Assembly (NCBI RefSeq): GCF_008180155.1
Contig: NZ_VSZS01000059.1
Coordinates: forward strand, 1-64,000
Origin: Neoaquamicrobium microcysteis
GTDB lineage: Bacteria; Pseudomonadota; Alphaproteobacteria; Rhizobiales; Rhizobiaceae
Direction of reading: 5' to 3'
DNA length: 64,000 nt
The translations under genes were made by a program, and so were the position numbers. Below the pieces are notes generated by a model. The model had not been told where the DNA came from, did not search any database, and saw nothing but the letters and a program-made list of their open reading frames with translations. This document shows positions 1 through 64,000 of the stretch, one piece after another. Position 1 is the stretch's first letter, and every line of letters begins with the position of its first letter.

Positions 1-33
1 CTGTCCCTCCTGCGTTCAATGCAGAAGGGAAAT

Positions 34-110
34 AGGTGGCCGGATTTTACTCCGCCCGCGGCCGGACTATCCCGCCGCTACCGTGGCCGGTTTTTGCACC
101 GCCGCTCTCA
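34..110. mobile_element. IS21-type element end remnant (left copy of window-flanking repeat)
   Basis: A 77-bp segment that recurs at 63914-63990 in the same orientation, with 68 of 77 positions identical by eye. It begins AGGTGGCCGGATTTTAC and includes a stretch around 65-86 that is identical in both copies. The right-hand copy lies next to an IS21 istA relic, which is why I call this an IS21-family end. It abuts a permease gene that has lost its 5' part, so the element or a rearrangement at it probably caused that truncation. Bases 1-33 hold nothing I can name and may belong to the same element. Confidence 0.55.
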
Positions 111-626
111 GTTTGCGCCGCCGGATTTGCCCTGATCTACCGGGCGGTCTATTCGCCTTTCGGACGTGTCCTAAAGGCCATAAAGGGCAACGATGCCCGG
201 GCAACTTCGCTCGGCTACAACACCGACGCCTTCAAGCTGCTGGCTTTCACGTTGTCGGCCGGTCTGGCCGGAACCGCCGGAAGCCTTAAGGCCCTGGTAT
301 TTCAACTCGCTTCCCTGACCGACCTGTTCTATATGACATCCGGGAATGTTCTGCTCATGGTCTTGATCGGCGGCATCGGCACCATATGGGGACCGATCGT
401 TGGCGCAACGATCTTCGTCTCTGCAGAGCAGTACCTTGCACATACGGGATCCTGGGTCCTGATATTGCAAGGCATCGTTTTCATCTTCTGCGTATTGGCG
501 TTCCGCAAAGGCGTCGTGGGCACGTATCTGGAATGGCGCGGCAATCGCCGGGCGCGGTCGTCATACGCGGTCAGGCGGGATTTTGGTCGGGTTGAAGTTC
601 CGAAGAAGGAAGGCAAACCCTCGTAG
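111..626 (+). pseudogene. 5'-truncated LivM-type branched-chain ABC permease
   Basis: The translation from about base 111 matches the C-terminal half of LivM-family permeases. It has the cytoplasmic-loop signature SPFGRVLKAIKGNDARA followed by LGYNTDAFKLLAF, then hydrophobic segments ending in VLLMVLIGGIGTIWGPIVGA, and the usual basic tail. A full LivM has about 300-350 residues; only about 170 remain. The missing N-terminal half carries several membrane spans, so the product should not form a working channel. The reading frame runs upstream into the IS21-like end sequence at 34-110, so the ATG at 36 is an accident of the junction. The rest of the operon would lie to the left, outside the window. 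Confidence 0.8.
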
Positions 627-811
627 AGCGATCCGTTCTCATTCCGGCGCCCAGAACCGTCATCACCGACGTACGAAAAGCCGGCGGCAGGCGGGTGGGC
701 CGGCATGGCAGATAGGTCGGTGCCCTGCCTTCTTGGATCAGCAGTCCAAGTTTGGGCGCCAGAGCCACGGCGGCTCACTTAAAGCCAAAAATTCTACCCG
801 AGGGACATACG

Positions 812-828
812 GGCGATCTCCGATCGCC
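812..828 (-). terminator. possible weak terminator after the acyl-CoA dehydrogenase gene
   Basis: A perfect 7-bp stem GGCGATC/GATCGCC with a 3-base loop lies just past the stop codon of the minus-strand gene ending at 839. A run of five T on the minus strand follows about 20 bases later rather than directly, so termination strength is doubtful. The 627-838 stretch contains no other feature that I can identify. Confidence 0.25.
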
Positions 829-838
829 GGCTGGCTGC

Positions 839-2017
839 CTATTCAGCCGCCGCGGGTGTGCGGATCGGATGTTTGTGTGCGAACAAGCGGCGGGCGATGA
901 TCGTCTTCATGATCTCGATCGACCCGCCCGCGATCTTGATGATGCGGGCGTCGGCATAGGCGCGCGCGATCGGGTATTCCCACATGTAGCCCCACCCGCC
1001 GAACAGTTGCAGGCATTCGTCGGCGGCCTTGCAGTGAAGATTGGCGGTAAACATCTTGGCCATCGCCGCTTCGACCGGATCGAGCTTGCCCTGCATGAAG
1101 AGGTCGATGCACTTGTCGGTGAAGACGCGCGCCACCGTCGCTTCCGTCTCCAGTTCGGCGAGCTTGAACTGGGTGTTCTGGAAATCGGCGATCGTCTTGC
1201 CGAACGCCTTGCGCTCGGACGTATAGTCGACCGTCCATCCGATGATCGTCTCGGTGACGAGCGCGGATCGGATCGCCTGCGCCAGCCGCTCCTGCGCCAG
1301 CTTGGTCATCATGTGGGCGAAGCCGCGCCCCTCCTGGCCGAGCAGGTTGGTGGCCGGTACGCGGACATTGTCGAAGAACAGCTCCGAGGTGTCCTGCGCG
1401 TGCATGCCCAGCTTTTCGAGGTTCTTGCCGCGCCGGAATCCTTCGCGGTCGCCTTCGACAAGAAACAGCGTGATGCCTTTCGCGCCGGCCTGGCTGTCGG
1501 TCTTGGTCGCGAGCACGAGGATGTCGCACAACTGGCCGTTGGAGATGAACACCTTCTGGCCGCTGATGACATAGTCGTCGCCGTCGCGCGTGGCGCGCGT
1601 GCGGATCGCCTTCAGGTCGCTGCCGGCGTGCGGCTCCGTCATGCCGAGCGAGCCGATCGCCTCGCCGCTGACCATCCTGGGAAGCCAGGTGCGCTTCTGC
1701 TCCTCGGTGCCGAAGGAGAGGATGTAGGAAGCCACGAGGTCTGTATGGATCAGGAAGCCGGGACCGCTCGCCCCGGCGCGCCACAATTCCTCGAACACCA
1801 CGACGTCGAACAGGTAATCGAGGCCGAGCCCGCCATACTCTTCCGGCACCGTGCAGCACAGCAGGCCCTCGGCGCCGGCCTTCAGCCACAGTTCGCGCGG
1901 GACGACGCCGTCCTTTTCCCATTGCGCGTGGAAAGGCACGATCTCTCGCTCCACGAAACGGCGCACGGATTCCCGAAAGATGTTGTGTTCCTCGCGGAAC
2001 AGCGTGCGCTCAATCAT
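839..2017 (-). CDS. acyl-CoA dehydrogenase, long-chain (LCAD) type
   Basis: FAD-dependent enzyme that introduces a 2,3-trans double bond into an acyl-CoA and passes electrons to ETF (EtfBA is encoded at 21.8-23.5 kb). At 392 residues it has normal family length. Visible motifs are MTEPHAGSD near residue 126, ISNGQ near 158, RKAFGK near 269 and QLFGGWGYMWEYPIARAY near the C-terminus. The usual loop glutamate (YEGT in medium- and short-chain enzymes) is replaced by AGGS. The alternative catalytic glutamate of the LCAD/isovaleryl group is present in QERL (E243), so the enzyme should be active and of that subtype. It is the last gene of the ring-opening cluster but is separated from it by 81 bp that contain an operator-like motif, so it may have its own promoter. 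Substrate unknown. Confidence 0.9.
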   Translation of the reverse strand: MIERTLFREEHNIFRESVRRFVEREIVPFHAQWEKDGVVPRELWLKAGAEGLLCCTVPEEYGGLGLDYLFDVVVFEELWRAGASGPGFLIHTDLVASYILSFGTEEQKRTWLPRMVSGEAIGSLGMTEPHAGSDLKAIRTRATRDGDDYVISGQKVFISNGQLCDILVLATKTDSQAGAKGITLFLVEGDREGFRRGKNLEKLGMHAQDTSELFFDNVRVPATNLLGQEGRGFAHMMTKLAQERLAQAIRSALVTETIIGWTVDYTSERKAFGKTIADFQNTQFKLAELETEATVARVFTDKCIDLFMQGKLDPVEAAMAKMFTANLHCKAADECLQLFGGWGYMWEYPIARAYADARIIKIAGGSIEIMKTIIARRLFAHKHPIRTPAAAE

Positions 2018-2081
2018 GCCAAAGCTTTCTCAATGCGGATATCAGCTAACAATGCACTGGCGTACTAATACCATTCGCCCA

Positions 2082-2095
2082 TATCGTACGCAAGT
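2082..2095 (-). promoter_or_regulatory. module 1 operator-like site upstream of acyl-CoA dehydrogenase
   Basis: Reads ACTTGCGTACGATA on the minus strand, identical over all 14 bases to the site at 5454-5467. It lies 65 bp before the start of the gene at 2017. See the related sites at 17132-17160, 19820-19833 and 19858-19871. The palindromic core CGTACG and its placement at promoters suggest a TetR- or GntR-like repressor; none for this module is in the window. Confidence 0.6.
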
Positions 2096-2098
2096 TTA

Positions 2099-3349
2099 TC
2101 ATCGCTGCCAGAACCGACCTGTCCACCGGCCCCAGCTCTCTTCCAGCATCGGCCGATGAGCGGGGGCCGCGACGGCGATCAGCGCCTCGGCGCGCTCATG
2201 ATGGGACTTGAGCCGCAGGTCGGCCGCCCCGTGCTCGGTCACCACGACGTCGATGTCGAAGCGGTTCAACGAGACCGGTGCGGGATTGGCTCCGGTCGGC
2301 ACGATGCGGCTCGTCCGTCCGCCGTCGGCCGTGGACGGCAGAACGATGATGCGTATCGCGTCATTGGCGCGTCCAGCGGAAGCGAAGTCCGATGCGCCGC
2401 CCGGTCCGGACATCAGACCGGCGGCCTGATGCTCGGCGAACCCGTTTGCAAGCAGGTCGATTTCCACCACGGAATTGATCGTGACGAATCGCTGGAGTGT
2501 CGTGATCACTTTCGGCGAGTGCGTGAAGACCGCCGGCCTGAACCGGAAACGGTCGTCGGCGACCGCTTCGTAGAGCCGTGCCGTGCCGATTGCCACCCCG
2601 GTCGTGATCGACAGGCCCGGCGCGATGGCGCCTGCTTCCAGCAGATCGACGACCGCGTCGCCGATCAGGCCGGAGTGGATTCTCAGGTTCCTGTGATCCG
2701 CAAGGCCGCGTAGCGCCGCGTCCGGGACGCGGCCGAGCCCGGTCTGTATCGTGGCCCTGTCCGGGACGATTGCGGCCACATGCCGGCCGATCGCCTCGGT
2801 GACCGCGTCCGGCGCGCCGGTTTGCGATGTCGGAAGATCCTGCTCACCTTCGACCACCGCGGTGAGTTCCTCCCATGGTATCCCGGCATAGCCCCTCGTC
2901 TCAGGGAGCCGCGGGTTGACGTGCGCGATCCTGATCGGGATTCTCTTCCAGAAATCCGGCACGAAATCCGCGACCGGGCCGACGCCGCACAGCCCGTTCT
3001 CGTCGGGAGGCGACACCATGAACAGCGCGGCCGAGATCGGCGTGGCGTAGAGGTGCCGGATGATCTCCCGATAGTTGAAGGGAAGGAATTCCGTCGCGTC
3101 GGGCCGCCGCCGCAGTTCGGGCGTCAGGAAGAAGGTCTTCGCCCGGCGTCGGTCCTGAACCAGATAATCCAGCCTGTTCAGGCCGGGAACGAAGATGCCG
3201 GTGAAGGTCATCGGCCCGAGCCGGTCCCCGGCGGCGACGATGCCGTCGCGCAGCAGGGCCGACTCCGCAGAGCATGCCTGAAGCCAGGTCAGGCCGCCTG
3301 GCGGCAGCACCTCCGCGAGCCGGTCGGGCCGGATGATCTTCGGAGCCAC
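2099..3349 (-). CDS. acetyl-CoA hydrolase / family I CoA-transferase-like protein
   Basis: About 416 residues, matching the acetyl-CoA hydrolase / 4-hydroxybutyrate CoA-transferase family. It probably moves CoA between organic acids or hydrolyses a CoA thioester made by the ring-opening steps. Signatures are IQTGLGRVPDAAL, then IHSGLIGDAVVDLLEAGAI, the INSVVEIDL segment, and the strongly conserved C-terminal VVTEHGAADLR. As I recall the family, a catalytic glutamate occupies the residue after HS or HT (HSEM/HTEM); here it is glycine (HSGL), so the enzyme may not use the usual glutamyl-CoA mechanism. The reading frame is open further upstream through badI, but homology starts at a GTG at 3349, four bases after the badI stop, which I take as the start. 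It is in one operon with badI. Confidence 0.8.
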   Translation of the reverse strand: MAPKIIRPDRLAEVLPPGGLTWLQACSAESALLRDGIVAAGDRLGPMTFTGIFVPGLNRLDYLVQDRRRAKTFFLTPELRRRPDATEFLPFNYREIIRHLYATPISAALFMVSPPDENGLCGVGPVADFVPDFWKRIPIRIAHVNPRLPETRGYAGIPWEELTAVVEGEQDLPTSQTGAPDAVTEAIGRHVAAIVPDRATIQTGLGRVPDAALRGLADHRNLRIHSGLIGDAVVDLLEAGAIAPGLSITTGVAIGTARLYEAVADDRFRFRPAVFTHSPKVITTLQRFVTINSVVEIDLLANGFAEHQAAGLMSGPGGASDFASAGRANDAIRIIVLPSTADGGRTSRIVPTGANPAPVSLNRFDIDVVVTEHGAADLRLKSHHERAEALIAVAAPAHRPMLEESWGRWTGRFWQR

Positions 3350-3353
3350 AAGA

Positions 3354-4148
3354 CTACTCGACGAACTTGTGGAAGTCCGGCTTGCGCTTTTCGTTGAAGG
3401 CGTTGACGCCTTCCTTCGATTCCGGCGTCGCGTAGTAGAGCTTGACCGCATGCAGCGCCATGTTGCTGATGCCGCGGATGGCGTCGGAATCGGCGTTGAA
3501 GGAGCGCTTGAGAAAGGCGAGCGCGGTGGGGGACCGTTCGCCGAGCTTCGTTGTCCAGTCCTCCACTGCCGCGTCGAGCTCGGCCAGCGGCACGACCTTG
3601 TTGACGAGGCCCATCGCCAGCGCTTCCTGGGCCGTGTAGCGCTCGTTGAGGTACCAGATCTCGCGGGCGCGCTTGTCGCCGACATGGCGGGCGAGGAAGG
3701 CCGTGCCCCAGCCGGCATCGAAGGAGCCGACCTTGGGCCCGACCTGGCCGAACTGGGCGGAATCGGCCGCGATGGTCAGATCGCACAGTGTGGCGAGCAC
3801 GTTGCCGCCGCCGATCGCGAAGCCGTTGACGCGAGCGATCACCGGCTTCGGGATGTCGCGGATGATGCCCTGCAACTCCTCGATCGGCAGGCCGACCACG
3901 CCGCGCCCGTCATAGTTGCCGTCATGCGCCGACTGGTCGCCGCCGGTGCAGAACGCCTTGTCGCCCGCGCCGGTCAGCACGACGCTCGATACCTCCCCGT
4001 CGTTGGCGGCGATCTGGAACGCCTGGATCAGTTCCTCGACGGTGCGTCCGCGAAAGGCGTTGTAGACCTTGGGACGGTTGATGGTGATCCATGCGGCGCG
4101 GCCGCGAACCTCGTAGATGACATCCTCAAAGGCGGGTGTGGTCGTCAT
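3354..4148 (-). CDS. badI: BadI-like 2-ketocyclohexanecarboxyl-CoA hydrolase (ring opening)
   Basis: A 264-residue crotonase-family protein very like BadI of Rhodopseudomonas, which hydrolyses 2-ketocyclohexane-1-carboxyl-CoA to pimelyl-CoA. The diagnostic stretch is FCTGGDQSAHDGNYDGRG, followed by VVGLPIEELQ, FAIGGGNVLATLCDLT and GQVGPKVGSFDAGWGTAFLA. The related MenB (naphthoyl-CoA synthase) has a different sequence after GGDQ, and no menaquinone genes are nearby. The ATG at 4148 has a good ribosome-binding site (GGAGG) and overlaps the stop of the upstream thioesterase gene by ATGA, which implies translational coupling. It sits between a BadH-like dehydrogenase and a CoA-transferase, as expected for alicyclic acid catabolism. 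The true substrate may be a substituted ring. Confidence 0.85.
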   Translation of the reverse strand: MTTTPAFEDVIYEVRGRAAWITINRPKVYNAFRGRTVEELIQAFQIAANDGEVSSVVLTGAGDKAFCTGGDQSAHDGNYDGRGVVGLPIEELQGIIRDIPKPVIARVNGFAIGGGNVLATLCDLTIAADSAQFGQVGPKVGSFDAGWGTAFLARHVGDKRAREIWYLNERYTAQEALAMGLVNKVVPLAELDAAVEDWTTKLGERSPTALAFLKRSFNADSDAIRGISNMALHAVKLYYATPESKEGVNAFNEKRKPDFHKFVE

Positions 4149-4645
4149 GATTTTTCCTCCAGGGATTCGAAGAAGCCAGCCAGCGTCGATCCGGGATAGA
4201 TCGATTTCGGCCCGATCTTGTAGACGCAGCTTGACCGGAACACCGGCCTGTCTGCGACCGCTCCGACGGTCTGCGTGAAGAGCAGGTTGCGGGTCGCCTT
4301 CAGCAGCGACGTGTCCGCCTGCAACCAATTGCCGCTGACGATCGGCTCGAGGTAGTCGATGCTCATGCTGATCGTCGGCGTCAGATGGTCGGGCACTCCG
4401 CCCTCGCGCTGCGCCACATAGGCCTGCATGTCGGCGAAACACGCGACCACCCCGCCATGCAGTGTCTGGTGCGGGTTCAGCAATCTTGGCTTGATGCGCA
4501 TGCCGAGCGCGAGCTTTCCGTCACGAACACGGCCGTAGATCGCGCCGATGAACAAATTGAAGCCACCACCGATCGGAATGCGATGGAAACCCGGCGGCGG
4601 ATCATCGGCGATGTCCTGCGCTATCAGCTCGGCGATCGGATCCAT
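4145..4645 (-). CDS. PaaI-type hotdog-fold acyl-CoA thioesterase
   Basis: A 166-residue hotdog protein with the family signature NPHQTLHGGVVACFADMQA (about residues 75-93), in which HGG and the following Asp shape the thioesterase active site, and a second conserved strand SMSIDYLEPI. PaaI-like enzymes hydrolyse stalled or dead-end CoA thioesters to release CoA. It lies between badH (gap of 2 bp) and badI (4-bp ATGA overlap), so it belongs to the ring-opening operon. A role in relieving CoA trapping during ring cleavage is inferred. The start at 4645 is chosen because an upstream extension would run into badH. Confidence 0.8.
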   Translation of the reverse strand: MDPIAELIAQDIADDPPPGFHRIPIGGGFNLFIGAIYGRVRDGKLALGMRIKPRLLNPHQTLHGGVVACFADMQAYVAQREGGVPDHLTPTISMSIDYLEPIVSGNWLQADTSLLKATRNLLFTQTVGAVADRPVFRSSCVYKIGPKSIYPGSTLAGFFESLEEKS

Positions 4646-4647
4646 CG

Positions 4648-5406
4648 TCAGATCATGTTCATGCCGCCGGAGACCGAGATCGTCTGCCCGGTGATGAAAT
4701 TGCCGTCCTCCGATGCAAGAAAGGCGACGATGCCGGCATAGTCCTCCGGCTCGCCCATGCGCTTGAGCGGAATGCCGCGCACCATGGCGTCCTTCCACTT
4801 GACCGCATCATCGCCCGTGCCGAGGACCGACGCCATCATCGGCGTGTTGGTCGGCCCCGGACATACGGCGTTGAGCAGCACCCCCTTGCGCGCCAGCTCG
4901 CGCGCCACCGACTTGGTGAAGGCGATCAGGCCGCCCTTGCAGGCCGAGTAGACCGCCTCGTCGCTAGTGCCGACGCGGGCGGCATCGGATGCGATGTTGA
5001 CGACGCGGCCGCCGCCGCGCTCCACCATGCCGGGGCACACCGCATGGTGCGTGTTCAGCGGCCCGTAGAGGTTGATGTTGATGATCCTGTCCCACAGCGC
5101 GCGGTCGGTCTTGAGGAACGGCATCGGCTTGTCCCAGCCGGCATTGTTGACCAGCAGCCAGATGTCGCCGAAATCCTGCGTCACCTGCGCGACGGCCGCG
5201 TCGACGGCTTCGCGATCGCCGACATCGACGCCATAGACCTTGACCGCGCCGCCCTTCGCCTCGGCGGCGGTTTCCTCCGCGGTGTCGGGCTTCAGGTCGA
5301 AGATCGCGACATTGCAGCCTTCCTCCGCGAGCCTGAGCGTGATCGCCCGTCCGATGCCCTGGCCGCCGCCCGTCACGATGGCGGTCTTTCCCTTCAGTCC
5401 ACGCAA
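4648..5406 (-). CDS. badH: BadH-like 2-hydroxycyclohexanecarboxyl-CoA dehydrogenase (SDR)
   Basis: A 252-residue short-chain dehydrogenase. It has the NAD-binding motif TGGGQGIG, the NNAGWDKP segment, and the catalytic Ser/Tyr/Lys in NIASDAARVGTSDEAVYSACKGG (YxxxK). The stretch around NNAGWD and NIASDAARVG resembles R. palustris BadH, which oxidises 2-hydroxycyclohexanecarboxyl-CoA to the 2-keto compound used by BadI. I choose the TTG at 5406 as the start: it follows a GGGAGG ribosome-binding site by 8 bases and gives LRGLKGKTAIVTGGG, aligned with the BadH N-terminus. A GTG at 5424 is in frame but lies upstream of that site. It is the first gene of the operon running down to 2099. The promoter region with an operator-like site lies at 5407-5512. 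Confidence 0.8.
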   Translation of the reverse strand: MRGLKGKTAIVTGGGQGIGRAITLRLAEEGCNVAIFDLKPDTAEETAAEAKGGAVKVYGVDVGDREAVDAAVAQVTQDFGDIWLLVNNAGWDKPMPFLKTDRALWDRIININLYGPLNTHHAVCPGMVERGGGRVVNIASDAARVGTSDEAVYSACKGGLIAFTKSVARELARKGVLLNAVCPGPTNTPMMASVLGTGDDAVKWKDAMVRGIPLKRMGEPEDYAGIVAFLASEDGNFITGQTISVSGGMNMI

Positions 5407-5453
5407 TTTTTCATCCTCCCACACGTCCAGGACGGCGCTCCTGAAAACAATAT

Positions 5454-5467
5454 ACTTGCGTACGATA
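5454..5467 (+). promoter_or_regulatory. module 1 operator-like site in divergent badH / HMG-CoA synthase-like promoter
   Basis: ACTTGCGTACGATA, the same 14 bases as the site at 2082-2095 (opposite strand). It sits in the 106-bp space between the divergent genes starting at 5406 (minus) and 5513 (plus), so one bound protein could control both operons. Confidence 0.6.
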
Positions 5468-5512
5468 CACCTGCAAGCTATTTATCGGCGATCGGGAGGA
5501 ACGACCGGAAAG

Positions 5513-6946
5513 ATGGCTCAGCGATATGTAAGGAGCGTCGGCGCTTATCTGCCGCTGTTGCGGCTCGACCGCAAGGCAGCTTCAGGAGCGTTCGGCTGGT
5601 CGGGGCTGGCGATGCCCCGCAGCGGCCGCCGAAGCGTGGCGGCCTGGGACGAGGACGCCTTGACCATGGCGGTGGAAGCCGGGCGCACGGCGCTTGCTGG
5701 CCATCATGCTGACAGCGTCGTCTTCGCCTCGACCTCAGCTCCCTTCCGCGAAAGGCTGCAAGCCAATCTTCTGTGCGAGGCGCTCGGCCTGCCGCGCGAT
5801 GTCTCTGTGTCAGATGTGGCGGGCTCGCGGCGTTGCGGCGTCTCGGCGCTGCGTCAGGCTCTGCTGAACGGCGGCGGCGACGCTCTGGTCGCTGCCGGGG
5901 AGCGGCGCGCGACGATGCCCGGCAGCGCCTTCCAACTCACCTGGGGAGACGGCGCCGCGGCGGCGCTCATTGGCGACGACGGCTGCGCGCGGCTGCTGGG
6001 AAGCGCCTGCATCAATGTCGACTTCGTCGATGTCTACGTCTCTGACGAACGGCCCCTGCCATATGCGTCGGAGGAACGCTTCGTGCGCGAGGAAGCGATC
6101 GCGCTGGCCTTCGTTCCCGCCATCGAGGCGGCCTGCGCGAACGCTGGCGTTTCCGCCGCCGAGATCGCGCTCGCGGTTGTGCATGAGCCTGTCGGAGGCG
6201 TCTACAAGGGCCTTGCCGCCGTGGCGGGATTGAAGGCGCCGAACCTGTGCGACGACATCACCGCCGCGGCCGGAGACCTCGGTGCCGCGCACGCGCTGTT
6301 CGGGCTGGCGCTCGCCCTGGAGCGCGGCAAGCCCGGCGACCGCATCCTCGTCGCGGGCTTCGGCAGCGGCTGCGACGCGCTCGTCCTCGAAATGACCGCG
6401 CCCTGTGACGGGTCGGCTTCGGCGGAAACATCGCTTCGCGAAGGCGCCGCGCTCACGAACATCACCCGCTTCCTGTCGCTCGCCGGCTCGCTCGACCTCG
6501 ACTGGGGGCCGCGATCCGAACTCGACCAGAAGACCGCCGCCTCCGTCCTCGCCCGTCACGGTCGCGACATGCACGGCTTCATCGGCGGCCGCGACGCACG
6601 CGGAAACGTCCAGTTCCCGAAGACGCTGATTCCCGTCTCGCCGCTGGCGGACGGACCGGAGCCGCTGGCGGACGTGCGTCTGGCCGACCTCGAGGCCAGC
6701 ATCGTCTCCGTCACCGCTGACCGGCTCAACTTCACCCCGGACCCTCCGTTCCATTTCGGGCTCGTCCAGTTCGACAACGGGGCGCGGGTTTCGATGGAGT
6801 TTCGGGACATCGAGGGAGCGACACCGCAGGTCGGCGACAGGGTCCGGATGCGCTTCCGCGTCAAGTCGATCGACCGCAAGCGCGGTTTCCGCACCTACTT
6901 CTGGAAGGCCGCCCCTCTTGAGCGGCCGAAACTGGAGGAAGGCTGA
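5513..6946 (+). CDS. HMG-CoA synthase-like protein fused to a C-terminal DUF35 OB-fold domain
   Basis: 477 residues. The N-terminal 330 or so resemble KAS III/HMG-CoA synthase folds: SDVAGSRRCGVSALRQAL at the nucleophile region, then TWGDGAAAALIGDD. The C-terminal part (about 335-477) is a DUF35/OB-fold domain, recognisable by GNVQFPK and later FTPDPPFHFGLVQFDNG. In its relatives this domain begins with a zinc ribbon (CxxCGTVQFP...C..C); here the cysteines are absent (RDARGNVQFPKTLIP), so metal binding is probably lost. Cys in RRCGVSAL does not align well with the HMG-CoA synthase nucleophile. The next gene is a thiolase, overlapping by one base (TGATG), which recalls the thiolase/DUF35 aldol-lyase pairs of steroid side-chain breakdown. 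A claisen or retro-aldol role is inferred, not shown. Confidence 0.75.
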   Translation: MAQRYVRSVGAYLPLLRLDRKAASGAFGWSGLAMPRSGRRSVAAWDEDALTMAVEAGRTALAGHHADSVVFASTSAPFRERLQANLLCEALGLPRDVSVSDVAGSRRCGVSALRQALLNGGGDALVAAGERRATMPGSAFQLTWGDGAAAALIGDDGCARLLGSACINVDFVDVYVSDERPLPYASEERFVREEAIALAFVPAIEAACANAGVSAAEIALAVVHEPVGGVYKGLAAVAGLKAPNLCDDITAAAGDLGAAHALFGLALALERGKPGDRILVAGFGSGCDALVLEMTAPCDGSASAETSLREGAALTNITRFLSLAGSLDLDWGPRSELDQKTAASVLARHGRDMHGFIGGRDARGNVQFPKTLIPVSPLADGPEPLADVRLADLEASIVSVTADRLNFTPDPPFHFGLVQFDNGARVSMEFRDIEGATPQVGDRVRMRFRVKSIDRKRGFRTYFWKAAPLERPKLEEG

Positions 6947-8145
6947 TGGCTTCCGGCATCCGCGACCGCGTCGTCATCGCCGGCATGGGCTGCACCGAAT
7001 TCGGCGAGCGTTGGGACAAGGGTCCCGAGGCGCTGATGGTCGAGGCCTTCGAGGAGGCGCTGGCCGATGCGGGCATCGGGCGCGGCGACATCGAGGCGGC
7101 CTGGCTGGGCGTCGCGCTCGACGACATGAATGTCGGCAATTCGGCGCTGCCGCTCGCCACCGCGCTGCGCCTCAGGAACATCCCCGTCACCCGTGTCGAG
7201 AACATGTGCGCCACGGGCACGGAGGCGCTGCGCGCCGCTACCTATGCGGTCGCGGCCGGGGCCTGCGACGTGGCGCTGGCGCTCGGCGTCGAGAAGCTGA
7301 AGGACACCGGCTACGGCGGTCTGCCCCTGCGCACCAAGGGGCTCGCCAACGATCTGTGGATGCCCTACGGCTCCGCGCCGGGCACCTTCGCCCAGCTTGC
7401 CGGGGCCTATACGGCGAAGCACGGCGTCGAGGCGGGCGACCTCAAGCGCGCCATGGCGCATGTCTCATGGAAGAGCCACCAGAACGGGGCGCTGAATCCT
7501 AAGGCGCATCTGCGCAAACCCGTATCGATGGAGACGATCCTCAACGCGCCGCTGATCGCCGACCCGCTCGGCCTGTTCGACTGCTGCGGGGTGTCGGACG
7601 GCGCGGCCTGCGCCATCGTCACCACGCCAGACATCGCCCGCGGGCTCGGCAAGGACGCGCTGGTGAGCGTCAAGGCGATCCAGCTCTCCGCCAGCAACGG
7701 CTGGGAAAGCCAGTACGGCGAATGGGACGGCTCCTATGTCCGAAACACGCGCGAGGCGGCGCGGCGCGCCTATGCGGAAGCCGGCGTTTCCGATCCGCGC
7801 GCCGAGATCGGCATGACCGAGGTGCATGACTGCTTCTCGGTGACGGAACTGGTGACGATGGAGGATCTGGGCCTGTCCGACGAGGGCAGGGCGGTCTTCG
7901 ACATCCTCGACGGAAGGTTCGATCGCGACGGCGCAATCCCTTGCCAGATCGATGGCGGGCTGAAGTGCTTCGGCCATCCCGTCGGGGCGTCCGGCCTGCG
8001 CATGGCCTACGAGGTCTACGGCCAGCTTCTCGGTCGCGCCGGAGAGCGCCAGCGGGACCGTATCAATCTCGGCCTCACCCACAATCTCGGCGGCGCGCCG
8101 GCCAACAGCGTGTCGGCGGTCTCGATCTTCGGCAGGCTCGAATAG
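6946..8145 (+). CDS. thiolase-superfamily acetyl-CoA acetyltransferase (SCP2-type)
   Basis: A 399-residue thiolase of the lipid-transfer/SCP2-type group. Visible catalytic elements are the nucleophilic cysteine in ENMCATGTEALRAA (about residue 87), the HDCF box (about 295) and GHPVGASG with the catalytic His (about 345). The last loop reads THNLGGAPANS and lacks the second cysteine (CxG) of classical thiolases, as is common in this subgroup. It would cleave a 3-ketoacyl-CoA with CoA. Its start overlaps the stop of the DUF35 fusion gene by one base, so the two products are probably made together and may form a complex. Confidence 0.85.
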   Translation: MASGIRDRVVIAGMGCTEFGERWDKGPEALMVEAFEEALADAGIGRGDIEAAWLGVALDDMNVGNSALPLATALRLRNIPVTRVENMCATGTEALRAATYAVAAGACDVALALGVEKLKDTGYGGLPLRTKGLANDLWMPYGSAPGTFAQLAGAYTAKHGVEAGDLKRAMAHVSWKSHQNGALNPKAHLRKPVSMETILNAPLIADPLGLFDCCGVSDGAACAIVTTPDIARGLGKDALVSVKAIQLSASNGWESQYGEWDGSYVRNTREAARRAYAEAGVSDPRAEIGMTEVHDCFSVTELVTMEDLGLSDEGRAVFDILDGRFDRDGAIPCQIDGGLKCFGHPVGASGLRMAYEVYGQLLGRAGERQRDRINLGLTHNLGGAPANSVSAVSIFGRLE

Positions 8146-8154
8146 GAGAGAACC

Positions 8155-8607
8155 ATGGGAGGACGCTATTTCGAGGAATTCGAGGTCGGCCAGCGTTTCG
8201 TCCACGAAGTGCGCCGGACGGTCACCGACATGGACAACATCCTGTTCTCGACGCTGACGCACAACCCGGCCGCGATCCATATCGACCATGAATATGCCAA
8301 GACGACGGAGTTCGGAAAGCCGCTGATGAACTCCATCTTCACGCTCGGGCTGGTGGTCGGGCTCTCGATCCAGGACACGACGCTCGGCACCACGGTGGGC
8401 AACCTCGGCTGGGAGGAGGTGAAGTTTCCGAAACCCGTCTTCTCCGGTGACACCCTGCGCGCCGAGACCAGCGTCGTCGCGCTCAAGGAAAGCCGGTCGC
8501 GCCCGACGCAGGGGATCGTCACCTTCGAGCACACGGGGTTCAACCAGCGCGACGAGGAAGTGTGCGTGTGCCGGCGCGTGGCGCTGATGCTGAGGAGGCC
8601 GGCATGA
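8155..8607 (+). CDS. MaoC-like (R)-specific enoyl-CoA hydratase
   Basis: 150 residues, single hotdog MaoC domain, near-complete family length. The hydratase-2 motif region reads THNPAAIHIDHEYA (about residues 35-48). In most relatives the residue before NP is Asp, Asn or Gln; here it is His, while the second catalytic His/Asp part (HID) is kept. The downstream GKPLMNSIFTLGLVVGLS is the usual conserved helix. It probably hydrates a 2-enoyl-CoA to a 3-hydroxyacyl-CoA. Its end overlaps the next gene (lyase) by ATGA, as in mesaconyl-CoA hydratase/lyase pairs, so a branched or dicarboxylic CoA substrate is possible. Confidence 0.8.
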   Translation: MGGRYFEEFEVGQRFVHEVRRTVTDMDNILFSTLTHNPAAIHIDHEYAKTTEFGKPLMNSIFTLGLVVGLSIQDTTLGTTVGNLGWEEVKFPKPVFSGDTLRAETSVVALKESRSRPTQGIVTFEHTGFNQRDEEVCVCRRVALMLRRPA

Positions 8608-9476
8608 GGCTGCGGTCGCTCCTCTTCGTTCCCGGCGACAGCGAGCGCAAGTTCGACAAGGCGCGCAACTGCGGCGCCGACGCGCTGATCCTCGATCTGG
8701 AGGACGCGGTCGCGCCGTCGCGCAAGGTCGAGGCGCGCGCGCTCGTCCAGCACTTCCTGCGGGACGGCAGCCCCCACGACTGGAGCTTCTGGGTTCGCGT
8801 CAACGCCTTCGACACCGGAATGACGCTGGACGATCTTGCAGCCGTCGTCGCGCCGGGGCTTGCCGGCATCGTCTTCCCGAAGTCGAACGGTGCCGCCGAT
8901 CTCGTCCGGCTCGGCCACTGTCTCGACGCGCTGGAAGCCAAAGCGGAAATGCCGGCCGGCGGGATCAAGGTGCTGGTCGTGTCGACAGAAACCCCGCAGG
9001 CCATGTTCAACCTCGGCTCCTACACGCCCGCCCATCCGCGGCTGGCCGCGCTGACCTGGGGCGCGGAGGATCTGGGCGCGGCCATCGGTGCGACCGCCAA
9101 CAAGGAGGCGGACGGCGCGTGGACCATGCCCTATCAGGTGGCGCGCTCGATGTGCCTGTTCGCGGCTGCCGCATCGGACGTGACGCCGATCGATACGCTC
9201 TATGCCGATTTCCGCGACGCTGACGGCCTTGCTGAGAGCTGCCGGCGCTCGCGCCGCGACGGTTTTCTGGGCCGCATCGCGATCCATCCCGATCAGGTCG
9301 CAACGATCAATACGTGCTTCTCGCCCTCCGAAGAAGACATTGCCGAGGCGCAGAAGATCGTCGCAGCCTTCGCCGCGCAGCCCGACGCGGGCACGATCGG
9401 CATCGACGGCAGGATGGTCGACATACCGCATCTGAAGCAGGCAAGGCGCGTGCTCGCGTCGATCCCGGGGAGTTGA
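8604..9476 (+). CDS. HpcH/HpaI aldolase / CitE-like CoA-ester lyase
   Basis: A 290-residue TIM-barrel protein of the citrate lyase beta subunit-like family. It opens with RSLLFVPGDSERKFDKA and LILDLEDAV, the family signatures for CoA-ester binding and the metal site. VFPKSNGA and VSTETPQAM supply further active-site loops, and the C-terminal IAIHPDQV is typical. Members cleave malyl-, methylmalyl- or citramalyl-CoA by retro-aldol chemistry using Mg. With a MaoC hydratase directly upstream (overlap ATGA), a hydration-then-cleavage pair acting on a branched or unsaturated dicarboxylic CoA ester is the most economical reading. I cannot tell the substrate from the sequence. Confidence 0.8.
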   Translation: MRLRSLLFVPGDSERKFDKARNCGADALILDLEDAVAPSRKVEARALVQHFLRDGSPHDWSFWVRVNAFDTGMTLDDLAAVVAPGLAGIVFPKSNGAADLVRLGHCLDALEAKAEMPAGGIKVLVVSTETPQAMFNLGSYTPAHPRLAALTWGAEDLGAAIGATANKEADGAWTMPYQVARSMCLFAAAASDVTPIDTLYADFRDADGLAESCRRSRRDGFLGRIAIHPDQVATINTCFSPSEEDIAEAQKIVAAFAAQPDAGTIGIDGRMVDIPHLKQARRVLASIPGS

Positions 9477-9483
9477 AGAGGCC

Positions 9484-10668
9484 ATGAACGCCCAATCGTC
9501 AGGTCGCGTGAGTTCGCCCGAGGATCTGGAGGTCATCCGCGAAGGGGTTCGCTCGGTCGTCGCGCGCTTCGATGACGAGTACTGGCTGCAGCGCGACGAG
9601 GACGGGAAGTTTCCGCGGGAGTTCCACAAGGCGATGGCCGAGGCCGGCTGGCTCGGCATCACCATGCCGGAGGAATATGGCGGTTCGGGCCTCGGCGTCA
9701 GCGAGGCGGCCGTCATGATGCACGAGGTTTCCAGCCACGGCGGCGGCATGGCGGCCGCATCCTCGGTGCATGTCAACCTGTTCGGACCGCATCCGATCGT
9801 GGTGCACGGGACGCCCGAGCAGAAGAAGGAGTGGGTGCCCCGCCTCGTCTCCGGCGAGGACCAGTGCTGCTTCGGCTTCACCGAGCCGGATGCGGGGCTG
9901 AACACCACGCGGATCAAGACCTTCGCCGAGAAGGTGCCCGGCGGCTATCTCGTCCACGGCCAGAAGGTCTGGACCTCGACGGCGCAGGTCGCCAGCAAGA
10001 TCATGCTTCTGACGCGCACCACGCGCTACGAGGACGCGCGGCGGCCGACCGACGGCATCACCATCTTCTACACCGACCTCGACCGCTCGAAGATCGAGGT
10101 GCGCAAGATCCCGAAGATGGGTCGCAAGGCGGTCGACTCCAACGCCATCTTCATCGACGGGCTGTTCATTCCCGAGGAGCACCGCATCGGTGAGGAGGGC
10201 AGGGGCTTCTCCTACATCCTCGACAGCCTCAACCCCGAGCGCGTGCTGGTGGCGATGGAGGCGATCGGCATCGGCCAGGACGCGCTGCGCCGCGCCACCG
10301 CCTATGCCCGCGAGCGGGTCGTGTTCGACCGGCCGATCGGCCAGAACCAGGGCATCCAGCATCCGCTCGCCGAGAAATGGATGTATCTGGAATCCGCGTT
10401 CCTGATGGCGATGCGCGCCGCCGAGCTTTACGATTCCGGCAGGCCCTGCGGCGCCGAGGCCAACTCGGCGAAATTCCTCGGCGCGCGCGCCGGCTACGAC
10501 GCCTGCCTTCAGGCGGTGCTGACCCATGGCGGCTTCGGCTACGCCAAGGAGTACCATGTCGAGCGGCTTCTCAGGGAGGTGACGGTGACGCGCATCGCGC
10601 CGATCACCGAGCAGCTCATCCTCTGCTTCATCGCCGAGAAGGTGCTCGACCTTCCCAAATCCTACTGA
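9484..10668 (+). CDS. acyl-CoA dehydrogenase
   Basis: 394 residues with the ACAD domain order: helical N-domain, FTEPDAGLNTTRIKT flavin loop (about residue 137), beta domain, then LNPERVLVAMEAIGIGQDAL and the C-terminal TVTRIAPITEQLILCF. The loop usually occupied by the YEGT glutamate reads IAPITEQ; a glutamate is in PERV of helix G as well, so a catalytic base can be supplied. The enzyme should use FAD and reduce ETF. It lies 7 bp after the lyase gene in the long plus-strand operon from 5513 to 14027. Substrate unknown; the surrounding genes suggest an intermediate after ring opening. Confidence 0.88.
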   Translation: MNAQSSGRVSSPEDLEVIREGVRSVVARFDDEYWLQRDEDGKFPREFHKAMAEAGWLGITMPEEYGGSGLGVSEAAVMMHEVSSHGGGMAAASSVHVNLFGPHPIVVHGTPEQKKEWVPRLVSGEDQCCFGFTEPDAGLNTTRIKTFAEKVPGGYLVHGQKVWTSTAQVASKIMLLTRTTRYEDARRPTDGITIFYTDLDRSKIEVRKIPKMGRKAVDSNAIFIDGLFIPEEHRIGEEGRGFSYILDSLNPERVLVAMEAIGIGQDALRRATAYARERVVFDRPIGQNQGIQHPLAEKWMYLESAFLMAMRAAELYDSGRPCGAEANSAKFLGARAGYDACLQAVLTHGGFGYAKEYHVERLLREVTVTRIAPITEQLILCFIAEKVLDLPKSY

Positions 10669-10669
10669 G

Positions 10670-11599
10670 ATGGAGACAAGCTTGACCGGCAGCATGCAAG
10701 GCAAGGTCGTCCTGGTGACGGGCGGAGGCAGGGGGGTCGGCCGCGGCATCGCGCTCGACATGGCGAAGGCCGGAGCCAGGGTGGTCGTCAACGACCTCGG
10801 CGCTTCGCTGAAGGGCGACGATAGCGGCGACCTTTCGCCCGCGCAGGCGGTGGCCGCCGAGATCGAGGCGGCGGGCGGCGAGGCGGTCGCAGACGGAAAC
10901 AGCGTCGCCGACTGGGACGGCGCGCAGGCGATGGTGCAGGCCGCGACCGACCGCTTCGGCCGGATCGACGCGGTGGTGAACAACGCCGGAAACCTGCGCG
11001 ACGTGCTGTTCCACAAGATGGAGGAGGACGATTTCGACGCCGTGATCGCGGTCCATCTCAAGGGCGCGTTCAACGTCAGCCGTGCCGCCGCGCCGCATTT
11101 CAAGACGCAGGCCTCCGGGGCCTACGTCCACATGACGTCCACCTCCGGCCTGATCGGGAATTTCGGGCAGGCGAACTATTCCGCCGCCAAGCTCGGCATC
11201 GCCGCCCTGTCGAAGTCTATCGCCCTCGACATGGCCCGCTTCAACGTGCGCTCCAACGCCGTCGCGCCCTTTGCCTGGACGCGCATGGTCGGCTCGATTC
11301 CCGAGGACACGCCAGAGCAGAAGAGGCGCGTCGAAGGGCTGAAGAAGCTCGTGCCGGAAAAGATCGCGCCCTTCGTGGTGGCGTTGTGCGGTGATGCCGG
11401 GGCTTCCGTCACGGGGCAGATCTTCGGCGTGCGCAACAATGAGATCTTCCTGTTCTCCCAGCCGCGGCCGATCCGTTCGGCCCATACGGCTGGAGGGTGG
11501 ACGCCGGAAGCGATCGCCGAGCGCGTGTTCCCGATGTTCGAGCGGGATTTTTATCCGCTCCATCGCTCCGGCGACGTCTTCACCTGGGACCCGGTGTAG
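10670..11599 (+). CDS. SDR related to the dehydrogenase domain of multifunctional enzyme 2 (HSD17B4-like)
   Basis: 309 residues. The NAD motif is TGGGRGVGRG, followed by VVVNDLGASLKGDD, the insertion typical of peroxisomal multifunctional-enzyme type 2 and its bacterial relatives. The NNAGNLRD and STSGLIGNFGQANYSAAKLG segments give Ser and YxxxK. It should oxidise a (3R)-hydroxyacyl-CoA to the 3-keto compound. The next gene encodes a double-hotdog hydratase, the partner domain in MFE-2, so the two may work as a split MFE-2. Start choice is uncertain: the ATG at 10670 follows the previous stop directly, but GGAG at 10672-10675 is well placed for a TTG at 10682. Confidence 0.85.
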   Translation: METSLTGSMQGKVVLVTGGGRGVGRGIALDMAKAGARVVVNDLGASLKGDDSGDLSPAQAVAAEIEAAGGEAVADGNSVADWDGAQAMVQAATDRFGRIDAVVNNAGNLRDVLFHKMEEDDFDAVIAVHLKGAFNVSRAAAPHFKTQASGAYVHMTSTSGLIGNFGQANYSAAKLGIAALSKSIALDMARFNVRSNAVAPFAWTRMVGSIPEDTPEQKRRVEGLKKLVPEKIAPFVVALCGDAGASVTGQIFGVRNNEIFLFSQPRPIRSAHTAGGWTPEAIAERVFPMFERDFYPLHRSGDVFTWDPV

Positions 11600-11604
11600 G
11601 GACG

Positions 11605-12465
11605 ATGGCTTTCGACGCTGAAAGGCTGGGCCGGCACCGCTTCGCGCCGGTCGAGCAGCAATATTCGGAACGCGACGCGATCCTCTATGCGCTCGGCGTC
11701 GGACTTCCCGGCGATCCGCTCGACGCAGGCGATCTTGCGTTCCTGCTGGAGGACCGGCTGAAGGTGCTGCCGACCTATGCGGCTACGCTGGCGACGCTCG
11801 GCATGTGGGTACGCGATCCGTCCTTCGGCATCGACTGGGTACGGCTTTTGCATTCGGCGCAGGCGGCGACCTTCCATGCGCCGCTGCCCCGGGCGGCGAA
11901 GGTGCGCGCCGAGGCGCGGATCAGGTCGCTCCATGATCGCGGCGTGGAAAAGGGCGCGGTATGCGTCGTCGAGCGCCGCATATCGGACGCAGCGACGCGG
12001 GAGTCCTACTGCACCGTCGAGCAGACGCTTATCCTGCGGGGCAATGGCGGCTTCGGCGGCGATGCCCCGCCAAGGGTCGAGCCGCGGCACCTGCCGGGAC
12101 GCGCCCCGGACGCGGTCGCTCAGGTGGCGGTTTCGCCGCGCGCCGCCCTGATCTATCGTCTTTCCGGCGACCTCAATCCGCTTCATGCCGACCCCGAGGT
12201 GGCGCGCAAGGCAGGATTCGACCGGCCGATCCTGCACGGGCTCGCCTCGTACGGGATCGCCGGCGCGCAGATCCTGAAGCATTTCTGCGGCGACGATCCG
12301 ATGCGTCTGAAAAGTCTTTCGATGCGCTTCAGCGGCGTCGTCATGCCGGGCGACCGGATCGACTTTTCCATGTGGCGGGAGGGAGACGCCGTGCTTTTCG
12401 AGGCGAAGACGGGGCCTCGGACTGTGCTGGACCAGGGTTTCGCGCTCGTCGACGACGGCTCGTGA
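11605..12465 (+). CDS. MaoC-family dehydratase, double hotdog (MFE-2 hydratase 2-like)
   Basis: 286 residues; the N-terminal half resembles the degenerate hotdog of hydratase 2 and the C-terminal half carries the active motif, YRLSGDLNPLHADPEVARKAGF (around residues 190-210), with Asp, Asn and His for (R)-specific hydration. ILHGLASYGIAG follows as usual. It should hydrate trans-2-enoyl-CoA to (3R)-hydroxyacyl-CoA, feeding the SDR directly upstream. Its stop overlaps a GTG of the next reading frame, consistent with tight coupling in the operon. Confidence 0.85.
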   Translation: MAFDAERLGRHRFAPVEQQYSERDAILYALGVGLPGDPLDAGDLAFLLEDRLKVLPTYAATLATLGMWVRDPSFGIDWVRLLHSAQAATFHAPLPRAAKVRAEARIRSLHDRGVEKGAVCVVERRISDAATRESYCTVEQTLILRGNGGFGGDAPPRVEPRHLPGRAPDAVAQVAVSPRAALIYRLSGDLNPLHADPEVARKAGFDRPILHGLASYGIAGAQILKHFCGDDPMRLKSLSMRFSGVVMPGDRIDFSMWREGDAVLFEAKTGPRTVLDQGFALVDDGS

Positions 12466-12482
12466 ACACGGCGGGACAGCGG

Positions 12483-14027
12483 ATGATGCGGTCGACCATG
12501 GACTACGGACTGCGCGAATGGGCGCGAAGAGAGCCCGATCGTGTCGCGCTCCGGTTCGACGGCGGTGCGGTCCTCAGCTTCGGCGAGCTGGAGCGGATGG
12601 CCAACCGGTTCGCCAACCTCTTCGCAGATTGCGGGCTGCGGCATGGAGACCATGTCGCGGTGCTGCTCGGCAACGGCCCCCACATCGTCGCCCTGTGCTG
12701 GGCGGCCTCGCGTTCCGCGATCTACCTGACCCCGATGCCCAATTCGCTCGGTCCGGTGGAGACGGCCTATATCGTCGACAACTCGACGGCGAAGCTGGTG
12801 ATCGCGGATCCGCGCTACGGCGGGGTCGCGGCCGAGCTGCCGGCGCGATGCGCCCACGTCGCGAGCTTTCTCTCGCTCAATGGCGGCATCGAGGGCTTCG
12901 AGCCCGCGGAGCCGCGTCTGGCGGCGATGTCCGCCGATCCGCGCTCCGACGAAAGCCCCGGCTCGCTGATGATGTACTCGTCGGGAACCACCGGCGCGCC
13001 GAAGGGCATCTGGAGGCCGCTTCCGGCCATGGAGCAGCTTGCCGGCGGCCCGCCCGCCTTCGCGCGCGACCTGATCTCGCTTTTCGGCTTCACGGCCGAA
13101 ACGCGCTATCTGTCGACCGCTCCGCTCTACCACGCCGCTCCGCTGCGCTTCGTGCTCGCGGTCTCCGCGGCCGGCGGGCAGTCGACCGTGATGGAGAAGT
13201 TCGACGCGGCGCGCTCGCTGGATCTCATCGAGGAGCACAGGCTGACCATGTCGCAATGGGTGCCGACCATGTTCCAGCGGCTCCTCGCCCTGCCGGAGGA
13301 GCGGCGCAGATCATATGACGCGCCCCGGCATGTCCGCGCGATTCACGGCGCCGCGCCCTGCACGCCGGCCCTCAAGCGGGCGATGATCGAGTGGTGGGGG
13401 CCGATCATCGAGGAATACTATTCCGGTTCGGAAGGCGTGGGCCTGACGAGCATCGGCAGCGCCGAATGGCTCCGCAAGCCCGGCTCGGTCGGCGCGGCGA
13501 AGAAGGGGACGATCCACATTCTCGGCGACGATGACGCCGAGCTGGGGCCGGGGGAGAGCGGCCGCGTCTTTTTCAGCGGCACGCCGCCCTTCGCCTATTT
13601 CGGCGACGAGGCCAAGACGGCCGGCCGGACGAGCCGTCAGGGCTACCAGACCTTCGGGGACATCGGCCATGTCGACGGGGAGGGACACCTCTTTCTCTCC
13701 GACCGGCTCGACGACATGATCATTTCGGGCGGCGTCAACGTCTATCCGCAGGAGATCGAGGCCGCGATCGAGGAGGCCGAAGGGGTCGCCGAATGCGGCG
13801 TGGTCGGATTTCCGGACGAGGAATTCCAGGAAAGGCCGGTGGCCTTCGTGGTGCCTGCGGCTGGTCGGCGCGAAGCTTCCGGCGATCTGCTCGCCCGTCT
13901 GGAGACGCATGTCAGGCAGCGCCTGGGCCGCATCAAATGGCCGCGCGAAATCCGCTTCGTCGCCGAACTGCCCCGCTCGCCGACCGGAAAGCTGCTGCGC
14001 CGCGAGCTTCGGAAAATCGGCGACTGA
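12483..14027 (+). CDS. AMP-forming acyl-CoA synthetase
   Basis: An ANL-superfamily ligase of about 514 residues. The P-loop is MMYSSGTTGAPKG (about residue 163). Later motifs are EEYYSGSEGVG, the hinge region LSDRLDDMIISGGVNVYPQEIE and the C-terminal catalytic lysine in SPTGKLLRREL. It activates a carboxylic acid to its CoA thioester with ATP. It closes the plus-strand operon and faces, 13 bp away, the end of the convergent TRAP transporter genes, which may import its substrate. The open frame extends upstream through the hydratase gene, but homology begins near MDYGLREWARREPDRVAL; ATG 12483 is chosen, GTG 12462 is possible. Confidence 0.85.
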   Translation: MMRSTMDYGLREWARREPDRVALRFDGGAVLSFGELERMANRFANLFADCGLRHGDHVAVLLGNGPHIVALCWAASRSAIYLTPMPNSLGPVETAYIVDNSTAKLVIADPRYGGVAAELPARCAHVASFLSLNGGIEGFEPAEPRLAAMSADPRSDESPGSLMMYSSGTTGAPKGIWRPLPAMEQLAGGPPAFARDLISLFGFTAETRYLSTAPLYHAAPLRFVLAVSAAGGQSTVMEKFDAARSLDLIEEHRLTMSQWVPTMFQRLLALPEERRRSYDAPRHVRAIHGAAPCTPALKRAMIEWWGPIIEEYYSGSEGVGLTSIGSAEWLRKPGSVGAAKKGTIHILGDDDAELGPGESGRVFFSGTPPFAYFGDEAKTAGRTSRQGYQTFGDIGHVDGEGHLFLSDRLDDMIISGGVNVYPQEIEAAIEEAEGVAECGVVGFPDEEFQERPVAFVVPAAGRREASGDLLARLETHVRQRLGRIKWPREIRFVAELPRSPTGKLLRRELRKIGD

Positions 14028-14039
14028 ACAAACTCCGGC

Positions 14040-15380
14040 TCAGATGGCGCTCGCCATCCACAGCGACAGTGCCGGGAAGACCAGCAGCAGCGCCAGAACC
14101 ACCAGGTCCATCAGGAAGAAGGGCGCGACCCCGACGAACATGCGCTCGACCGGGATCTTCGGCGTCACCACGCTGTTGAGGACGAACACGTTCAGCCCGA
14201 CCGGCGGCGTGATCAGCCCCATCTCCAGGAGCTTCACGACGATGACGCCGAACCAGATCAGGTTGAAGCCGTGGCTCTCGACCAGCGGGATGGTGAAGGG
14301 CAGGGTCAGCAGCATGATGCCGAGCGGGTCGAGGAACATGCCGAGCACGAGATAGACGAGGACGATCGCCAGGATCAGCCAGACGGTCGAGAGATCCGCC
14401 TGCTGGACGAGATCGACGAGCCAGGTGGCGACGCCGGTCAGCGAAACGAAGGTGACGAACACCTTGGCGGCGCCCGCGATGACGAAGATCGCGGCGGACT
14501 GGACCGCCGTCTCGCGCATCGCCTCGATGAAATCCGCCATCGTGATCCTGCGGCCTACGGCGCTGATGAACAGCGCGATGAAGAACGTCACGGCAGCCGC
14601 CTCCGTCGCCGTGAAATAGCCGCCGTAGATGCCTCCGATGATGATGACGAGAATGAGGACCGCCGGCCAGGAGCGCGCGGCGGCAACCATGCGGTCCCTG
14701 AGCGAATACTGCTCGGTCGCGGGCGGCGCGGAAGCAGGGTTCCATGTCGCCCAGATCGCCACGACCAGGCAGTAGCTCAGCATCGAGATGATGCCGGGCA
14801 CCACGCCCGCGAGAAAGAGCCGGCTGATCGACTGCTCGGCGAAGATACCGTAGAGGATGAACAGCAGGCTCGGCGGGATCAACGCTCCGAGCGTCCCGCC
14901 CGCCGCCACCGCGCCGCTCGCCAGCCGGTCGCTGTAGCCGTATTTGCGCATTTCCGGCACCGCGATTCGCCCCATGGTCGCCGCGCAGGCGACGCTCGAC
15001 CCCGAAATGGCGGAAAAGCCGCAGCAGCCCAGGATCGACGCGACAGCAAGGCCGCCCGGCACGCGGGTAAGCCAGGTTCTCGCTGCGAAATAGATGTCGC
15101 TGGTGATGCCGGCCCGGTAGCAGATATGGCCGAGCGCGATGAACAGCGGCACGGCCGTCAGGTCGTAGGAATGGAACAGCCCGAAATAGGTGTTGGTGAC
15201 GAGCGTGAGCGCCGGAGCGATCGCGCCCTGAAGTTGCATGCCCCCGGCCGCCGGAAAGGCGAAGAAGGCGTAGATGCAGGAGACGGCCATCGCGCCGAGG
15301 GCGAAGGCGATGGGCACGCGCAGGAGGATCAGCACCAGAGACAGCCCGAGGCCGAGCGTGCCCATCAGGACGGGTTCCAT
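14040..15380 (-). CDS. dctM: TRAP transporter large permease (DctM-type)
   Basis: 446 residues, almost entirely hydrophobic helices, the length and topology of the 12-13 span DctM subunit. The conserved GCCGFSAISGSSVACAATMG stretch and the mid-region GGTLGALIPPSLLFILYG are hallmarks of the family. With the small DctQ and periplasmic DctP subunits upstream it forms a sodium- or proton-driven importer of organic acids. It lies 6 bp after dctQ. The nearby ligase and catabolic genes suggest that it brings in the module 1 substrate. Confidence 0.9.
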   Translation of the reverse strand: MEPVLMGTLGLGLSLVLILLRVPIAFALGAMAVSCIYAFFAFPAAGGMQLQGAIAPALTLVTNTYFGLFHSYDLTAVPLFIALGHICYRAGITSDIYFAARTWLTRVPGGLAVASILGCCGFSAISGSSVACAATMGRIAVPEMRKYGYSDRLASGAVAAGGTLGALIPPSLLFILYGIFAEQSISRLFLAGVVPGIISMLSYCLVVAIWATWNPASAPPATEQYSLRDRMVAAARSWPAVLILVIIIGGIYGGYFTATEAAAVTFFIALFISAVGRRITMADFIEAMRETAVQSAAIFVIAGAAKVFVTFVSLTGVATWLVDLVQQADLSTVWLILAIVLVYLVLGMFLDPLGIMLLTLPFTIPLVESHGFNLIWFGVIVVKLLEMGLITPPVGLNVFVLNSVVTPKIPVERMFVGVAPFFLMDLVVLALLLVFPALSLWMASAI

Positions 15381-15386
15381 TGGATG

Positions 15387-15914
15387 TCAACCGTGCGGTT
15401 TGTGCCTGCTGCGATAGACCTCGCCTTCGCCGGCCAGCTCGGCCAGGAGGTGATGCGTCAATCTCAGCCAGACGAGGATGAAGCCTGTTGCGAAGAAGAG
15501 GCGGGCGGGCCATTCGGGCATGTTGAGCTGCCCGTAATAGTACCGCCCGCTCCGGAGGAAGGCGAGAAAATCGCCGACGGCCCAGAGCGCGACCGGGACG
15601 ACGGCGACAAGACCGGCGGCCACCGCGACCAGCTCCGCCGCCGTCCGGCCTTTCGGCCCGAAGCGGTCGTAGAGAAGGTCGACGGCTATGTGCGCCCGCT
15701 GCCCCGTCGCATAGCCCAGGCCGCAGGCGATGGAAACCAGCATGAGCTGCTGGGTGATCAGGACATGGTCGGGGATGCTCAGGCCGATGTTGCGGATCGA
15801 GATCGCGGTGATCATGATCGCCGCAATCAGGACGAGCGCGCTGACGGAGACGGCGAACAGCGTCTTTTCCAGGTGGCCGAGCCCCTTGTCGAACAGGTCC
15901 AGAAATCGCCGCAA
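15387..15914 (-). CDS. dctQ: TRAP transporter small permease (DctQ-type)
   Basis: About 175 residues with four hydrophobic segments (around residues 15-40, 50-75, 85-110 and 125-150), as in DctQ. I place the start at the TTG at 15914 because GGGAGG lies 8 bases before it; an in-frame TTG at 15932 lies upstream of that site and would be less likely. The same GGGAGG-N8-TTG arrangement occurs at badH. It is in one operon with dctP (68 bp upstream) and dctM (6 bp downstream). Confidence 0.85.
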   Translation of the reverse strand: MRRFLDLFDKGLGHLEKTLFAVSVSALVLIAAIMITAISIRNIGLSIPDHVLITQQLMLVSIACGLGYATGQRAHIAVDLLYDRFGPKGRTAAELVAVAAGLVAVVPVALWAVGDFLAFLRSGRYYYGQLNMPEWPARLFFATGFILVWLRLTHHLLAELAGEGEVYRSRHKPHG

Positions 15915-15982
15915 CGATTCATCCTCCCGCAATGGTTCCTTGCCGGCGCCGGTGTTCTTGCGCCGTCGGGCTGACTATTGGG

Positions 15983-17041
15983 CTATTCTTGCGCCTCGGT
16001 CGCATATTTTGTGGTGAGCGTGCGGTAGGTTTCGAGAAGTCGCGCGCCGTCCGCGCCCACGCTCGCTCCCCGGGCCACCCACTCGTCGACGAACGGCTGG
16101 CCGAGCTCGTCCAGCCGGGCGATCTCCTCCGGCCCGGGCGTGACGACATCGATCGTGCGGCCTTCATAGCCGGCTCGGAAATTCTCGATCACTTCCCGGT
16201 TGTCGCCTTCGATGCGTCTGGCGAGCCGCTCGGTGAACTCGCGGCCCAGTTCCCGCAACACCTGCTGGTCCTCTTCTCCGAGCGCCTCGAACTGGCTCTT
16301 GTTCATGAGAACTCCGTTCGAGCCGAGCGTGGCCCAGTTGACGTCGAGATACTGGTTTGTCACCTCGAACAGCTTGTAGGAGACGGCCGTATAGGCATAG
16401 GTCTGAGCGCAATCGACCAGGCCGGTGTCGAGCCCCTGATAGGTCTCCGGCAGGGGCAGGGGAACGGCGTTCGCGCCGAGCTGCTCGAGAACCTTGCCGA
16501 TGTCGCCGCTGTATCGGATCTTCTTGCCTCGCAGGTCGTCGAGCGAGCCGATCGGGCCGCCGGTGCAGATGAACTGGATAGGGCCGACCGTGTAGTTTGC
16601 GATATAGACGAGGCCGGAGCGATCGAACTCGGCAAGCATCTGCTCGTCGCTCGTGCCCATCTCGTAGAGCGCCATCGAGCTCGCTACCGAATCCGGCACC
16701 GCGATCATGGCGTCGCCAACGCTGTAGGCGTAGAGCTGCTGCGGGAAGTAGGCGGCCGTGATCGCGCCCATGGCCGCCACGCCCGATGCAATGCCGTCGA
16801 ACATGCCGGTCGCGCTCAGCAGCGCCCCGCCCCAGTGGAACTCGATCCTGACGCGGCCATCCGTCCGCTTGGCAAGCTCGTCGGCGAACCACATCTGCTC
16901 CTCTGCCCGCGACCCGCGATTGGGACCATAATCGGCGAAGCGCAGGACCGTCTGCGCCTGCGCTTCCGCGGCAACCGCCAAGGCGAGCCCCGTCGCGAAT
17001 ATCGCGGACATCGAGTACTTCGAGACTGATTTCCTCAACAT
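15983..17041 (-). CDS. dctP: TRAP transporter substrate-binding protein (DctP family)
   Basis: 352 residues with a cleavable signal peptide ending in AAEAQAQ, then VLRFADYGPNRG, a DctP-type start of the mature protein. The middle carries the ICTGGPIGSLDDLRGKKIRYSG stretch, the region that includes the conserved ligand-binding arginine of DctP proteins. It captures an organic acid in the periplasm for DctQM. The start at 17041 follows a GGGAGG site; an earlier in-frame start at 17089 would put 16 polar residues before the signal peptide. Two tandem operator-like sites lie about 90-120 bp upstream. Confidence 0.9.
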   Translation of the reverse strand: MLRKSVSKYSMSAIFATGLALAVAAEAQAQTVLRFADYGPNRGSRAEEQMWFADELAKRTDGRVRIEFHWGGALLSATGMFDGIASGVAAMGAITAAYFPQQLYAYSVGDAMIAVPDSVASSMALYEMGTSDEQMLAEFDRSGLVYIANYTVGPIQFICTGGPIGSLDDLRGKKIRYSGDIGKVLEQLGANAVPLPLPETYQGLDTGLVDCAQTYAYTAVSYKLFEVTNQYLDVNWATLGSNGVLMNKSQFEALGEEDQQVLRELGREFTERLARRIEGDNREVIENFRAGYEGRTIDVVTPGPEEIARLDELGQPFVDEWVARGASVGADGARLLETYRTLTTKYATEAQE

Positions 17042-17131
17042 TCCATCCTCCCTGTCGTTCGATCCGGTATCGTGCGTCGGATCGGTCATGAGGGACCGGT
17101 CGCCACGCTATCAACTCCATCCAGAGTGATT

Positions 17132-17160
17132 GATAGCGTATATTACACTAGCATACAATA
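17132..17160 (+). promoter_or_regulatory. two tandem module 1 operator-like sites upstream of TRAP operon
   Basis: GATAGCGTATATTA (17132-17145) and ACTAGCATACAATA (17147-17160), each matching the module consensus ACTWGCGTACRATA with a few differences, spaced 15 bp centre to centre. They lie in the 219-bp space between the dctP start (17041) and the end of the next minus-strand gene (17261). No other feature is evident in that space. Confidence 0.45.
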
Positions 17161-17260
17161 ATCTAGGCAAGCCGAAACCGATCATTTGCGTTTGCCCGGC
17201 TGACTGCTCTGCGAACTCGACCGGGCGGTTCGGATGCGGATCTTCGCCCGAGTCCTCTCT

Positions 17261-18589
17261 TTACTGCTCCAGCACGGCGAACGGTCCGCCGAGATAAGAG
17301 GGGAAACCGGCCTGGGTCACGGCGGCGAAATCGGCCAGGGCACGCTCGCTCTCGGCAAATGCGGAGCCGTACGCGCGCGCGACCCCGGCCGTTGCGGCGA
17401 CGATCTTCAGCGCGGCTTCCTCCATCGGTGATCCGGGTTTTTCGAACCAGGGAACCTCGCGGCCGGCAATTTCCGCGGGATCGGCGGGATATGAGCCTTC
17501 GGCGGTGAAGCCGGCAAACCGCAGCGCCTCCGGCCGCATATCTCCCAGCCCTGCGTCCGCGCTTTCGACCGCGGCGCGGACATCCGCGACGAAGCTCGCA
17601 AGCGCGCCGGGCAGGGCGTCCGCCTTCCGCCGCTTGTCGTAGTCCTGCCTGCCGATGAAGAGCGACCGGATCATGTTGCGCGGCTCCGGGCGTTTTATCA
17701 GGTCGGCGAAGATGTCGATCTCGGAGCCTAGCGCGTCATCGATCGCGGCGGGCAAGCCTTGCTCGATGCAGTCGAGGATGGCAAGCGGGGCAGGGTAGTG
17801 GCCGCCGGTCTCGGCCAGTATGCGCGCCCGCGTCTGTCCGAGCGCCTCGGAGACGGCTTGCACGTCCGGCGCGTGCCAGTCCGGCCGGTCCCAGGGCTGT
17901 GCGGGAACCGTGGCGCCGAGCACCCACCGCTCGGCGGTGGCGACTTCCCCGCCCGCCGCGACCACCTCGTCGGCGGCTCCTGCTTCCAGTGCCTCCTGCG
18001 GCGAAAGCCGCGCGCCTTCGAGCAGGATCGGCAGCGACCTTTCCAGTCCGACGAGCCGGGGCATCCGCTGCGTGCCGCCGCCGCCCGGCAGCAGGCCGAC
18101 CAGCGATTCCGGCAGCCCGAGGGCCGTTCGGGGCGTATCGGTGAGCACACGGTAGTGGCACCCCATGGCGAACTCGCAGCCGCCGCCAAGCGCGAGCCCG
18201 TCGATCGCTGCGGCGACGGGCTTGCCGGCCGTCTCCAGCTTGCGGAACGCCCTGCCGATCGGCGCGAAATGGTCGCGCGCGATGCGCTTGCGCTCGGCCG
18301 GACGGGCGGCCACGATCATGTCGTACGCCTCGCCGAGCTCGCCGAGGTCGGCTCCGGCGCAGAACGCCGACGTTTTGCCGGAGCGAATGACGACCCCGCG
18401 CACCGTGCTCGTCTTCAGCCACGTCGCGAAGGCGTCGATCTCGTGGATCGCTGCGTTCGAGAACACGTTCATCGAGCGGCCGGGCATATCGAAGATCAGG
18501 TGGAGGATGCCCTCTGGCGTCGTCTCCGTGCGGAATTCCTTCATGGCCGGCATGGTGCTCATCGTCGGTGTCCGTTCCTGGCTTGGCAT
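17261..18589 (-). CDS. FadB/FadJ-like crotonase protein lacking the NAD-binding dehydrogenase domain
   Basis: 442 residues. The N-terminal 200 resemble the hydratase domain of FadB-type multifunctional enzymes: AFCAGADLGEL, LALGGGCEFAMGCHYRV and LPESLVGLLPGGGGTQRMPRLVG, with the first catalytic Glu (LPES) but no clear second Glu. The C-terminus ends VTQAGFPSYLGGPFAVLEQ, a FadB C-terminal signature, yet the GxGxxG Rossmann domain that normally lies between is missing (full FadB is over 700 residues). Either a natural short form or an old in-frame loss. Its ATG at 18589 follows the acyl-CoA dehydrogenase stop by 4 bp; ATG 18562 is an alternative. Hydratase or hydrolase activity is possible; dehydrogenase activity is not. 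Confidence 0.75.
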   Translation of the reverse strand: MPSQERTPTMSTMPAMKEFRTETTPEGILHLIFDMPGRSMNVFSNAAIHEIDAFATWLKTSTVRGVVIRSGKTSAFCAGADLGELGEAYDMIVAARPAERKRIARDHFAPIGRAFRKLETAGKPVAAAIDGLALGGGCEFAMGCHYRVLTDTPRTALGLPESLVGLLPGGGGTQRMPRLVGLERSLPILLEGARLSPQEALEAGAADEVVAAGGEVATAERWVLGATVPAQPWDRPDWHAPDVQAVSEALGQTRARILAETGGHYPAPLAILDCIEQGLPAAIDDALGSEIDIFADLIKRPEPRNMIRSLFIGRQDYDKRRKADALPGALASFVADVRAAVESADAGLGDMRPEALRFAGFTAEGSYPADPAEIAGREVPWFEKPGSPMEEAALKIVAATAGVARAYGSAFAESERALADFAAVTQAGFPSYLGGPFAVLEQ

Positions 18590-18593
18590 AGGA

Positions 18594-19739
18594 TCAGAGG
18601 CTTCTCGATATCAGCTCGCGCATGATCTCGGAGGTGCCGCCATAGATGCGCTGTACACGCGCGTCGGCGTAGAGCCGGCAGATCTCGTATTCGCGCATGA
18701 AGCCGTAGCCGCCGAAGAGCTGGAGGCACTGATCGACGACGCGCCCGTGCATCTCGCTCGTCCACAGCTTGGCCATCGAGGCTTCGGACTGGCCGAGCTT
18801 TCCCTCGACGTGCCGGGCGAGGCACTGGTCGACGAACGCCCAGCCGACGGCGAGCTCGGTCTTCAGGTCCGCGAGCCTGTAGCGCGTGTTCTGCATGTCG
18901 GCGATCGGCTTGCCGAACGCCTTGCGCTCGCGCGTATAGTCGCGGGTGATGTCGAACGCCTTCTGGGCCGCTCCCATCGAGGTGATGGCGATGATCAGCC
19001 GTTCCTGCGGAAGCTCGCTCATCAGCGCGCCCATCGCGCCGCCTTCGACGCCGAGCAGGTTTGTGGCCGGAACCCGGACGCCGTCGAAGAACAGCTCCGA
19101 CGTGTCGGCGGAAAGCTGGCCGAGCTTTTCGAGGTTCCTGCCGCGCCGGAACCCTTCCCTATCCGTCTCGACGAGGATCAGGCTCATGCCGCGCGAACCG
19201 GGCTCGTCGCCGGTGCGCGCGACGACGATGACGAGGTCGCACATCTGGCCGTTGGAGATGAAGGTCTTCTGGCCGGTCACCACATAGTCGTCGCCGTCGC
19301 GGACGGCCCGCGTGCGGATGCCCTGAAGGTCGCTGCCGGTGCCCGGCTCCGTCATCGCGATCGCGCAAACCGCCTCGCCGCTGACCATGCGCGGCAGCCA
19401 GCGCCGCTTCTGTTCGGGCGTTCCATAGGACAGCAGATAGCCGCAGCAGACGTCGCTGTGGACGGAAAAGTCGGAGGTGGGGCCGGCGAAGCCGGAATAG
19501 GCGAACTCCTCGACGATCACCGCGTTCATGCTGAAATCGCCGCCCGCGCCGTCATAGTCCTCGCCGACCTGCGGGCAAAGGAGTCCCGCCTCGCCGCCCT
19601 TCGTCCACATTGCCCGGTCGACGATGCCCGCCTCTTCCCAGCGCGCGAAATGCGGCGCTACCTCGGAGGCGAGGAAGCGGCGTGCCGTCTCGCGAAGCTG
19701 ACGATGCTCCTCGCCGTGGATCGCCCTGTTGGACAGCAT
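18594..19739 (-). CDS. acyl-CoA dehydrogenase, LCAD type
   Basis: 381 residues, similar in layout to the enzyme at 839-2017. Flavin loop AMTEPGTGSDLQ, ISNGQMCD, RKAFGKPI and QLFGGYGFMREYE. The loop near the C-terminus reads IYGGTSEIM, lacking the YEGT glutamate, while the LCAD/isovaleryl-type glutamate in QERL (E246) is present. The start at 19739 has a GGGGGAGGAG site; the frame is open to 19811 but that region carries regulatory sequence. It shares a 184-bp divergent promoter region with the flavin oxidoreductase gene at 19924. Confidence 0.9.
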   Translation of the reverse strand: MLSNRAIHGEEHRQLRETARRFLASEVAPHFARWEEAGIVDRAMWTKGGEAGLLCPQVGEDYDGAGGDFSMNAVIVEEFAYSGFAGPTSDFSVHSDVCCGYLLSYGTPEQKRRWLPRMVSGEAVCAIAMTEPGTGSDLQGIRTRAVRDGDDYVVTGQKTFISNGQMCDLVIVVARTGDEPGSRGMSLILVETDREGFRRGRNLEKLGQLSADTSELFFDGVRVPATNLLGVEGGAMGALMSELPQERLIIAITSMGAAQKAFDITRDYTRERKAFGKPIADMQNTRYRLADLKTELAVGWAFVDQCLARHVEGKLGQSEASMAKLWTSEMHGRVVDQCLQLFGGYGFMREYEICRLYADARVQRIYGGTSEIMRELISRSL

Positions 19740-19819
19740 GCCTTCGTCTCCTCCCCCCGCCGATTGGCTCGACTCGACGACCATTCGACCCGCGCACATC
19801 GTGCGCAGCAAAATAGTAC

Positions 19820-19833
19820 GGTTGTGTACGAAT
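19820..19833 (+). promoter_or_regulatory. module 1 operator-like site in divergent promoter (distal copy)
   Basis: GGTTGTGTACGAAT, matching the consensus ACTWGCGTACRATA at the core TTGYGTACGA. It lies 80 bp before the minus-strand start at 19739 and 38 bp from the second copy at 19858-19871. Confidence 0.45.
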
Positions 19834-19842
19834 GCAACAGGC

Positions 19843-19873
19843 TTGACAGCATGCGGAGATAGTACGCTATATT
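19843..19873 (+). promoter_or_regulatory. sigma-70-like promoter for the flavin oxidoreductase-ECH-EtfBA operon
   Basis: A TTGACA box at 19843-19848 and a TATATT box at 19868-19873, 19 bases apart, facing the plus strand about 50 bp before the TTG start at 19924. A module 1 operator-like site (19858-19871, minus-strand reading TATAGCGTACTATC) overlaps the -10 box, as expected for repression. Confidence 0.45.
19858..19871 (-). promoter_or_regulatory. module 1 operator-like site overlapping -10 box
   Basis: TATAGCGTACTATC on the minus strand, sharing TAGCGTAC with the consensus. Its overlap with the TATATT box of the plus-strand promoter supports a regulatory role. Confidence 0.45.
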
Positions 19874-19923
19874 ACCATAATAAGGTGTAGCTTGCGCGCG
19901 CCTGTTTGGAGGAGGAAATCGGA

Positions 19924-20928
19924 TTGGACCAGACGGATGCGGTCGCGGGAGCCGGCAGCAGGTTCGGCTCACGGTCGGTCGCAAGCGCCTTTCTGGCGCG
20001 CCTGCGCCTGCCCGTGGTCGCCGCGCCGATGTTCATCGTGTCCACGCCGCGCCTCGTCGTCGAGCAGTGCAAGGCAGGCGTGGTTGGGGCCATCCCGGCG
20101 CTCAACGCGCGGCCCAAGGAGTTGCTGAAGGACTGGATCGCGGAGATCAGGGAAGCCCTCGCCGCCCATGACCGCGTCCACCCCGAAGCGCCGGCGGCGC
20201 CGTTCGCGCTCAATCAGATTGCCCACCGCACCAACGACCGCCTCGGCGATGACATGGACGTGATCGCCGAGGCCGAAGTGCCGATCGTCATCGTCAGCCT
20301 CGCCGCGCCCGAGCATATCCTGAGCGCGGTCCATTCCTATGGCGGGCTGGTGTTTAACGACGTGGTCAATGCCCGTCACGCGCGCAAATGCGCCGAGGCC
20401 GGCGTGGACGGGCTCATTGCCGTCTCGGCCGGGGCGGGCGGCCATACCGGAACGATCTCCCCCTTCGCCCTGGTCGAGGAGATTCGTGCCTTCTGGGATG
20501 GGCCGCTCGGCCTCGGCGGCGCCATCGCCACGGGTCGCGGGGTTCTGGCCGCACAGGCCCTCGGCGCGGATTTCGCCTATGTCGGATCGGCGTTCATAGC
20601 TGCGGACGAGTCGAACGCGCAGGAAGGCTACAAGCGGATGTTGCTCGGCGCATCCGCTCAGGACATCGTCATGTCCGACAGGCTCACCGGCGTGAAGGCC
20701 AATTTCATGGGTCAGTCGCTGTCCGCCAACGGGCTCGACCCGGCCGCTCTGGCACGGGGCGATCCGGCTGAAAAGGGATTCGGCGAGGACGGAGGCAGCT
20801 ACAAGGCCTGGCGCGACGTCTGGAGCGCCGGCCATGGCGCTGGTTCGGTCAGGCGTCTGTCTCCGGCCGCCGACATCGTCGGCGCGATGACGCGGGAATA
20901 TGAGGAGGCGCGCCGGGCACTTTGCTAG
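19924..20928 (+). CDS. FMN-dependent nitronate monooxygenase / 2-nitropropane dioxygenase family oxidoreductase
   Basis: 334 residues, TIM-barrel NPD family. Visible are PVVAAPMFIVSTPRLV at the N-terminus, the flavin phosphate region GLGGAIATGRGVLAAQALGADFAYVGSAF, and AGAGGHTGTISPFAL with the catalytic-type His. In catabolic acyl-CoA clusters such proteins are often present without a proven substrate; enoyl reductase or nitronate oxidation are both possible. I choose the TTG at 19924 as start because GGAGGAGG (19908-19915) is placed 8 bases before it. It heads the operon with a crotonase and etfBA. Confidence 0.8.
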   Translation: MDQTDAVAGAGSRFGSRSVASAFLARLRLPVVAAPMFIVSTPRLVVEQCKAGVVGAIPALNARPKELLKDWIAEIREALAAHDRVHPEAPAAPFALNQIAHRTNDRLGDDMDVIAEAEVPIVIVSLAAPEHILSAVHSYGGLVFNDVVNARHARKCAEAGVDGLIAVSAGAGGHTGTISPFALVEEIRAFWDGPLGLGGAIATGRGVLAAQALGADFAYVGSAFIAADESNAQEGYKRMLLGASAQDIVMSDRLTGVKANFMGQSLSANGLDPAALARGDPAEKGFGEDGGSYKAWRDVWSAGHGAGSVRRLSPAADIVGAMTREYEEARRALC

Positions 20929-20954
20929 CGGTGCGGCGCAGGAGGAAAGCGACA

Positions 20955-21752
20955 ATGGATTTGAATCAGCTCCAGACAATGGAATGCACCGTTTCGGACG
21001 GTCTGGCGCGCGTCGTGCTCAACGCGCCTGACAGGGGCAACCCGATCGACGGAACCTTCTGCCGCGAGTTCAAGGAACTGGCGGTCGAACTCAGCGAGCG
21101 TGCCGATGTGCGAGCCGTGCTTCTGAGCGCCAGGGGCCGTTTTTTCAGCGTCGGCGGCGATATAAAGTCCTTCGCACGCGAGCGCTCGGCCATCCCCGGC
21201 ATCGTCAAGAACTGGACGGCCGACCTTCATTCCGCTATTGCCCGTTTCATGCGTATGCCGGCCCCTGTCGTGGCCGCTATCCATGGCAACGTGGCGGGCG
21301 GCAGCGTGTCGCTGGTCGCGTCCGCAGATATCATCTATGCCGCCAACACGGTCAGCTTCACCGCCGCCTTTCCGATGATCGGCTTCAGCGCCGATTCCGG
21401 CTCCACGGTGACCCTGTCGCAACGCATGGGGTTTTCGCGCGCGAAACGGTTCCTGATGATGTCGGAGACGCTCGGCGCGACTGACGCACTGGCGGCGGGG
21501 CTGGTCGATTTTGTCACCACTCCCGATGCGATCATGGTCGAGGCGGAAGCCGCCGCGAAAAAATTCGCCGCCGGCGCGACGCTCGCCTATGGCGGGATCA
21601 AGCAGACGATGCTGCGGGCGCGTGTGCAGGGGCTTGAGAGCCAGATGGAGGACGAGGCGCAGGCGCTCGCCGCGATCTCCCGCTCGGACGACGCATGGGA
21701 AGGGCTCAGCGCTTTCCTCGAAAAGCGCGCGCCGCGGTTTCAGGGAAAATAG
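20955..21752 (+). CDS. enoyl-CoA hydratase/isomerase family protein
   Basis: 265-residue crotonase. Oxyanion-hole segments are RFFSVGGDIKSF and IHGNVAGGSVSLVASADIIYA. In place of the catalytic glutamates of true enoyl-CoA hydratases there is GFSADSGSTVTLSQRMG, where Asp-Ser occupies the first position, so an isomerase- or hydrolase-type reaction is more likely than simple hydration. Strong ribosome-binding site (GGAGG) before the ATG. Situated between the flavin oxidoreductase (26 bp) and etfB (12 bp). Confidence 0.85.
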   Translation: MDLNQLQTMECTVSDGLARVVLNAPDRGNPIDGTFCREFKELAVELSERADVRAVLLSARGRFFSVGGDIKSFARERSAIPGIVKNWTADLHSAIARFMRMPAPVVAAIHGNVAGGSVSLVASADIIYAANTVSFTAAFPMIGFSADSGSTVTLSQRMGFSRAKRFLMMSETLGATDALAAGLVDFVTTPDAIMVEAEAAAKKFAAGATLAYGGIKQTMLRARVQGLESQMEDEAQALAAISRSDDAWEGLSAFLEKRAPRFQGK

Positions 21753-21764
21753 GATCGGCCGGAT

Positions 21765-22511
21765 ATGAAAGTTCTTGTCCCAGTGAAGCGGGTCGTCGAT
21801 TTCAACGTCAAGATCCGTGTGAAGTCGGACGGGTCCGGCGTCGAGCTGGCGAATGTGAAGATGTCGATGAACCCGTTCGACGAGATCGCCGTGGAAGAGG
21901 CGATCCGTCTGAAGGAGGCCGGCACGGTCACGGAGATCATCGCGGTCTCGATCGGGCCGGCGCAGGCGGCCGAGACGATCCGCACCGCGCTCGCCATGGG
22001 CGCCGACCGCGGCATCCTGATCAAGGTCGACGAGACCACCGAGCCGCTGACGGTGGCCAAGCTGCTCAAGGGCGTGGTGGACGAGGAGAAGCCGGAGCTG
22101 GTGATCCTCGGCAAGCAGGCCATCGACGACGACGCCAACCAGACCGGCCAGATGCTGGCGGCCCTTCTGGGCTGGTCGCAGGGCACGTTCGCCTCCAAGG
22201 TCGAGATCGCCGGCGGCAAGGCCAAGGTGACGCGCGAGGTCGACGGCGGCCTGCAGACGATCGAGCTTTCGCTGCCGGCGGTGGTGACCACCGACCTGCG
22301 CTTGAACCAGCCGCGCTACGCCTCGCTGCCCAACATCATGAAGGCCAAGAAGAAGCCGCTGGACGAGAAGAGCCCGGCCGACTACGGCGTCGACGCCGCG
22401 CCGCGCCTCAAGGTCCTCAAGACCGAGGAGCCGGGCGGCCGCAAGGCGGGCGTCAAGGTCAAGGACGTGGCGGAACTCGTTTCCAGCCTCAAGTCCGCTG
22501 GTGTGCTTTAA
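21765..22511 (+). CDS. etfB: electron transfer flavoprotein beta subunit
   Basis: 248 residues, normal length. It starts [20 protein letters not shown], has the AMP-binding [16 protein letters not shown] segment, and the ETF-beta signature [20 protein letters not shown] containing the loop that docks with acyl-CoA dehydrogenases. With EtfA it carries electrons from the dehydrogenases encoded here to ETF-ubiquinone oxidoreductase, which is not in the window. 24 bp before etfA. Confidence 0.96.
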
Positions 22512-22535
22512 GGTTCGGATAGGGAGATTATTCAA

Positions 22536-23465
22536 ATGGCCATTCTTCTCGTTGCCGAGCACGACAACGCAACCGTTTCCGACCAGACCGCCAAGGCGCT
22601 GACGGCCGCCAGCCAGATCGGCGCGGACGTCGACATCCTCGTCGCCGGCAAGGGCGCAAAGCCTGCCGCCGACGCGGCAGCCAAGCTCAAGGGCGTGCGC
22701 AAGGTTCTGCTGGCCGAAGCCGACGAGCTGGAGCACCGCCTCGCCGAGCCGCTTGCGGCCCTCGTCGTCTCGCTCGCCGGCAACTATGACGCCATCGTCG
22801 CGCCGGCCACCACCATGGGCAAGAACGTGCTGCCGCGCGTCGCAGCCCTTCTCAACGTGATGCAGGTCTCCGAGATCGTCGAGGTTGTGTCGGCCGACAC
22901 CTTCAAGCGGCCGATCTATGCCGGCAACGCCATCCAGACCGTGCAGGCCACCGACGCCAAGAAGGTCGTCACGGTGCGCACCGCCTCCTTCCAGGCGGCG
23001 GGCGAAGGCGGCTCGGCCTCGGTCGAGAGCGTGAGCGCCGCCGCCAATCCGGGCCTGTCCAGCTTCGTCGGCAACGCGCTGTCGGCGAGCGACCGTCCCG
23101 AGCTGACCTCGGCGAAGATCATCATTTCGGGCGGCCGCGCGCTGGGCAGTTCCGAGAAGTTCACCGAGGTCATCCTGCCGGTGGCCGACAAGCTAGGTGC
23201 CGCCGTGGGCGCATCGCGCGCCGCCGTCGACGCCGGCTATGCGCCCAACGACTGGCAGGTCGGCCAGACCGGCAAGGTGGTCGCGCCCGATCTCTACATC
23301 GCCGTCGGCATCTCCGGCGCTATCCAGCATCTGGCCGGCATGAAGGATAGCAAGGTCATCGTCGCCATCAACAAGGACGAGGAGGCTCCCATCTTCCAGG
23401 TGGCCGACTATGGCCTCGTCGGTGACCTCTTCACGATCCTCCCGGAGCTGGAAAAGGCGCTTTGA
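22536..23465 (+). CDS. etfA: electron transfer flavoprotein alpha subunit
   Basis: 309 residues. The C-terminal FAD domain is clear: [54 protein letters not shown] and [11 protein letters not shown]. It binds the FAD that shuttles electrons from acyl-CoA dehydrogenases. A decayed copy of its last 65 or so codons is found at 54226-54426. It ends the operon, 43 bp from the convergent SDR gene; I see no strong terminator in that gap. Confidence 0.96.
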
Positions 23466-23508
23466 CGCCTTCTCGCGTTCAAGTCTTACCAACGGACTCC
23501 GCAGGCCG

Positions 23509-24372
23509 CTATTCCCTGAAATATTCCGGCTTGCCGGTCGTCCAGGTCTCGCCCCAGAGTTGCCCTCCGCCGTCGACGGTCAGCAACTCGCCGGTGATGA
23601 ACTTGCCCGAAGGTCCGCCGAGATAGACGCAAGCCTCCGCGATGTCCCAGGCGCTGCCCGCGCGCATCATAGGATTTGCGCGCCGATAGGTGGCGCGGAC
23701 CTCGGGCGTGTAGACCTTCCAGCCTTCGGTCTCGATCGCGCCGGGTGCGATGCAGTTGACGCGGATGCCGAGCGGCGCCCATTCCACCGCGACGCTCCGC
23801 GACAGCCCGATGACGCCCGTCCGCGCCGCGACCGTATGCGCTACGCCATAGAGTCCGTGCGTCGTCACCACCACGATGTTGACGACGCTGCCCGGTTGCC
23901 CGGCATCGCGCCATTTGCGCGCGGCCGCCTGCATCATGAACCAGGTGCCGTTGAGGTTGGTGTCGATGACGGCGTTCCAACCCTTCACGCTGAAGTCGAT
24001 CGCTGCTTGAGGGAACTGTCCGCCGGCGCTGTTGACGAGGATGTCGAGCCGTCCGTGTTCCGACCAGATGAGATCGAGGAAGGCGGCGACGCCTTCGGGG
24101 TCACGGATGTCGACCGGGTGGCCGCTGCATTTCAGGCCGTTCGCGGTGATCGCGCCGACCGTGCCGTCGATCTTGTCCTTGCTTCGCCCGCTGACAACCA
24201 CACGGGCTCCGAGCCGCGCGAACAGCCAGGCTGTCGCGCGGCCGATGCCTCCGGCTCCGCCGGATATGGCAACCACCTGCCCATCGAGCGAGCCGGAAGA
24301 ATAGACGGTCGGATGCGCCGCCAGCGCGGCGTCGTCCTGGCCGGAGCCGGTTCCGTCCGTGGCGTCAGTCAT
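23509..24372 (-). CDS. PECR-like short-chain dehydrogenase (enoyl-CoA reductase type)
   Basis: 287 residues. The NADP motif is SGGAGGIGRA, with SGRS after the second strand (typical for NADPH). NSAGGQFPQAAIDFSVKGWNAVIDTNLNGTW resembles peroxisomal trans-2-enoyl-CoA reductase and dienoyl-CoA reductases. The canonical YxxxK is replaced by HTVAARTG (His and Arg), a change also seen in PECR-type proteins (HSGAARAG). So it should reduce an enoyl- or dienoyl-CoA rather than oxidise an alcohol. Its start overlaps the stop of the upstream acyl-CoA dehydrogenase gene by 8 bp. Confidence 0.8.
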   Translation of the reverse strand: MTDATDGTGSGQDDAALAAHPTVYSSGSLDGQVVAISGGAGGIGRATAWLFARLGARVVVSGRSKDKIDGTVGAITANGLKCSGHPVDIRDPEGVAAFLDLIWSEHGRLDILVNSAGGQFPQAAIDFSVKGWNAVIDTNLNGTWFMMQAAARKWRDAGQPGSVVNIVVVTTHGLYGVAHTVAARTGVIGLSRSVAVEWAPLGIRVNCIAPGAIETEGWKVYTPEVRATYRRANPMMRAGSAWDIAEACVYLGGPSGKFITGELLTVDGGGQLWGETWTTGKPEYFRE

Positions 24373-25588
24373 CGACCTTCATGCCCTTCAGAAGCTCGCC
24401 GGCGATGATCATCTTGCGCACCTCGGTCGTGCCCGCGCCGATCTCCATCAGCTTGATCGAACGGTAGAGCCTGTTGATCTCCGACTCCCAGATATAGCCC
24501 GTGCCTCCGTGGACCTGCACGGCCTTGTCGAGCACCGCATGGACCGATTCCGCGGCGTGCATGACCGAGGCGGCTGTCATCATGTGGATGTCGCCGCGTC
24601 CGCCCTCGCCGATCTCCAGCGGCGCGGCGGCGGCAAGCGTGCGGTAGGTGAAGCTGCGCATGGCTTCGACCAGAACATACATCTCGGCCAGCATCGACTG
24701 CACCATCTGGAACGAGCCGATCGGCTTGCCGAATTGCCTTCGCGTCCGCGCATAGTCCACCGACAGCTCCAGCGCGCGCTCGGCGATGCCGAGGCACAGC
24801 GGCGAAATCATCGCCCGCTCGAGGTCGAGCCCGCTCATGACCACGGCGACGCCGCGGTTCTCGCCACCGACGAGGTTTTCCGCCGGCACGCGGCAGTCCT
24901 CGAACACCAGCTCGCCCGTCTGGCTGCCGCGATAGCCCATCTTCGTGAGCTTCTGCGCCACCTTGAAGCCCCGAAACCCCTTCTCGACCACGAAGGCCGA
25001 AATGCCCTGCGCGCCACGCTCCCTGTCGGTCTTGGCATAGACGAGGATCACGTCGGCGACCGGCCCGTTGGTGATGTAGATCTTGCTGCCATTGAGCACG
25101 TAGTCGTCGCCGTCGCGGCGCGCCGTGGTGCGCATCGAGCCGAGTGCGTCCGAGCCGGCACCGGGTTCCGTCAGGCCGAGAGCGCCAATCTTGCGGCCGG
25201 AGCAGAGGCCCGGCAGGTACTTGCGTCGCAGCGTCTCGTCGCCGTTGCGGTAGATGTTGTTGGCGCACAGATTGTCGTGAGCGACCCAGGCCAGCGCAAG
25301 CGCATGGTTCCAGCGCGCCAGACCCTGCAGGACGAGCCCGGCCGCGACGAGGTCCAGCCCCGCGCCGCCATAATCTTCCGGGATGGTGACACCGAAAAGG
25401 CCGTTGTCGCCGATCTTCGCGAACGCGTCCTGCGGCCACCACTCCTCGGCGTCCATCCGTTCCGAGAGGCCGTAGAGCTCGTTGCGCGCAAAGCGGTCGG
25501 CCTGATCGAGGATGGCGCGCTGATCCTCATCGAGGTCGAAGGGGGACGGCCGGTTGACACCCGCCATACTGCCGGTGGAATGGTTCAC
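24365..25588 (-). CDS. isovaleryl-CoA dehydrogenase-like acyl-CoA dehydrogenase
   Basis: 407 residues. The flavin loop is GLTEPGAGSDALGSM, with ITNGPVADV and RRQFGKPIGSFQMVQ following. The loop YEGT is IGAGTTEVRK, and the catalytic glutamate is in GLDLERAM (E257); both are the isovaleryl-CoA dehydrogenase pattern. It probably oxidises a beta-branched acyl-CoA, consistent with the carboxylase and crotonase encoded divergently. The GTG start at 25588 follows GGAGGAGG by 7 bases. It shares a regulated divergent promoter region with the gene at 25834. Confidence 0.88.
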   Translation of the reverse strand: MNHSTGSMAGVNRPSPFDLDEDQRAILDQADRFARNELYGLSERMDAEEWWPQDAFAKIGDNGLFGVTIPEDYGGAGLDLVAAGLVLQGLARWNHALALAWVAHDNLCANNIYRNGDETLRRKYLPGLCSGRKIGALGLTEPGAGSDALGSMRTTARRDGDDYVLNGSKIYITNGPVADVILVYAKTDRERGAQGISAFVVEKGFRGFKVAQKLTKMGYRGSQTGELVFEDCRVPAENLVGGENRGVAVVMSGLDLERAMISPLCLGIAERALELSVDYARTRRQFGKPIGSFQMVQSMLAEMYVLVEAMRSFTYRTLAAAAPLEIGEGGRGDIHMMTAASVMHAAESVHAVLDKAVQVHGGTGYIWESEINRLYRSIKLMEIGAGTTEVRKMIIAGELLKGMKVDD

Positions 25589-25643
25589 GTCGGGTCCTCC
25601 TCCCTTCGCGGCGCGGTGGCTTTCCGCGCGGTCTTTGGCTGTA

Positions 25644-25658
25644 ATGAACTCACTTCAT
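25644..25658. promoter_or_regulatory. module 2 operator-like inverted repeat (copy 1)
   Basis: ATGAACTCACTTCAT, a perfect ATGAA/TTCAT inverted repeat with a 5-base centre, 56 bp before the minus-strand start at 25588. A TTGACA box for that strand lies at 25678-25683. Related copies are at 25767, 40396 and 40591; the likely binder is the TetR regulator at 40723. Confidence 0.6.
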
Positions 25659-25726
25659 CAATCAAATTCCGTCTGTGTGTCAACAGGAAACCATCAATCT
25701 AGACCGATCATCTGAAAATTTGATTG
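25659..25726. repeat. 10-bp inverted repeat in the divergent promoter region
   Basis: CAATCAAATT (25659-25668) and AATTTGATTG (25717-25726) are perfect reverse complements separated by 48 bases. They lie between the two operator-like sites, about midway between the divergent genes. They could form a hairpin in single-stranded DNA or be two half-sites for another regulator. Confidence 0.5.
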
Positions 25727-25754
25727 CTTGGTTGGCACCGCATGACGGCGACGG

Positions 25755-25787
25755 TTGACAAAGTTGATGAACTGAAATCATTTATAA
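25755..25787 (+). promoter_or_regulatory. promoter with operator copy 2 for the crotonase-AtuA-carboxylase operon
   Basis: TTGACA at 25755-25760 is followed by an AT-rich region ending TTATAA (25782-25787). The operator-like site ATGAACTGAAATCAT (25767-25781) lies between them, so a bound repressor would block polymerase. Plus-strand translation starts at 25834. Confidence 0.5.
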
Positions 25788-25833
25788 GGGAACTCGGCGC
25801 AAGACCGAATGCAGGGAGCCCAGGAAACGCATC

Positions 25834-26616
25834 GTGACCGATCAGGTTCGCATCGAGCGCCGCGACGCTATCCTCACCATTGCGATCGATCGCGAAGCGC
25901 GGCGCAATGCCCTTAACGAGGCCGTGGCCGCCGGGATAGAGGCGGGTCTCGACCTGGCGGAGGCTGACCGCTCGGTTCGCGCGGTGGTGCTTACCGGCGC
26001 GGGCGAGAAGGCGTTCTGCGCCGGGGGCGACATGCAGCCCGCCGCGGACGGAACGCCGTTCACCATCGACGCGGCCGATCCGCGCCACTACGTCGCCAGG
26101 CTGCTGCGCCGGATGGATTCGTGCAGGCTGCCGCTGATCGCCCGCGTCAACGGTCATGCCCTGGGCGGAGGCCTGGGCCTCGTTTGCGCCTGCGATCTGG
26201 CGGTGGCGCGCGAGGACGCGCTGATCGGCGTGACCGAGGTGAGGGTAGGGCTCTTCCCCATGATGATCCTGCCCTACCTTCTGCGCGTGGTCTCCTACCG
26301 GCGGATGATGGAGCTCTGCATCACCGGTGAAACGATCTCCGCGCGCGACGCCGTCGCCGACAGCATCGTCAACTACGCCGTGCCTGCGACGGAACTGGAC
26401 GCGAAGCTCGACTGGCTGCTCGCCCGCATTGTCGACAAATCACCGACGGGCATCCGGCTCGGCAAGCAGGCGCTCGCCAAGGTCCGCGAGATGTCGACCG
26501 ACAGCGCGCTCGAATACGCGCAGTTCATGCTCGCCAACATGGCCCGCACCAGGGACGCGCGCGAAGGCTTCACCGCCTTCAGCGAAAAGCGCCCCCCGAA
26601 CTGGACGGCAAAGTGA
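25834..26616 (+). CDS. enoyl-CoA hydratase/isomerase family protein
   Basis: 260-residue crotonase. Oxyanion-hole motifs are KAFCAGGDMQPA and VNGHALGGGLGLVCACDLAVA; the region after, GVTEVRVGLFPMMILPYLLRV, holds the first catalytic-type Glu (TEVRVGL), similar to methylglutaconyl-CoA hydratases and Atu/Liu pathway crotonases, though the second Glu is not obvious. It starts at GTG 25834 and ends overlapping the DUF1446 gene. Role inferred: hydration of the carboxylated branched enoyl-CoA made by the downstream carboxylase. Confidence 0.82.
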   Translation: MTDQVRIERRDAILTIAIDREARRNALNEAVAAGIEAGLDLAEADRSVRAVVLTGAGEKAFCAGGDMQPAADGTPFTIDAADPRHYVARLLRRMDSCRLPLIARVNGHALGGGLGLVCACDLAVAREDALIGVTEVRVGLFPMMILPYLLRVVSYRRMMELCITGETISARDAVADSIVNYAVPATELDAKLDWLLARIVDKSPTGIRLGKQALAKVREMSTDSALEYAQFMLANMARTRDAREGFTAFSEKRPPNWTAK

Positions 26617-28439
26617 CGGCGATGGGCGGGACCGTTCGCATCGGCTGCGGCGCGGGCTTCTGGGGCGACAGCCCGGAAGGGCCGGCCCAGCTCGTCCGCG
26701 CAGGCGGCATCGACTATCTCGTGATGGACTATCTGGCCGAGATCACCATGTCGATCCTGGCGCGCATGAAGGCCAGGCGCCCGGAGCTCGGCTATGCGGC
26801 AGACTTCGTCACCATGGTGATGAAGCCGCTCGCCCGCGAGATCGCCGGGAAGAAGATCCGCGTCGTCACCAATGCCGGCGGCGTCAACCCGGACGCCTGC
26901 CGCGACGCATTGCTTGCCGTGTTCAGGGAAGCCGGCGTCGACCTCAAGGTGGCCGTAGTGCATGGCGACGACCTGTCGGCGCAGGCCGATCGCTACCGCG
27001 CCGAAGGTGTGGCCGAGATGTTTTCCGGCGCGCCGATGCCGGAACGGCTCGCCAGCGTCAACGCCTATCTCGGCGCCTTCCCGATCGCCGCCGCGCTCGA
27101 CGCGGGCGCCGATGTCGTCATCACCGGCCGCGTGGTCGATTCGGCGGTCGTGCTCGGCCCGCTGATCCACGAATTCGGCTGGCGGGCGACCGACCATGAC
27201 CTTTTGTCCGCCGGCAGCCTCGCCGGCCATGTCGTCGAATGCGGCACGCAGGCCACCGGCGGCATCTTCACCGACTGGCGCGACGTCTCCGGCTGGGACG
27301 ACATGGGCTTCCCCATCGCCGAATGCGCCGCCGACGGCAGCTTCGTCGTCACCAAGCCCGAAGGCACCGGCGGTCTCGTCAGCACGGCGACGGTCGCCGA
27401 GCAGATCGTCTATGAGGTCGGCAATCCTGCGCGTTACATCCTCCCGGACGTGATCGCCGACTGGAGCGCGGTCCGGCTCGAACAGGCCGGGCCGGACCGC
27501 GTGCGTGTCTCCGGCGCGCGTGGGACAGCGCCCACGGACAGCTACAAGGTCAGCGCCACCTATGCGGACGGCTACCGCGCCGGCGTCACCATGATGATCG
27601 CGGGCCGCGACGCCGTCGCCAAGGCGCGCGCCACCGCCGACGCGATCCTGCGCCGCGCCGGACGGCTGATGCAGGCGGCGGGCTTCGAGAATTTCGAGGA
27701 CACGTCCGTCGAGGTTTTGGGCAGCGAGACGAACTACGGCGCGCAGTCGAGGGCGGGAGAGGCGCGCGAGGTGGTGCTGAAGATCTCCGTCAGGCACTCC
27801 AGCAAGGACGCGCTCCAGATCTTCGCTCGCGAGATCTATCCGGCCGCGACCGCGATGGCGCAAGGCATCACCGGCTTCGCCGGCGGCCGGCCGGAGCCGC
27901 AGCCCGTGGTGCGGCTGTTCTCCTTCCTCGCGCCCAAGGCCGACGCCGACGCCAGCTTCGAGCTCGACGGCGAGGTCCACGCCGTTGCGCCGCACCTGCC
28001 GAACGCCGCGCCCGAGCCGGAAGCCGCCACGGCCGTCATCGAGACGCCGGCGGCGGACGAACCCCTCGTCGAGGTGCCGCTGATCGCGGTGGCCCATGGC
28101 CGCAGCGGCGACAAGGGCGACATCGGCAATATCGGCGTGCTCGCCCGCAAGGCCGAATACCTGCCGTGGATACGCCGCAGCGCCACTTCGGAAGCGGTCG
28201 GGCGCTACTTCGCCCATTTCGTCAAGGGACGGGTCGAGCGGTTCGACTGGCCCGGGCTGAACGGGCTGAACTTCATGCTGCATGGCGGGCTCGGCGGCGG
28301 CGGCATCGCCTCGCTGCGCCACGACCCGCAGGGCAAGGCGCTCGCGCAGATCATGATGGATTTTCCGGTCGAGGTGCCCGCGTCGTGGGTCGCGAAGGGC
28401 GGCGCGCTCGACGGCTGGGACAAGGAGCCTGCCGCATGA
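26613..28439 (+). CDS. DUF1446 / AtuA-like acyclic terpene utilisation family protein
   Basis: 608 residues. The N-terminal 440 or so form the DUF1446 domain: VRIGCGAGFWGDSPEGPAQL, the MVMKPLAREIAGKKIRVVTNAGGVNPDAC segment, and ADVVITGRVVDSAVVLGPL. A C-terminal AtuA-like domain follows (about 490-600) with VPLIAVAHGRSGDKGDIGNIGVLA. AtuA is needed for citronellol/geraniol use in Pseudomonas, but its reaction is not known to me. It overlaps both neighbours (crotonase and biotin carboxylase) by 4 bases. GTG 26613 and ATG 26622 are both possible starts. DUF1446 genes commonly accompany acyl-CoA carboxylases, as here. Confidence 0.85.
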   Translation: MTAMGGTVRIGCGAGFWGDSPEGPAQLVRAGGIDYLVMDYLAEITMSILARMKARRPELGYAADFVTMVMKPLAREIAGKKIRVVTNAGGVNPDACRDALLAVFREAGVDLKVAVVHGDDLSAQADRYRAEGVAEMFSGAPMPERLASVNAYLGAFPIAAALDAGADVVITGRVVDSAVVLGPLIHEFGWRATDHDLLSAGSLAGHVVECGTQATGGIFTDWRDVSGWDDMGFPIAECAADGSFVVTKPEGTGGLVSTATVAEQIVYEVGNPARYILPDVIADWSAVRLEQAGPDRVRVSGARGTAPTDSYKVSATYADGYRAGVTMMIAGRDAVAKARATADAILRRAGRLMQAAGFENFEDTSVEVLGSETNYGAQSRAGEAREVVLKISVRHSSKDALQIFAREIYPAATAMAQGITGFAGGRPEPQPVVRLFSFLAPKADADASFELDGEVHAVAPHLPNAAPEPEAATAVIETPAADEPLVEVPLIAVAHGRSGDKGDIGNIGVLARKAEYLPWIRRSATSEAVGRYFAHFVKGRVERFDWPGLNGLNFMLHGGLGGGGIASLRHDPQGKALAQIMMDFPVEVPASWVAKGGALDGWDKEPAA

Positions 28440-29920
28440 CCGCGCCCCACTTCCGCAAGATTCTCGTTGCCAATCGCGGCGAGATCGCCTGCCGCGTGAT
28501 GCGCACGCTGGCCGAGATGGGCATCGCCTCCGTCGCCATCAACCACCGGGTCGAGGCGCGCGCCAGGCATGTGAGGATGGCAAACGAGGCGGTGGAGATC
28601 ACCGGCGACACACCGGTCGCCGCACATCTCGACATCGACCAGATCGTCGCCGCTGCCCGCGCGACCGGGGCGGACGCCATTCATCCCGGCTACGGCTTCC
28701 TTTCCGAGAACGCCCGCTTCGCGGAAGCCGTCGCGGCGGCCGGCATCGCCTTCATCGGGCCTGACGCCGCCACCATCTCGCTGATGGGCGACAAGATTTC
28801 CGCCCGCAATTTCGCCGAGGAGAACGGCGTGGCGGTCGCGCCCTCCGTGATGCCGACCGACGACCTCGACCAGTTCATCGCGAGGGCCGAGAAAATAGGC
28901 TTCCCGCTTCTCATCAAGGCGGCCGCCGGCGGCGGCGGCAAGGGCATGAGCATCGTCCGCTCGGCCGCCGACCTCGCCGAGGCCGCGCGCATCGCCGCCA
29001 GCGAGGCGCAACGCTATTTCGGCGACGGCCGCGTCTATGCCGAGACCTATGTCGAGCGGCCGCGCCACATCGAGGTGCAGGTGCTGGGCGACGGCGAGGG
29101 CGGCGCGATCCATCTCTTCGAGCGCGAGTGCTCGGTGCAGCGCCGGTTCCAGAAGATCATCGAGGAAGCGCCTTCGGCGAACTTGCCGGAGAAGCTGCGC
29201 GAGGACATCTGCGCCTCGGCCGTTCGTCTCGCGGCGGCGGCGAACTACAAGAACGCCGGCACGGTCGAATACATCCTCGGCGCCGACGGGCGCTTCTTCT
29301 TCCTCGAGATGAACACGCGCCTCCAGGTCGAGCATCCGGTGACGGAGATGATCACCGGGCTCGACCTCGTGCGCGCGCAGATCGAGATCGCCGCCGGCAA
29401 GGGCCTGCCGCTGGCGCAGGCGGACGTGACCGCGCGCGGCCACGCGATCGAATGCCGTATCTGCGCGGAGGACCCCGACCGCGACTTCATGCCCGAGACC
29501 GGGCAGGTGCAGTATCTCGGCGTTCCGGAGGAAGGCTGGCTGCGCTTCGAGAGCGCGCTCGACCAGGGCCAGAAGGTGACCGCCGACTTCGACCCGATGC
29601 TGGCCAAGCTCGTCGTCCACGGCAAGGACCGGCACGAGGCGGTCGACCGCTCGATCGCCGCGCTCGACGGCCTCGCCCTGCTCGGCGTGAAGACCAACAT
29701 CGACTATCTCGCACGCGTGCTCGACCACGGCGCGTTCCGCGCCGGCGAGCTCCACACCGGCTTCGTGAGCGAGCACAAGGAGGCGCTGGCGTCGGCCGCG
29801 ATCCCGGCGGCGACGCTGCCGCAGGTGCTCGCCGCCGCCGCGCTCGGCTTCCGCGAGTTCCAGGACCTCGCGCTCGGCACGCCCGAACCCTACGCCGCCA
29901 TCGGCGGATGGAGAAACTGA
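28436..29920 (+). CDS. biotin carboxylase subunit of an acyl-CoA carboxylase
   Basis: 494 residues with all biotin carboxylase signatures: FRKILVANRGEIACRVMRT, the ATP-grasp glycine loop KAAAGGGGKGMSIV, YVERPRHIEVQVLGD, FERECSVQRRFQKIIEEAPS, and EMNTRLQVEHPVTEMITG with the catalytic Glu/Asn. It carboxylates biotin on the carrier protein encoded next. Unlike the alpha subunit of 3-methylcrotonyl-CoA or geranyl-CoA carboxylases, it stops before a biotin carrier domain, which here is a separate gene 3 bp downstream. Start ATG 28436 overlaps the DUF1446 stop. Confidence 0.93.
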   Translation: MTAPHFRKILVANRGEIACRVMRTLAEMGIASVAINHRVEARARHVRMANEAVEITGDTPVAAHLDIDQIVAAARATGADAIHPGYGFLSENARFAEAVAAAGIAFIGPDAATISLMGDKISARNFAEENGVAVAPSVMPTDDLDQFIARAEKIGFPLLIKAAAGGGGKGMSIVRSAADLAEAARIAASEAQRYFGDGRVYAETYVERPRHIEVQVLGDGEGGAIHLFERECSVQRRFQKIIEEAPSANLPEKLREDICASAVRLAAAANYKNAGTVEYILGADGRFFFLEMNTRLQVEHPVTEMITGLDLVRAQIEIAAGKGLPLAQADVTARGHAIECRICAEDPDRDFMPETGQVQYLGVPEEGWLRFESALDQGQKVTADFDPMLAKLVVHGKDRHEAVDRSIAALDGLALLGVKTNIDYLARVLDHGAFRAGELHTGFVSEHKEALASAAIPAATLPQVLAAAALGFREFQDLALGTPEPYAAIGGWRN

Positions 29921-29922
29921 CC

Positions 29923-30426
29923 ATGGCCATCAGGCTCAGCCTCGACGACAAGGTCCATCACGTCACCATCCTGCGGCGGCATCCCCATCTCGTCCTCGTC
30001 ATCGACGGCGAGGAGCACGAGATCACCCGCCTGCCCGGTCCCGGTGACGGGCGCGGGACCATGTCGATCGGCGGCCACGACGTCGGCTTCGCCCGCGCCA
30101 CGCTCGGCGACCGGCAGGTCGTGCGCCTCGGCGGCCGGACCTTCGACGTGAGCCGCGTCGACCCGTTCTCGAAGGGCGGGGCCGCCGGCGGCGCGCAGGA
30201 TGCGCTGAGGGCGCCGATGCCCGGTGCGGTCGTCACGGTGCACCGCCAGCCCGGCGACCGCGTCGTGCGCGGCGAGCCGCTCGTCACCATCGAGAGCATG
30301 AAGTTGCAGACCGCGCTGCCCGCGCCCCGCGACGGCGTGGTCGCCGGCATCCTGCGCGCGGAGGGCGAGACCTTCGAGAAGGACGAGGTGATCGCCACGC
30401 TGGAACCCGAGACCGAGGACGCCTGA
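29923..30426 (+). CDS. biotin carboxyl carrier protein
   Basis: 167 residues. The C-terminal 70 form a biotinyl domain with the biotin-accepting lysine in IESMKLQT (ESMKLQ in place of the usual AMKM) and the flanking APMPGAVVTVHRQPGDRV. The N-terminal 90 residues are a beta-rich segment like the BT domain that links carrier and carboxylase in 3-methylcrotonyl-CoA carboxylase alpha subunits, so this gene looks like the C-terminal part of such a subunit split off. ATG 29923 is preceded by GGAG. Four bases before the carboxyltransferase gene. Confidence 0.88.
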   Translation: MAIRLSLDDKVHHVTILRRHPHLVLVIDGEEHEITRLPGPGDGRGTMSIGGHDVGFARATLGDRQVVRLGGRTFDVSRVDPFSKGGAAGGAQDALRAPMPGAVVTVHRQPGDRVVRGEPLVTIESMKLQTALPAPRDGVVAGILRAEGETFEKDEVIATLEPETEDA

Positions 30427-30429
30427 TCC

Positions 30430-32037
30430 ATGCGCAAGATCCAGTCGATGATCAGCACCTCGTCGGCCGACTTCCGGCGATACGAGACCCACAACCGCCG
30501 CCTCCTTGCCGAATTCCGCGAGAGGCAGGAGGCGGCGCGCCACGCCCGCCCGCAGCGCGATCTCGAACGGCTCTCCAAGCAGGGCAAGATGCGGCCGCGC
30601 GAGCGCATCGAGAAGCTGCTCGACCCCGGCACGCCGTTCCTCGAACTGTCGTCGCTGGCCGCCAACATGGCCTATGACGGCGACTCGCCTTCGGCCAGCT
30701 CGATCGTCGGCATCGGCGTCGTCTCGGGCCGCGAGGTCGTCATCCGCGCCGACGACCCGACGGTGAAGGGCGGCGCGTGGTATCCGCTGACGGCCAAGAA
30801 GATCGTGCGCGCGCTCGACATCGCCATGGAGAACCGGCTGCCGGTGATCCACCTGTGCGATTCGGCCGGCGGCTTCCTCCAGCTCCAGTCGGAAGTGTTC
30901 CCGGACAAGTACATGGCCGGGCGCATCTTCCGCAACCAGTCGATCCTGTCGAAGTTGGGCGTGAAGCAGCTTTCCCTGGTGTTCGGCCATTGCACGGCGG
31001 GCGGGGCCTACATTCCGGGCCTTTCCGACTACAGCGTCATCGTGCGCGGCACCGGCGCGGTGTTCCTCGGCGGCCCGCCGCTGGTCAAGGCCGCGACCGG
31101 CGAGGAGGTGACAGTGGAAGAGCTGGGCGGGGCCGACATGCACACGTCCGTTTCCGGAACCGCCGACTATCCAGCGGCGAACGAGGAGGAGGCGATCCAC
31201 ATCGGCCGCGAGATCGTGGCGCAGTGGGACCGCCCGAGGAAATGGGACTGCCAGCAGGAAGCGCCGGAAGACCCCGCCTACGACCCGGAAGAACTCTACG
31301 GGATCATCCCCGACGACATCAAGAAGCAGTTCGACATGCGCGAGGTGATCGCCCGAATCGTCGACGGCAGCCGCTTCCACGAGTACCAGCCGGCCTACGG
31401 CACCACGCTTATCTGCGGCTTCGCCAACATCTGGGGCTACAAGGTCGGCATCCTCGCCAACAACGGCGTGCTCTTCAACGATTCCTCGTTGAAGGGCGGC
31501 CACTTCATCGAGCTGTGCAACCAGAACAACACGCCGCTGGTGTTCCTCCAGAACATCACCGGCTACATGATCGGCCGCGAATACGAGCGGCGCGGCATCA
31601 CCAAGGACGGCGCCAAGATGATCATGGCGCAAAGCTGCTCACGCGTGCCGAAGTTCACCGTCATGTGCAACGGCTCGTTCGGGGCCGGCAATTACGGCAT
31701 GTGCGGGCGCGCCTTCGACGGCCGCTTCCTGTTCACCTGGCCGAACCACCAGATCGGCGTGATGGGCGGCGACCAAGCCGCCAACACGCTGGCCGAGGTC
31801 AAGGTCAACCAGATGAAGCGCAACGGCGGCACGGTCGACCGCGACGAGGTCGACCGGCTGTGGGAGGAAACGCGAAAGGCCTATCACGAGCAGCTTTCCG
31901 CCTACTACTCCACCTCCGAGCTTTGGGACGACGGCATCATCGACCCCGTCGACACCCGCAACGCGCTCGGCATCGCCATCTCGGCCTCGCTCAACGCCCC
32001 GCTCAGCGAGCCCGGCTACGGCGTGTTCAGGTTCTGA
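30430..32037 (+). CDS. acyl-CoA carboxylase beta subunit (carboxyltransferase)
   Basis: 535 residues, the size of 3-methylcrotonyl-CoA and geranyl-CoA carboxylase beta chains. Motifs: GKMRPRERIEKLLDPGTPFLELS, GCTAGGAYIPGLSDYSVIV (here as HCTAGGAYIPG), the AELGGADMHTSVSG type segment EELGGADMH, and the C-terminal VLFNDSSLKGGHFIELC and ALGIAISASLNAP. It transfers CO2 from biotin to the gamma carbon of an unsaturated acyl-CoA. Substrate (3-methylcrotonyl, geranyl or another beta-methyl enoyl-CoA) cannot be decided by eye. No HMG-CoA lyase is present in the window. Confidence 0.9.
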   Translation: MRKIQSMISTSSADFRRYETHNRRLLAEFRERQEAARHARPQRDLERLSKQGKMRPRERIEKLLDPGTPFLELSSLAANMAYDGDSPSASSIVGIGVVSGREVVIRADDPTVKGGAWYPLTAKKIVRALDIAMENRLPVIHLCDSAGGFLQLQSEVFPDKYMAGRIFRNQSILSKLGVKQLSLVFGHCTAGGAYIPGLSDYSVIVRGTGAVFLGGPPLVKAATGEEVTVEELGGADMHTSVSGTADYPAANEEEAIHIGREIVAQWDRPRKWDCQQEAPEDPAYDPEELYGIIPDDIKKQFDMREVIARIVDGSRFHEYQPAYGTTLICGFANIWGYKVGILANNGVLFNDSSLKGGHFIELCNQNNTPLVFLQNITGYMIGREYERRGITKDGAKMIMAQSCSRVPKFTVMCNGSFGAGNYGMCGRAFDGRFLFTWPNHQIGVMGGDQAANTLAEVKVNQMKRNGGTVDRDEVDRLWEETRKAYHEQLSAYYSTSELWDDGIIDPVDTRNALGIAISASLNAPLSEPGYGVFRF

Positions 32038-32040
32038 GCC

Positions 32041-32640
32041 ATGGCCGGACCGATCCGCTTCTGGTTCGACTTCGCCTCGCCCTACGCTTATTTCGCGACG
32101 GGGGAGATCGACAGGATCGGCGCGGAGTTCGGCCGCCAGGTGGAATGGCGTCCGGTCCTGCTGTGGGCCGTGTTCAAGGCGCACGGCGTCGCGCCGCCAA
32201 TGGATGTTCCGGCAAAGCGCGCCTATTTCCTGCGCGACATGCAGCGCTCGGCAGACTTCTTCGGCCTGCCCTACCGGGAGCCGGTGAAGCTGCCGCTCTC
32301 CTCGCATCTGGCCGCGCGGCTCTACCATGCGACAAGGCAGGAAAGCGCGGACAAGGCCGCGGCGCTGGCCCACCGGCTGTTCCGCGCCTTCTTCGTCGAG
32401 CGCAAGGACATCTCCGACGAGGCGGTGCTGACCGATCTCGCCGCCGATGCAGGCATTTCCGCCAAGGCGGCGCATGACGGCATGAAGGGACCCACGGGAC
32501 GCGCGCTGCTGGAGCAGGCGGTCGAGAACGCCATCGCGGAGAAGATGATCGGCTCGCCCTATTTTGTGGTCGACGGCGAAAGCTTCTTCGGGGCGGACAG
32601 GGTTCCGCAGCTCCGCTGGTTTCTTGCCGGAGGGGGATGA
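32041..32640 (+). CDS. DsbA-family 2-hydroxychromene-2-carboxylate isomerase-like protein
   Basis: 199 residues, thioredoxin fold with helical insertion, as in kappa-class GST-like HCCA isomerases. It begins IRFWFDFASPYAYFA; the SPY serine takes the place of the redox cysteine, and C-terminal GSPYFVVDGESFFGADRVPQL is the typical closing motif. These enzymes use glutathione to isomerise ring or double-bond intermediates. Starts 3 bp after the carboxyltransferase gene, so it belongs to the same operon. Substrate in this pathway is unknown. Confidence 0.82.
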   Translation: MAGPIRFWFDFASPYAYFATGEIDRIGAEFGRQVEWRPVLLWAVFKAHGVAPPMDVPAKRAYFLRDMQRSADFFGLPYREPVKLPLSSHLAARLYHATRQESADKAAALAHRLFRAFFVERKDISDEAVLTDLAADAGISAKAAHDGMKGPTGRALLEQAVENAIAEKMIGSPYFVVDGESFFGADRVPQLRWFLAGGG

Positions 32641-32746
32641 TGAGCGGTTTCGATGACATCGGCTGTCGTTCCGGAACTCGCCTGCATCGGCCTCTGCCTC
32701 GAGTTGGCGCGATCCTTTTCCACCGCCGAAGCCAGGAGACAACACC

Positions 32747-33322
32747 ATGACACTCTACAAGGCATTCCTTCCGCAACACGCCACCCATCCGCATCTGGAG
32801 CGTGCGGCCGATATGGTGGTGATCGTCGCGGGCTCCCTGCTGATGACGGCGGCCGCCAAGGTTTCGATCCCGTTCTATCCCGTACCGCTTTCCATGCAGA
32901 CCTTCGTCGCGATCGGCCTCGGACTCGCCCTCGGCCCCGTGCGGGGGGCGCTGGCCGTCCTGCTCTATCTGGCTCAGGGCGCGGCCGGCTTCCCGGTGTT
33001 CGCAGGCTCGCCGGAGAGGGGAGTCGGGCTCGCCTATATGGCGGGACCGACCGGTGGCTTCCTCATCGGCTTTGTGATTCAGGCCACGGTCGCTGGCATG
33101 CTCGCGGATCGCGGATGGGACCGCACGCCAGCGAGAACCCTGGCGGCCGCACTGCTCGCGGCGGCCGCGATCTATCCAGCGGGCCTTCTCTGGCTCGGGG
33201 CCTTGATCGGCTTCGACAAGCCCGTTCTCGAATTCGGGCTCTACCCGTTTGTCGTGGGCGATCTGGTCAAGTCGGCGCTGGCCGCGCTGGTGTTCCCGAT
33301 GCTGTGGCGCTTCATGCGCTGA
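32747..33322 (+). CDS. bioY: biotin transporter BioY
   Basis: 191 residues with five to six hydrophobic helices. The family signature is TAAAKVSIPFYPVPLSMQTFVA (residues 35-56), followed by GPVRGALAVLLYLAQGAAGFPVFAG and YMAGPTGGFLIGF. BioY is the substrate-binding membrane subunit of an ECF-type biotin importer and can work alone in some bacteria. Its place directly behind a biotin-dependent carboxylase suggests supply of the cofactor on demand. A 106-bp gap precedes it; I see no BioR-type operator there. Confidence 0.93.
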   Translation: MTLYKAFLPQHATHPHLERAADMVVIVAGSLLMTAAAKVSIPFYPVPLSMQTFVAIGLGLALGPVRGALAVLLYLAQGAAGFPVFAGSPERGVGLAYMAGPTGGFLIGFVIQATVAGMLADRGWDRTPARTLAAALLAAAAIYPAGLLWLGALIGFDKPVLEFGLYPFVVGDLVKSALAALVFPMLWRFMR

Positions 33323-33388
33323 CGAACAAGGAGGCGGCGAGTGCCGCCTCCCTTCCCGAAAGATAGTCCAGATGATGTACCGATGTCC

Positions 33389-34180
<792 letters not shown>

Positions 34181-34250
34181 CGGGTGCTCCGGCATGGTTC
34201 ATGCGGCGCGGGGCTCCGCACAGAAAGCCCCGCGCGATGCTTCACGGGCG

Positions 34251-35513
34251 CTACTGGCCGGTCTCCTTGAACTCGGCCGAGTATTTGCGGATCTCCTCCC
34301 ACACCACGTCCTGGTTGGCGGAGAACCAGTCGGTCTCGGCGACGAACTTCTCGCCGTCCCAGCGGCCGATGCGCGCCTGTCCGCCGCCCTGATGGTCCTC
34401 CGGCGTGATGGTGGTGGGGGGGATCAGGCCTTCGGCGTCGAAGCCGGTTATCGCGCGCAGGCCCGCATTGAGCCATTCGCCGGTGACCGGCCCGTCCGGC
34501 GCCTTCTCGAAGGCGACGCGCACGCCCTCTACCATGAGCGAGGCCAGCATGACGCCGTAATTGTAATAGCTCGTGCCGACCTTGTCCTCCGGCCCCGCGC
34601 CCTTGCCCGCGCCCACCACCTCGGCGAGGATGTCCTGTATCAGCCTCGGCTCGCGGCCCGACACGCAGGGCTCGACCTTCATGACGCCGGCCGCCTGCGC
34701 GGCGCCCACCACCTCCATGTCGGATTCGGAAAGCCATACGCTGGAGGACAGCCGGTCCATCGGCAGGCCGTTGCGGATCGCCTCGGTCAGCGCGACCGTC
34801 TGCCCCACGCCCGCGCCCCAGAACATGATCCAGTCGGGCCGCGCACGCCTGACCTGCGGCCAGATTGCCGACTGGTCGTTGCCGGGCGGCGTATAGGGGA
34901 AGGCGAGCAGCTCGAAGCCTTGGCTCTCGGCGAGCTTTTCCAGGATCGGCAGCGGTTCCTTGCCGAAGGGCGTGTCGATGTGGACGAAGCAGATCTTCTT
35001 GCCGGAAAGGTCGCCGTCGACCTGGCGGAAATAGTCGATCAGCAGGCCGGCCTGCGTCCAGTAGTTGGGCGACAGCGGCAGCACGTAAGGGAACACCGAG
35101 CCGTCGGCCGCGTCGCTGCGGCCGGAAAAGGCGGTGATCATGTTGATCTTGTCCTCCAGCGCCCGCGGCACCAGCGCGCGCGCCACCGGCGTCGACAGCG
35201 GGTCGACCAGCACCGCGCCTTCCGACTTGGCCCTCTCATAGGCCTCGATGGCGCGGGGCAGATCGTTGCCGTGGTCGGAGACGTCGGCGACGAAGCGGTG
35301 GCCGTTGATGCCGCCGCGCTCGTTGATCAGGGTGAGGTAGTCGCGCTGGCCCTGGCTGTATTCGGCGGTCACGAAGGTATAGACCCTCGTGAAGTCCTGC
35401 GGCATCGAAAAGCGGATCACATTGTCCTGCGCCGAGGCGAGCCGGATGGGGAACTGGGAGGCGATGGCCGCGGCCGCGCTTCCCGCCAGAAAAGTCCTGC
35501 GTTTGATAGTCAT
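34251..35513 (-). CDS. ABC transporter substrate-binding protein, Liv family, Tat-type signal
   Basis: 420 residues. The N-terminus has KRRTFLAGSAAAAIASQFP, a twin-arginine pattern followed by a short hydrophobic stretch and ASAQ cleavage site, so export through Tat is likely. The mature protein is a type I periplasmic-binding fold (EYSQGQRDYLTLINERGGINGH near the start; DPLSTPVARALVP, FSGRSDAADGSVFPY later). Starts at ATG 35513 with GGAGGAG just before it. Bound ligand unknown; the embedded ligase suggests a carboxylic acid. Confidence 0.88.
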   Translation of the reverse strand: MTIKRRTFLAGSAAAAIASQFPIRLASAQDNVIRFSMPQDFTRVYTFVTAEYSQGQRDYLTLINERGGINGHRFVADVSDHGNDLPRAIEAYERAKSEGAVLVDPLSTPVARALVPRALEDKINMITAFSGRSDAADGSVFPYVLPLSPNYWTQAGLLIDYFRQVDGDLSGKKICFVHIDTPFGKEPLPILEKLAESQGFELLAFPYTPPGNDQSAIWPQVRRARPDWIMFWGAGVGQTVALTEAIRNGLPMDRLSSSVWLSESDMEVVGAAQAAGVMKVEPCVSGREPRLIQDILAEVVGAGKGAGPEDKVGTSYYNYGVMLASLMVEGVRVAFEKAPDGPVTGEWLNAGLRAITGFDAEGLIPPTTITPEDHQGGGQARIGRWDGEKFVAETDWFSANQDVVWEEIRKYSAEFKETGQ

Positions 35514-35546
35514 CTTCTCCTCCATATCGTTGTCGTTGGGCATGCC

Positions 35547-36620
35547 TCACTGCCGGGCGTGGCGGAAAGGCCAGACCAGGAAGTAATTCCTTATGTTGCT
35601 GTAGATCTTGGCGAGGCCGAGCGGCTCCCACAGCAGGAAGCCGATGATCATCGCGCCGTAGAGCATCAACGGGACGTGCGACCGCAGGTCGGTCGAGATG
35701 GCGACGCCCATGCCGCCCGCCATGAAGCCGATCGCCTGGTTGAGCAGGATCGGCGCGAACAGGATCAGCGCCGCACCGAAGAACGAGCCGAGCACGCTGC
35801 CCAGCCCGCCGACGATCACCATGGCGACGAGCTGGATCGACAGCTCCAGATGGAACTGGTCGGGCGAGATGGCGCGATAGTAGCAGACCGCCAGCACCGA
35901 GCCGACCACGCCGCCGATGAAGGACGACACCCAGAAGGCGAGCAGCTTGTAGCGGAAGGTGTTCACGCCGATGATGGCGGCCGCGTAGTCCTTTTCGCGC
36001 ACGGCAGCGAGCGCGCGGCCGAGGCTCGTCCGCTTCACGTTGAGCATGAACAGCGTCACCACGATGCAGACGAAGAGCGCGACGTAGTAGGTCGGCGCGT
36101 CGCCCACGACGGCCAAGCCGAGGAAGGAGACGCGCGGCACCTGGATGGTGGCCTGCGTGCCGCCGCTGATCGTCGGGAAATGGACGATGACGAAGTCGAC
36201 GATGTACTGCATGGCGAGCGTGGCCATGGCGAGATAGAGGCCCTTGACCCTGAGTGCTGCCGCGCCGAACACGATACCGACCGAGGCGCTGAGCAGCCCT
36301 CCGCCGATCATCGCGATCTCGAAGGGAATGCCGGAGCGCACCATGTGCACCGAGCCGTAGGCGCCGATGGCGATCACCGCGCCGTAGCCCAGATGGATCT
36401 GTCCCGCCCCGCCCATCAGGAAATTGAGGCCAAGCGCCGCGGTCGACCAGATGATCCAGGGCAGCATGTAGCCGACCAGATAGAGCCGGTCGAGGAAGAA
36501 GGGCGCGGCCAGCGCCAGCAGGAAGACGGCGATCACCAGCCCGCGGTCGAAGGGCAGCGGCCAGATCTGGCGCTCGTCCTGGTAGCGGGTATGGCGGATG
36601 CCGGCGCGGCGATAGAACAT
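35547..36620 (-). CDS. livM: branched-chain-type ABC transporter permease (LivM)
   Basis: 357 residues with about eight to nine hydrophobic segments. Conserved LivM stretches are AALGLNFLMGGAGQIHLGYGAV, ALRVKGLYLAMATLAMQYI and TSLGRALAAVREKDYAAAIIGVN. It pairs with the LivH protein, whose stop codon overlaps this ATG (36620). An open frame continues upstream into the livH gene but homology starts at the ATG. Confidence 0.92.
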   Translation of the reverse strand: MFYRRAGIRHTRYQDERQIWPLPFDRGLVIAVFLLALAAPFFLDRLYLVGYMLPWIIWSTAALGLNFLMGGAGQIHLGYGAVIAIGAYGSVHMVRSGIPFEIAMIGGGLLSASVGIVFGAAALRVKGLYLAMATLAMQYIVDFVIVHFPTISGGTQATIQVPRVSFLGLAVVGDAPTYYVALFVCIVVTLFMLNVKRTSLGRALAAVREKDYAAAIIGVNTFRYKLLAFWVSSFIGGVVGSVLAVCYYRAISPDQFHLELSIQLVAMVIVGGLGSVLGSFFGAALILFAPILLNQAIGFMAGGMGVAISTDLRSHVPLMLYGAMIIGFLLWEPLGLAKIYSNIRNYFLVWPFRHARQ

Positions 36621-37507
36621 CAGACCCTCTCGATATGCTCGCGGCCGAACAGCCCGTGCGGCCGCAGGATCAGGGTGAGAACGATGATGACGGAGGCCAC
36701 CACGTCGCGCGTGCCCCCGCCGACGATCGGGTCGACGATGCCGGTGGCCAGGCTCTCGGCGAGGCCGACGATGATGCCCGCGATGACGACGCCCGGCAGC
36801 GAATCGAGCCCGCCGAGGATGGCGATGGCGAGCGCCTTGATGAGCAGCAGCGACAGCGACCAGTCCACGCCCTGGGTCGCGCCCCACAGCACGCCCGCTA
36901 TCGTGGCCATCACCGCCGAAAGTCCCCAGGCCAGCGCGATCGCCCGCTCCACCTTGATGCCGACCGACCACGAGGCCGTCTGGTCGTCGGACACGGCGCG
37001 CATGATGATGCCGAGGCGGGAGTTGAAGAACAGGATCGCCAGCAGGATCGTCGCGAGCGAGACCGCCCCGCCGATCAGCGTCGCGCGGTTGAGGAACAAT
37101 TCGCCGACGAAGAGCGGGGTGGTGGGAATGCCGATGTCGAGCCGCTTGACCGACGAGCCGAAGAAGCCCGGCAATATGCCGCGCAGCATGATCTCGATGC
37201 CCAGCGTCAGCATGATGACCATGATGATCGGCTGGCCGACCATGCGCCGCAGCGCAAGACGCTCGAGAAGCGCGCCGGCGAAGAACATGGCGACGAGCGC
37301 GGCGGGCAGCCACAGCCAGATCGGCAGGCCGGCCAGCGTCGCGAACGCCCAGGCCGCGTAGCCGCCCATCATGGCGAGCGCGCCCTGCGCGAGATTGGCG
37401 ATGCCGGAGGTCTTGTAGATCAGCACGATGCCGGCCGCGACCAGCGCATACATCAGGCCGACGAAGACGCCGTTGATCGACAGTTCGGCGATGAGAAGCA
37501 TGTCCAT
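36620..37507 (-). CDS. livH: branched-chain-type ABC transporter permease (LivH)
   Basis: 295 residues, eight or so membrane spans. Signatures are VGLMYALVAAGIVLIYKTSGIANLAQGALAM near the N-terminus and LGGLDSLPGVVIAGIIVGLAES near the C-terminus. Forms the channel with LivM. Its ATG overlaps the end of the upstream acyl-CoA ligase gene by one base, so importer and ligase are translated from one message. Confidence 0.92.
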   Translation of the reverse strand: MDMLLIAELSINGVFVGLMYALVAAGIVLIYKTSGIANLAQGALAMMGGYAAWAFATLAGLPIWLWLPAALVAMFFAGALLERLALRRMVGQPIIMVIMLTLGIEIMLRGILPGFFGSSVKRLDIGIPTTPLFVGELFLNRATLIGGAVSLATILLAILFFNSRLGIIMRAVSDDQTASWSVGIKVERAIALAWGLSAVMATIAGVLWGATQGVDWSLSLLLIKALAIAILGGLDSLPGVVIAGIIVGLAESLATGIVDPIVGGGTRDVVASVIIVLTLILRPHGLFGREHIERV

Positions 37508-39459
37508 CAGGCTGGCACCTCCCGGATTGCCAGATCGCGCCTGAGCACGCCGCGCGTGCCGTCCTCATAGGCGACGGTCGCCTCGAAGGTGACGCTGGCC
37601 GCGCCGCCGTAGAGCGCGTCGATCAGCGTCGCGTAGCTCTCCTCGATGACGGCGCGCCTGAGCTTGCGGGTGCGGGTGATCTCGCCGTCGTCGGGGTCGA
37701 AGTCCTTGTGCAGGTTGGCGAAGCGGCGGATGCGCAGGCCCTCGGGCTGCATGGTGTTGACATGCGCCAGCACGCCTTCGATCAGCGCGAGCACCTCCGG
37801 CTTCTGCGACAGCTCGGCATAGGAGCCGTAGGTGATGGCGCGCCGCTCGGCCCAGTGGCCGACCGCCTCGTAGTCTATGCAGACGATCGCCGTCAGCATG
37901 TCGCGGCCGGTGCCGAACACGGCGACGTTGCGCACATAGGAACTGAACTTGATCCGGTTCTCGATGAAGTTGGGGATGAAGCGCTCACCGGCGGCGGTTC
38001 TCACCACCTCGCTGACGCGGCCGAGCACGACGAGGTCGCCGTCGGCTTCGAGATAGCCGGCGTCGCCCGTCCTCAGCCAGCCGTCCGCGAACGCCTTGGC
38101 GCTCGCCTCCGGGTCGTCGTAATAGGCGTCGATCACTGATTCCGACTTCAGCATGATCTCGCCATTGTCGTCGACGCGGACCTCGGTGCCGGGCATGGCG
38201 CGGCCGACGGTATGCAGCTTCACCGCGCCTTCCGTCTGGGCAGCCGACAGCGCGCAGGTCTCGGTCTGGCCGTAGAACTGCTTGAGACGGATGCCGAGCC
38301 CACGAAAGAACAGGAAGGTCTCCTCGCCCATCGCCTCGCCGCCGGTGAAAGCGCGGCGCGCGCGCGACAGGCCGAGGAAATCCTTGATCGGCCCGTAGAC
38401 GAGCGCCTCGCCGACGAGGTCGAGCAGCCTTTCGCTTAGCCCCAGCCGCTCGCCGGCAAGCCGATTGCGCTCGTGCGCGATGGCGCGCGGCATGAAGAAG
38501 TCGAACAGCCTTCGCTTGAGCGGCGTGGAGTCCGCCATGCCGACCTGCACGCGGGTGAGCATGTTGTCCCAGGCGCGCGGGGCGGCGAGATAGAAGGTCG
38601 GCGCGACCTCGCGCAAATCGTGCAGCGCCGTCTCCTGCCGCTCGGGGATGTTGATCGTCGCCTGAAGCAGCACGCCGGCCCCGAGCGTGAAGATGAAATC
38701 GCCCACCCAGGCCGTCGGCAGATAGGCGAACAGTTCCTCGTGGCGGCCGAAATAGCCGCCGGCCTCGGCGTTGCGCACGCCGCCGACGACGTTGCGGTGC
38801 CTGAGCGGGATGCCCTTGGGCATGCCGGTGGTGCCGGAGGAGTAGAGCAGCACCGCAATGTCGTCCGGCTTCGCGCGCCCGGAAAGGTCGGCGCGCAGAC
38901 CCGGTTCGGCCTTGAGCCGCGCCGCACCCTTCTCGCGCACGGCATCGAGGGGGAGGATACCGTCCACGCCGTAGGCCGCCATGCCGCGGCGGTCGTCGAA
39001 CAGGATCATCTCCGGCTGGCCGGTGCGGGCGCGCAGGTCGATCAGCTTGTCGACCTGCTCCTGGTCCTCGGCCAGCGCGAGGCGGGGGTTGCCGAAGCGC
39101 ATGTAGGCGCCGAACTCGTCGACGGGAACGTCCGGATAGACCGGCGCTGGGAACGCGCCCAACGCGTTGGCCGCGAGCATGGAGAAATAGATCGAGGCGC
39201 GGTTGTCGCCGACCACGGTGAGCGCGTGGCCGCGCTCCAGCCCGATGGCATCGAGGCCGGCGGCGAGCGCCAGCACCTGGTCGCGCACCTCGCTCCAGCT
39301 CCATTCGCGCCAGATGCCGTATTGCCGCTCGCGGAAGGCGACGCGTCCGCCCGCCTCGCCGGCATTGCGCGCCACGGCATCGACCAGCGTGGCGGGAAAG
39401 CCGTCGTCGCGGACGGCCCAGCCCTTCGCGGAGTGCGCGCTGCCGGCATGGACGGTCAT
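37507..39459 (-). CDS. long-chain-type AMP-forming acyl-CoA synthetase embedded in an ABC importer operon
   Basis: 650 residues, FadD15-like layout of large bacterial acyl-CoA ligases. P-loop VLLYSSGTTGMPKGIPL (about residue 195), LKQFYGQTETCALS, WLRTGDAGYLEADGDLVVLGRVSEVV, and an N-terminal EWSWSEVRDQVLALAAGL segment. The usual final hinge lysine region reads TRTRKLRRAVIEE, as in this subfamily. It lies between livG (4-bp overlap) and livH (1-bp overlap), an arrangement that ties import of an acid to its activation. Start ATG 39459; a longer frame exists upstream but is livG in another frame. Confidence 0.9.
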   Translation of the reverse strand: MTVHAGSAHSAKGWAVRDDGFPATLVDAVARNAGEAGGRVAFRERQYGIWREWSWSEVRDQVLALAAGLDAIGLERGHALTVVGDNRASIYFSMLAANALGAFPAPVYPDVPVDEFGAYMRFGNPRLALAEDQEQVDKLIDLRARTGQPEMILFDDRRGMAAYGVDGILPLDAVREKGAARLKAEPGLRADLSGRAKPDDIAVLLYSSGTTGMPKGIPLRHRNVVGGVRNAEAGGYFGRHEELFAYLPTAWVGDFIFTLGAGVLLQATINIPERQETALHDLREVAPTFYLAAPRAWDNMLTRVQVGMADSTPLKRRLFDFFMPRAIAHERNRLAGERLGLSERLLDLVGEALVYGPIKDFLGLSRARRAFTGGEAMGEETFLFFRGLGIRLKQFYGQTETCALSAAQTEGAVKLHTVGRAMPGTEVRVDDNGEIMLKSESVIDAYYDDPEASAKAFADGWLRTGDAGYLEADGDLVVLGRVSEVVRTAAGERFIPNFIENRIKFSSYVRNVAVFGTGRDMLTAIVCIDYEAVGHWAERRAITYGSYAELSQKPEVLALIEGVLAHVNTMQPEGLRIRRFANLHKDFDPDDGEITRTRKLRRAVIEESYATLIDALYGGAASVTFEATVAYEDGTRGVLRRDLAIREVPA

Positions 39460-40337
39460 GGCGCGATCCCCGCATGCCGGGCGGCGGCGCGCTCGCCGAG
39501 ATAGGCCTTCACCACCTTCGGATCGGCGATCGCCGCCCTCGGCTCGCCCTCGGCGATGATCTCGCCGTAGGACAGAACGACGACGCGGTCGCAGATCGCG
39601 GTGACCACGTCCATGTGATGCTCGATGATCAGGATCGACACGTCGCGCTCGTCGCGCGCGTCGAGGATGAAGCGGGCGATATATTCCTTCTCCTCCTGGT
39701 TCATGCCGGCCATCGGCTCGTCGAGGATCAGGAAGCGCGGTTCGGCCGCGAGCGCGCGCGCCAGCTCGACGCGTTTCTGAAGCCCGATCGGGATGACCTC
39801 GACCGGCTCGTCGCGGATGTCCTCGAGCTGCATGAACTCGATGATCTCCTCGACCACGCGCCGGTTGGCCAGCTCCTCGCGCTGCGCCCACACCCAGTAG
39901 AACAGCGAGGCGAGCGCGCCCGGCCGCATATGGGTGTGGCGGCCGAGCAGGATGTTGTCGAGCACGCTCATGCCCTTGAACAGGGCGAGGTTCTGGAAGG
40001 TGCGCGACACGCCGAGCGAGGCGATCCGGTGCGGGGCCATGCCGGTCACATCACGGCCGAACAGCGTCACCGTGCCGGCGTTCGGCGGATAGAAGCCGGT
40101 CATGACGTTGACCATGGTGGTCTTGCCGGAGCCGTTGGGGCCGACGAGGCCGAAGATCTCGCCTTCCTCGACATGCAGCCCGACGCCCTTGAGCGCCTTC
40201 AGCCCGCCGAACGACCGCTCGATGCCGGCGCAGGACAGGACAGCCTGTTGACCCACCGGGATGCGTCCGGTTTCGGTCGCGGAGGCCGCCGACGATTCAC
40301 GCCGGCCAGCCGCCGTTCTTGTCGGCGCGTTGGTCAA
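39456..40337 (-). CDS. livG: branched-chain-type ABC transporter ATPase (LivG)
   Basis: 293 residues. Walker A GPNGSGKTT, the LivG-type insertion with TFQNLALFKGMSVLDNILLGRH, Walker B FLILDEPMAGMN, and HHMDVV with the switch His. The LSGGQ-like signature is degenerate: IPIGLQKRVELARAL. An N-terminal stretch of about 30 residues rich in Thr, Arg and Ser precedes the domain. Start is TTG 40337 with GGGAGG 7 bases before. First gene of the module 2 transporter operon; an operator-like site lies 59 bp upstream. Confidence 0.9.
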   Translation of the reverse strand: MTNAPTRTAAGRRESSAASATETGRIPVGQQAVLSCAGIERSFGGLKALKGVGLHVEEGEIFGLVGPNGSGKTTMVNVMTGFYPPNAGTVTLFGRDVTGMAPHRIASLGVSRTFQNLALFKGMSVLDNILLGRHTHMRPGALASLFYWVWAQREELANRRVVEEIIEFMQLEDIRDEPVEVIPIGLQKRVELARALAAEPRFLILDEPMAGMNQEEKEYIARFILDARDERDVSILIIEHHMDVVTAICDRVVVLSYGEIIAEGEPRAAIADPKVVKAYLGERAAARHAGIAP

Positions 40338-40395
40338 CCGTTTCCTCCCGGATCGCCTTCAATGGGCGATCTTCCTTCCTCTTGCCGGCATTCAA

Positions 40396-40410
40396 ATGAA
40401 CTTCATTCAT
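40396..40410. promoter_or_regulatory. module 2 operator-like inverted repeat (copy 3)
   Basis: ATGAACTTCATTCAT, ATGAA/TTCAT type as at 25644 and 25767. On the minus strand a TTGACT box (40413-40418) lies directly upstream of it, so the site sits in the spacer of the livG operon promoter. Confidence 0.6.
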
Positions 40411-40590
40411 TTAGTCAAGCCTTGTCCTCGCGGAGCACCGCGAAAAGGTCGCTCAGCCACCAAGTCCACGCTCATCGGGAGCCCGGAATTTGAATGAGTC
40501 CTTTGCCTGTCGAACAAGGATTAGTCGCCGATCCGAAACCCCCGGGATCTGTGGGAGGCAGGCGTCGACTGCTCACGAAAAGTTATTGAA

Positions 40591-40605
40591 TTGAATTCTC
40601 TTCAA
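40591..40605. promoter_or_regulatory. module 2 operator-like inverted repeat (copy 4, TetR promoter)
   Basis: TTGAATTCTCTTCAA, a perfect TTGAA/TTCAA inverted repeat with a 5-base centre, sharing TGAA-N7-TTCA with the other three copies. It is 118 bp before the TetR gene and may serve autoregulation. The 385-bp interval 40338-40722 holds this site and copy 3; I see no gene in it. Confidence 0.5.
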
Positions 40606-40722
40606 GCGCGTGGTGACGTAGCGGCGGGAGCCTTGACGGCTTACGGGCTGGCGCGCGGAGGCCGGCTTGCAAGGCACCGCTTAAGTTGAGATAGAGAACA
40701 GGGCAGGCGCAGGAGGCATGAG

Positions 40723-41439
40723 ATGGCGGTGGAACAACTGGTTCGCGCGAAGCGACGCAAGGTGAGCCGGCTTCCGGCCGAGCGCCGCATTGCCGACATC
40801 ATGGCTGCCGCGGGTGCGGTTTTCGCGGAGAAGGGCTATCAGGAGGCGCTGATATCGGACATCGCCGAGCGGGCAGGGGTGGTCGAAGGCAGCATCTATC
40901 GTTTCTTCGCCAACAAGCGCGAATTGCTGGTCCGGGTGGTCGAAGACTGGTATCAGGCGCTCATCGAGGAGGAAGAAGAGCTTTTCGCGAGCATGCGCGG
41001 AACCTGGAACCAGCTCCGCTTCATCATCCACCGGCACCTTCTGACCATCCGGCGTGATCCGGCGCTGAGCCGTCTGGTCTTCCAGGAACTGCGGCCCGAT
41101 CCGGGCTATCGAGGCTCGCAAGTGTTCGAACTGAACAGGATCTACACGCACAAGCTCACCGATGTCGTCAGGGCCGCGATCGAGACCGGCGAGTTCCGCG
41201 CCGACGCATCCCCCTCGCTGGTGCGCGACATGGTCTACGGCTGCATCGAGCACCGGACATGGTCGTTCCTGCGCAACGAGGGCGATTTCGACCTCGACAA
41301 CACCGCCGACGGTATTGCCGACATGATCTATCGCGGGCTCGTCAGCGACAGGGCGAAGCCGCCCGATGTAGTCGAGCGGCTGGAGGAGGTCGCGGCGCGG
41401 CTTGAACGTGCGGCCGGATCCGGGCAGGAGAACGGATGA
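40723..41439 (+). CDS. TetR/AcrR-family transcriptional regulator (module 2)
   Basis: 238 residues. The N-terminal helix-turn-helix reads ADIMAAAGAVFAEKGYQEALISDIAERAGVVEGSIYRFFANKRELL (about residues 23-68), a clear TetR DNA-binding domain. The C-terminal ligand domain resembles regulators of acyl-CoA catabolism that sense CoA thioesters. AGGAGG precedes the ATG by 8 bases. The divergent livG operon and the four TGAA-N7-TTCA sites make it the likely repressor of module 2 (inference). Confidence 0.9.
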   Translation: MAVEQLVRAKRRKVSRLPAERRIADIMAAAGAVFAEKGYQEALISDIAERAGVVEGSIYRFFANKRELLVRVVEDWYQALIEEEEELFASMRGTWNQLRFIIHRHLLTIRRDPALSRLVFQELRPDPGYRGSQVFELNRIYTHKLTDVVRAAIETGEFRADASPSLVRDMVYGCIEHRTWSFLRNEGDFDLDNTADGIADMIYRGLVSDRAKPPDVVERLEEVAARLERAAGSGQENG

Positions 41440-41478
41440 CGGCGGACGCCAGCCGCAGTCCCATGCCTCGCGTGCGGT

Positions 41479-42267
41479 CTACTTCCCCGTGAAGCGCGCT
41501 TCTTCCTTCTTCTGGAAGGCGCTGACCCCCACCGCGAAATCCTGCGTCACCACGCAATCGATCAAGGCATCCTCCTCGGCGCGCAACTGCTCCGGCAGCG
41601 TTCGTTCGAGAGACAGGCGAAGCAGTTTCTTCATCCGGCCGAAGGCGATGGTCGGTCCCGCGGCGAGGCGCTGCACAACGCGCTCCGCTTCCCCTTCAAA
41701 CTGGTCGGTTGGCACGATACTGTTCACGAGCCCGAGGGACAGCGCCTGTTCTGCGTCGTAGAGGTCGGAGAGAAGCGCCATTTCGAGCGCCTTGCGCAAG
41801 CCTACCAGTCGCGGCAGGGACCAGGAGATGGAGCCGTCGGCCGAGACCCCAAGCTTCGTGTAGGCCATCGTGAACCGGGCATCCGCCGAGGTGATCACCA
41901 GATCGGCCGCCATGGCGAGGCTGAAGCCGGCGCCCGCGACCGCGCCGTGAACCGCAGCGACCACGGGCCGGTCGAGGCCCATCATGATCTCGATCGCCTC
42001 GTGGAACGGGTCGAGCAGGCCCTTGAAGTAGGCCGGGGCATCCTCGGGGCCGACCGAGAAGGTGCTTACGTCGCCACCGGCCATGAAGGCGCGGCCGTTG
42101 CCCTTCATGACCACCACGCGGATGCGGGGATCGGCTTCGATCGACCGGAAGGCTTCCAGCAAGGCCATTGCGCAGACGCGGTCGAACGCATTGAGCACAT
42201 CGGGCCGATTGAAGGTGATACGCGCGACCGGCCCGTCGATCTTGAACAGCACGGGATTTTCAGACAT
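41479..42267 (-). CDS. enoyl-CoA hydratase/isomerase family protein
   Basis: 262-residue crotonase. Motifs: RAFMAGGDVSTFSV, VHGAVAGAGFSLAMAADLVI and YTKLGVSADGSISWSLPRLVG. The first catalytic position is Asp-Gly (SADGSIS) and not Glu, as in isomerase-type members (PaaG and dienoyl-CoA isomerase-like). A GGGAGG site precedes the ATG. In one operon with the SDR at 42287 (gap of 19 bp); it ends 39 bp from the convergent TetR gene. Confidence 0.85.
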   Translation of the reverse strand: MSENPVLFKIDGPVARITFNRPDVLNAFDRVCAMALLEAFRSIEADPRIRVVVMKGNGRAFMAGGDVSTFSVGPEDAPAYFKGLLDPFHEAIEIMMGLDRPVVAAVHGAVAGAGFSLAMAADLVITSADARFTMAYTKLGVSADGSISWSLPRLVGLRKALEMALLSDLYDAEQALSLGLVNSIVPTDQFEGEAERVVQRLAAGPTIAFGRMKKLLRLSLERTLPEQLRAEEDALIDCVVTQDFAVGVSAFQKKEEARFTGK

Positions 42268-42286
42268 CGTTTCCTCCCAGTATCGG

Positions 42287-43138
42287 TCAGCGGCCGCCGC
42301 GCGGATTGGCGGCCAGGAAATCGGCCCCGTTGCGGTTGAAAAAGCCGGAGCCGGGCAGTCCCTGCCCACCATCCACCCACAGCGAGGTTCCCGTTATGTA
42401 GGACGCCAGCGGCGAGGCGAGGAAGGTGGCGGCATGGCCGATCTCTTCGACCACGCCCATGCGGCGCAAGGGTATGTGGTCGAGGAAGCTCTGCCGGCCG
42501 GCCTCGTCGCTGATGCGGTGAAGCCCTTCCGTGTCCTCGACGAGGCCGGGGATGATGCTGTTGCAGCGTATTCCGTAAGGCCCCCATTCCAGGGCGAGGT
42601 TCTTCATCAGCATTTCCACGCCGGCCTTGGCGGCACCGACATGGGCCTGGTAGGCGTGCGCCACATGCGCCATCGGGGCGGTGATGAAAATGATCGAACC
42701 GCGCGAGCGGACGAGTTGGTCGAAAGCCAGCCGAGCCGCGTTGAACGAGCCGTAGAGGTCGATGTCCATCACCGTGCGGAAGCCGTTGGGAGAGAGCTGA
42801 TCGGCCGGCGCGAGAAAATTCCCCGCAGCGCCGCAGACGAGTACGTCGATGTCCCCGATGGTCTCTCGCGCCGCCTCGAAGGCGGCCTGCATCTCGTCGG
42901 GCTGACGTACGTCCGCGGCCTTGGCGACGACTCTCGCGCCCAGTCCACCCAGTTCTTGCGCGGCGCGGTCAAGCCTTTCCTGCGTGCGGCCGCAAATGGC
43001 GATGTCCGCTCCGAGCCGCGCGAACGCCCGGGCGATGCCGAGGTTGATGCCGCTACCGCCTCCGGTCACGAACACCCGCTTGCCCGCGAAAAGCGTCGTC
43101 GGAAATACGCCGTCGCCAACCATCACATGCTCGTTCAT
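42287..43138 (-). CDS. 2,4-dienoyl-CoA reductase-like short-chain dehydrogenase
   Basis: 283 residues. NADP motif TGGGSGINLGIARAF; AAGNFLAPADQLSPNGFRTVMDIDLYGSFN closely follows the peroxisomal DECR2 pattern. The catalytic YxxxK becomes HVGAAKAG, again as in DECR-type enzymes that reduce conjugated dienoyl-CoA with NADPH. With the isomerase-type crotonase downstream it would handle unsaturated acyl chains. Starts ATG 43138; an operator-like site is 56 bp upstream. Confidence 0.83.
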   Translation of the reverse strand: MNEHVMVGDGVFPTTLFAGKRVFVTGGGSGINLGIARAFARLGADIAICGRTQERLDRAAQELGGLGARVVAKAADVRQPDEMQAAFEAARETIGDIDVLVCGAAGNFLAPADQLSPNGFRTVMDIDLYGSFNAARLAFDQLVRSRGSIIFITAPMAHVAHAYQAHVGAAKAGVEMLMKNLALEWGPYGIRCNSIIPGLVEDTEGLHRISDEAGRQSFLDHIPLRRMGVVEEIGHAATFLASPLASYITGTSLWVDGGQGLPGSGFFNRNGADFLAANPRGGR

Positions 43139-43193
43139 CTATCGATCCAGTTCGCTTGCCAACCTCTGAGTCCGACAAAGCATACATCACATC

Positions 43194-43207
43194 CTACTCA
43201 TGGGTAA
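43194..43207. promoter_or_regulatory. module 3 operator-like site (copy 1)
   Basis: CTACTCATGGGTAA, sharing TACT, GGGTAA and the TAC-N6-GTA symmetry with TTACTTTCGGGTAA (43273-43286, minus strand) and TTACTAGCGGGTAA (53279-53292). It lies upstream of the minus-strand SDR-crotonase operon. Confidence 0.5.
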
Positions 43208-43244
43208 AATAAAATTTATAAGGTAAATTTCCTGCGCCTCCCGC

Positions 43245-43274
43245 TTGACGTTGCCGGAATCACTCCGATACGTT
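43245..43274 (+). promoter_or_regulatory. promoter for the thiolase-MaoC-SDR operon
   Basis: TTGACG (43245-43250), an 18-base spacer and TACGTT (43269-43274), facing the gene at 43317. A module 3 operator-like site begins at 43273 and so overlaps the -10 box and probable transcription start. Confidence 0.4.
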
Positions 43275-43286
43275 ACCCGAAAGTAA
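43273..43286. promoter_or_regulatory. module 3 operator-like site (copy 2)
   Basis: TTACCCGAAAGTAA, a perfect TTAC-N6-GTAA inverted repeat; its minus-strand reading TTACTTTCGGGTAA matches the copy at 53279-53292 in 11 of 14 bases. It lies 31 bp before the thiolase start. Confidence 0.6.
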
Positions 43287-43316
43287 ATATGGAGACTTTG
43301 GGTCAGGGAGGTGGCG

Positions 43317-44510
43317 ATGGGCAGGGTTTACGTGGCGGGCGTGGGCATGATCCCCTTCGTCAAGCCTGGCACAAGCGCGGATTATCCGGACATGGGCGCT
43401 GAGGCTGTCCGGCTTGCCCTGGCGGATGCGCGGCTGGGCTATCAGGACGTGCAGCAGGCCTATGCCGGCTATGTCTACGGCGACTCCACCAGCGGCCAGC
43501 GCGCGCTCTATCAGGTGGGCGTGACGGGCATACCCGTCGTCAACGTCAACAACAACTGCTCGACCGGCTCCTCCGCCCTCTATCTCGCGCGGCAGGCGGT
43601 CGCGTCCGGCGCGGTCGACTGCGCCATCGCCTTCGGCTTCGAGCAGATGGCGCCGGGCGCGCTTCAGGCGGTCTATTCCGACCGGCCGAATCCGCTCGGC
43701 CGCTTCCTCGACATCGCCGACGCCGTCGACCCCGAGGCCAGCGCGGCACCCATGGCGATCAGGCTGTTCGGCGGGGCAGGTGCGGAGTACCAGGCGCGCT
43801 ACGGCGCGAAGGACGAGACGTTCGCGAAGATCACCCGGAAGGCGCGGCGGCATGCCGAGCACAACGAGCGGGCGATCTTCCGCGCGCCCGTGACGGTGGA
43901 GGAGGTGCTTGCCTCGCAGAAGATGATCGGCCCGCTGACCCGCCTGCAATGCTGTCCGCCCACCTGCGGCGCGGCCGCCGCGATCCTCGTCTCGGAGGAT
44001 TTTGCGAGGAAGCGCGGGCTCGACCGCAGCGTCCTGATACGCGGTCAGGCGATGACCACCGACTTCGCCTCCACCTTCGAGGACAACAGCATGATGAAGG
44101 TGGTGGGGTTCGACCTGACCGCCGCCGCCGCGGCGCAGATTTACGCCGAAGCAGGGCTCGGCGCGGACGATGTCGACGTGGTCGAGCTGCACGACTGCTT
44201 CACCGCCAACGAGATCATCTCCTACGAGGGGCTCGGCCTCACGCCCGCGGGCACGGCCGAACGCTTCGTCGAGGACGGCGACAACACCTATGGCGGCCGC
44301 GTGGTGACGAACCCCTCGGGCGGCCTGCTCGCCAAGGGCCATCCGCTCGGCGCGACCGGGCTGGCGCAGTGCGCCGAGCTCGTCTGGCAGCTTCGCGGGC
44401 AGGCCGGCCCGCGTCAGGTCGAGGGCGCGCGCATCGCGCTCCAGCACAATCTCGGCCTCGGCGGCGCCTGCGTGGTGACACTCTACGAGCGCGAGGCCGG
44501 CCATGGTTGA
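43317..44510 (+). CDS. thiolase (SCP2-type acetyl-CoA acyltransferase)
   Basis: 397 residues. Nucleophilic cysteine in NNNCSTGSSALYLARQAV (about residue 82), HDCF box near 300, GHPLGATG with catalytic His near 345, and NLGLGGACVVTLYERE at the end, where a cysteine is retained. This is the SCP-x type of thiolase, able to cleave branched 3-ketoacyl-CoAs. ATG 43317 follows GGGAGG; a GTG at 43311 overlaps that site and is less likely. First gene of an operon to 46187. Confidence 0.88.
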   Translation: MGRVYVAGVGMIPFVKPGTSADYPDMGAEAVRLALADARLGYQDVQQAYAGYVYGDSTSGQRALYQVGVTGIPVVNVNNNCSTGSSALYLARQAVASGAVDCAIAFGFEQMAPGALQAVYSDRPNPLGRFLDIADAVDPEASAAPMAIRLFGGAGAEYQARYGAKDETFAKITRKARRHAEHNERAIFRAPVTVEEVLASQKMIGPLTRLQCCPPTCGAAAAILVSEDFARKRGLDRSVLIRGQAMTTDFASTFEDNSMMKVVGFDLTAAAAAQIYAEAGLGADDVDVVELHDCFTANEIISYEGLGLTPAGTAERFVEDGDNTYGGRVVTNPSGGLLAKGHPLGATGLAQCAELVWQLRGQAGPRQVEGARIALQHNLGLGGACVVTLYEREAGHG

Positions 44511-44940
44511 CCGCTCCGCCATCGGCCGCAGTTTCGAGCCGACCTTCGCTTCCGTCGAGCCCGGCAGGCTGCGCTTCTTCCTTCAGACGATCGGTGAGGA
44601 AAATCCCGCTATCATAGAGGACGGAACGCCGAAAACTATCCCGCCGACCTACCTGTTCTGCCTTGAGATGATGGATGCGCCGGACCCGTTCGTGTTCCTC
44701 AAAGAGCTTGATATCGACCTTGGTCGCGTGCTGCACGGTGACCAGAGTTTCGAGTATCACGCCCCGGTCGGGATCGGCGACCGGCTGACCTATCGCTCGC
44801 GGGTGGGCGACGTGTTCGACAAGAAGGGCGGCGCGCTCACCTTCGTCATCCAGTCCACCGAGGTCGAGAACCAGCGCGGCGAGAAGGTCGCCTCGATGCG
44901 CCGCACCATCGTGGTGCGCAACGGGGAGGGGACGCAATGA
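44503..44940 (+). CDS. MaoC-like dehydratase, FAS1-type N-terminal hotdog subunit
   Basis: 145 residues. The layout GRSFEPTFASVEPGRLRFFLQTIGEENPAI, later FEYHAPVGIGDRLTYRSRVGDVFDKKGGALTFV, is that of the N-terminal dehydratase domain (HadA/ChsH-type), which lacks the catalytic motif itself. It should pair with the active subunit in the next gene, whose start overlaps its stop (4 bp). Its own start overlaps the thiolase end by 8 bp. Confidence 0.8.
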   Translation: MVDRSAIGRSFEPTFASVEPGRLRFFLQTIGEENPAIIEDGTPKTIPPTYLFCLEMMDAPDPFVFLKELDIDLGRVLHGDQSFEYHAPVGIGDRLTYRSRVGDVFDKKGGALTFVIQSTEVENQRGEKVASMRRTIVVRNGEGTQ

Positions 44941-45347
44941 GTGGTATTGCGAGCGCCGAGATCGGAGCGCAGGTCCTGTCGAGGACGTTTCCGGCGATCA
45001 CCCGCCATCGGCTGGCGCTCTACTGCGGCGCTTCCGGCGACCACAACCCCATCCATGTCGACATCGACTTCGCCAAGGCCTCCGGCTTTCCCGACGTCTT
45101 CGCGCACGGAATGCTCGCTATGGCCTGGCTCGGCCAGGCGATCACCGACGCCGTATCGCCAGAGAGGCTGCGCTCATTCTCGGCGCGGTTCGTGGCCATC
45201 ACCCAACTCGGCGCGGAACTCACCTGCACGGGAACGCTGGCGGAGGTGACGGAGCGCAATGGCGAACGGGTCGCCTTCCTGGAATTGAGGGCCGTCGACC
45301 AGAATGGCGACGTCAAGCTGGCCGGCGAAGCGGTCGTGGCGATCTGA
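44937..45347 (+). CDS. MaoC-like dehydratase, catalytic hotdog subunit
   Basis: 136 residues. The hydratase-2 motif is complete: YCGASGDHNPIHVDIDFAKASGF (about residues 24-46) with Asp and His, followed by VFAHGMLAMAWLGQAI. With the preceding subunit it forms a heteromeric enoyl-CoA hydratase like HadAB or ChsH1/ChsH2, enzymes that accept bulky or ring-bearing substrates. 12 bp before the SDR gene. Confidence 0.87.
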   Translation: MSGIASAEIGAQVLSRTFPAITRHRLALYCGASGDHNPIHVDIDFAKASGFPDVFAHGMLAMAWLGQAITDAVSPERLRSFSARFVAITQLGAELTCTGTLAEVTERNGERVAFLELRAVDQNGDVKLAGEAVVAI

Positions 45348-45359
45348 GGGAGGAAACCG

Positions 45360-46187
45360 ATGGGAAAGCTCGAAGAAAAGACGGCACTGGTCTCCGGCTC
45401 CGGTCGTGGCATCGGTCGCGCCATCGCGCTCAAGCTCGCGGCCGAAGGCGCGAGCGTGGTCGTCAACGATCTGGATGAAGCACCGGGCGATGCGGTCGCC
45501 CGCGAGATCCGGGAGGCGGGCGGCCGTGCCATCGCCGTCAACGGCGACGTGACGGCGGGCGATTTCGGCGACCGCTTCGTCGGCGCAGCGCTTTCGGAGT
45601 TCGGCGGCGTGGACATCATCGTCAACAATGCCGGCTACACATGGGACGCAACCGTCGGCAAGGCGAGCGACGAGCAGTTCCAGGCCATGCTCGACGTGCA
45701 TGTGCTCGCGCCGTTCCGCATCCTGCGGGCGGCGTCGGAGCCGATCCGCATCGCCGCGAAGAAGGAGGCGGCCGAAGGCCGCGAGGTGTTCCGCAAGGTG
45801 GTCAACATCTCGTCGATCGCCGGGCTCTACGGCAATTTCGGACAGGTCGCCTATTCCTCGGCCAAGGCGGCGCTGGTCGGCATGACGCGCACGCTCGCAA
45901 AGGAATGGGGCCGTCACAAGGTCAACGTCAATTGCGTGGCGTTCGGCTATGTCGAGACGCGCCTGACGCAGCCGATCCAGACCGAGCAGCAGACCATCGA
46001 CGTCGGAGGGCGGGAGATCAAGGTTGGTGTTCAGGAAAACCTGATCCAGACGATGCGCCAGCTCATCCCGCTCGGCCGCGGCGCCACGCCGGAAGAGGGC
46101 GCCGACGCGGTGTTCCTGTTCTGCAGCCCGGAATCGAATTATATCAGCGGCCAGATCGTCGTCGCCGGCGGCGGGCTGATCCTGTAG
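45360..46187 (+). CDS. FabG-like short-chain dehydrogenase
   Basis: 275 residues. TGxxxGIG motif present as SGSGRGIGRAI, NNAGYTWD, catalytic Ser in NISSIAGLYGNFGQVAYSSAKAALVGM (YxxxK), and ISGQIVVAGGGLIL at the C-terminus. Probably a 3-hydroxyacyl-CoA dehydrogenase that follows the MaoC hydratase and precedes the thiolase in beta-oxidation. An insertion around residues 130-145 (AAKKEAAEGREVFRK) is longer than in FabG. GGGAGG precedes the ATG. Confidence 0.87.
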   Translation: MGKLEEKTALVSGSGRGIGRAIALKLAAEGASVVVNDLDEAPGDAVAREIREAGGRAIAVNGDVTAGDFGDRFVGAALSEFGGVDIIVNNAGYTWDATVGKASDEQFQAMLDVHVLAPFRILRAASEPIRIAAKKEAAEGREVFRKVVNISSIAGLYGNFGQVAYSSAKAALVGMTRTLAKEWGRHKVNVNCVAFGYVETRLTQPIQTEQQTIDVGGREIKVGVQENLIQTMRQLIPLGRGATPEEGADAVFLFCSPESNYISGQIVVAGGGLIL

Positions 46188-46191
46188 CGGC

Positions 46192-46584
46192 TCAGGCTTC
46201 GCCGCGTCTCAACTCCGCGCCCATCAGGGCAACCAGCGTGTTCAGAGCCCTGATCGGCCGCACCATGACCTTGAACGAGACGACTTGGCCGTCACCGTTC
46301 CAGCGGATGATGTCGACGCCGTTGACGTGGATGTCGCCCAGCATCGCCTCGAACTCCAGCACGGCGGAGCCGTCGCCGTGCCATTCCTCGACATAGCGGA
46401 AGGTCGGACTGTTGAGCACGGCGAAGGCAGCGCGCAGATACTTCGCCACCAGCGCCTTGCCCGCTTGCGGCGCATGCACGGCCGGCGACTGGAAGACGGC
46501 GTGCTCGGCGAGGGCCGCTTCGAAGCCGCTGAGGTCGTTCGTCTCGATGGCGTGATGCCACAGCCTGACCGGATTCGGGTCCAT
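46192..46584 (-). CDS. SnoaL / NTF2-like small protein
   Basis: 130 residues, alpha+beta barrel type: VRLWHHAIETNDLSGFEAALAEHAVFQSPAV at the N-terminus, VEEWHGDGSAVLEFEAMLGDIHVNGVDIIRW in the middle. Such folds include isomerases, dehydratases and proteins without known function; I cannot assign a reaction. It lies 24 bp after the ligase gene in the same direction and is probably the last gene of the module 3 transporter operon, converging with the SDR gene. Confidence 0.7.
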   Translation of the reverse strand: MDPNPVRLWHHAIETNDLSGFEAALAEHAVFQSPAVHAPQAGKALVAKYLRAAFAVLNSPTFRYVEEWHGDGSAVLEFEAMLGDIHVNGVDIIRWNGDGQVVSFKVMVRPIRALNTLVALMGAELRRGEA

Positions 46585-46608
46585 GCGATCCCTTCCTGAC
46601 TCGGATCG

Positions 46609-48486
46609 CTAACGATACATCTCCTCAATCAAGGTTGCGAACTTCTGGTGCACGAACTTGCGCTTGAGCTTCATCGTCGGGGTGATTTCCTCGTCCTCGG
46701 GCGTCAGTACCCGGTCGATGATGCGGAACTGCTTGATCTGCTCGACCCGCGCGAAGAGGGCGTTGACGCGCTCCACTTCCTCTCCGATCAGCTTCACGAT
46801 CTCGGAGGCTCGCGTCAGGCTGGCGAAGTTCGAGAAGGGGACGTTCTTCTCCTGCGCGAACTTGGCCACGTTCTCGTGGTCGATCATGATCAGGCAGGTG
46901 AGATACGGCTTCGCGTCGCCGATGACGACCGCATCTGTGATGTAGGCACTGAACTTCAGCTGGTTCTCGATCTCCGATGGCGTGATGTTCTTGCCGCCGG
47001 CGGTGATGATGATGTCCTTCAGCCGGTCGACGATCTTGAGCATGCCGTGCTCGTCGAAGCGGCCGACATCGCCCGTATGCAGCCAGCCTCCGGCCTTGGC
47101 CTCCTCGGTCTTGTCGCGCTTGTTCAGATATTCGAGGAAGACGTTGTCGCCGCGCGCGACGATCTCGCCCTCCTCCGACAGCCTCACCTCGCAGCCGGGG
47201 ATCGCCTTCCCGACCACGCCCGGCCTCGGATACTCCTTCGGCGTCACGGTAAGGAAACAGGTCGATTCGGTCTGCCCGTAGGCTTCCTGCATCCTCAAGC
47301 CCAGCGCGCGGAACCAGCGGATCAGGTCGGGTGAGATCGGAGCCGCGCCCGTGAGCAGGCTGTGGGCGCGCGACAGCCCCATCATGCGCTTCAAATTGCG
47401 CAGGATCAGCCTTTCGCCGACCGCGAAGACGAGCCGGTCGGCGAAGGCCGGCTGCCGGCCCCCTTCCGCGGCGAGTACGCGGCGCTGTCCCGCTGCAAGG
47501 ACGGTTGCATGGAGCCAGCGTTGCAGCGGCACGCCGTCCTTGAGCGCGACCGTCACCTGGCTTGACAGCTTCTCCCAGATGCGCGGCACCGCAAGCACGA
47601 AATGAGGCTGCACCTCGCGCAGGTTCTCGGGAACCGTCTCCATGCTCTCGGCGAAGTAGACGACATTGCCGCACATGATCGACAGGTAGGAGCCGACGAT
47701 GCGCTCGGCCATGTGGCAAAGCGGCAGGAAGGACAGCAGCGCATCCCCTTCCGGCCTGTCGAAGCACTGGCGCACGCTGTAGCAGATGAAGGTGAGGCTG
47801 CGATGGGTGACCAGCGCGCCCTTTGCCGGGCCGGTCGTGCCGGAGGTGTAGACGATGATCGCCGGATCGTCGGGCGACTGCCTGGCCGCCGCCTCGTGCC
47901 ACGCGCCCGGGTGCGCTGCGGCGTGCGACCGGCCAAGGTCGAGAAGAGCTTCCATGCCCATGACCGCCGGATCGGAGAAATGCGACAGGCCCTTCATGTC
48001 GAGGACGACGATCCTGATCAGGTCGGGGCAGCGCTCGCGGCCGAGCAGCACCTTGTCGAGCTGCTCCTCGTCCTCGACGAAGACGACACGCGTGCGCGAG
48101 TCCCTCAGGAGATACTCGGCCTGGGCCGGTGCGTCGGTGGTGTAGATGCCGCTGCACACGCCGCCCATGCCGAGCGTGCCCATGTCGACCGCGACCCAGT
48201 CCACACAGTTCTGCGCCAGCACGCTGACGACGTCGCCTTTCGCGAGACCGAGCGCCATCAGCGCATGGCCTATCGTGGCGGCGCGCTCGGCATAGCTCCG
48301 CCAGGTGACTTGCTCCCACAGGCCGAGCCGTTTTTCGAACAGGGCCGGACGGTCGCCTGATTTGTGCGCGCGGGCGAGGAACAGGTCCGAAAAATTGCGG
48401 ATGAAGGGCGGCGTCTCCTTCCACGAAAGATCGTCGAAGTCTGTTTGCTTGGTGGCCGGGGTCGTCGCCGTCATCGTTTCCGCCAT
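46609..48486 (-). CDS. long-chain-type AMP-forming acyl-CoA synthetase
   Basis: 625 residues. P-loop IIVYTSGTTGPAKGALVTH (about residue 212), MQEAYGQTESTCFLT, LHTGDVGRFDEHGMLKIVDRLKDIIITAGGKNITPSEIE and TPTMKLKRKFVHQ with the terminal lysine. FadD15-like subfamily with N-terminal sequence VTWRSYAERAATIGHAL. It follows livF by 4 bp, so import by the second Liv system and CoA activation are again encoded together. The substrate is probably a medium- to long-chain or cyclic carboxylic acid. Confidence 0.9.
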   Translation of the reverse strand: MAETMTATTPATKQTDFDDLSWKETPPFIRNFSDLFLARAHKSGDRPALFEKRLGLWEQVTWRSYAERAATIGHALMALGLAKGDVVSVLAQNCVDWVAVDMGTLGMGGVCSGIYTTDAPAQAEYLLRDSRTRVVFVEDEEQLDKVLLGRERCPDLIRIVVLDMKGLSHFSDPAVMGMEALLDLGRSHAAAHPGAWHEAAARQSPDDPAIIVYTSGTTGPAKGALVTHRSLTFICYSVRQCFDRPEGDALLSFLPLCHMAERIVGSYLSIMCGNVVYFAESMETVPENLREVQPHFVLAVPRIWEKLSSQVTVALKDGVPLQRWLHATVLAAGQRRVLAAEGGRQPAFADRLVFAVGERLILRNLKRMMGLSRAHSLLTGAAPISPDLIRWFRALGLRMQEAYGQTESTCFLTVTPKEYPRPGVVGKAIPGCEVRLSEEGEIVARGDNVFLEYLNKRDKTEEAKAGGWLHTGDVGRFDEHGMLKIVDRLKDIIITAGGKNITPSEIENQLKFSAYITDAVVIGDAKPYLTCLIMIDHENVAKFAQEKNVPFSNFASLTRASEIVKLIGEEVERVNALFARVEQIKQFRIIDRVLTPEDEEITPTMKLKRKFVHQKFATLIEEMYR

Positions 48487-48490
48487 GCCT

Positions 48491-49264
48491 TCAGTGCCAC
48501 ATCTTCTTGCGTTTCCAGCGCCGCTCGCCGCGCACGCCTTCGTTGGAGAGGCCGAGGTAGAATTCCTTCACGTCGGCATTGTCCATCAATTCGGTCGTCG
48601 GGCCTTCCAGAACGATGCGCCCCACTTCCAGCACGTATCCGAGATGGGCCGTCGAAAGCGCCAGCTTCGCGTTCTGCTCGACAAGCAGGATCGTCGTGCC
48701 GAAACGCTCGTTGATCTCGCGTATGATCTCGAAGATCTGCCTGGTCAGCATCGGCGAGAGGCCCAGCGACGGCTCGTCCATCAAAAGCAGCTTCGGCCGG
48801 CTCATCATCGCGCGACAGATCGCTAGCATCTGCTGCTGGCCGCCCGACAGGAGCCCGGCCGGTAGCCCGGCGCGCTCGCGCAGGATGGGGAAGCGGTCGA
48901 GCCAATCCTCGATGTCCTGCTCGATGTGCGTACGGTCGGCGCGCAGATAGGCGCCCATGAGGATGTTCTCCCGCACCGTCATGAACGGGAAAATCTCACG
49001 CCCCTCGGGGACGTGCGAGATTCCGAGGCCGACGATGTCGGCGGCCTCGACGCCGGCGAGCGGCTTGTCGGCGAAGGTGATCGCACCCTTGCGCGGTCTC
49101 ATAACTCCGCTGATGGTCTTGAGGATCGTCGACTTTCCGGCCCCGTTGGAGCCGAGAATGGTGACGATCGCCCCTTCCGGCACGGCGAGGCTGACGCCGC
49201 GCACGGCCATGATGCGACCGTAATAGGTCTCGACGTTCGACAAGGTCAGGAGCGGCTGGGTCAT
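48491..49264 (-). CDS. livF: branched-chain-type ABC transporter ATPase (LivF)
   Basis: 257 residues. Walker A GSNGAGKST, signature LSGGQQQM, Walker B LLLMDEPSLGL, VEQNA. The C-terminal RGERRWKRKKMWH tail is short and basic, like the tail of the other LivF here. ATG 49264 is taken as start; TTG 49273 also in frame. Operon order here is binding protein, LivH, LivM, LivG, LivF, ligase. Confidence 0.92.
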   Translation of the reverse strand: MTQPLLTLSNVETYYGRIMAVRGVSLAVPEGAIVTILGSNGAGKSTILKTISGVMRPRKGAITFADKPLAGVEAADIVGLGISHVPEGREIFPFMTVRENILMGAYLRADRTHIEQDIEDWLDRFPILRERAGLPAGLLSGGQQQMLAICRAMMSRPKLLLMDEPSLGLSPMLTRQIFEIIREINERFGTTILLVEQNAKLALSTAHLGYVLEVGRIVLEGPTTELMDNADVKEFYLGLSNEGVRGERRWKRKKMWH

Positions 49265-49269
49265 CGTCT

Positions 49270-50025
49270 TCAATCCCCGAGGTAGGCGCGCACCACCTGC
49301 GGATCGGACACCACCGCGTCCGGCGCGCCGAGCGCGATTATGCGCCCCGATTCCATTGCCAGCACGCGGTCCGAGACCCGCCGCACCAGCGACATGTCGT
49401 GCTCGACCATGATGATCGTCACGCCGAGATCGTCGCGGATGTCGCGGATCCAGTGAACCATATCGTCCGTCTCTTCCGGATTGAGGCCGGAGGACGGTTC
49501 GTCGAGCAGCAGCAGTTTCGGTTCAAGCGCAAGTGCCCGGCCGATTTCGACCACCTTGCGGATACCGTATGCCAGCGAGCCGATCGTCGCCTCGCGATGG
49601 TGCTCCAGTTCCAGGAACTCGATGATCTCCTCCACCTTGCGCCGGAACGTTTCTTCCTGGCGTTGCACGACCGGCAGGAAGAGCATGTCGGCGAGAAGGT
49701 TGGTCCGGCTCCTGATGTGGCAGCCGACCAGCAGGTTGTCGATCACGGAGGCGTGGTCGAACAGCTCGATGTTCTGGAAGGTGCGGGCGATGCCCATGCG
49801 GGCGATCGCCTGAGGCGGAACGCGGGTGATCGGCCGGCCGTCAAAGACGATCTCCCCGCCGGTCGGATTGTAGATGCGGCTGACAAGATTGAAGATTGTC
49901 GTCTTGCCGGCCCCGTTCGGACCGATGATGGTGAATATTTCGCCCGGCTCGACGGCGAAGGAAATGCTGTCCACGGCCTTGATGCCGCCAAACGAAACCG
50001 ACAGCTCGCGCGCCTCCAGCAGCAT
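49270..50025 (-). CDS. livG: branched-chain-type ABC transporter ATPase (LivG)
   Basis: 251 residues. Walker A GPNGAGKTT, TFQNIELFDHASVIDNLLVGCH, degenerate signature LAYGIRKVVEIGRAL, Walker B LLLLDEPSSGLN and VEHDMSLV. The ATG at 50025 shares a base with the stop of livM (TGATG). A much longer frame upstream is only livM read in another frame. Confidence 0.92.
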   Translation of the reverse strand: MLLEARELSVSFGGIKAVDSISFAVEPGEIFTIIGPNGAGKTTIFNLVSRIYNPTGGEIVFDGRPITRVPPQAIARMGIARTFQNIELFDHASVIDNLLVGCHIRSRTNLLADMLFLPVVQRQEETFRRKVEEIIEFLELEHHREATIGSLAYGIRKVVEIGRALALEPKLLLLDEPSSGLNPEETDDMVHWIRDIRDDLGVTIIMVEHDMSLVRRVSDRVLAMESGRIIALGAPDAVVSDPQVVRAYLGD

Positions 50026-51095
50026 CACCAGCGCTCCGATTTGGCGAAGCCCCGCTGGCGAGCGAACATGCCTTTGCGGTAAAGCGGCATCAGCCGGAAA
50101 TATCCCGTGATCTTCTCGACGAGCCCGTTGATGCCGCGCGGCTCGAACAGCATGACGAGGACGAGCAGCAGGCCGAAGGCCATCGGCCGCAACGCCGGCT
50201 GGCTGCCGCCGGGCAGCATCCTCTCGATCTCGGCGATCAGCTCGGGCATCGCGACCAAGAAGGCCGCGCCGAAGACCACGCCGCGCAGCGAGCCGATGCC
50301 GCCGATCAGGATCATCAGCAGCAGCTCGATGGACAGATGCAGCGTGAACTGTTCGGGGCTGATAAAGCTGAGCTTGTGCGCCATCAACGCGCCGGCGATG
50401 CCGGTGAAGAAGGCTGACAGCGCAAAGGCCTTGGTCTTCACCTGCGCGACCTCGACGCCGATCGACTGCGCGGCGATGTCGCTGTCGCGCACGGCCGCCA
50501 TTGCGCGGCCTGTCGGCGAGCGCAGGATGTTGGCGGCGAACCACAGCGAAGCGATGCAAAGCGCGAGGCAAAGGAAGTAGAACGGCACGTCGCGACTCAA
50601 CACATAGCCGAACGCCTCGATGCGCGGCACCGACGCACCCGAGTTGCCGCCGGTGACGAAGGTCCAGCGCGCGGCGACCTCTTCCACGATGAAGCCGATC
50701 GCCATGGTCGCCATAGCGAGATAGAGGCCCTTCAGCCGCAGGGCGGGCAGGCCGAGCACCGCGCCGACAACGCCCGTCAGCAGGGCGGCGGCCGGCAGGG
50801 CGAGCGCGAAATGCAGGCCCTGTTTCTCCAGGAAGACACAGGCATAGGCTCCGATCGCCAGGAACGCCGCCTGGCCGAGCGACAAGAGCCCGGTGTAGCC
50901 CAGGAGTATCTGATAGCCGATGCCCGCGATGGCGAAGATCAGGATGAAGGTGAGCTGGGAGACAAGATGGACGCCGAGGAACAGCGGAGCAACCAGTGCG
51001 AGAGCCAGCCAGACGAGATACCAGCCATATTGCGGCAGTCCCTCCTTGAAGAGCCGGGTATCCTGTCGGTAGCTGGTGCGCAGAACGTATCGCAT
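50025..51095 (-). CDS. livM: branched-chain-type ABC transporter permease (LivM)
   Basis: 356 residues, about nine membrane spans. Signatures QILLGYTGLLSLGQAAFLAIGAY, ALRLKGLYLAMATMAIGFI and SPTGRAMAAVRDSDIAAQSIGV, then LIGGIGSLRGVVFGAAF. A basic tail (RKGMFARQRGFAKSERW) ends the protein. It lies 2 bp after livH. Confidence 0.92.
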   Translation of the reverse strand: MRYVLRTSYRQDTRLFKEGLPQYGWYLVWLALALVAPLFLGVHLVSQLTFILIFAIAGIGYQILLGYTGLLSLGQAAFLAIGAYACVFLEKQGLHFALALPAAALLTGVVGAVLGLPALRLKGLYLAMATMAIGFIVEEVAARWTFVTGGNSGASVPRIEAFGYVLSRDVPFYFLCLALCIASLWFAANILRSPTGRAMAAVRDSDIAAQSIGVEVAQVKTKAFALSAFFTGIAGALMAHKLSFISPEQFTLHLSIELLLMILIGGIGSLRGVVFGAAFLVAMPELIAEIERMLPGGSQPALRPMAFGLLLVLVMLFEPRGINGLVEKITGYFRLMPLYRKGMFARQRGFAKSERW

Positions 51096-51097
51096 GG

Positions 51098-51976
51098 CTA
51101 CACCCGCTTGTGGATCGTCTCGCCGAACAGACCCTCGGGCCGGATGGTGAGAACGACAAGAACGAGGATATAGGCGGCGACTTCGCTGAACCCTGCCGGC
51201 AGGTAGAAGCCGGCAAGGCTCTCGCATACGCCGAGAAGGATGCCGCCGACGATCGCGCCAGGCAGGCTGGAGAAGCCGCCGATGATGGCCGCCGGGATCG
51301 CCTTCAGGCCCAGCACGCCCATATTGACGTGGATGAAGGCGATCGGGGCGAGAAGCAGGCCGGCGACCGCCGTGATCGCGCCGGCGAGCAGCCAGGCGAG
51401 TGTGGAGACCGAGCGGGTGCGCACGCCCATATAGGTCGCCGCAAGCTGGCTCTGCGACACCGCCTGCATGGCAAGCCCCATGCGCGTGCGTTTGAAGAAG
51501 ACGAAGAAGCCGGTGACGATCAGCGCCGTCGCCACGATCACCGCCGCATGGTCGGCCGAGATGACGATCGGACCAAGCCGTACCACCGAGCCGCTCAGCG
51601 GCGTGAAGATGCGCACGGTCTCGGACGACCATTCCGGCACCATGAGCGCGGCGGCGCGAAGGCAGAAGCCGAGGCCGATCGTCACCACGAGGATCGCGAA
51701 GGCCGGCTCGCCGACCATGGGCCGCAGGAAGACGCGCTCGAGCATCGCCGCCAGGAGCGCGGTCGCCGAGATGGCGATGATTGCCGCCAGCCACAGTGGC
51801 AGGGACCAGATGACGATGAAGGTGAAGCCGAGAAATGCGCCGATCATCATCAACTCGCCGATGGCGAAGTTGACCGTCTCGGTGGCCTTGTAGATCAGCA
51901 CGAAGCCGAGGGCGATCAGCGCATAGACGCATCCGATCGAAACGCCGGAAATAACCTGTTGCAGGAACTGAACCAC
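51098..51976 (-). CDS. livH: branched-chain-type ABC transporter permease (LivH)
   Basis: 292 residues, eight or so membrane spans. VSIGCVYALIALGFVLIYKATETVNFAIGELMMIG is the typical N-terminal part, and IIGGFSSLPGAIVGGILLGVCESL the C-terminal one. Starts with GTG 51976. A strong intrinsic terminator hairpin stands between this gene and the binding-protein gene upstream, so it is transcribed by read-through. Confidence 0.92.
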   Translation of the reverse strand: MVQFLQQVISGVSIGCVYALIALGFVLIYKATETVNFAIGELMMIGAFLGFTFIVIWSLPLWLAAIIAISATALLAAMLERVFLRPMVGEPAFAILVVTIGLGFCLRAAALMVPEWSSETVRIFTPLSGSVVRLGPIVISADHAAVIVATALIVTGFFVFFKRTRMGLAMQAVSQSQLAATYMGVRTRSVSTLAWLLAGAITAVAGLLLAPIAFIHVNMGVLGLKAIPAAIIGGFSSLPGAIVGGILLGVCESLAGFYLPAGFSEVAAYILVLVVLTIRPEGLFGETIHKRV

Positions 51977-52023
51977 CTTCGCCGCCTGTCAGTTGATTGC
52001 ACGTGGAGCGGAACAAAAAAGGC

Positions 52024-52051
52024 GGGGCCGCGGAACGCCGTCCGCGGCCCC
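52024..52051 (-). terminator. intrinsic terminator between binding-protein gene and livH
   Basis: A perfect 11-bp GC stem, GGGGCCGCGGA/TCCGCGGCCCC with a 6-base loop, followed on the minus strand by GCC and six T. It lies 8 bp past the stop of the binding-protein gene. Partial termination here would give more binding protein than membrane subunits, as is common in ABC importers. Confidence 0.8.
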
Positions 52052-52058
52052 GGGAGGA

Positions 52059-53228
52059 TCAGTCAATTTCCTTGATCATGGCCCAGGCGCCGTCCTTGAC
52101 CTGCATGGCGAAGTTCTTGGTTGAACCCAGACGCCGCTCGGCGGTGAATGTCATCCGGCCCCAGCCCTTGCCGACGTCGAAATCCTTCACCTGCTCCATT
52201 CCGGCCACGAAGCTCTCGACGGTCAGGTCGGGGCCGGCGTTGCGCGCGCCTTCGGCGAACAGCAGCATCCCCGCCAGGCTGACGAGGAAGTAGTCGTCGG
52301 GATTGCGGTCCTGCCCGCTCTGCTGCTTGTATCTTTCGACGGCGGCCGCAATCTTCTCGTCGTCGAGGACGAGCGAAATCGGCAGCGACGGCGTGAAGGC
52401 GTACAGCCCCTCGACAGCCGCGCCGCCGAGTGCGATCACGGCGTTCGACACGGCACCCTGCGGCGCGAAAAGCGGCACGTCCCAGCCGATCTTCTCCCGT
52501 TCGAGCGCCGCGCCGGCGGTTTCCCTGACGATCGTACCGAGCATCACGGCGTCGCAATCGGCCGCCTTCATGCGGGCGAACTGGGCGCTGTAGTCGGTCG
52601 CGCCCCGCTTGTAGCTGGTCTTCTCGACGAGAGAGAGTCCGAGTTCGCCCAGCTTCCTTTCGACGCCGGCGAGCGACTGCTCGCCGCTTTCGTCGTCCTG
52701 ATACATCATGCAGAACTTGCGCAGGCCGAGCTCGTCATGGGCGTAGCTTGTCGCGGCCTCCATCTGAAGGTCATAGCCGGTCACGAGCCCGAAGGAGAGC
52801 TCCTGAGGCGGATCGTAGACGACATGCGTCGGAGCGGCGGGAAACAGCATAGGCACGCCCTGCTCGGTGGTGATCGGCAGGGCAACCTGGGTGATCGCCG
52901 AGCCCAGGAGGCCGATGATCCCGAATGCCTCGTCGCTGTTGATCAGCTTCTGGACGGCGAGGATCGCGCGTCTCGTGTCGTATCCGTTGTCCTCGACGAG
53001 GACGCGGACCTTGCGTCCGTGTATGCCTCCCGCTTCATTGATCATCTCTGCGGCGATCTCGAAACCGGCCTTCATCGGCACGCCGATCGAAGCGACCGGG
53101 CCGGTGAGATCGACCGAGCTGCCGAGCAGGATTTCCGTATCGGTGACGCCCCGTGTCTGGGCCATGGCGGTTCCCGCGCCGGCCAGCAGGGCCGATGCGA
53201 AAGCGAGAGTGCAAATGCTGGGTTTCAT
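52059..53228 (-). CDS. ABC transporter substrate-binding protein, Liv family
   Basis: 389 residues with a Sec signal peptide (SICTLAFASALLAGAGTAMAQ). Mature part begins TRGVTDTEILLGSSVDLTGPVASIG, a type I binding-protein fold; AEMINEAGGIHGRKVRVLVEDNGYDTRRA is the usual first-lobe segment. GGGAGG lies before the ATG at 53228. First gene of the second Liv operon; the module 3 operator-like site is 51 bp upstream. Ligand unknown, aromatic or alicyclic acids are known ligands of relatives. Confidence 0.92.
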   Translation of the reverse strand: MKPSICTLAFASALLAGAGTAMAQTRGVTDTEILLGSSVDLTGPVASIGVPMKAGFEIAAEMINEAGGIHGRKVRVLVEDNGYDTRRAILAVQKLINSDEAFGIIGLLGSAITQVALPITTEQGVPMLFPAAPTHVVYDPPQELSFGLVTGYDLQMEAATSYAHDELGLRKFCMMYQDDESGEQSLAGVERKLGELGLSLVEKTSYKRGATDYSAQFARMKAADCDAVMLGTIVRETAGAALEREKIGWDVPLFAPQGAVSNAVIALGGAAVEGLYAFTPSLPISLVLDDEKIAAAVERYKQQSGQDRNPDDYFLVSLAGMLLFAEGARNAGPDLTVESFVAGMEQVKDFDVGKGWGRMTFTAERRLGSTKNFAMQVKDGAWAMIKEID

Positions 53229-53278
53229 GAGGTCCTCCCTGACTTCAATGAAGGTGTCCTACCATACTTAATGTCGAC

Positions 53279-53292
53279 TTACTAGCGGGTAA
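53279..53292. promoter_or_regulatory. module 3 operator-like site (copy 3)
   Basis: TTACTAGCGGGTAA, a perfect TTAC-N6-GTAA inverted repeat between the divergent binding-protein gene (53228) and TetR gene (53344). Matches 43273-43286 (minus strand) closely, which makes the neighbouring TetR protein its likely binder. Confidence 0.65.
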
Positions 53293-53343
53293 ATTCAGCT
53301 TCTCCGGGACTATGATTTCGCGTTGGGTTGGTGTAGGTTCCAG

Positions 53344-54018
53344 ATGGCGGGCCAACGGATTCTCAAGGAAAGCGCAGTGCAGCAATCGATCATGACGGCG
53401 CGGGCCTCCCCGTTTCCTTCGGCGGAAGACAAGGACCGCGAGCGGCAGATGAAGCGTGAGGCCGTCATGCGGACGGCTGCGTCGATGTTCTGCGAGCGAG
53501 GCTACACGGCCACGCAGATGAGCGACGTCGCCAGCGAGCTGGGCGTCACCAAGCCGACGATCTACTACTATTTCAAGAACAAGGAGGATGTACTCGTCGC
53601 CTGCTTCGAGGCCGGCTTCGAGATGATCCAGGCGACGTTAAACAGAGAGGGCGAGGCGGCGAAGACCGGCGCGGAACGTCTACGCGACGTGCTGGTCGCT
53701 TATTCGGAGATTCTGACCCAAGACTATGGCAAATGCACCGCGCGCATCTCGACTGCGGATTTGTCGGAGGAAAGCCGCGAGCGCGTCAGCCAGCAGAAAC
53801 GGCGCTTCGATAACCAGGTGCGATCGTTGTTCTGCGATGCGGTCGAGGACGGCTCGATACCACCCTGCGACATCAAGATCGCCACCTTCACTGTTTTGAG
53901 CAGTCTCAACGGCATTGGACGTTGGTACAAGCCTGACGGAGACCTTTCACCTGATCAGGTTGCGCAGGCGGTTGTCGACCAGTTGTTCAAGGGAATAGCC
54001 TGGCCTGAGCACAATTGA
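53344..54018 (+). CDS. TetR/AcrR-family transcriptional regulator (module 3)
   Basis: About 224 residues. DNA-binding domain KREAVMRTAASMFCERGYTATQMSDVASELGVTKPTIYYYFKNKEDVL is a textbook TetR helix-turn-helix (about residues 38-84). The C-terminal half resembles the KstR2/FadR-type ligand domain (TetR_C). Start is uncertain: ATG 53344 is used, ATG 53392 is possible. It is divergent to the second Liv operon and is the likely repressor of module 3 (inference). Confidence 0.88.
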   Translation: MAGQRILKESAVQQSIMTARASPFPSAEDKDRERQMKREAVMRTAASMFCERGYTATQMSDVASELGVTKPTIYYYFKNKEDVLVACFEAGFEMIQATLNREGEAAKTGAERLRDVLVAYSEILTQDYGKCTARISTADLSEESRERVSQQKRRFDNQVRSLFCDAVEDGSIPPCDIKIATFTVLSSLNGIGRWYKPDGDLSPDQVAQAVVDQLFKGIAWPEHN

Positions 54019-54225
54019 GGCGTAGCTGTGCCGATCCACCCTCAAGGGGTTGCCGGGCGTCGCAAAGATGGCGAGAAAAGATCGACATCCAGAGATGAAT
54101 AGTTCGTCCTCTGGTTGATGGCAAGATGAAGCGGTATCTGCGAGATCCCGACTCACGAACACGAAAAGCGCACAGCACCGAGGTGTCGTAAATTGTCTCT
54201 CCGCAAAGCGGACGAAGATGCAACA

Positions 54226-54426
54226 CAGCGCTTTCACGGTGACCAGCGCAGCTGTGAACGGGCCGCCAGCGAGGCCATAATCGGCCATCTGCAGGATTGG
54301 CCTTCTCGTCCTTGTGATGGCGATGATGACCTTGGAGTCCTTCATGCCTGACAGATGCTGGGCGGCGTCCCCCATGCGGACGGCGATGTTGAGTTCAGGC
54401 ACCACCATGTTGCAGATTTGGCCCAC
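54226..54426 (-). pseudogene. etfA: fragment of an etfA gene
   Basis: The 67 codons read [27 protein letters not shown] and ILQMADYGLAGGPF, clearly the last part of an ETF alpha chain (compare [28 protein letters not shown] in the intact copy at 22536). The FAD-binding start is missing and several conserved residues are changed, so it is a decayed relic. No ETF beta remnant is visible beside it. The stretches 54019-54225 and 54427-54649 contain nothing else that I recognise. Confidence 0.8.
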
Positions 54427-54649
54427 ACGCTATCTATACGGGACAAGGTTGGCTCACCGCACATTTGCGAATGGTCGATAGAGATCGCCGATTTCGCGTC
54501 AGATCTCTTACTCGACTTTCACGCAGACCTTCTGGAAGGAGGCTGGGATCTCGAATGAGAGGTTGTTCCCGCTATCCCCCTCCCTCCTGATCTGGACGAA
54601 AGAAGGCGCGTTCCGGGAAGGCGAGCCCGTAACTTCATGACTGACACGG

Positions 54650-55156
54650 TCATGACCCTCGAGCGGCGATCCTCCGCGCTCGCACTGATCCACTAATCCG
54701 CTGATACGGCGACGCACATGCTTCCCGCTTCTTGTGACGCATGAGCACCGCCGGCAGTCGACGCTTCCAGCGCTGACCTCTCGGTAGATCCGCGACAGCT
54801 AGCCTGTGCAACCGGCAGCGTCGTCGTATCCGTCGCGATCCTCCCTCGGCCGGTTCGGCCCGAACCGCGGCGCTGTCCTTTTCGGTGTCGGACTTGGTCA
54901 CATCAAAATCGTACTTTGCTTGGACGATCGTCTCAGCACCATGTGACTGAGCGTCCTGTTCCTCCGTGTTCGATGATGCGTCTTTCGGAGTATACCGCCC
55001 CGGCAATTGCGCACGCTGATCGGGCGCCTCCGGCGAAAAAGCGGCGTCCTTCGCAAACGCCGCCAGATCGGTGCCGGCCCAGATCGGACGCTTCCCCACC
55101 AGGCCACCACGTCTCTTCTTGACCTCCACCACGAACGGTCGGGTCTGCCGCTTCAT
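54650..55156 (-). CDS. basic hypothetical protein of rhizobial accessory DNA
   Basis: 168 residues starting MKRQTRPFVVEVKKRRGGLVGKRPIW, a pattern I recall from hypothetical proteins next to transposases and plasmid genes in rhizobia, then a low-complexity acidic middle and a basic end with RGQRWKRRLPAVLMRHKKR. No enzymatic motif. A fair ribosome-binding site (AAGAGA) precedes the ATG at 55156. An open frame extends upstream to 55366 without support. Confidence 0.55.
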   Translation of the reverse strand: MKRQTRPFVVEVKKRRGGLVGKRPIWAGTDLAAFAKDAAFSPEAPDQRAQLPGRYTPKDASSNTEEQDAQSHGAETIVQAKYDFDVTKSDTEKDSAAVRAEPAEGGSRRIRRRCRLHRLAVADLPRGQRWKRRLPAVLMRHKKREACASPYQRISGSVRARRIAARGS

Positions 55157-55221
55157 TTGCTTTCTCTTGATGAAAACCGGATTGTTGCAAGGCTCGGCAT
55201 CGCATGTAGCGCTACGGACCG

Positions 55222-55482
55222 CTATCGTCCACCCGCTAGGGGTTCTGTACCCAGCTTGTTGCGCCGACGTGCGAGCCATATCTCGACAGGCTCTCCAAGG
55301 CTTCCATTGTCGAATTCGCCGATGTCGCCGGCGAAGCCTACACCCGCCGAAACGACAAGCAAGCAAAGCCCGTCATCGAACCGGGGCACCGGACAAAGCC
55401 GCAGCACGTTCAGCTTCAAATCGCGATATCCCTCGTCCCTCGCCATTGTGACTCGCTCAATCTTTTCTCTTGAGCTGTCCAA
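55222..55482 (-). CDS. small hypothetical protein
   Basis: 86 residues: polar N-terminus, a hydrophobic stretch LCLLVVSAGVGFAGDIGEF and EPVEIWLARRRNKLG near the end. It lies upstream of the gene at 54650-55156 on the same strand with a 65-bp gap. I do not recognise it; the coding call rests on the open frame and gene-like composition only. Confidence 0.35.
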   Translation of the reverse strand: MDSSREKIERVTMARDEGYRDLKLNVLRLCPVPRFDDGLCLLVVSAGVGFAGDIGEFDNGSLGEPVEIWLARRRNKLGTEPLAGGR

Positions 55483-55557
55483 CGACTATTTTGAATCGGT
55501 CCAGCCTTACCGATTCACCGTGCTGATGGACCGCGAACGCCAGATCTTCTGTTGCCG

Positions 55558-56757
55558 TTACGGCAAAAGCGGAATGTCGCCATCTCCGACCCGCCAGACC
55601 CAGGCGCCGATCTCCGGTCGCGCGGCGATCATCTCCTCAAGCGCAGCCTCGTATTTCTCACCAGCGCCGACCGGCACAATGTAGAGCGCCACAGGGCTCG
55701 GCCTATGCTGGAAAAGTGCATTCGCGATCGGCTGATCGGCCGGGAGATTGTAGCGCAGGCCCTTCACGCTCTTCTCGCTCACCTTCGCAAGCGCATCGAC
55801 CAGCTTCTTTTCATGGATCGTCTCATAGGGAACCCAGTTTTCACCCACGACCATCAAGGCGGTCTCCTCGATGATCGCCAAACCGGCCGGATTCAGACCG
55901 AACGTCGCGATCGCCATCAGATGAGATCGATCATCCGCCTCCCACAGCGAAATTTCCTTCTCACACCGGGATAGAATGCGACGGTGCAGGACATCGTCCA
56001 CCATGAACGGAAAACCCGGCATGTGCTTCACCACCAGCTTGTGGCCGGTGCGCGCGGGATCGAACGATTTAACCTCCCCGACGAGAACCATCAACCGCCT
56101 CGACCCCGTCTTCGGCGGGATAGCCGGCAAGAGCGCCTCCATGCGCCGCTTCTCGATCGCCTCCTTCTTTTCCTTCCGAAATGCCTCCGGCACGTAGAGG
56201 ATTTCGGCCAAGGAGCTTCCCTTGACGATCATCTGCTTCGCGGCCTCGCCAATATGCCACTGCACGTTCCACCAGTGCCGCTTGCCGGCCCAACGCGACG
56301 TCCAGACCGTCAACTCGGCTTCGTGCCAGAGATAGTGGAGAAGCCCTAGCAGCGAGAGCCTCTTCGTCTCGCCTGCTACACTGTTCGACCCCGGTCCGGT
56401 CTGAGCTGCCGCCGCACGGCTTCCGGTCTTCGACAGGCTGAAATCCAGCTTGAGTGCCGCCATCCCGCTTTGCGAGTCGAGCTGGATCGCACTTCCCAGC
56501 AATGCGCCGAGACCGGAAAGTTCGTATGGTGATTCAAAAGACTCGCATGAAGGGTCGTGCTCGCCGCCGCTGAGCGGCATGCGCTTGACGATGTAGTGGT
56601 CGCCGATTTTGGCGATGTACATCCGCGACCCAGGTTTGCTGCACAGGCACAGCGGTCGTACCTTGCGCCGATAGGCATCGGCTAGCGCTTCCCCCAAGCC
56701 TACACCGTCCTCCTCGAAATCGCTCTTCCCAATCCTGAACCGCCGCATCGCCTCCAT
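55558..56757 (-). CDS. DUF1173 family protein
   Basis: About 399 residues. RFRIGKSDFEEDGVGLGEALADAYRRKVRPLCLC near the N-terminus and the YIVKRMPLSGGEHDPSCESFESPYELSGLGALLGS block are the DUF1173 hallmark; the CLC and SC cysteines with H may bind metal. The family is found in integrative elements and plasmids of Alphaproteobacteria and has no known function to me. Start is uncertain among GTG 56775, ATG 56757 and ATG 56748. It is divergent from the Toprim gene across a 340-bp GC-rich gap. Confidence 0.82.
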   Translation of the reverse strand: MEAMRRFRIGKSDFEEDGVGLGEALADAYRRKVRPLCLCSKPGSRMYIAKIGDHYIVKRMPLSGGEHDPSCESFESPYELSGLGALLGSAIQLDSQSGMAALKLDFSLSKTGSRAAAAQTGPGSNSVAGETKRLSLLGLLHYLWHEAELTVWTSRWAGKRHWWNVQWHIGEAAKQMIVKGSSLAEILYVPEAFRKEKKEAIEKRRMEALLPAIPPKTGSRRLMVLVGEVKSFDPARTGHKLVVKHMPGFPFMVDDVLHRRILSRCEKEISLWEADDRSHLMAIATFGLNPAGLAIIEETALMVVGENWVPYETIHEKKLVDALAKVSEKSVKGLRYNLPADQPIANALFQHRPSPVALYIVPVGAGEKYEAALEEMIAARPEIGAWVWRVGDGDIPLLP

Positions 56758-57056
56758 CGCTCCGAGGTCCGCCACCTCCGCACATGCATTGATTCACGAA
56801 ATTTCCTCAACAGCAACCCGAGAGGAGGCGATCCGCGCATCAGGCAGGGGAACAGCAGGTCCGGGGTTCAAGCGAACCGGCTGTGCGGCCGGTGCCGCTT
56901 GCGCCTGGCCGGACGCAAGGGAAGCTTCGCCGCGGCCGCGGCCGCTTCCGCGAGTTCTCGCGGGATCGCGCCCGCGCCCTTGCCTCCGGCCGGCTTCGCG
57001 CCCGGCGGGGTGGCGTTCCGCCACGAGCGGAAGAAGCAACCCCAGGCGAGGAAAGG

Positions 57057-57085
57057 CGCAGGACCGCCCACGAGGCGGTCCTGCG
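57057..57085 (+). promoter_or_regulatory. 12-bp perfect hairpin directly before the Toprim gene
   Basis: CGCAGGACCGCC and GGCGGTCCTGCG are perfect complements around the loop CACGA, followed by GAAAAAGAG and the ATG at 57095. No T-run follows, so it is not a standard terminator on the plus strand; it could affect translation or mRNA stability. The rest of 56758-57056 is GC-rich with short self-complementary stretches and shows no gene. Confidence 0.55.
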
Positions 57086-57094
57086 AAAAAGAGA

Positions 57095-58000
57095 ATGGAA
57101 AGAAGGGAAATTGAAGAGCTGCGGGAGAAGGTCTCCTGCGAAGCCTTGCTCGATGATGACGGGTGGGCGATCGACGTAAAGGAAAGCACCCGCGGGGCGG
57201 TCAAGTACAGGCGCGGCGAGGGCGAGATTATCATCGTCATTCACGGCGGCCGCGGCTGGTTCGATCCGCTGTCGGCCGAGGACAAGGGCGACGTGTTCGA
57301 CCTTGCTCGAAGGCTCGGTACCGCGAGCTTTGCGGAGGCACTGGACCGCGTGGGCAATCTCGTCGGATACGTTCCGGCGCAGAAACCCCATGTCCAGGAG
57401 CGGCCGAAGGCTTCCCCGGCATCAGTCGAGGTCCGCTGGGGCGGCCGTGCAAGGCCCTGGCCGGGATCGGCGTCCTGGCGGTATCTTTCGCGCCAGCGTG
57501 CCATACCGGACGCGGTGATCACCGCTGCTGTCCGCCAGGGCCTTTTACGCGAGGGACCCTATGGCAGCATGTGGGCAGCGCACATGACGGCCACGAACCT
57601 TGTCGTCGGATGGGAAGAGCGCGGGCCGAACTGGCGTGGTTTCGCGACCGGCGGCGACAAGGAGCTGTTCCGGCTGGGGCCGGCCAATCCTGGCCGCCTA
57701 TGTATCACCGAAGCAGCGATCGACGCGATGAGCCTTGCCACCTTTGAAGACCTCAGGTTGGATACGGCCTATGTCAGCACCGCCGGTGGATGGGCGCCCG
57801 CGACCCAGGCGGCGATCCGCGACTATGCGCGCATCCAGGGCATTCTGCTTGTCGCCGCCACGGACAACAACCGCCAGGGCGACGTCTACGCCAGACGCAT
57901 CACGGCGATCGGGGAGGAACTGGGGTGCGCACACGAGCGCCTTTCGCCACGCGGCGATGACTGGAACGAGGATCTGCGCGCATCACTTCAGGCTGCCTGA
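57095..58000 (+). CDS. DUF3991/Toprim domain protein
   Basis: 301 residues. N-terminal half (about 1-110) resembles DUF3991 with zinc-finger-less primase-like layout: DGWAIDVKESTRGAVKYRRGEGEIIIVI, then VFDLARRLGTASFAEAL. The C-terminal half is Toprim: RLCITEAAIDAMSLATFE (Glu of the first motif) and GILLVAATDNNRQGDVYARRI (D-N variant of DxD). Such proteins occur in mobile elements and phage-like plasmids and may aid primase or relaxase work. ATG 57095 is chosen because translation upstream is arginine-proline rich and lacks homology. Confidence 0.82.
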   Translation: MERREIEELREKVSCEALLDDDGWAIDVKESTRGAVKYRRGEGEIIIVIHGGRGWFDPLSAEDKGDVFDLARRLGTASFAEALDRVGNLVGYVPAQKPHVQERPKASPASVEVRWGGRARPWPGSASWRYLSRQRAIPDAVITAAVRQGLLREGPYGSMWAAHMTATNLVVGWEERGPNWRGFATGGDKELFRLGPANPGRLCITEAAIDAMSLATFEDLRLDTAYVSTAGGWAPATQAAIRDYARIQGILLVAATDNNRQGDVYARRITAIGEELGCAHERLSPRGDDWNEDLRASLQAA

Positions 58001-58029
58001 GGCATGGCGGGCGCTGGCGGGAGATCCGG

Positions 58030-58353
58030 TCAGCGCAGGAGACGCCGTTCGAGGAAGCTTTGCATGTCGCGCCTCCCATCGACGACACAGTACACGACGA
58101 TGTTCCTCCCCAAGACCCGGTAGATGATGCGGAAGGGCTTGTAGTGGACCTCGCGATAATCGGTGATTCCGAGGCTCGCCAGTTCCTTCGGAACGTTGCC
58201 GCGTTCAGGCATGTCGACGAGCCGGCCACAGGCATCATCGAGCCCAGTGAGCACCTGGTCGGCTCGGGCGACCGACTCCCGCTGGGCGATGAAACGAAAG
58301 ATGTCCTCGATATCGCGTTCGGCATCCTCGGCCAGGAGCACGCGATAGGCCAT
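58030..58353 (-). CDS. RelE/ParE-family toxin
   Basis: 107 residues. YRVLLAEDAERDIEDIFRFIA at the start, then VPKELASLGITDYREVHYKPFRIIYRVLGRNIVVYCVVDGRRDMQSFL, the compact alpha/beta fold of ParE/RelE toxins, which act on gyrase or ribosome-bound mRNA. It starts 2 bp after the stop of the antitoxin gene, the usual order. Together they are an addiction module that would help keep the mobile region. Confidence 0.9.
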   Translation of the reverse strand: MAYRVLLAEDAERDIEDIFRFIAQRESVARADQVLTGLDDACGRLVDMPERGNVPKELASLGITDYREVHYKPFRIIYRVLGRNIVVYCVVDGRRDMQSFLERRLLR

Positions 58354-58355
58354 GC

Positions 58356-58628
58356 TCAGCGCTTCACGCGCTCGCGAATCCGCTTGAAGGCCTCGCCCGC
58401 CGGTCTGACCTTGCCGGCCTCGACTTGCGCATTGGTCAGCGCCAGCGCCTTGAGCAGAGCCAGTGTCTCCTGCGTTTCCTCGTAGCGCGCAACGTCCTGC
58501 AGTATCGCCCTCGCCTCGCCGTGCAGGGTGATGACGACCGGCTCGTGACCGTCCGCCAGTCCGCGGATGATCTCCGGTGCGTGGGCCTTGAGGTAGCTGA
58601 TGGGTCTGACGCGTTCGGTAAGTTTCAT
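58356..58628 (-). CDS. Phd/YefM-family antitoxin
   Basis: 90 residues. VRPISYLKAHAPEIIRGLADGHEPVVITLHGEARAILQDVARYE is the Phd/YefM domain (DNA-binding, autorepressing), and the C-terminal helix binds the toxin. First gene of the pair. Its promoter should lie in 58629-58877, a 249-bp interval with several GC-rich inverted stretches and no other gene that I can support. Confidence 0.9.
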   Translation of the reverse strand: MKLTERVRPISYLKAHAPEIIRGLADGHEPVVITLHGEARAILQDVARYEETQETLALLKALALTNAQVEAGKVRPAGEAFKRIRERVKR

Positions 58629-58877
58629 CGGGCGCTCCTTTTGACCAGAATATAGACTGACAACAGGTCGATTGGAAGTAGCAGGGAGTTGAGCTTGGCT
58701 GCCGCATGCGCCGTCGACGCGTCAAGGGATGCTTCGCCCGCTTCGCGGCCCTTGACCCGCCGCCCGCGAGGCGGCCGCTCGAAGGGCATCTTCATCACCT
58801 GAGGGAAGGAAAACCCCGGCCGGACATGAGCGAGGCGAGGGGCCGCCTTTCCTCCGGTTCCCTTAAGGAGAAATGCC

Positions 58878-59114
58878 ATGAGCATTCCCGATCATGCGAG
58901 CGCGAATTTCAGGACGATGCTGCGCGCCGCCGAAAATGATGACCTCGCACTTCTCGAGTGCTCCGACGCGATCACCGGACAGCCCCGCTACGTCATCTGC
59001 ACCGTTTCCTTCGACGGCGAGGAGTACCTGTTCACCCCATTCGGGCACCTCGCCGATGGAAATCCCTACGAAGCCTACGTTCCACCGGATGCGCCGACGC
59101 GCGCCGACGAATGA
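58878..59114 (+). CDS. small conserved protein (DUF6117-like)
   Basis: 78 residues: MSIPDHASANFRTMLRAA, then LALLECSDAITGQPRYVICTV and YLFTPFGHLADGNPYEAY. I recall this as a small conserved family in rhizobial plasmids and islands. AAGGAG precedes the ATG by 6 bases. A terminator-like hairpin follows at 59158. Function unknown. Confidence 0.72.
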   Translation: MSIPDHASANFRTMLRAAENDDLALLECSDAITGQPRYVICTVSFDGEEYLFTPFGHLADGNPYEAYVPPDAPTRADE

Positions 59115-59157
59115 CGACGAACGCCGGTCGGGATCACCCGCACCCACCAACCGTTCA

Positions 59158-59188
59158 CCCGGCCCCGAGCCGGGCTTTCCTCTTCTTG
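59158..59188 (+). terminator. terminator-like hairpin
   Basis: CCCGGC-cccga-GCCGGG (59158-59174) followed by the pyrimidine run CTTTCCTCTTCTT. A plausible end for the 78-residue gene upstream. Confidence 0.5.
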
Positions 59189-59203
59189 ACCTGGAGCACC
59201 GCC

Positions 59204-59293
59204 ATGCTCGGCAAGACCGCACTCACCGCTGTCCATCCTCCCGTTCCAACTGCGTGTCCGTCGTCAGGGATTTTGGGACAAATGGCGCGGTGA
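59204..59293 (+). pseudogene. start of an unknown gene cut by the IS3 element
   Basis: An ATG at 59204 with TGGAG upstream opens a frame (MLGKTALTAVHPPVPT) that runs into the IS3 end at about 59275 and stops inside it. It is likely the first 24 codons of an interrupted gene. I do not recognise the protein. Confidence 0.35.
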
Positions 59294-59328
59294 GCTAACG
59301 GAGGCTCTGGCCCATCAGGATTGTCATT

Positions 59329-60309
59329 TTAGGCTGCTGCCTGCCGGTGCAGCAAGCGGCGATGCCTGATTGTTTCGCGTTTGATCCTTTCCCTTTCCAG
59401 CATGATGGTATGGCCACGCCCGAAGTAGACGTCGGCCGGTGTGAGATTACCGAGGCTCTCGTGATAGCGGCTGTGATTGTAGTGCTCGACAAAGGCCGCA
59501 ATCTGCTGCTCGAGATCGCCCGGCAGGAAGTAGTTCTCGAGCAGGATGCGGTTCTTGAGCGTCTGATGCCAGCGCTCGATCTTACCCTGCGTCTGGGGAT
59601 GAGCGGGCGATCCGCGCGTGTGCTCCATGCCCTGGCCGGATAGCCAGGCAGCCAGGTCCGAAGACACATAGGAGGGGCCGTTGTCGGACAACAGCCGCGG
59701 CCGCTGCACCACCCTGGCGCTGTCGCAGCCGGAAGCCTGCAGCGCCATAGTCAGCGTATCGGTGACATCGTCGGCCTTCATCGTGGTGCACAGCTTCCAG
59801 GCGATGATGTAGCGGGAGAAGTCGTCGAGCACGGTGGACAGATAGAACCACCCCCAGCCGATGACCTTCAAATAGGTGAAGTCGGTCTGCCAGAGCTGGT
59901 TCGGCGCTGTCGTCTTGTCGTGGAACTCGTCGCCCGCCTTGATGACGATGAAGGCAGGGCTGGTGATCAGGTCATGAGCCTTGAGCAGGCGATAGACCGA
60001 GGATTCCGAGACGAAGTAGCCCTTGGTGTCGGTGAAGGTGACCGCCAGCTCCCGAGGCGACAGCTCCGGCTCGTTCAGCGCCAGCTCTATGATCTGGTCC
60101 CGAACCTCATCGGGGACACGGTTCCAGACCCGCGTCGGTCGAGGCTTGCGGTCCTCCAGCGCATCGGCGCCACCGGTGAGGAATCGGTCATACCAGCGAT
60201 TGAAGGTCGAACGCGGAATGCCGATCTTCTGCAGCGTGCGACGCGCCGAAAGGTGCGACTGCTCGACCAGCCGGATGATCTCCAGCTTCTCGGATGCGGA
60301 GTATCTCAT
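59329..60309 (-). CDS. IS3-family transposase OrfB
   Basis: 326 residues. DDE integrase core: WQTDFTYLKVIGWGWFYLSTVLDDFSRYIIAWK (first Asp), LLSDNGPSYVS (second Asp) and HPQTQGKIERWHQTLKNRI (Glu). N-terminal helix-turn-helix region SARRTLQKIGIPRSTFNRWYDRF. Its ATG overlaps the orfA stop (ATGA at 60306-60309), but the frame is also open upstream, so a -1 frameshift at the A7 run (60338-60344, minus strand) can give an OrfAB fusion. Confidence 0.93.
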   Translation of the reverse strand: MRYSASEKLEIIRLVEQSHLSARRTLQKIGIPRSTFNRWYDRFLTGGADALEDRKPRPTRVWNRVPDEVRDQIIELALNEPELSPRELAVTFTDTKGYFVSESSVYRLLKAHDLITSPAFIVIKAGDEFHDKTTAPNQLWQTDFTYLKVIGWGWFYLSTVLDDFSRYIIAWKLCTTMKADDVTDTLTMALQASGCDSARVVQRPRLLSDNGPSYVSSDLAAWLSGQGMEHTRGSPAHPQTQGKIERWHQTLKNRILLENYFLPGDLEQQIAAFVEHYNHSRYHESLGNLTPADVYFGRGHTIMLERERIKRETIRHRRLLHRQAAA

Positions 60310-60680
60310 TCGTCGTCTCCCCCATCCGCGATCATGCTTTTTTTGAGAATCCGAAGCTCCAGCGCCTGTTCGGCGACGACCTCCTTGAGGTCGCGGGTCT
60401 CCTTGCGCAGCGTCTTCACCTCGTCGCTGGTCGCGGCACGCGCCGTATCGCCGGCAAGCCGCTTCTTGCCAGCTTCCAGGAATTCCTTCGACCAAGTGTA
60501 ATAGAGGCTCTCGGCGATCCCCTCGCGCCGGCACAGCGCAGCAATACTCTCCTCGCCGCGCAAGCCTTCCAGCACGATGCGGATCTTCTCTTCCGCTCCA
60601 TATTGCTTGCGGGTGGCCCGGCGGATGTCCTTGATGACCTTCTCCGCTGGCGCTTTCCCTGTCCCGGCTTTCTGTCTCAT
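60306..60680 (-). CDS. IS3-family transposase OrfA
   Basis: 124 residues. The helix-turn-helix EEKIRIVLEGLRGEESIAALCRREGIAESLYYTWSKEFL binds the element ends; a C-terminal leucine-zipper-like coil (VKTLRKETRDLKEVVAEQALELRILKKSM) follows. The A7 run lies in the codons for LKKS, a place where IS3 elements shift frame to make OrfAB. Confidence 0.93.
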   Translation of the reverse strand: MRQKAGTGKAPAEKVIKDIRRATRKQYGAEEKIRIVLEGLRGEESIAALCRREGIAESLYYTWSKEFLEAGKKRLAGDTARAATSDEVKTLRKETRDLKEVVAEQALELRILKKSMIADGGDDE

Positions 60681-60726
60681 CTTCGCTCCTCTTGAAGGGC
60701 TACGATGAGCCAGAAATCCTCCTCTC

Positions 60727-61068
60727 TCAGTTAAGCCAATTTGGTCCCATCAGCGCTGACGCCGGACATGGGCAGACCTGCGTTGGCCGCGTGGAGATGA
60801 GCCGACGCGATGATTGCGCGACATTTGTGAAGGTCATCCGATGCACGACGGCCGGCTCGGTGGCAAACATGTTGGCTAAGCGGATTTCCTGATCATTGCA
60901 CAGATGGAGATCGGCTGCTCGCATCGTGGAGGCCTCCGGCAGGCAATGCCGCAACATGACCAGCGGTGGAACTGCGTAGAAGGTTGCATGCCGGTTGATC
61001 CAGGAGGACAGGAGTTCGTCGGGGTAGGGCGGCAACCGCACAGGCAACTGCCGTGTGTGCTTCATCAT
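60727..61068 (-). pseudogene. tniQ: truncated tniQ (transposition targeting protein)
   Basis: About 106 codons of the N-terminal TniQ domain, RLPPYPDELLSSWINRHATFYAVPPLVMLRH being the family signature, up to the start of the first zinc-binding motif (TQVCPC). The frame then enters the IS3 element at about 60748 and stops. The CPAC-like motif also looks shifted by one base, so decay may have begun independently. Start overlaps the tniB stop (ATGA). Normal TniQ proteins have 350-600 residues. Confidence 0.8.
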
Positions 61069-61946
61069 GCGAATGCCGCCTCGGCGTCGAACTCAGGCTC
61101 CCAGTTCTCCACCATCTCGTCTGTGATGTGCTCGCGGCCGCTTTCGACAGCCTCGATGGCGAGAACGTTGATCATGTGGAAGATATTGGCTGTGATGCCT
61201 TCTGTGATCTGCAGCATTCGCCGCAGCGATTTCGCCGTGAGAACTGAGGGCCGACGCAGCGGCGTATTGCGCAGGATCGACGCCACCAGGTTCTCGAACT
61301 GTTCGTTCGCGGCCCACCGGCTCAGTGTGAACTGCTCGAACCGGCGCGCAAGCTGAACGTCGCCACCGATAGCCTCGCGCGCCTCGTTGACGCCGAAACA
61401 GACCAGCGAGATCTGGAGTCGGTTGCTGAGGAAGCGCAGCGTATTCAGCACGATACGCTGCTCGCGGTAGGTTCCAGCGAGGATGTTGTGCACTTCGTCG
61501 ATCACCAACACCTGCACGCCGATCGCTTCCATAATCCGCAAGGCGGCCTGCTCCATCTGGGCAATGTCGGCGCGCGGCCGTTGAGGCGCGCCGAGAAGGG
61601 TGAGCAGTTCGGCGTAGAAGCGTCGCTCGCCCGGGCGGCTGGTCATCTCCATAGCCAGGACCGGTGTCTTCAGTGTGCCCGTCAGAGGATTGAAGCTCGG
61701 TGGGTGCTTGTCTCGGAACCGCTTCATGATCATGGTCTTGCCCATGCCACTGTCCCCGTAGATCGCGACCGAGGGCATGCGCGTGCCTCGCGGATGATCA
61801 AGGAGCGCACTCAGCCGGTCGAGCGCTTGCTTGGCGCGTGGGTAGAGCACCCAGCGGCGTGACCGTATGGCTCTGATACGGCGTTCATCGCTTTCGGAAA
61901 GGAGCGCGACAGCTCCAGCGGTGAGATGGGAGATTTCGTCGTTCAT
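61065..61946 (-). CDS. tniB: TniB-type transposition ATPase
   Basis: 293 residues, AAA+ ATPase. Walker A YGDSGMGKTMI (about residue 64), Walker B VLVIDEVHNIL (about 146), and a sensor segment ISLVCFGVNEAREAIGGD. In Tn5053/Tn552-like and Tn7-like elements TniB helps choose target DNA together with TniQ and activates TniA. Lies 12 bp after tniA. Confidence 0.92.
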   Translation of the reverse strand: MNDEISHLTAGAVALLSESDERRIRAIRSRRWVLYPRAKQALDRLSALLDHPRGTRMPSVAIYGDSGMGKTMIMKRFRDKHPPSFNPLTGTLKTPVLAMEMTSRPGERRFYAELLTLLGAPQRPRADIAQMEQAALRIMEAIGVQVLVIDEVHNILAGTYREQRIVLNTLRFLSNRLQISLVCFGVNEAREAIGGDVQLARRFEQFTLSRWAANEQFENLVASILRNTPLRRPSVLTAKSLRRMLQITEGITANIFHMINVLAIEAVESGREHITDEMVENWEPEFDAEAAFA

Positions 61947-61958
61947 TTTTACTCCAGC

Positions 61959-63572
61959 TCAATCTGCATCCTCAACAAAGGGTACAGGTTTGCTGGAATC
62001 GACACCGCGGAGCGAGCCCCATCCCCGATCATCCACCTTCGATTTTGAAGAAGTTGTCCCGCGTCGTGCCGCTGCCGTCTTCCTGGTGGCCGTCTCGAGC
62101 AATTCCCGCTGTGCGATGGCGGTGCGGACAATTGCGCGGGTGTCGACTTCACGGCGGCCTTTCGCCAGCAGGGTGCGTCGCGCGGTCACCGCCTCGTGCA
62201 GGGTGATCGAAGGCAACGTCAAGTCGGCATAGCGGGCTTCCACGAAGTTTCCTGAAGGCCGTCGAACGAAGATACGCGCCATGTCGCGTGGATCGAATTT
62301 GACAAGCAGGCGCCGGTCGGAACGCCCGACGTCTGCGCTGAGTGCCGCCGACCAGTAGCGCAGGCCGAACAAATGAACGCCGGTCGGCCGTAGTGTTCGC
62401 TCCTGTTCGGGCAGGAAGGTGAGCCAGAAGCGCATTCGATCTTGTGGCAGTCGAAGTGGAATCTCACCCTCATGGTCTCGCCAGACGGCAATCGGCGGGC
62501 GGCCCAGTCCACCATGGATCGAATGATGATAGGAGCCGACGATGTCGAGTGCGATATACCTCTCGAGTTCATGCAGTGTCAGTGCCGCGTGCCGCTTCGA
62601 GTCGTAGTCTCCCAGGTCCTGTTCGTTGCTGAACGTGGTCCCTGGGAGCAGGTGCAGCCTTCCCATCTGTGTGCCGATCAGGCGCTCGATGTGACCGCCG
62701 AAGCGGGGCTCACCCGGTGGCCGCCACTCAATGGCGATGCCGGCGTCTTGGCATCCGCGCTTGAACGCCCGGCTGCGGAAGTCGGCGCCGTTGTCGACAT
62801 GCACCGTGTCCGGCAGCCCGGCAACGGGCCAAGGCTCAGTGATCTCGCGTTCTCTCAACCATGCCGATTTGTCGAAGACGGAGTGCAACAGGCACAGACT
62901 GGTCGACAGCCGGGACGGCGCGTCCATGGTGAGATAGAAACCGGTGACCATCCGGCTGCACACATCCATCGCCAGGGTCAGCCACGGTCGACCGACCGGC
63001 TGCCGGGTCTCCTCGTCAACAACGAAGACGTCGGCCTTCGTATGGTCGATCTGGACCATCTCCAGGGGGCGGGAGGCACCGAACGTCCCGGGAACGGGCG
63101 TTGTCGCCTTGACGATCTTCTGTTCGCCGCGTCGCCTGGCACGCTGTTGCAGGTCGATGTCCTCAAGGCGAGCCACTATCGTCCGGCGATGCGGTGGCTT
63201 GAACCCCGCCGATATGCAGTTCGTCTGCACATCGCGGACCAGCTGCGAAACCGTCGGCCGGGTCCGCTTCAGGTAATATGCTTTGATCGTGGTGAGGATT
63301 ATCTCTTCCCGCTTATCGTCCAGTACGCGGTGCCCCTGTGGTCGCCCACGTTTACGATCGACCAGAGACAGGATGGTCCCGCCGGCGCGGAACAGCTTGA
63401 TCAACCGGTATGCTGTCGCCTGACTAAGATTGAGCGCAGCCGCGAGTTCCGCCACATCTCCGGCCGTTGCGCCGTCAGGATTGCGCTCCAGAAAGCTGCG
63501 GATCGCATCCCCCCGTCGGCACGCTTCATCCCAAAGTACGTCCTCAATCTCGTCTGGAAGTGGATCGCTCAT
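61959..63572 (-). CDS. tniA: TniA/Mu-type DDE transposase
   Basis: 537 residues. Helix-turn-helix N-terminus (DVAELAAALNLSQATAYRLIKLFRAGG), then the integrase core with DDE residues in MVQIDHTKADVFVVDEETRQPVGR, TVHVDNGADFRSRAF and GEPRFGGHIERLIGT, and a C-terminal Mu-type beta-barrel (RLLVKFDPRDMARIFVRRPSGNFVEARYAD). It is full length. It binds repeats at the transposon ends; four such repeats lie just upstream (63606-63731). Confidence 0.93.
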   Translation of the reverse strand: MSDPLPDEIEDVLWDEACRRGDAIRSFLERNPDGATAGDVAELAAALNLSQATAYRLIKLFRAGGTILSLVDRKRGRPQGHRVLDDKREEIILTTIKAYYLKRTRPTVSQLVRDVQTNCISAGFKPPHRRTIVARLEDIDLQQRARRRGEQKIVKATTPVPGTFGASRPLEMVQIDHTKADVFVVDEETRQPVGRPWLTLAMDVCSRMVTGFYLTMDAPSRLSTSLCLLHSVFDKSAWLREREITEPWPVAGLPDTVHVDNGADFRSRAFKRGCQDAGIAIEWRPPGEPRFGGHIERLIGTQMGRLHLLPGTTFSNEQDLGDYDSKRHAALTLHELERYIALDIVGSYHHSIHGGLGRPPIAVWRDHEGEIPLRLPQDRMRFWLTFLPEQERTLRPTGVHLFGLRYWSAALSADVGRSDRRLLVKFDPRDMARIFVRRPSGNFVEARYADLTLPSITLHEAVTARRTLLAKGRREVDTRAIVRTAIAQRELLETATRKTAAARRGTTSSKSKVDDRGWGSLRGVDSSKPVPFVEDAD

Positions 63573-63605
63573 AGCAGGCTCGCGAGGAAAACCATCGCAA
63601 ACCTC

Positions 63606-63731
63606 ATTCTCACATTAAGTGACAAAGTCCAAGTTGGATTATCAAATTAAATGCCCATTCTCAAATTAACTGCTCGGGCAACATGCTGAAATCGTTGACG
63701 TCCGATTCGCATAATTAAATGGAAAGCGACA
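63606..63731 (-). repeat. transposon end with four TniA-type binding repeats
   Basis: Four related 15-16 bp units: TTCTCACATTAAGTG (from 63608), TTATCAAATTAAATG (from 63639), TTCTCAAATTAACTG (from 63658) and TTCGCATAATTAAATG (from 63706). The outer boundary is taken at 63731, where the minus strand reads TGTCGCTTTCC, an end of the TGT type known from Tn5053/Tn552 and Tn7 relatives. Beyond it the istA reading frame is intact, so this is where the transposon entered istA. Confidence 0.7.
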
Positions 63732-63912
63732 CATGGATATGGCCGTCCACCCAGGCCTCGGCCACAGCCGCAGGATAGGCGCGAACATAGCAGGCGTCGC
63801 TATGCGGCAGATCGAGCACGAAGAAGTGCGCCTTCTGCTCCACGCCGCCGATGACCACCATAGCCTCGCCAAAGTCGGCCTGTGCGTGCCCGGCCGGGTG
63901 CGCCAGCGGCAC
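63732..63912 (-). pseudogene. istA: istA fragment of an IS21-family element
   Basis: About 60 codons of the IS21 transposase core: PLAHPAGHAQADFGEAMVVIGG, then AHFFVLDLPHSDACYVRAYPA and AEAWVDGHIHV, where the transposon end interrupts it. The upstream 5' part is lost at 63912, where sequence changes to the IS21-like end repeat. Not functional. Confidence 0.85.
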
Positions 63913-63913
63913 G

Positions 63914-63990
63914 AGGTGGCCGGATTTTACGCCGCCCGCAGCAGGACTATCCCGCCGCTACCGTGGTCTAGTTTTCCACCGCCGTTCTCA
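63914..63990. repeat. IS21-type end remnant (right copy of window-flanking repeat)
   Basis: Direct repeat of 34-110, 68 of 77 positions identical. It stands immediately upstream of the truncated istA. The last 10 bases of the window carry nothing I can name. Confidence 0.6.
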
Positions 63991-64000
63991 CCTGCCGCAG

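Follow-up and report, generated by a model that had tools for sequence, protein, structure and literature searches.

A 24 bp inverted repeat, roughly AWATNRTACRCTWGYGTAYNATWT, lies in the promoter gaps of catabolic operons along contig NZ_VSZS01000059.1 and is very probably the operator of a MarR-family protein encoded on the same contig (marR, 194091-194615, minus strand), which would act as a local repressor both of its own gene and of one CoA-thioester catabolic route, and would be released by an acyl-CoA. As judged from sequence, this MarR is the best candidate regulator of the dyad-marked genes. The dyad, its placement in promoters, its retention at some of the targets in relatives and its presence before marR can be read directly from the DNA. 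We infer that a MarR dimer would bind the inverted repeat and repress its own gene together with the uptake, activation, β-oxidation-type and electron-transfer genes of the route, until an acyl-CoA of the pathway, acting as ligand, released it from the operators. A motif spotted by hand in the window (the 64 000-nucleotide stretch analysed, at the start of the contig) thus leads to a regulon that can be tested, with eight target gaps, an exact predicted operator and a candidate gene for the regulator. Such a regulon would unite genes that lie 175 kb apart in a single pathway and would offer a route to the substrate of an uncharacterised catabolic pathway in soil and marine Alphaproteobacteria.

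Definition and significance of the dyad

The earlier note on this DNA described a 14-base motif at six sites, and all six sequences are indeed present (2082-2095, 5454-5467, 17132-17145, 17147-17160, 19820-19833 and 19858-19871). As a 14-mer the motif does not hold: the IUPAC word ACTWGCGTACRATA, with up to three mismatches, fits only those at 2082, 5454 and 17147, and on its own it is not significant, since chance alone would give 3.7 matches in 64 kb and 73 of 100 shuffles contain at least three. The element is instead the 24 bp dyad, in which ATATNRTA-type arms flank a CRCTWGYG core. A shorter core, TWGCGTAYNATM, was also considered; it has eight exact matches in the genome, six of them on this contig, but its reversed control has five, and it was abandoned in favour of the dyad because its counts per genome, over 121 genomes of the family, fail to separate those with the regulator from those without it.

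The 24 bp matrix was derived from sites of relatives that had themselves been retrieved using a matrix of half-sites taken from this contig; its right half therefore stems from the contig's own sites and the contig scan is not fully independent, while the left arm is. This arm, unused for site selection, is mirrored in the relatives, where one of its positions is T in all 43 sites, and is present in seven of the eight training sites of the contig. At a score of at least 17, the scan returned 11 dyads on the 202 920 bp contig, a number reached by none of 500 column-permuted symmetric matrices (mean 0.2, maximum 3); Markov shuffles (n = 200) of 98 intergenic segments gave a mean of 0.035 matches and a maximum of one. 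Across the genome, ten places match the dyad word when three mismatches are allowed; seven are on this contig, whose share of the genome is 4.2%, and reversing the word leaves a single match. In an unsupervised count over the promoters of nine loci (L083-L091), GTA-N8-TAC was the top-ranked palindromic spaced trimer (22 versus 2.0 expected), the expectation coming from simple shuffles and the counts not being independent, as the loci are related. On this contig alone, the motif was not in the first eight rows of the same count.

Predicted operators and target genes

The window holds six dyads scoring at least 17, each in a promoter gap and all between 2047 and 19880; the next best match scores 11.7. 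The proposal of one shared element in non-coding promoter gaps, preceding the acyl-CoA dehydrogenase gene, the BadH-like and HMG-CoA-synthase-like operons, the TRAP operon and the ACAD-ECH and NMO-etf operons, was borne out by the dyad scan. The list of six sites changes in part. The site at 19820-19833 is real as part of a dyad at 19811-19834, whereas 17132-17145 is no separate dyad, as no separate left arm accompanies it (left-arm score -7.7) and it overlaps the left arm of the dyad at 17138-17161, and a dyad at 2047-2070 had been overlooked.

Gene boundaries were called with an in-house codon-usage script rather than a standard gene finder, and functions were assigned with Pfam unless stated otherwise. 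Two predicted operators, O1a (2047-2070, score 17.5) and O1b (2081-2104, score 24.4, which includes 2082-2095 and has independent left-arm support), lie 34 bp apart before the acyl-CoA dehydrogenase gene ACAD_a (839-2017, minus strand). O2 (5445-5468, score 26.6, including 5454-5467) separates two divergent operons that are predicted targets. The BadH-like operon (2099-5424, minus strand) encodes a BadH-like SDR (4648-5424), a thioesterase (4145-4645), an enoyl-CoA hydratase (3354-4148) and a protein of the acetyl-CoA hydrolase/transferase type (2099-3349), all on the minus strand; the HMG-CoA-synthase-like operon (5636-14027, plus strand; Pfam and NCBIfam) encodes an HMG-CoA-synthase-like protein with an OB fold, a thiolase, MaoC, HpcH/CitE-like, ACAD, SDR and MaoC/HadB-like proteins and an AMP-binding ligase. 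O3 (17138-17161, including 17147-17160), with a score of 28.7 the highest on the contig, precedes the predicted target operon for the TRAP transporter DctP-DctQ-DctM (14040-17011, minus strand). O4a (19811-19834, score 23.9) and O4b (19857-19880, score 28.4, including 19858-19871) share the gap between two further divergent predicted targets, namely an operon of ACAD_c and an ECH-domain protein (17261-19739, minus strand) and one encoding a nitronate-monooxygenase-like protein, an enoyl-CoA hydratase and two electron-transfer-flavoprotein subunits (19924-23465, plus strand).

Nor is the motif restricted to this module of the window, as had been supposed: five further dyads scoring at least 17 mark operons at 177-196 kb of the contig, giving a total of eleven dyads in eight promoter gaps, four of them in the window. 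The outside dyads precede two divergent Liv-type ABC/ligase operons, an HGD-D/HGD-D/BadF/CoA-transferase operon, an SDR/BKACE pair and marR. The BKACE protein scores above the NCBIfam threshold for 3,5-dioxohexanoate:acetyl-CoA acetone transferase; the HGD-D subunits stay well short of the thresholds set for benzoyl-CoA reductase and 2-hydroxyisocaproyl-CoA dehydratase. In front of ACAD_d (187141), the promoter reaches a score of only 11.9.

One site had been said to overlap a -10 box. A weak promoter-like match (9/12) on the minus strand at 2125-2098 does overlap the 2081 dyad, but the match at 17130-17159 faces away from the TRAP operon, and no σ70-like match was found in 5400-5650 or 19720-19950. 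The lack of such a match near 5445 and 19857 would suit activator sites rather than repressor operators, a reading compatible with MarR as the regulator, and excerpts of two papers describe MarR proteins that activate (PMC4737184; PMC5797941). Activation is nevertheless unlikely here, as the dyads of the contig are symmetric, with the nearest start codon 33-195 bp away, and as BadR and CouR, relatives with catabolic roles, are repressors according to passages of PMC9795900 and PMC4737184.

The candidate regulator

The prediction that the regulator is encoded outside the window agrees with the position of marR, about 175 kb past the last dyad of the window. Its product matches the winged-helix profiles PF12802 (E = 1.7e-14, 54.1 bits, cut-off 27) and PF01047 (E = 1.3e-11, 44.7 bits, cut-off 24.6), and its own promoter contains a dyad (194668-194691, score 21.5). 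Among the 30 of 52 MarR_2 profile matches of the genome that were scanned, a dyad scoring at least 17 was found only at this locus. The association extends to the orthologous loci retrieved, 20 of which are titled Bradyrhizobium (two from a single strain): a dyad scoring at least 15 lies within 400 bp in front of marR in 33 of 33, compared with a mean of 0.3 and a maximum of 5 for 200 permuted matrices.

The window had been described as devoid of a regulator; it does contain two TetR genes (40723-41439 and 53323-54018), and two more lie elsewhere on the contig (185568-186203 and 198968-199522). TetR operators are also long palindromes, and one of these four proteins might be the repressor, with MarR merely another of its targets. 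The gaps before the TetR genes at 198968 and 53323 have matches of 15.5 and only 11.7, respectively, and on contig 42 a TetR gene is followed by a good dyad (20.9), which precedes an oxidoreductase gene. Against this, the search for a TetR gene carrying the motif in its own promoter, as had been suggested, yielded a dyad scoring at least 17 in none of the 28 TetR_N loci of the genome (best 15.5); the TetR proteins at 185568 and 198968, the two of the four in the query set, have no orthologue of at least 50% identity in the 33 marR loci; and a TetR operator would not account for the correspondence of dyad core and MarR recognition helix (see below). We regard a TetR repressor as very improbable.

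Conservation in relatives

In the 33 marR loci, 189 of 190 dyads scoring at least 15 lie in promoter gaps, 71 of the 189 adjoining genes without an orthologue of at least 50% identity in the query set. Eight loci retrieved by marR alone (L083-L090) have marR less than 10 kb from orthologues of ACAD_a, the BadH-like and HMGS-like proteins, ACAD_c and BKACE, and their dyads occupy the corresponding gaps. All eight ACAD_a orthologues (79-82% identity) have a dyad in front, which in five of the eight relatives is a pair spaced by 33 or 34 bp. An O2-equivalent dyad is found in the same gap in seven of the eight relatives with the HMGS-like gene, and the eighth (L085) also has an O2-type dyad, placed 8 bp inside a gene by the gene caller used. 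ACAD_c orthologues have a dyad in their gap in only 8 of 27 loci and ECH_b orthologues in only 6 of 26, although some of the orthologues are cut by the locus edge or lie inside operons. Conservation of the sites in orthologous clusters is thus seen for ACAD_a, for the BadH-like/HMGS-like gap and for part of the ACAD_c loci, and was not seen for HGD-D: L091, the sole relative with an HGD_B orthologue of at least 50% identity, has no dyad before it. For the TRAP, NMO/etf and Liv genes, the 33 loci contain no orthologue of at least 50% identity.

Only three of the 121 family genomes (the present one, G014 and G064, the latter two represented by the same contigs as L083 and L085) have HMGS-like orthologues of at least 60% identity, and all three also have a MarR of at least 65%. 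G031 has a MarR of 59% identity with the same recognition helix, yet no dyad scoring at least 15 in the surrounding 20 kb; no dyad scoring at least 14 was found in the 16.7 kb around a 40% HMGS-like homologue in G074. In G030, which lacks a close MarR orthologue and whose MarR match is an EPIS-type paralogue, a strong dyad (24.9) precedes a 41% HMGS-like homologue. This case, together with second marR copies (58-61% identity) in L084 and L086, would fit two or more regulators: MarR would act on marR and BKACE, and the window operons would answer to another factor that recognises a similar operator. Such a division appears quite improbable, as the marR/BKACE sites and the window sites fit one consensus with overlapping scores.

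Comparison with known MarR systems

The proposed control of the window operons by MarR recalls BadR of Rhodopseudomonas palustris and Aromatoleum sp. CIB, which an excerpt of PMC9795900 describes as a MarR-type repressor of bad-ali genes with the operator CAATacATTG, or CAAN4TTG. Both belong to the MarR family and are linked to CoA-thioester catabolism with BadH-type genes, but CAAN4TTG occurs in none of the 11 dyads, which sets BadR apart by operator rather than by protein comparison. CouR of Rhodococcus jostii RHA1, another MarR-type repressor, is released by p-coumaroyl-CoA and has the operator cATTGA-N5-TCAATg (PMC4737184, in part). As in the present arrangement, its operators are inverted repeats located at several promoters, that of its own gene among them, and its release by an acyl-CoA is the model for the mechanism proposed here; even the shortened TTGA-N5-TCAA, however, is found in none of the 11 dyads, and the solved chain named CouR (6c28) matches MarR weakly (E = 5.8e-6). 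Enterobacterial SlyA is among the nearest solved relatives of MarR (E = 3e-13 to 4.4e-11), and its operator, given as TTAGCAAGCTAA or TTA-N6-TAA in an excerpt of PMC5797941, has a 12 bp geometry equal to TAC-N6-GTA of the dyad, but with other core letters and a different recognition helix (EQPSLVRTL in SlyA, GKVALGALI in MarR). Literature searches with the motif strings returned nothing related; by title and start of abstract, none of the matches listed describes the regulon, and those listed for the paralogue core strings include no MarR paper.

Recognition helix and operator core

On balance, and with a modest degree of confidence, we favour the view that MarR belongs to a distinct subclade set apart from its paralogues by the recognition helix, GKVALGAL versus EPISVSRL, and, in keeping with the helix, by the core of the 24 bp operator, ACRCTWGYGT versus AAGCATGCTT, the outer arms being common to both. 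The subclade would control an undescribed CoA-catabolic regulon of Bradyrhizobium, Mesorhizobium and Rhodobacteraceae, extended here by a benzoyl-CoA-reductase/2-hydroxyacyl-CoA-dehydratase-like enzyme, two transport systems and an electron-transfer flavoprotein. The helix of the MarR orthologues reads GKV(A/G)(L/V)G(A/S)L in 11 of 11 aligned sequences and is accompanied by the core ACRCTWGYGT. The paralogues (L029-L054, from the same family of bacteria, 30-41% identity), 23 of 26 of which have an EP-type helix, tend to have a dyad of the same size with similar outer arms and the consensus core AAGCATGCTT. The comparison may offer a naturally occurring example in which the recognition helix of a MarR protein and its DNA site differ in step. 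Within 150 bp upstream of the paralogue genes, 19 of 26 promoters score at least 11, compared with a mean of 1.7 and a maximum of 10 for permuted matrices.

A 24 bp dyad in place of the 14-mer

The six sequences that an earlier note grouped as a shared promoter motif are indeed present where it placed them. Taken literally, its 14-letter word is not significant: with up to three mismatches it matches only three of the six sites, and chance alone would give 3.7 such matches. As a looser alignment, the motif proved to be part of a stronger element, a 24 bp inverted repeat (dyad). A first matrix of 16 positions, built from the six sites together with a further two at 177 kb of the same contig (202,920 bp of a 4.84 Mb genome, the window being contig 1-64000), scored further promoter sites at 189 kb and 194-195 kb, one pair of which precedes a MarR gene (marR; 194091-194615, minus strand). 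A search with the MarR protein as sole bait gave 33 loci from named genomes, 20 of them titled Bradyrhizobium. A half-site matrix from eight contig sites, excluding that of marR itself, gave 105 matches in these loci, against an average of 10.7 and at most 27 with 40 column-permuted matrices. Although coding calls cover 87% of the sequence, 101 of the 105 fell in promoter gaps.

Removal of near-duplicates reduced 91 promoter sites to 43, whose alignment was extended into the sequence on either side. The left flank, unused in site selection, mirrors the right half: the positions that pair with the right-half TA hold T in 43/43 sites and A in 84%, and the aligned sites form a 24 bp palindrome, AWATNRTACRCTWGYGTAYNATWT. 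When palindromic spaced trimers in promoters were counted without supervision and compared with simple shuffles, GTA-N8-TAC ranked first in nine loci (L083-L091) and TAC-N6-GTA, from the same dyad, in seven Bradyrhizobium-type loci, the loci within each group being related and the counts therefore not independent; on the contig of the window alone, the dyad was absent from the eight top rows.

Dyad sites in this genome

The dyad matrix derived from relatives found 11 contig matches of score at least 17, all in promoter gaps, a number reached by none of 500 permuted symmetric matrices; shuffled intergenic sequence yielded 0.035 on average. Since the right half of the matrix goes back to sites on this same contig, these enrichment tests are not fully independent. 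In an independent test of the left arm, seven of eight sites ranked within the top 1% of intergenic 8-mers; the exception is the 17132 site of the earlier note. Six matches lie in the window (2047, 2081, 5445, 17138, 19811 and 19857), where no other match exceeds 11.7. The remainder are found at 177395 and 177498, between divergent operons for Liv-type permeases, ABC proteins and AMP-binding enzymes; at 189386, before the genes for two HGD-D proteins, a BadF/BcrA-type ATPase and a CoA-transferase; at 194668, before marR; and at 195591, between an SDR and a BKACE gene. A weaker match (score 11.9) at 187141 precedes a pair of acyl-CoA dehydrogenase (ACAD) and enoyl-CoA hydratase-type (ECH) genes.

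With three mismatches or fewer allowed, the dyad word occurs at ten distinct places in the genome, seven of them on this contig, and the reversed word at one. The three off the contig (contigs 14, 40 and 47) carry three mismatches each, and that on contig 14, the sole one scored by the matrix, reaches 12.8. Four of the 11 matrix matches (2047, 19857, 189386 and 194668) are more than three mismatches from the word.

Conservation in relatives

Equal frequency in coding sequence, which the earlier note held would speak against its motif, was not found: 189 of the 190 dyads of score at least 15 in the 33 loci lie in promoter gaps. Its expectation that sites would be conserved in orthologous clusters is borne out for the comparable part of the module, a dyad occupying the gap before 8/8 ACAD_a and 7/8 HMG-CoA-synthase-like (HMGS-like) orthologues, the eighth of which (L085) has a site overlapped over 8 bp by the gene call. 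The same holds for marR (32/32 called genes; 33/33 by position), SDR_d (28/28), ECH442 (7/8), BadH-like (7/10), MaoC (20/28) and BKACE (9/15), with lower counts for ACAD_c (8/27), ECH_b (6/26) and HpcH (1/26) and none for the thiolase, ACAD_b, ECH264, 416-aa CoA-transferase-type and AMP-ligase genes, most of which lie inside operons in this genome. No dyad precedes HGD_B in the single relative among the 33 loci that has an orthologue, and no orthologue of at least 50% was found there for the TRAP, nitronate-monooxygenase-like, electron-transfer flavoprotein (etf) or Liv genes. For 71 of the 189 promoter dyads, neither neighbour has an orthologue of at least 50% in the query set; the content of the regulon therefore probably differs between lineages.

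A dyad pair at 33-34 bp before ACAD_a is common to the window (2047/2081) and five of eight relatives. In the 33 loci, the most frequent spacing within 120 bp is an offset of 15 bp, at which the dyads overlap (17 pairs, score at least 13).

The candidate regulator

Comparative evidence assigns the dyad sites to MarR, since a dyad precedes marR here and in all 33 relatives, marR is linked to orthologues of window genes in eight loci (L083-L090) and the MarR paralogues point the same way. The odds come from marR and the linked loci; they are left unchanged by the misses at HGD-D, ACAD_c and ECH_b, and likewise by the TRAP, etf and Liv genes, which lack comparable orthologues. In two of the linked loci (L084 and L086), the cluster includes another marR copy (58-61% identity), some 8 kb downstream of the first.

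The paralogue set comprised 26 fetched loci among MarR matches of 30-41% identity from other genomes of the family. The recognition helix begins with EP in 23 of the 26, and reads GKV(A/G)(L/V)G(A/S)L in the MarR of this genome and in all ten aligned orthologues (ten of the 33). Just upstream of the paralogues lies a palindrome of the same length as the dyad, with the consensus core AAGCATGCTT, and 19 of the 26 promoters score at least 11 with the dyad matrix (mean 1.7 and maximum 10 for 500 permuted matrices). Many EP-type paralogues among the 26 (L029-L054) are closely preceded by this related palindrome, of consensus ATATNRTAAGCATGCTTAYNATAT, apparently serving autoregulation in a MarR subfamily that is widespread in this bacterial family.

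The following observations count against MarR. On contig 42 of this genome lies a dyad of score 20.9, flanked by a TetR gene and an oxidoreductase gene. Genome G030, in which MarR has no close orthologue, carries a strong dyad beside a less closely related HMGS-like gene; its own MarR match is an EPIS-type paralogue with a AGCATGCTT-type dyad. In G031, whose MarR is 59% identical with the same recognition helix, no dyad of score at least 15 occurs in the 20 kb around marR. The contig 42 element (about 19704-19727) is a near-perfect operator-like palindrome, and its oxidoreductase neighbour is of the NADH-ubiquinone-oxidoreductase 20-kDa type.

A TetR regulator, suggested by the earlier note, is unsupported: none of the 28 TetR genes of the genome has a dyad of score at least 17 in its own promoter. 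Four TetR genes lie on the contig, two of them in the window (40723-41439 and 53323-54018) among Liv-type transport, thiolase and ligase genes, where they may control a second module.

Mechanism and substrate

MarR proteins are described in the literature (PMC4737184, PMC9795900, PMC5797941) as homodimers bound to an inverted repeat, usually repressing and released by a ligand; for CouR and BadR this ligand is a pathway acyl-CoA. SlyA, among the nearest solved relatives of MarR, has a TTA-N6-TAA operator with the 12 bp inner geometry of the dyad (PMC5797941). The best reading is that MarR would be an autoregulated repressor acting locally on a single CoA-catabolic pathway, to which transporters and the electron-transfer flavoprotein belong, and that its dimer would be released from the inverted repeat by an acyl-CoA of that pathway, as in the published systems. 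Judged from sequence comparison, the regulon is real; it is better defined than originally claimed and belongs to an already known class of MarR-controlled catabolic regulons. In the literature searched, the operator strings turned up one unrelated paper only.

As to the substrate, the HGD-D operon outside the window (contig 189454-194090) encodes two HGD-D proteins, of 388 and 448 aa, together with a single BadF/BcrA-type ATPase and a family III CoA-transferase. Against the benzoyl-CoA reductase and 2-hydroxyisocaproyl-CoA dehydratase models, the HGD-D pair obtains similar scores that fall far short of the cut-offs, and BKACE scores above the cut-off of the 3,5-dioxohexanoate-cleaving model.
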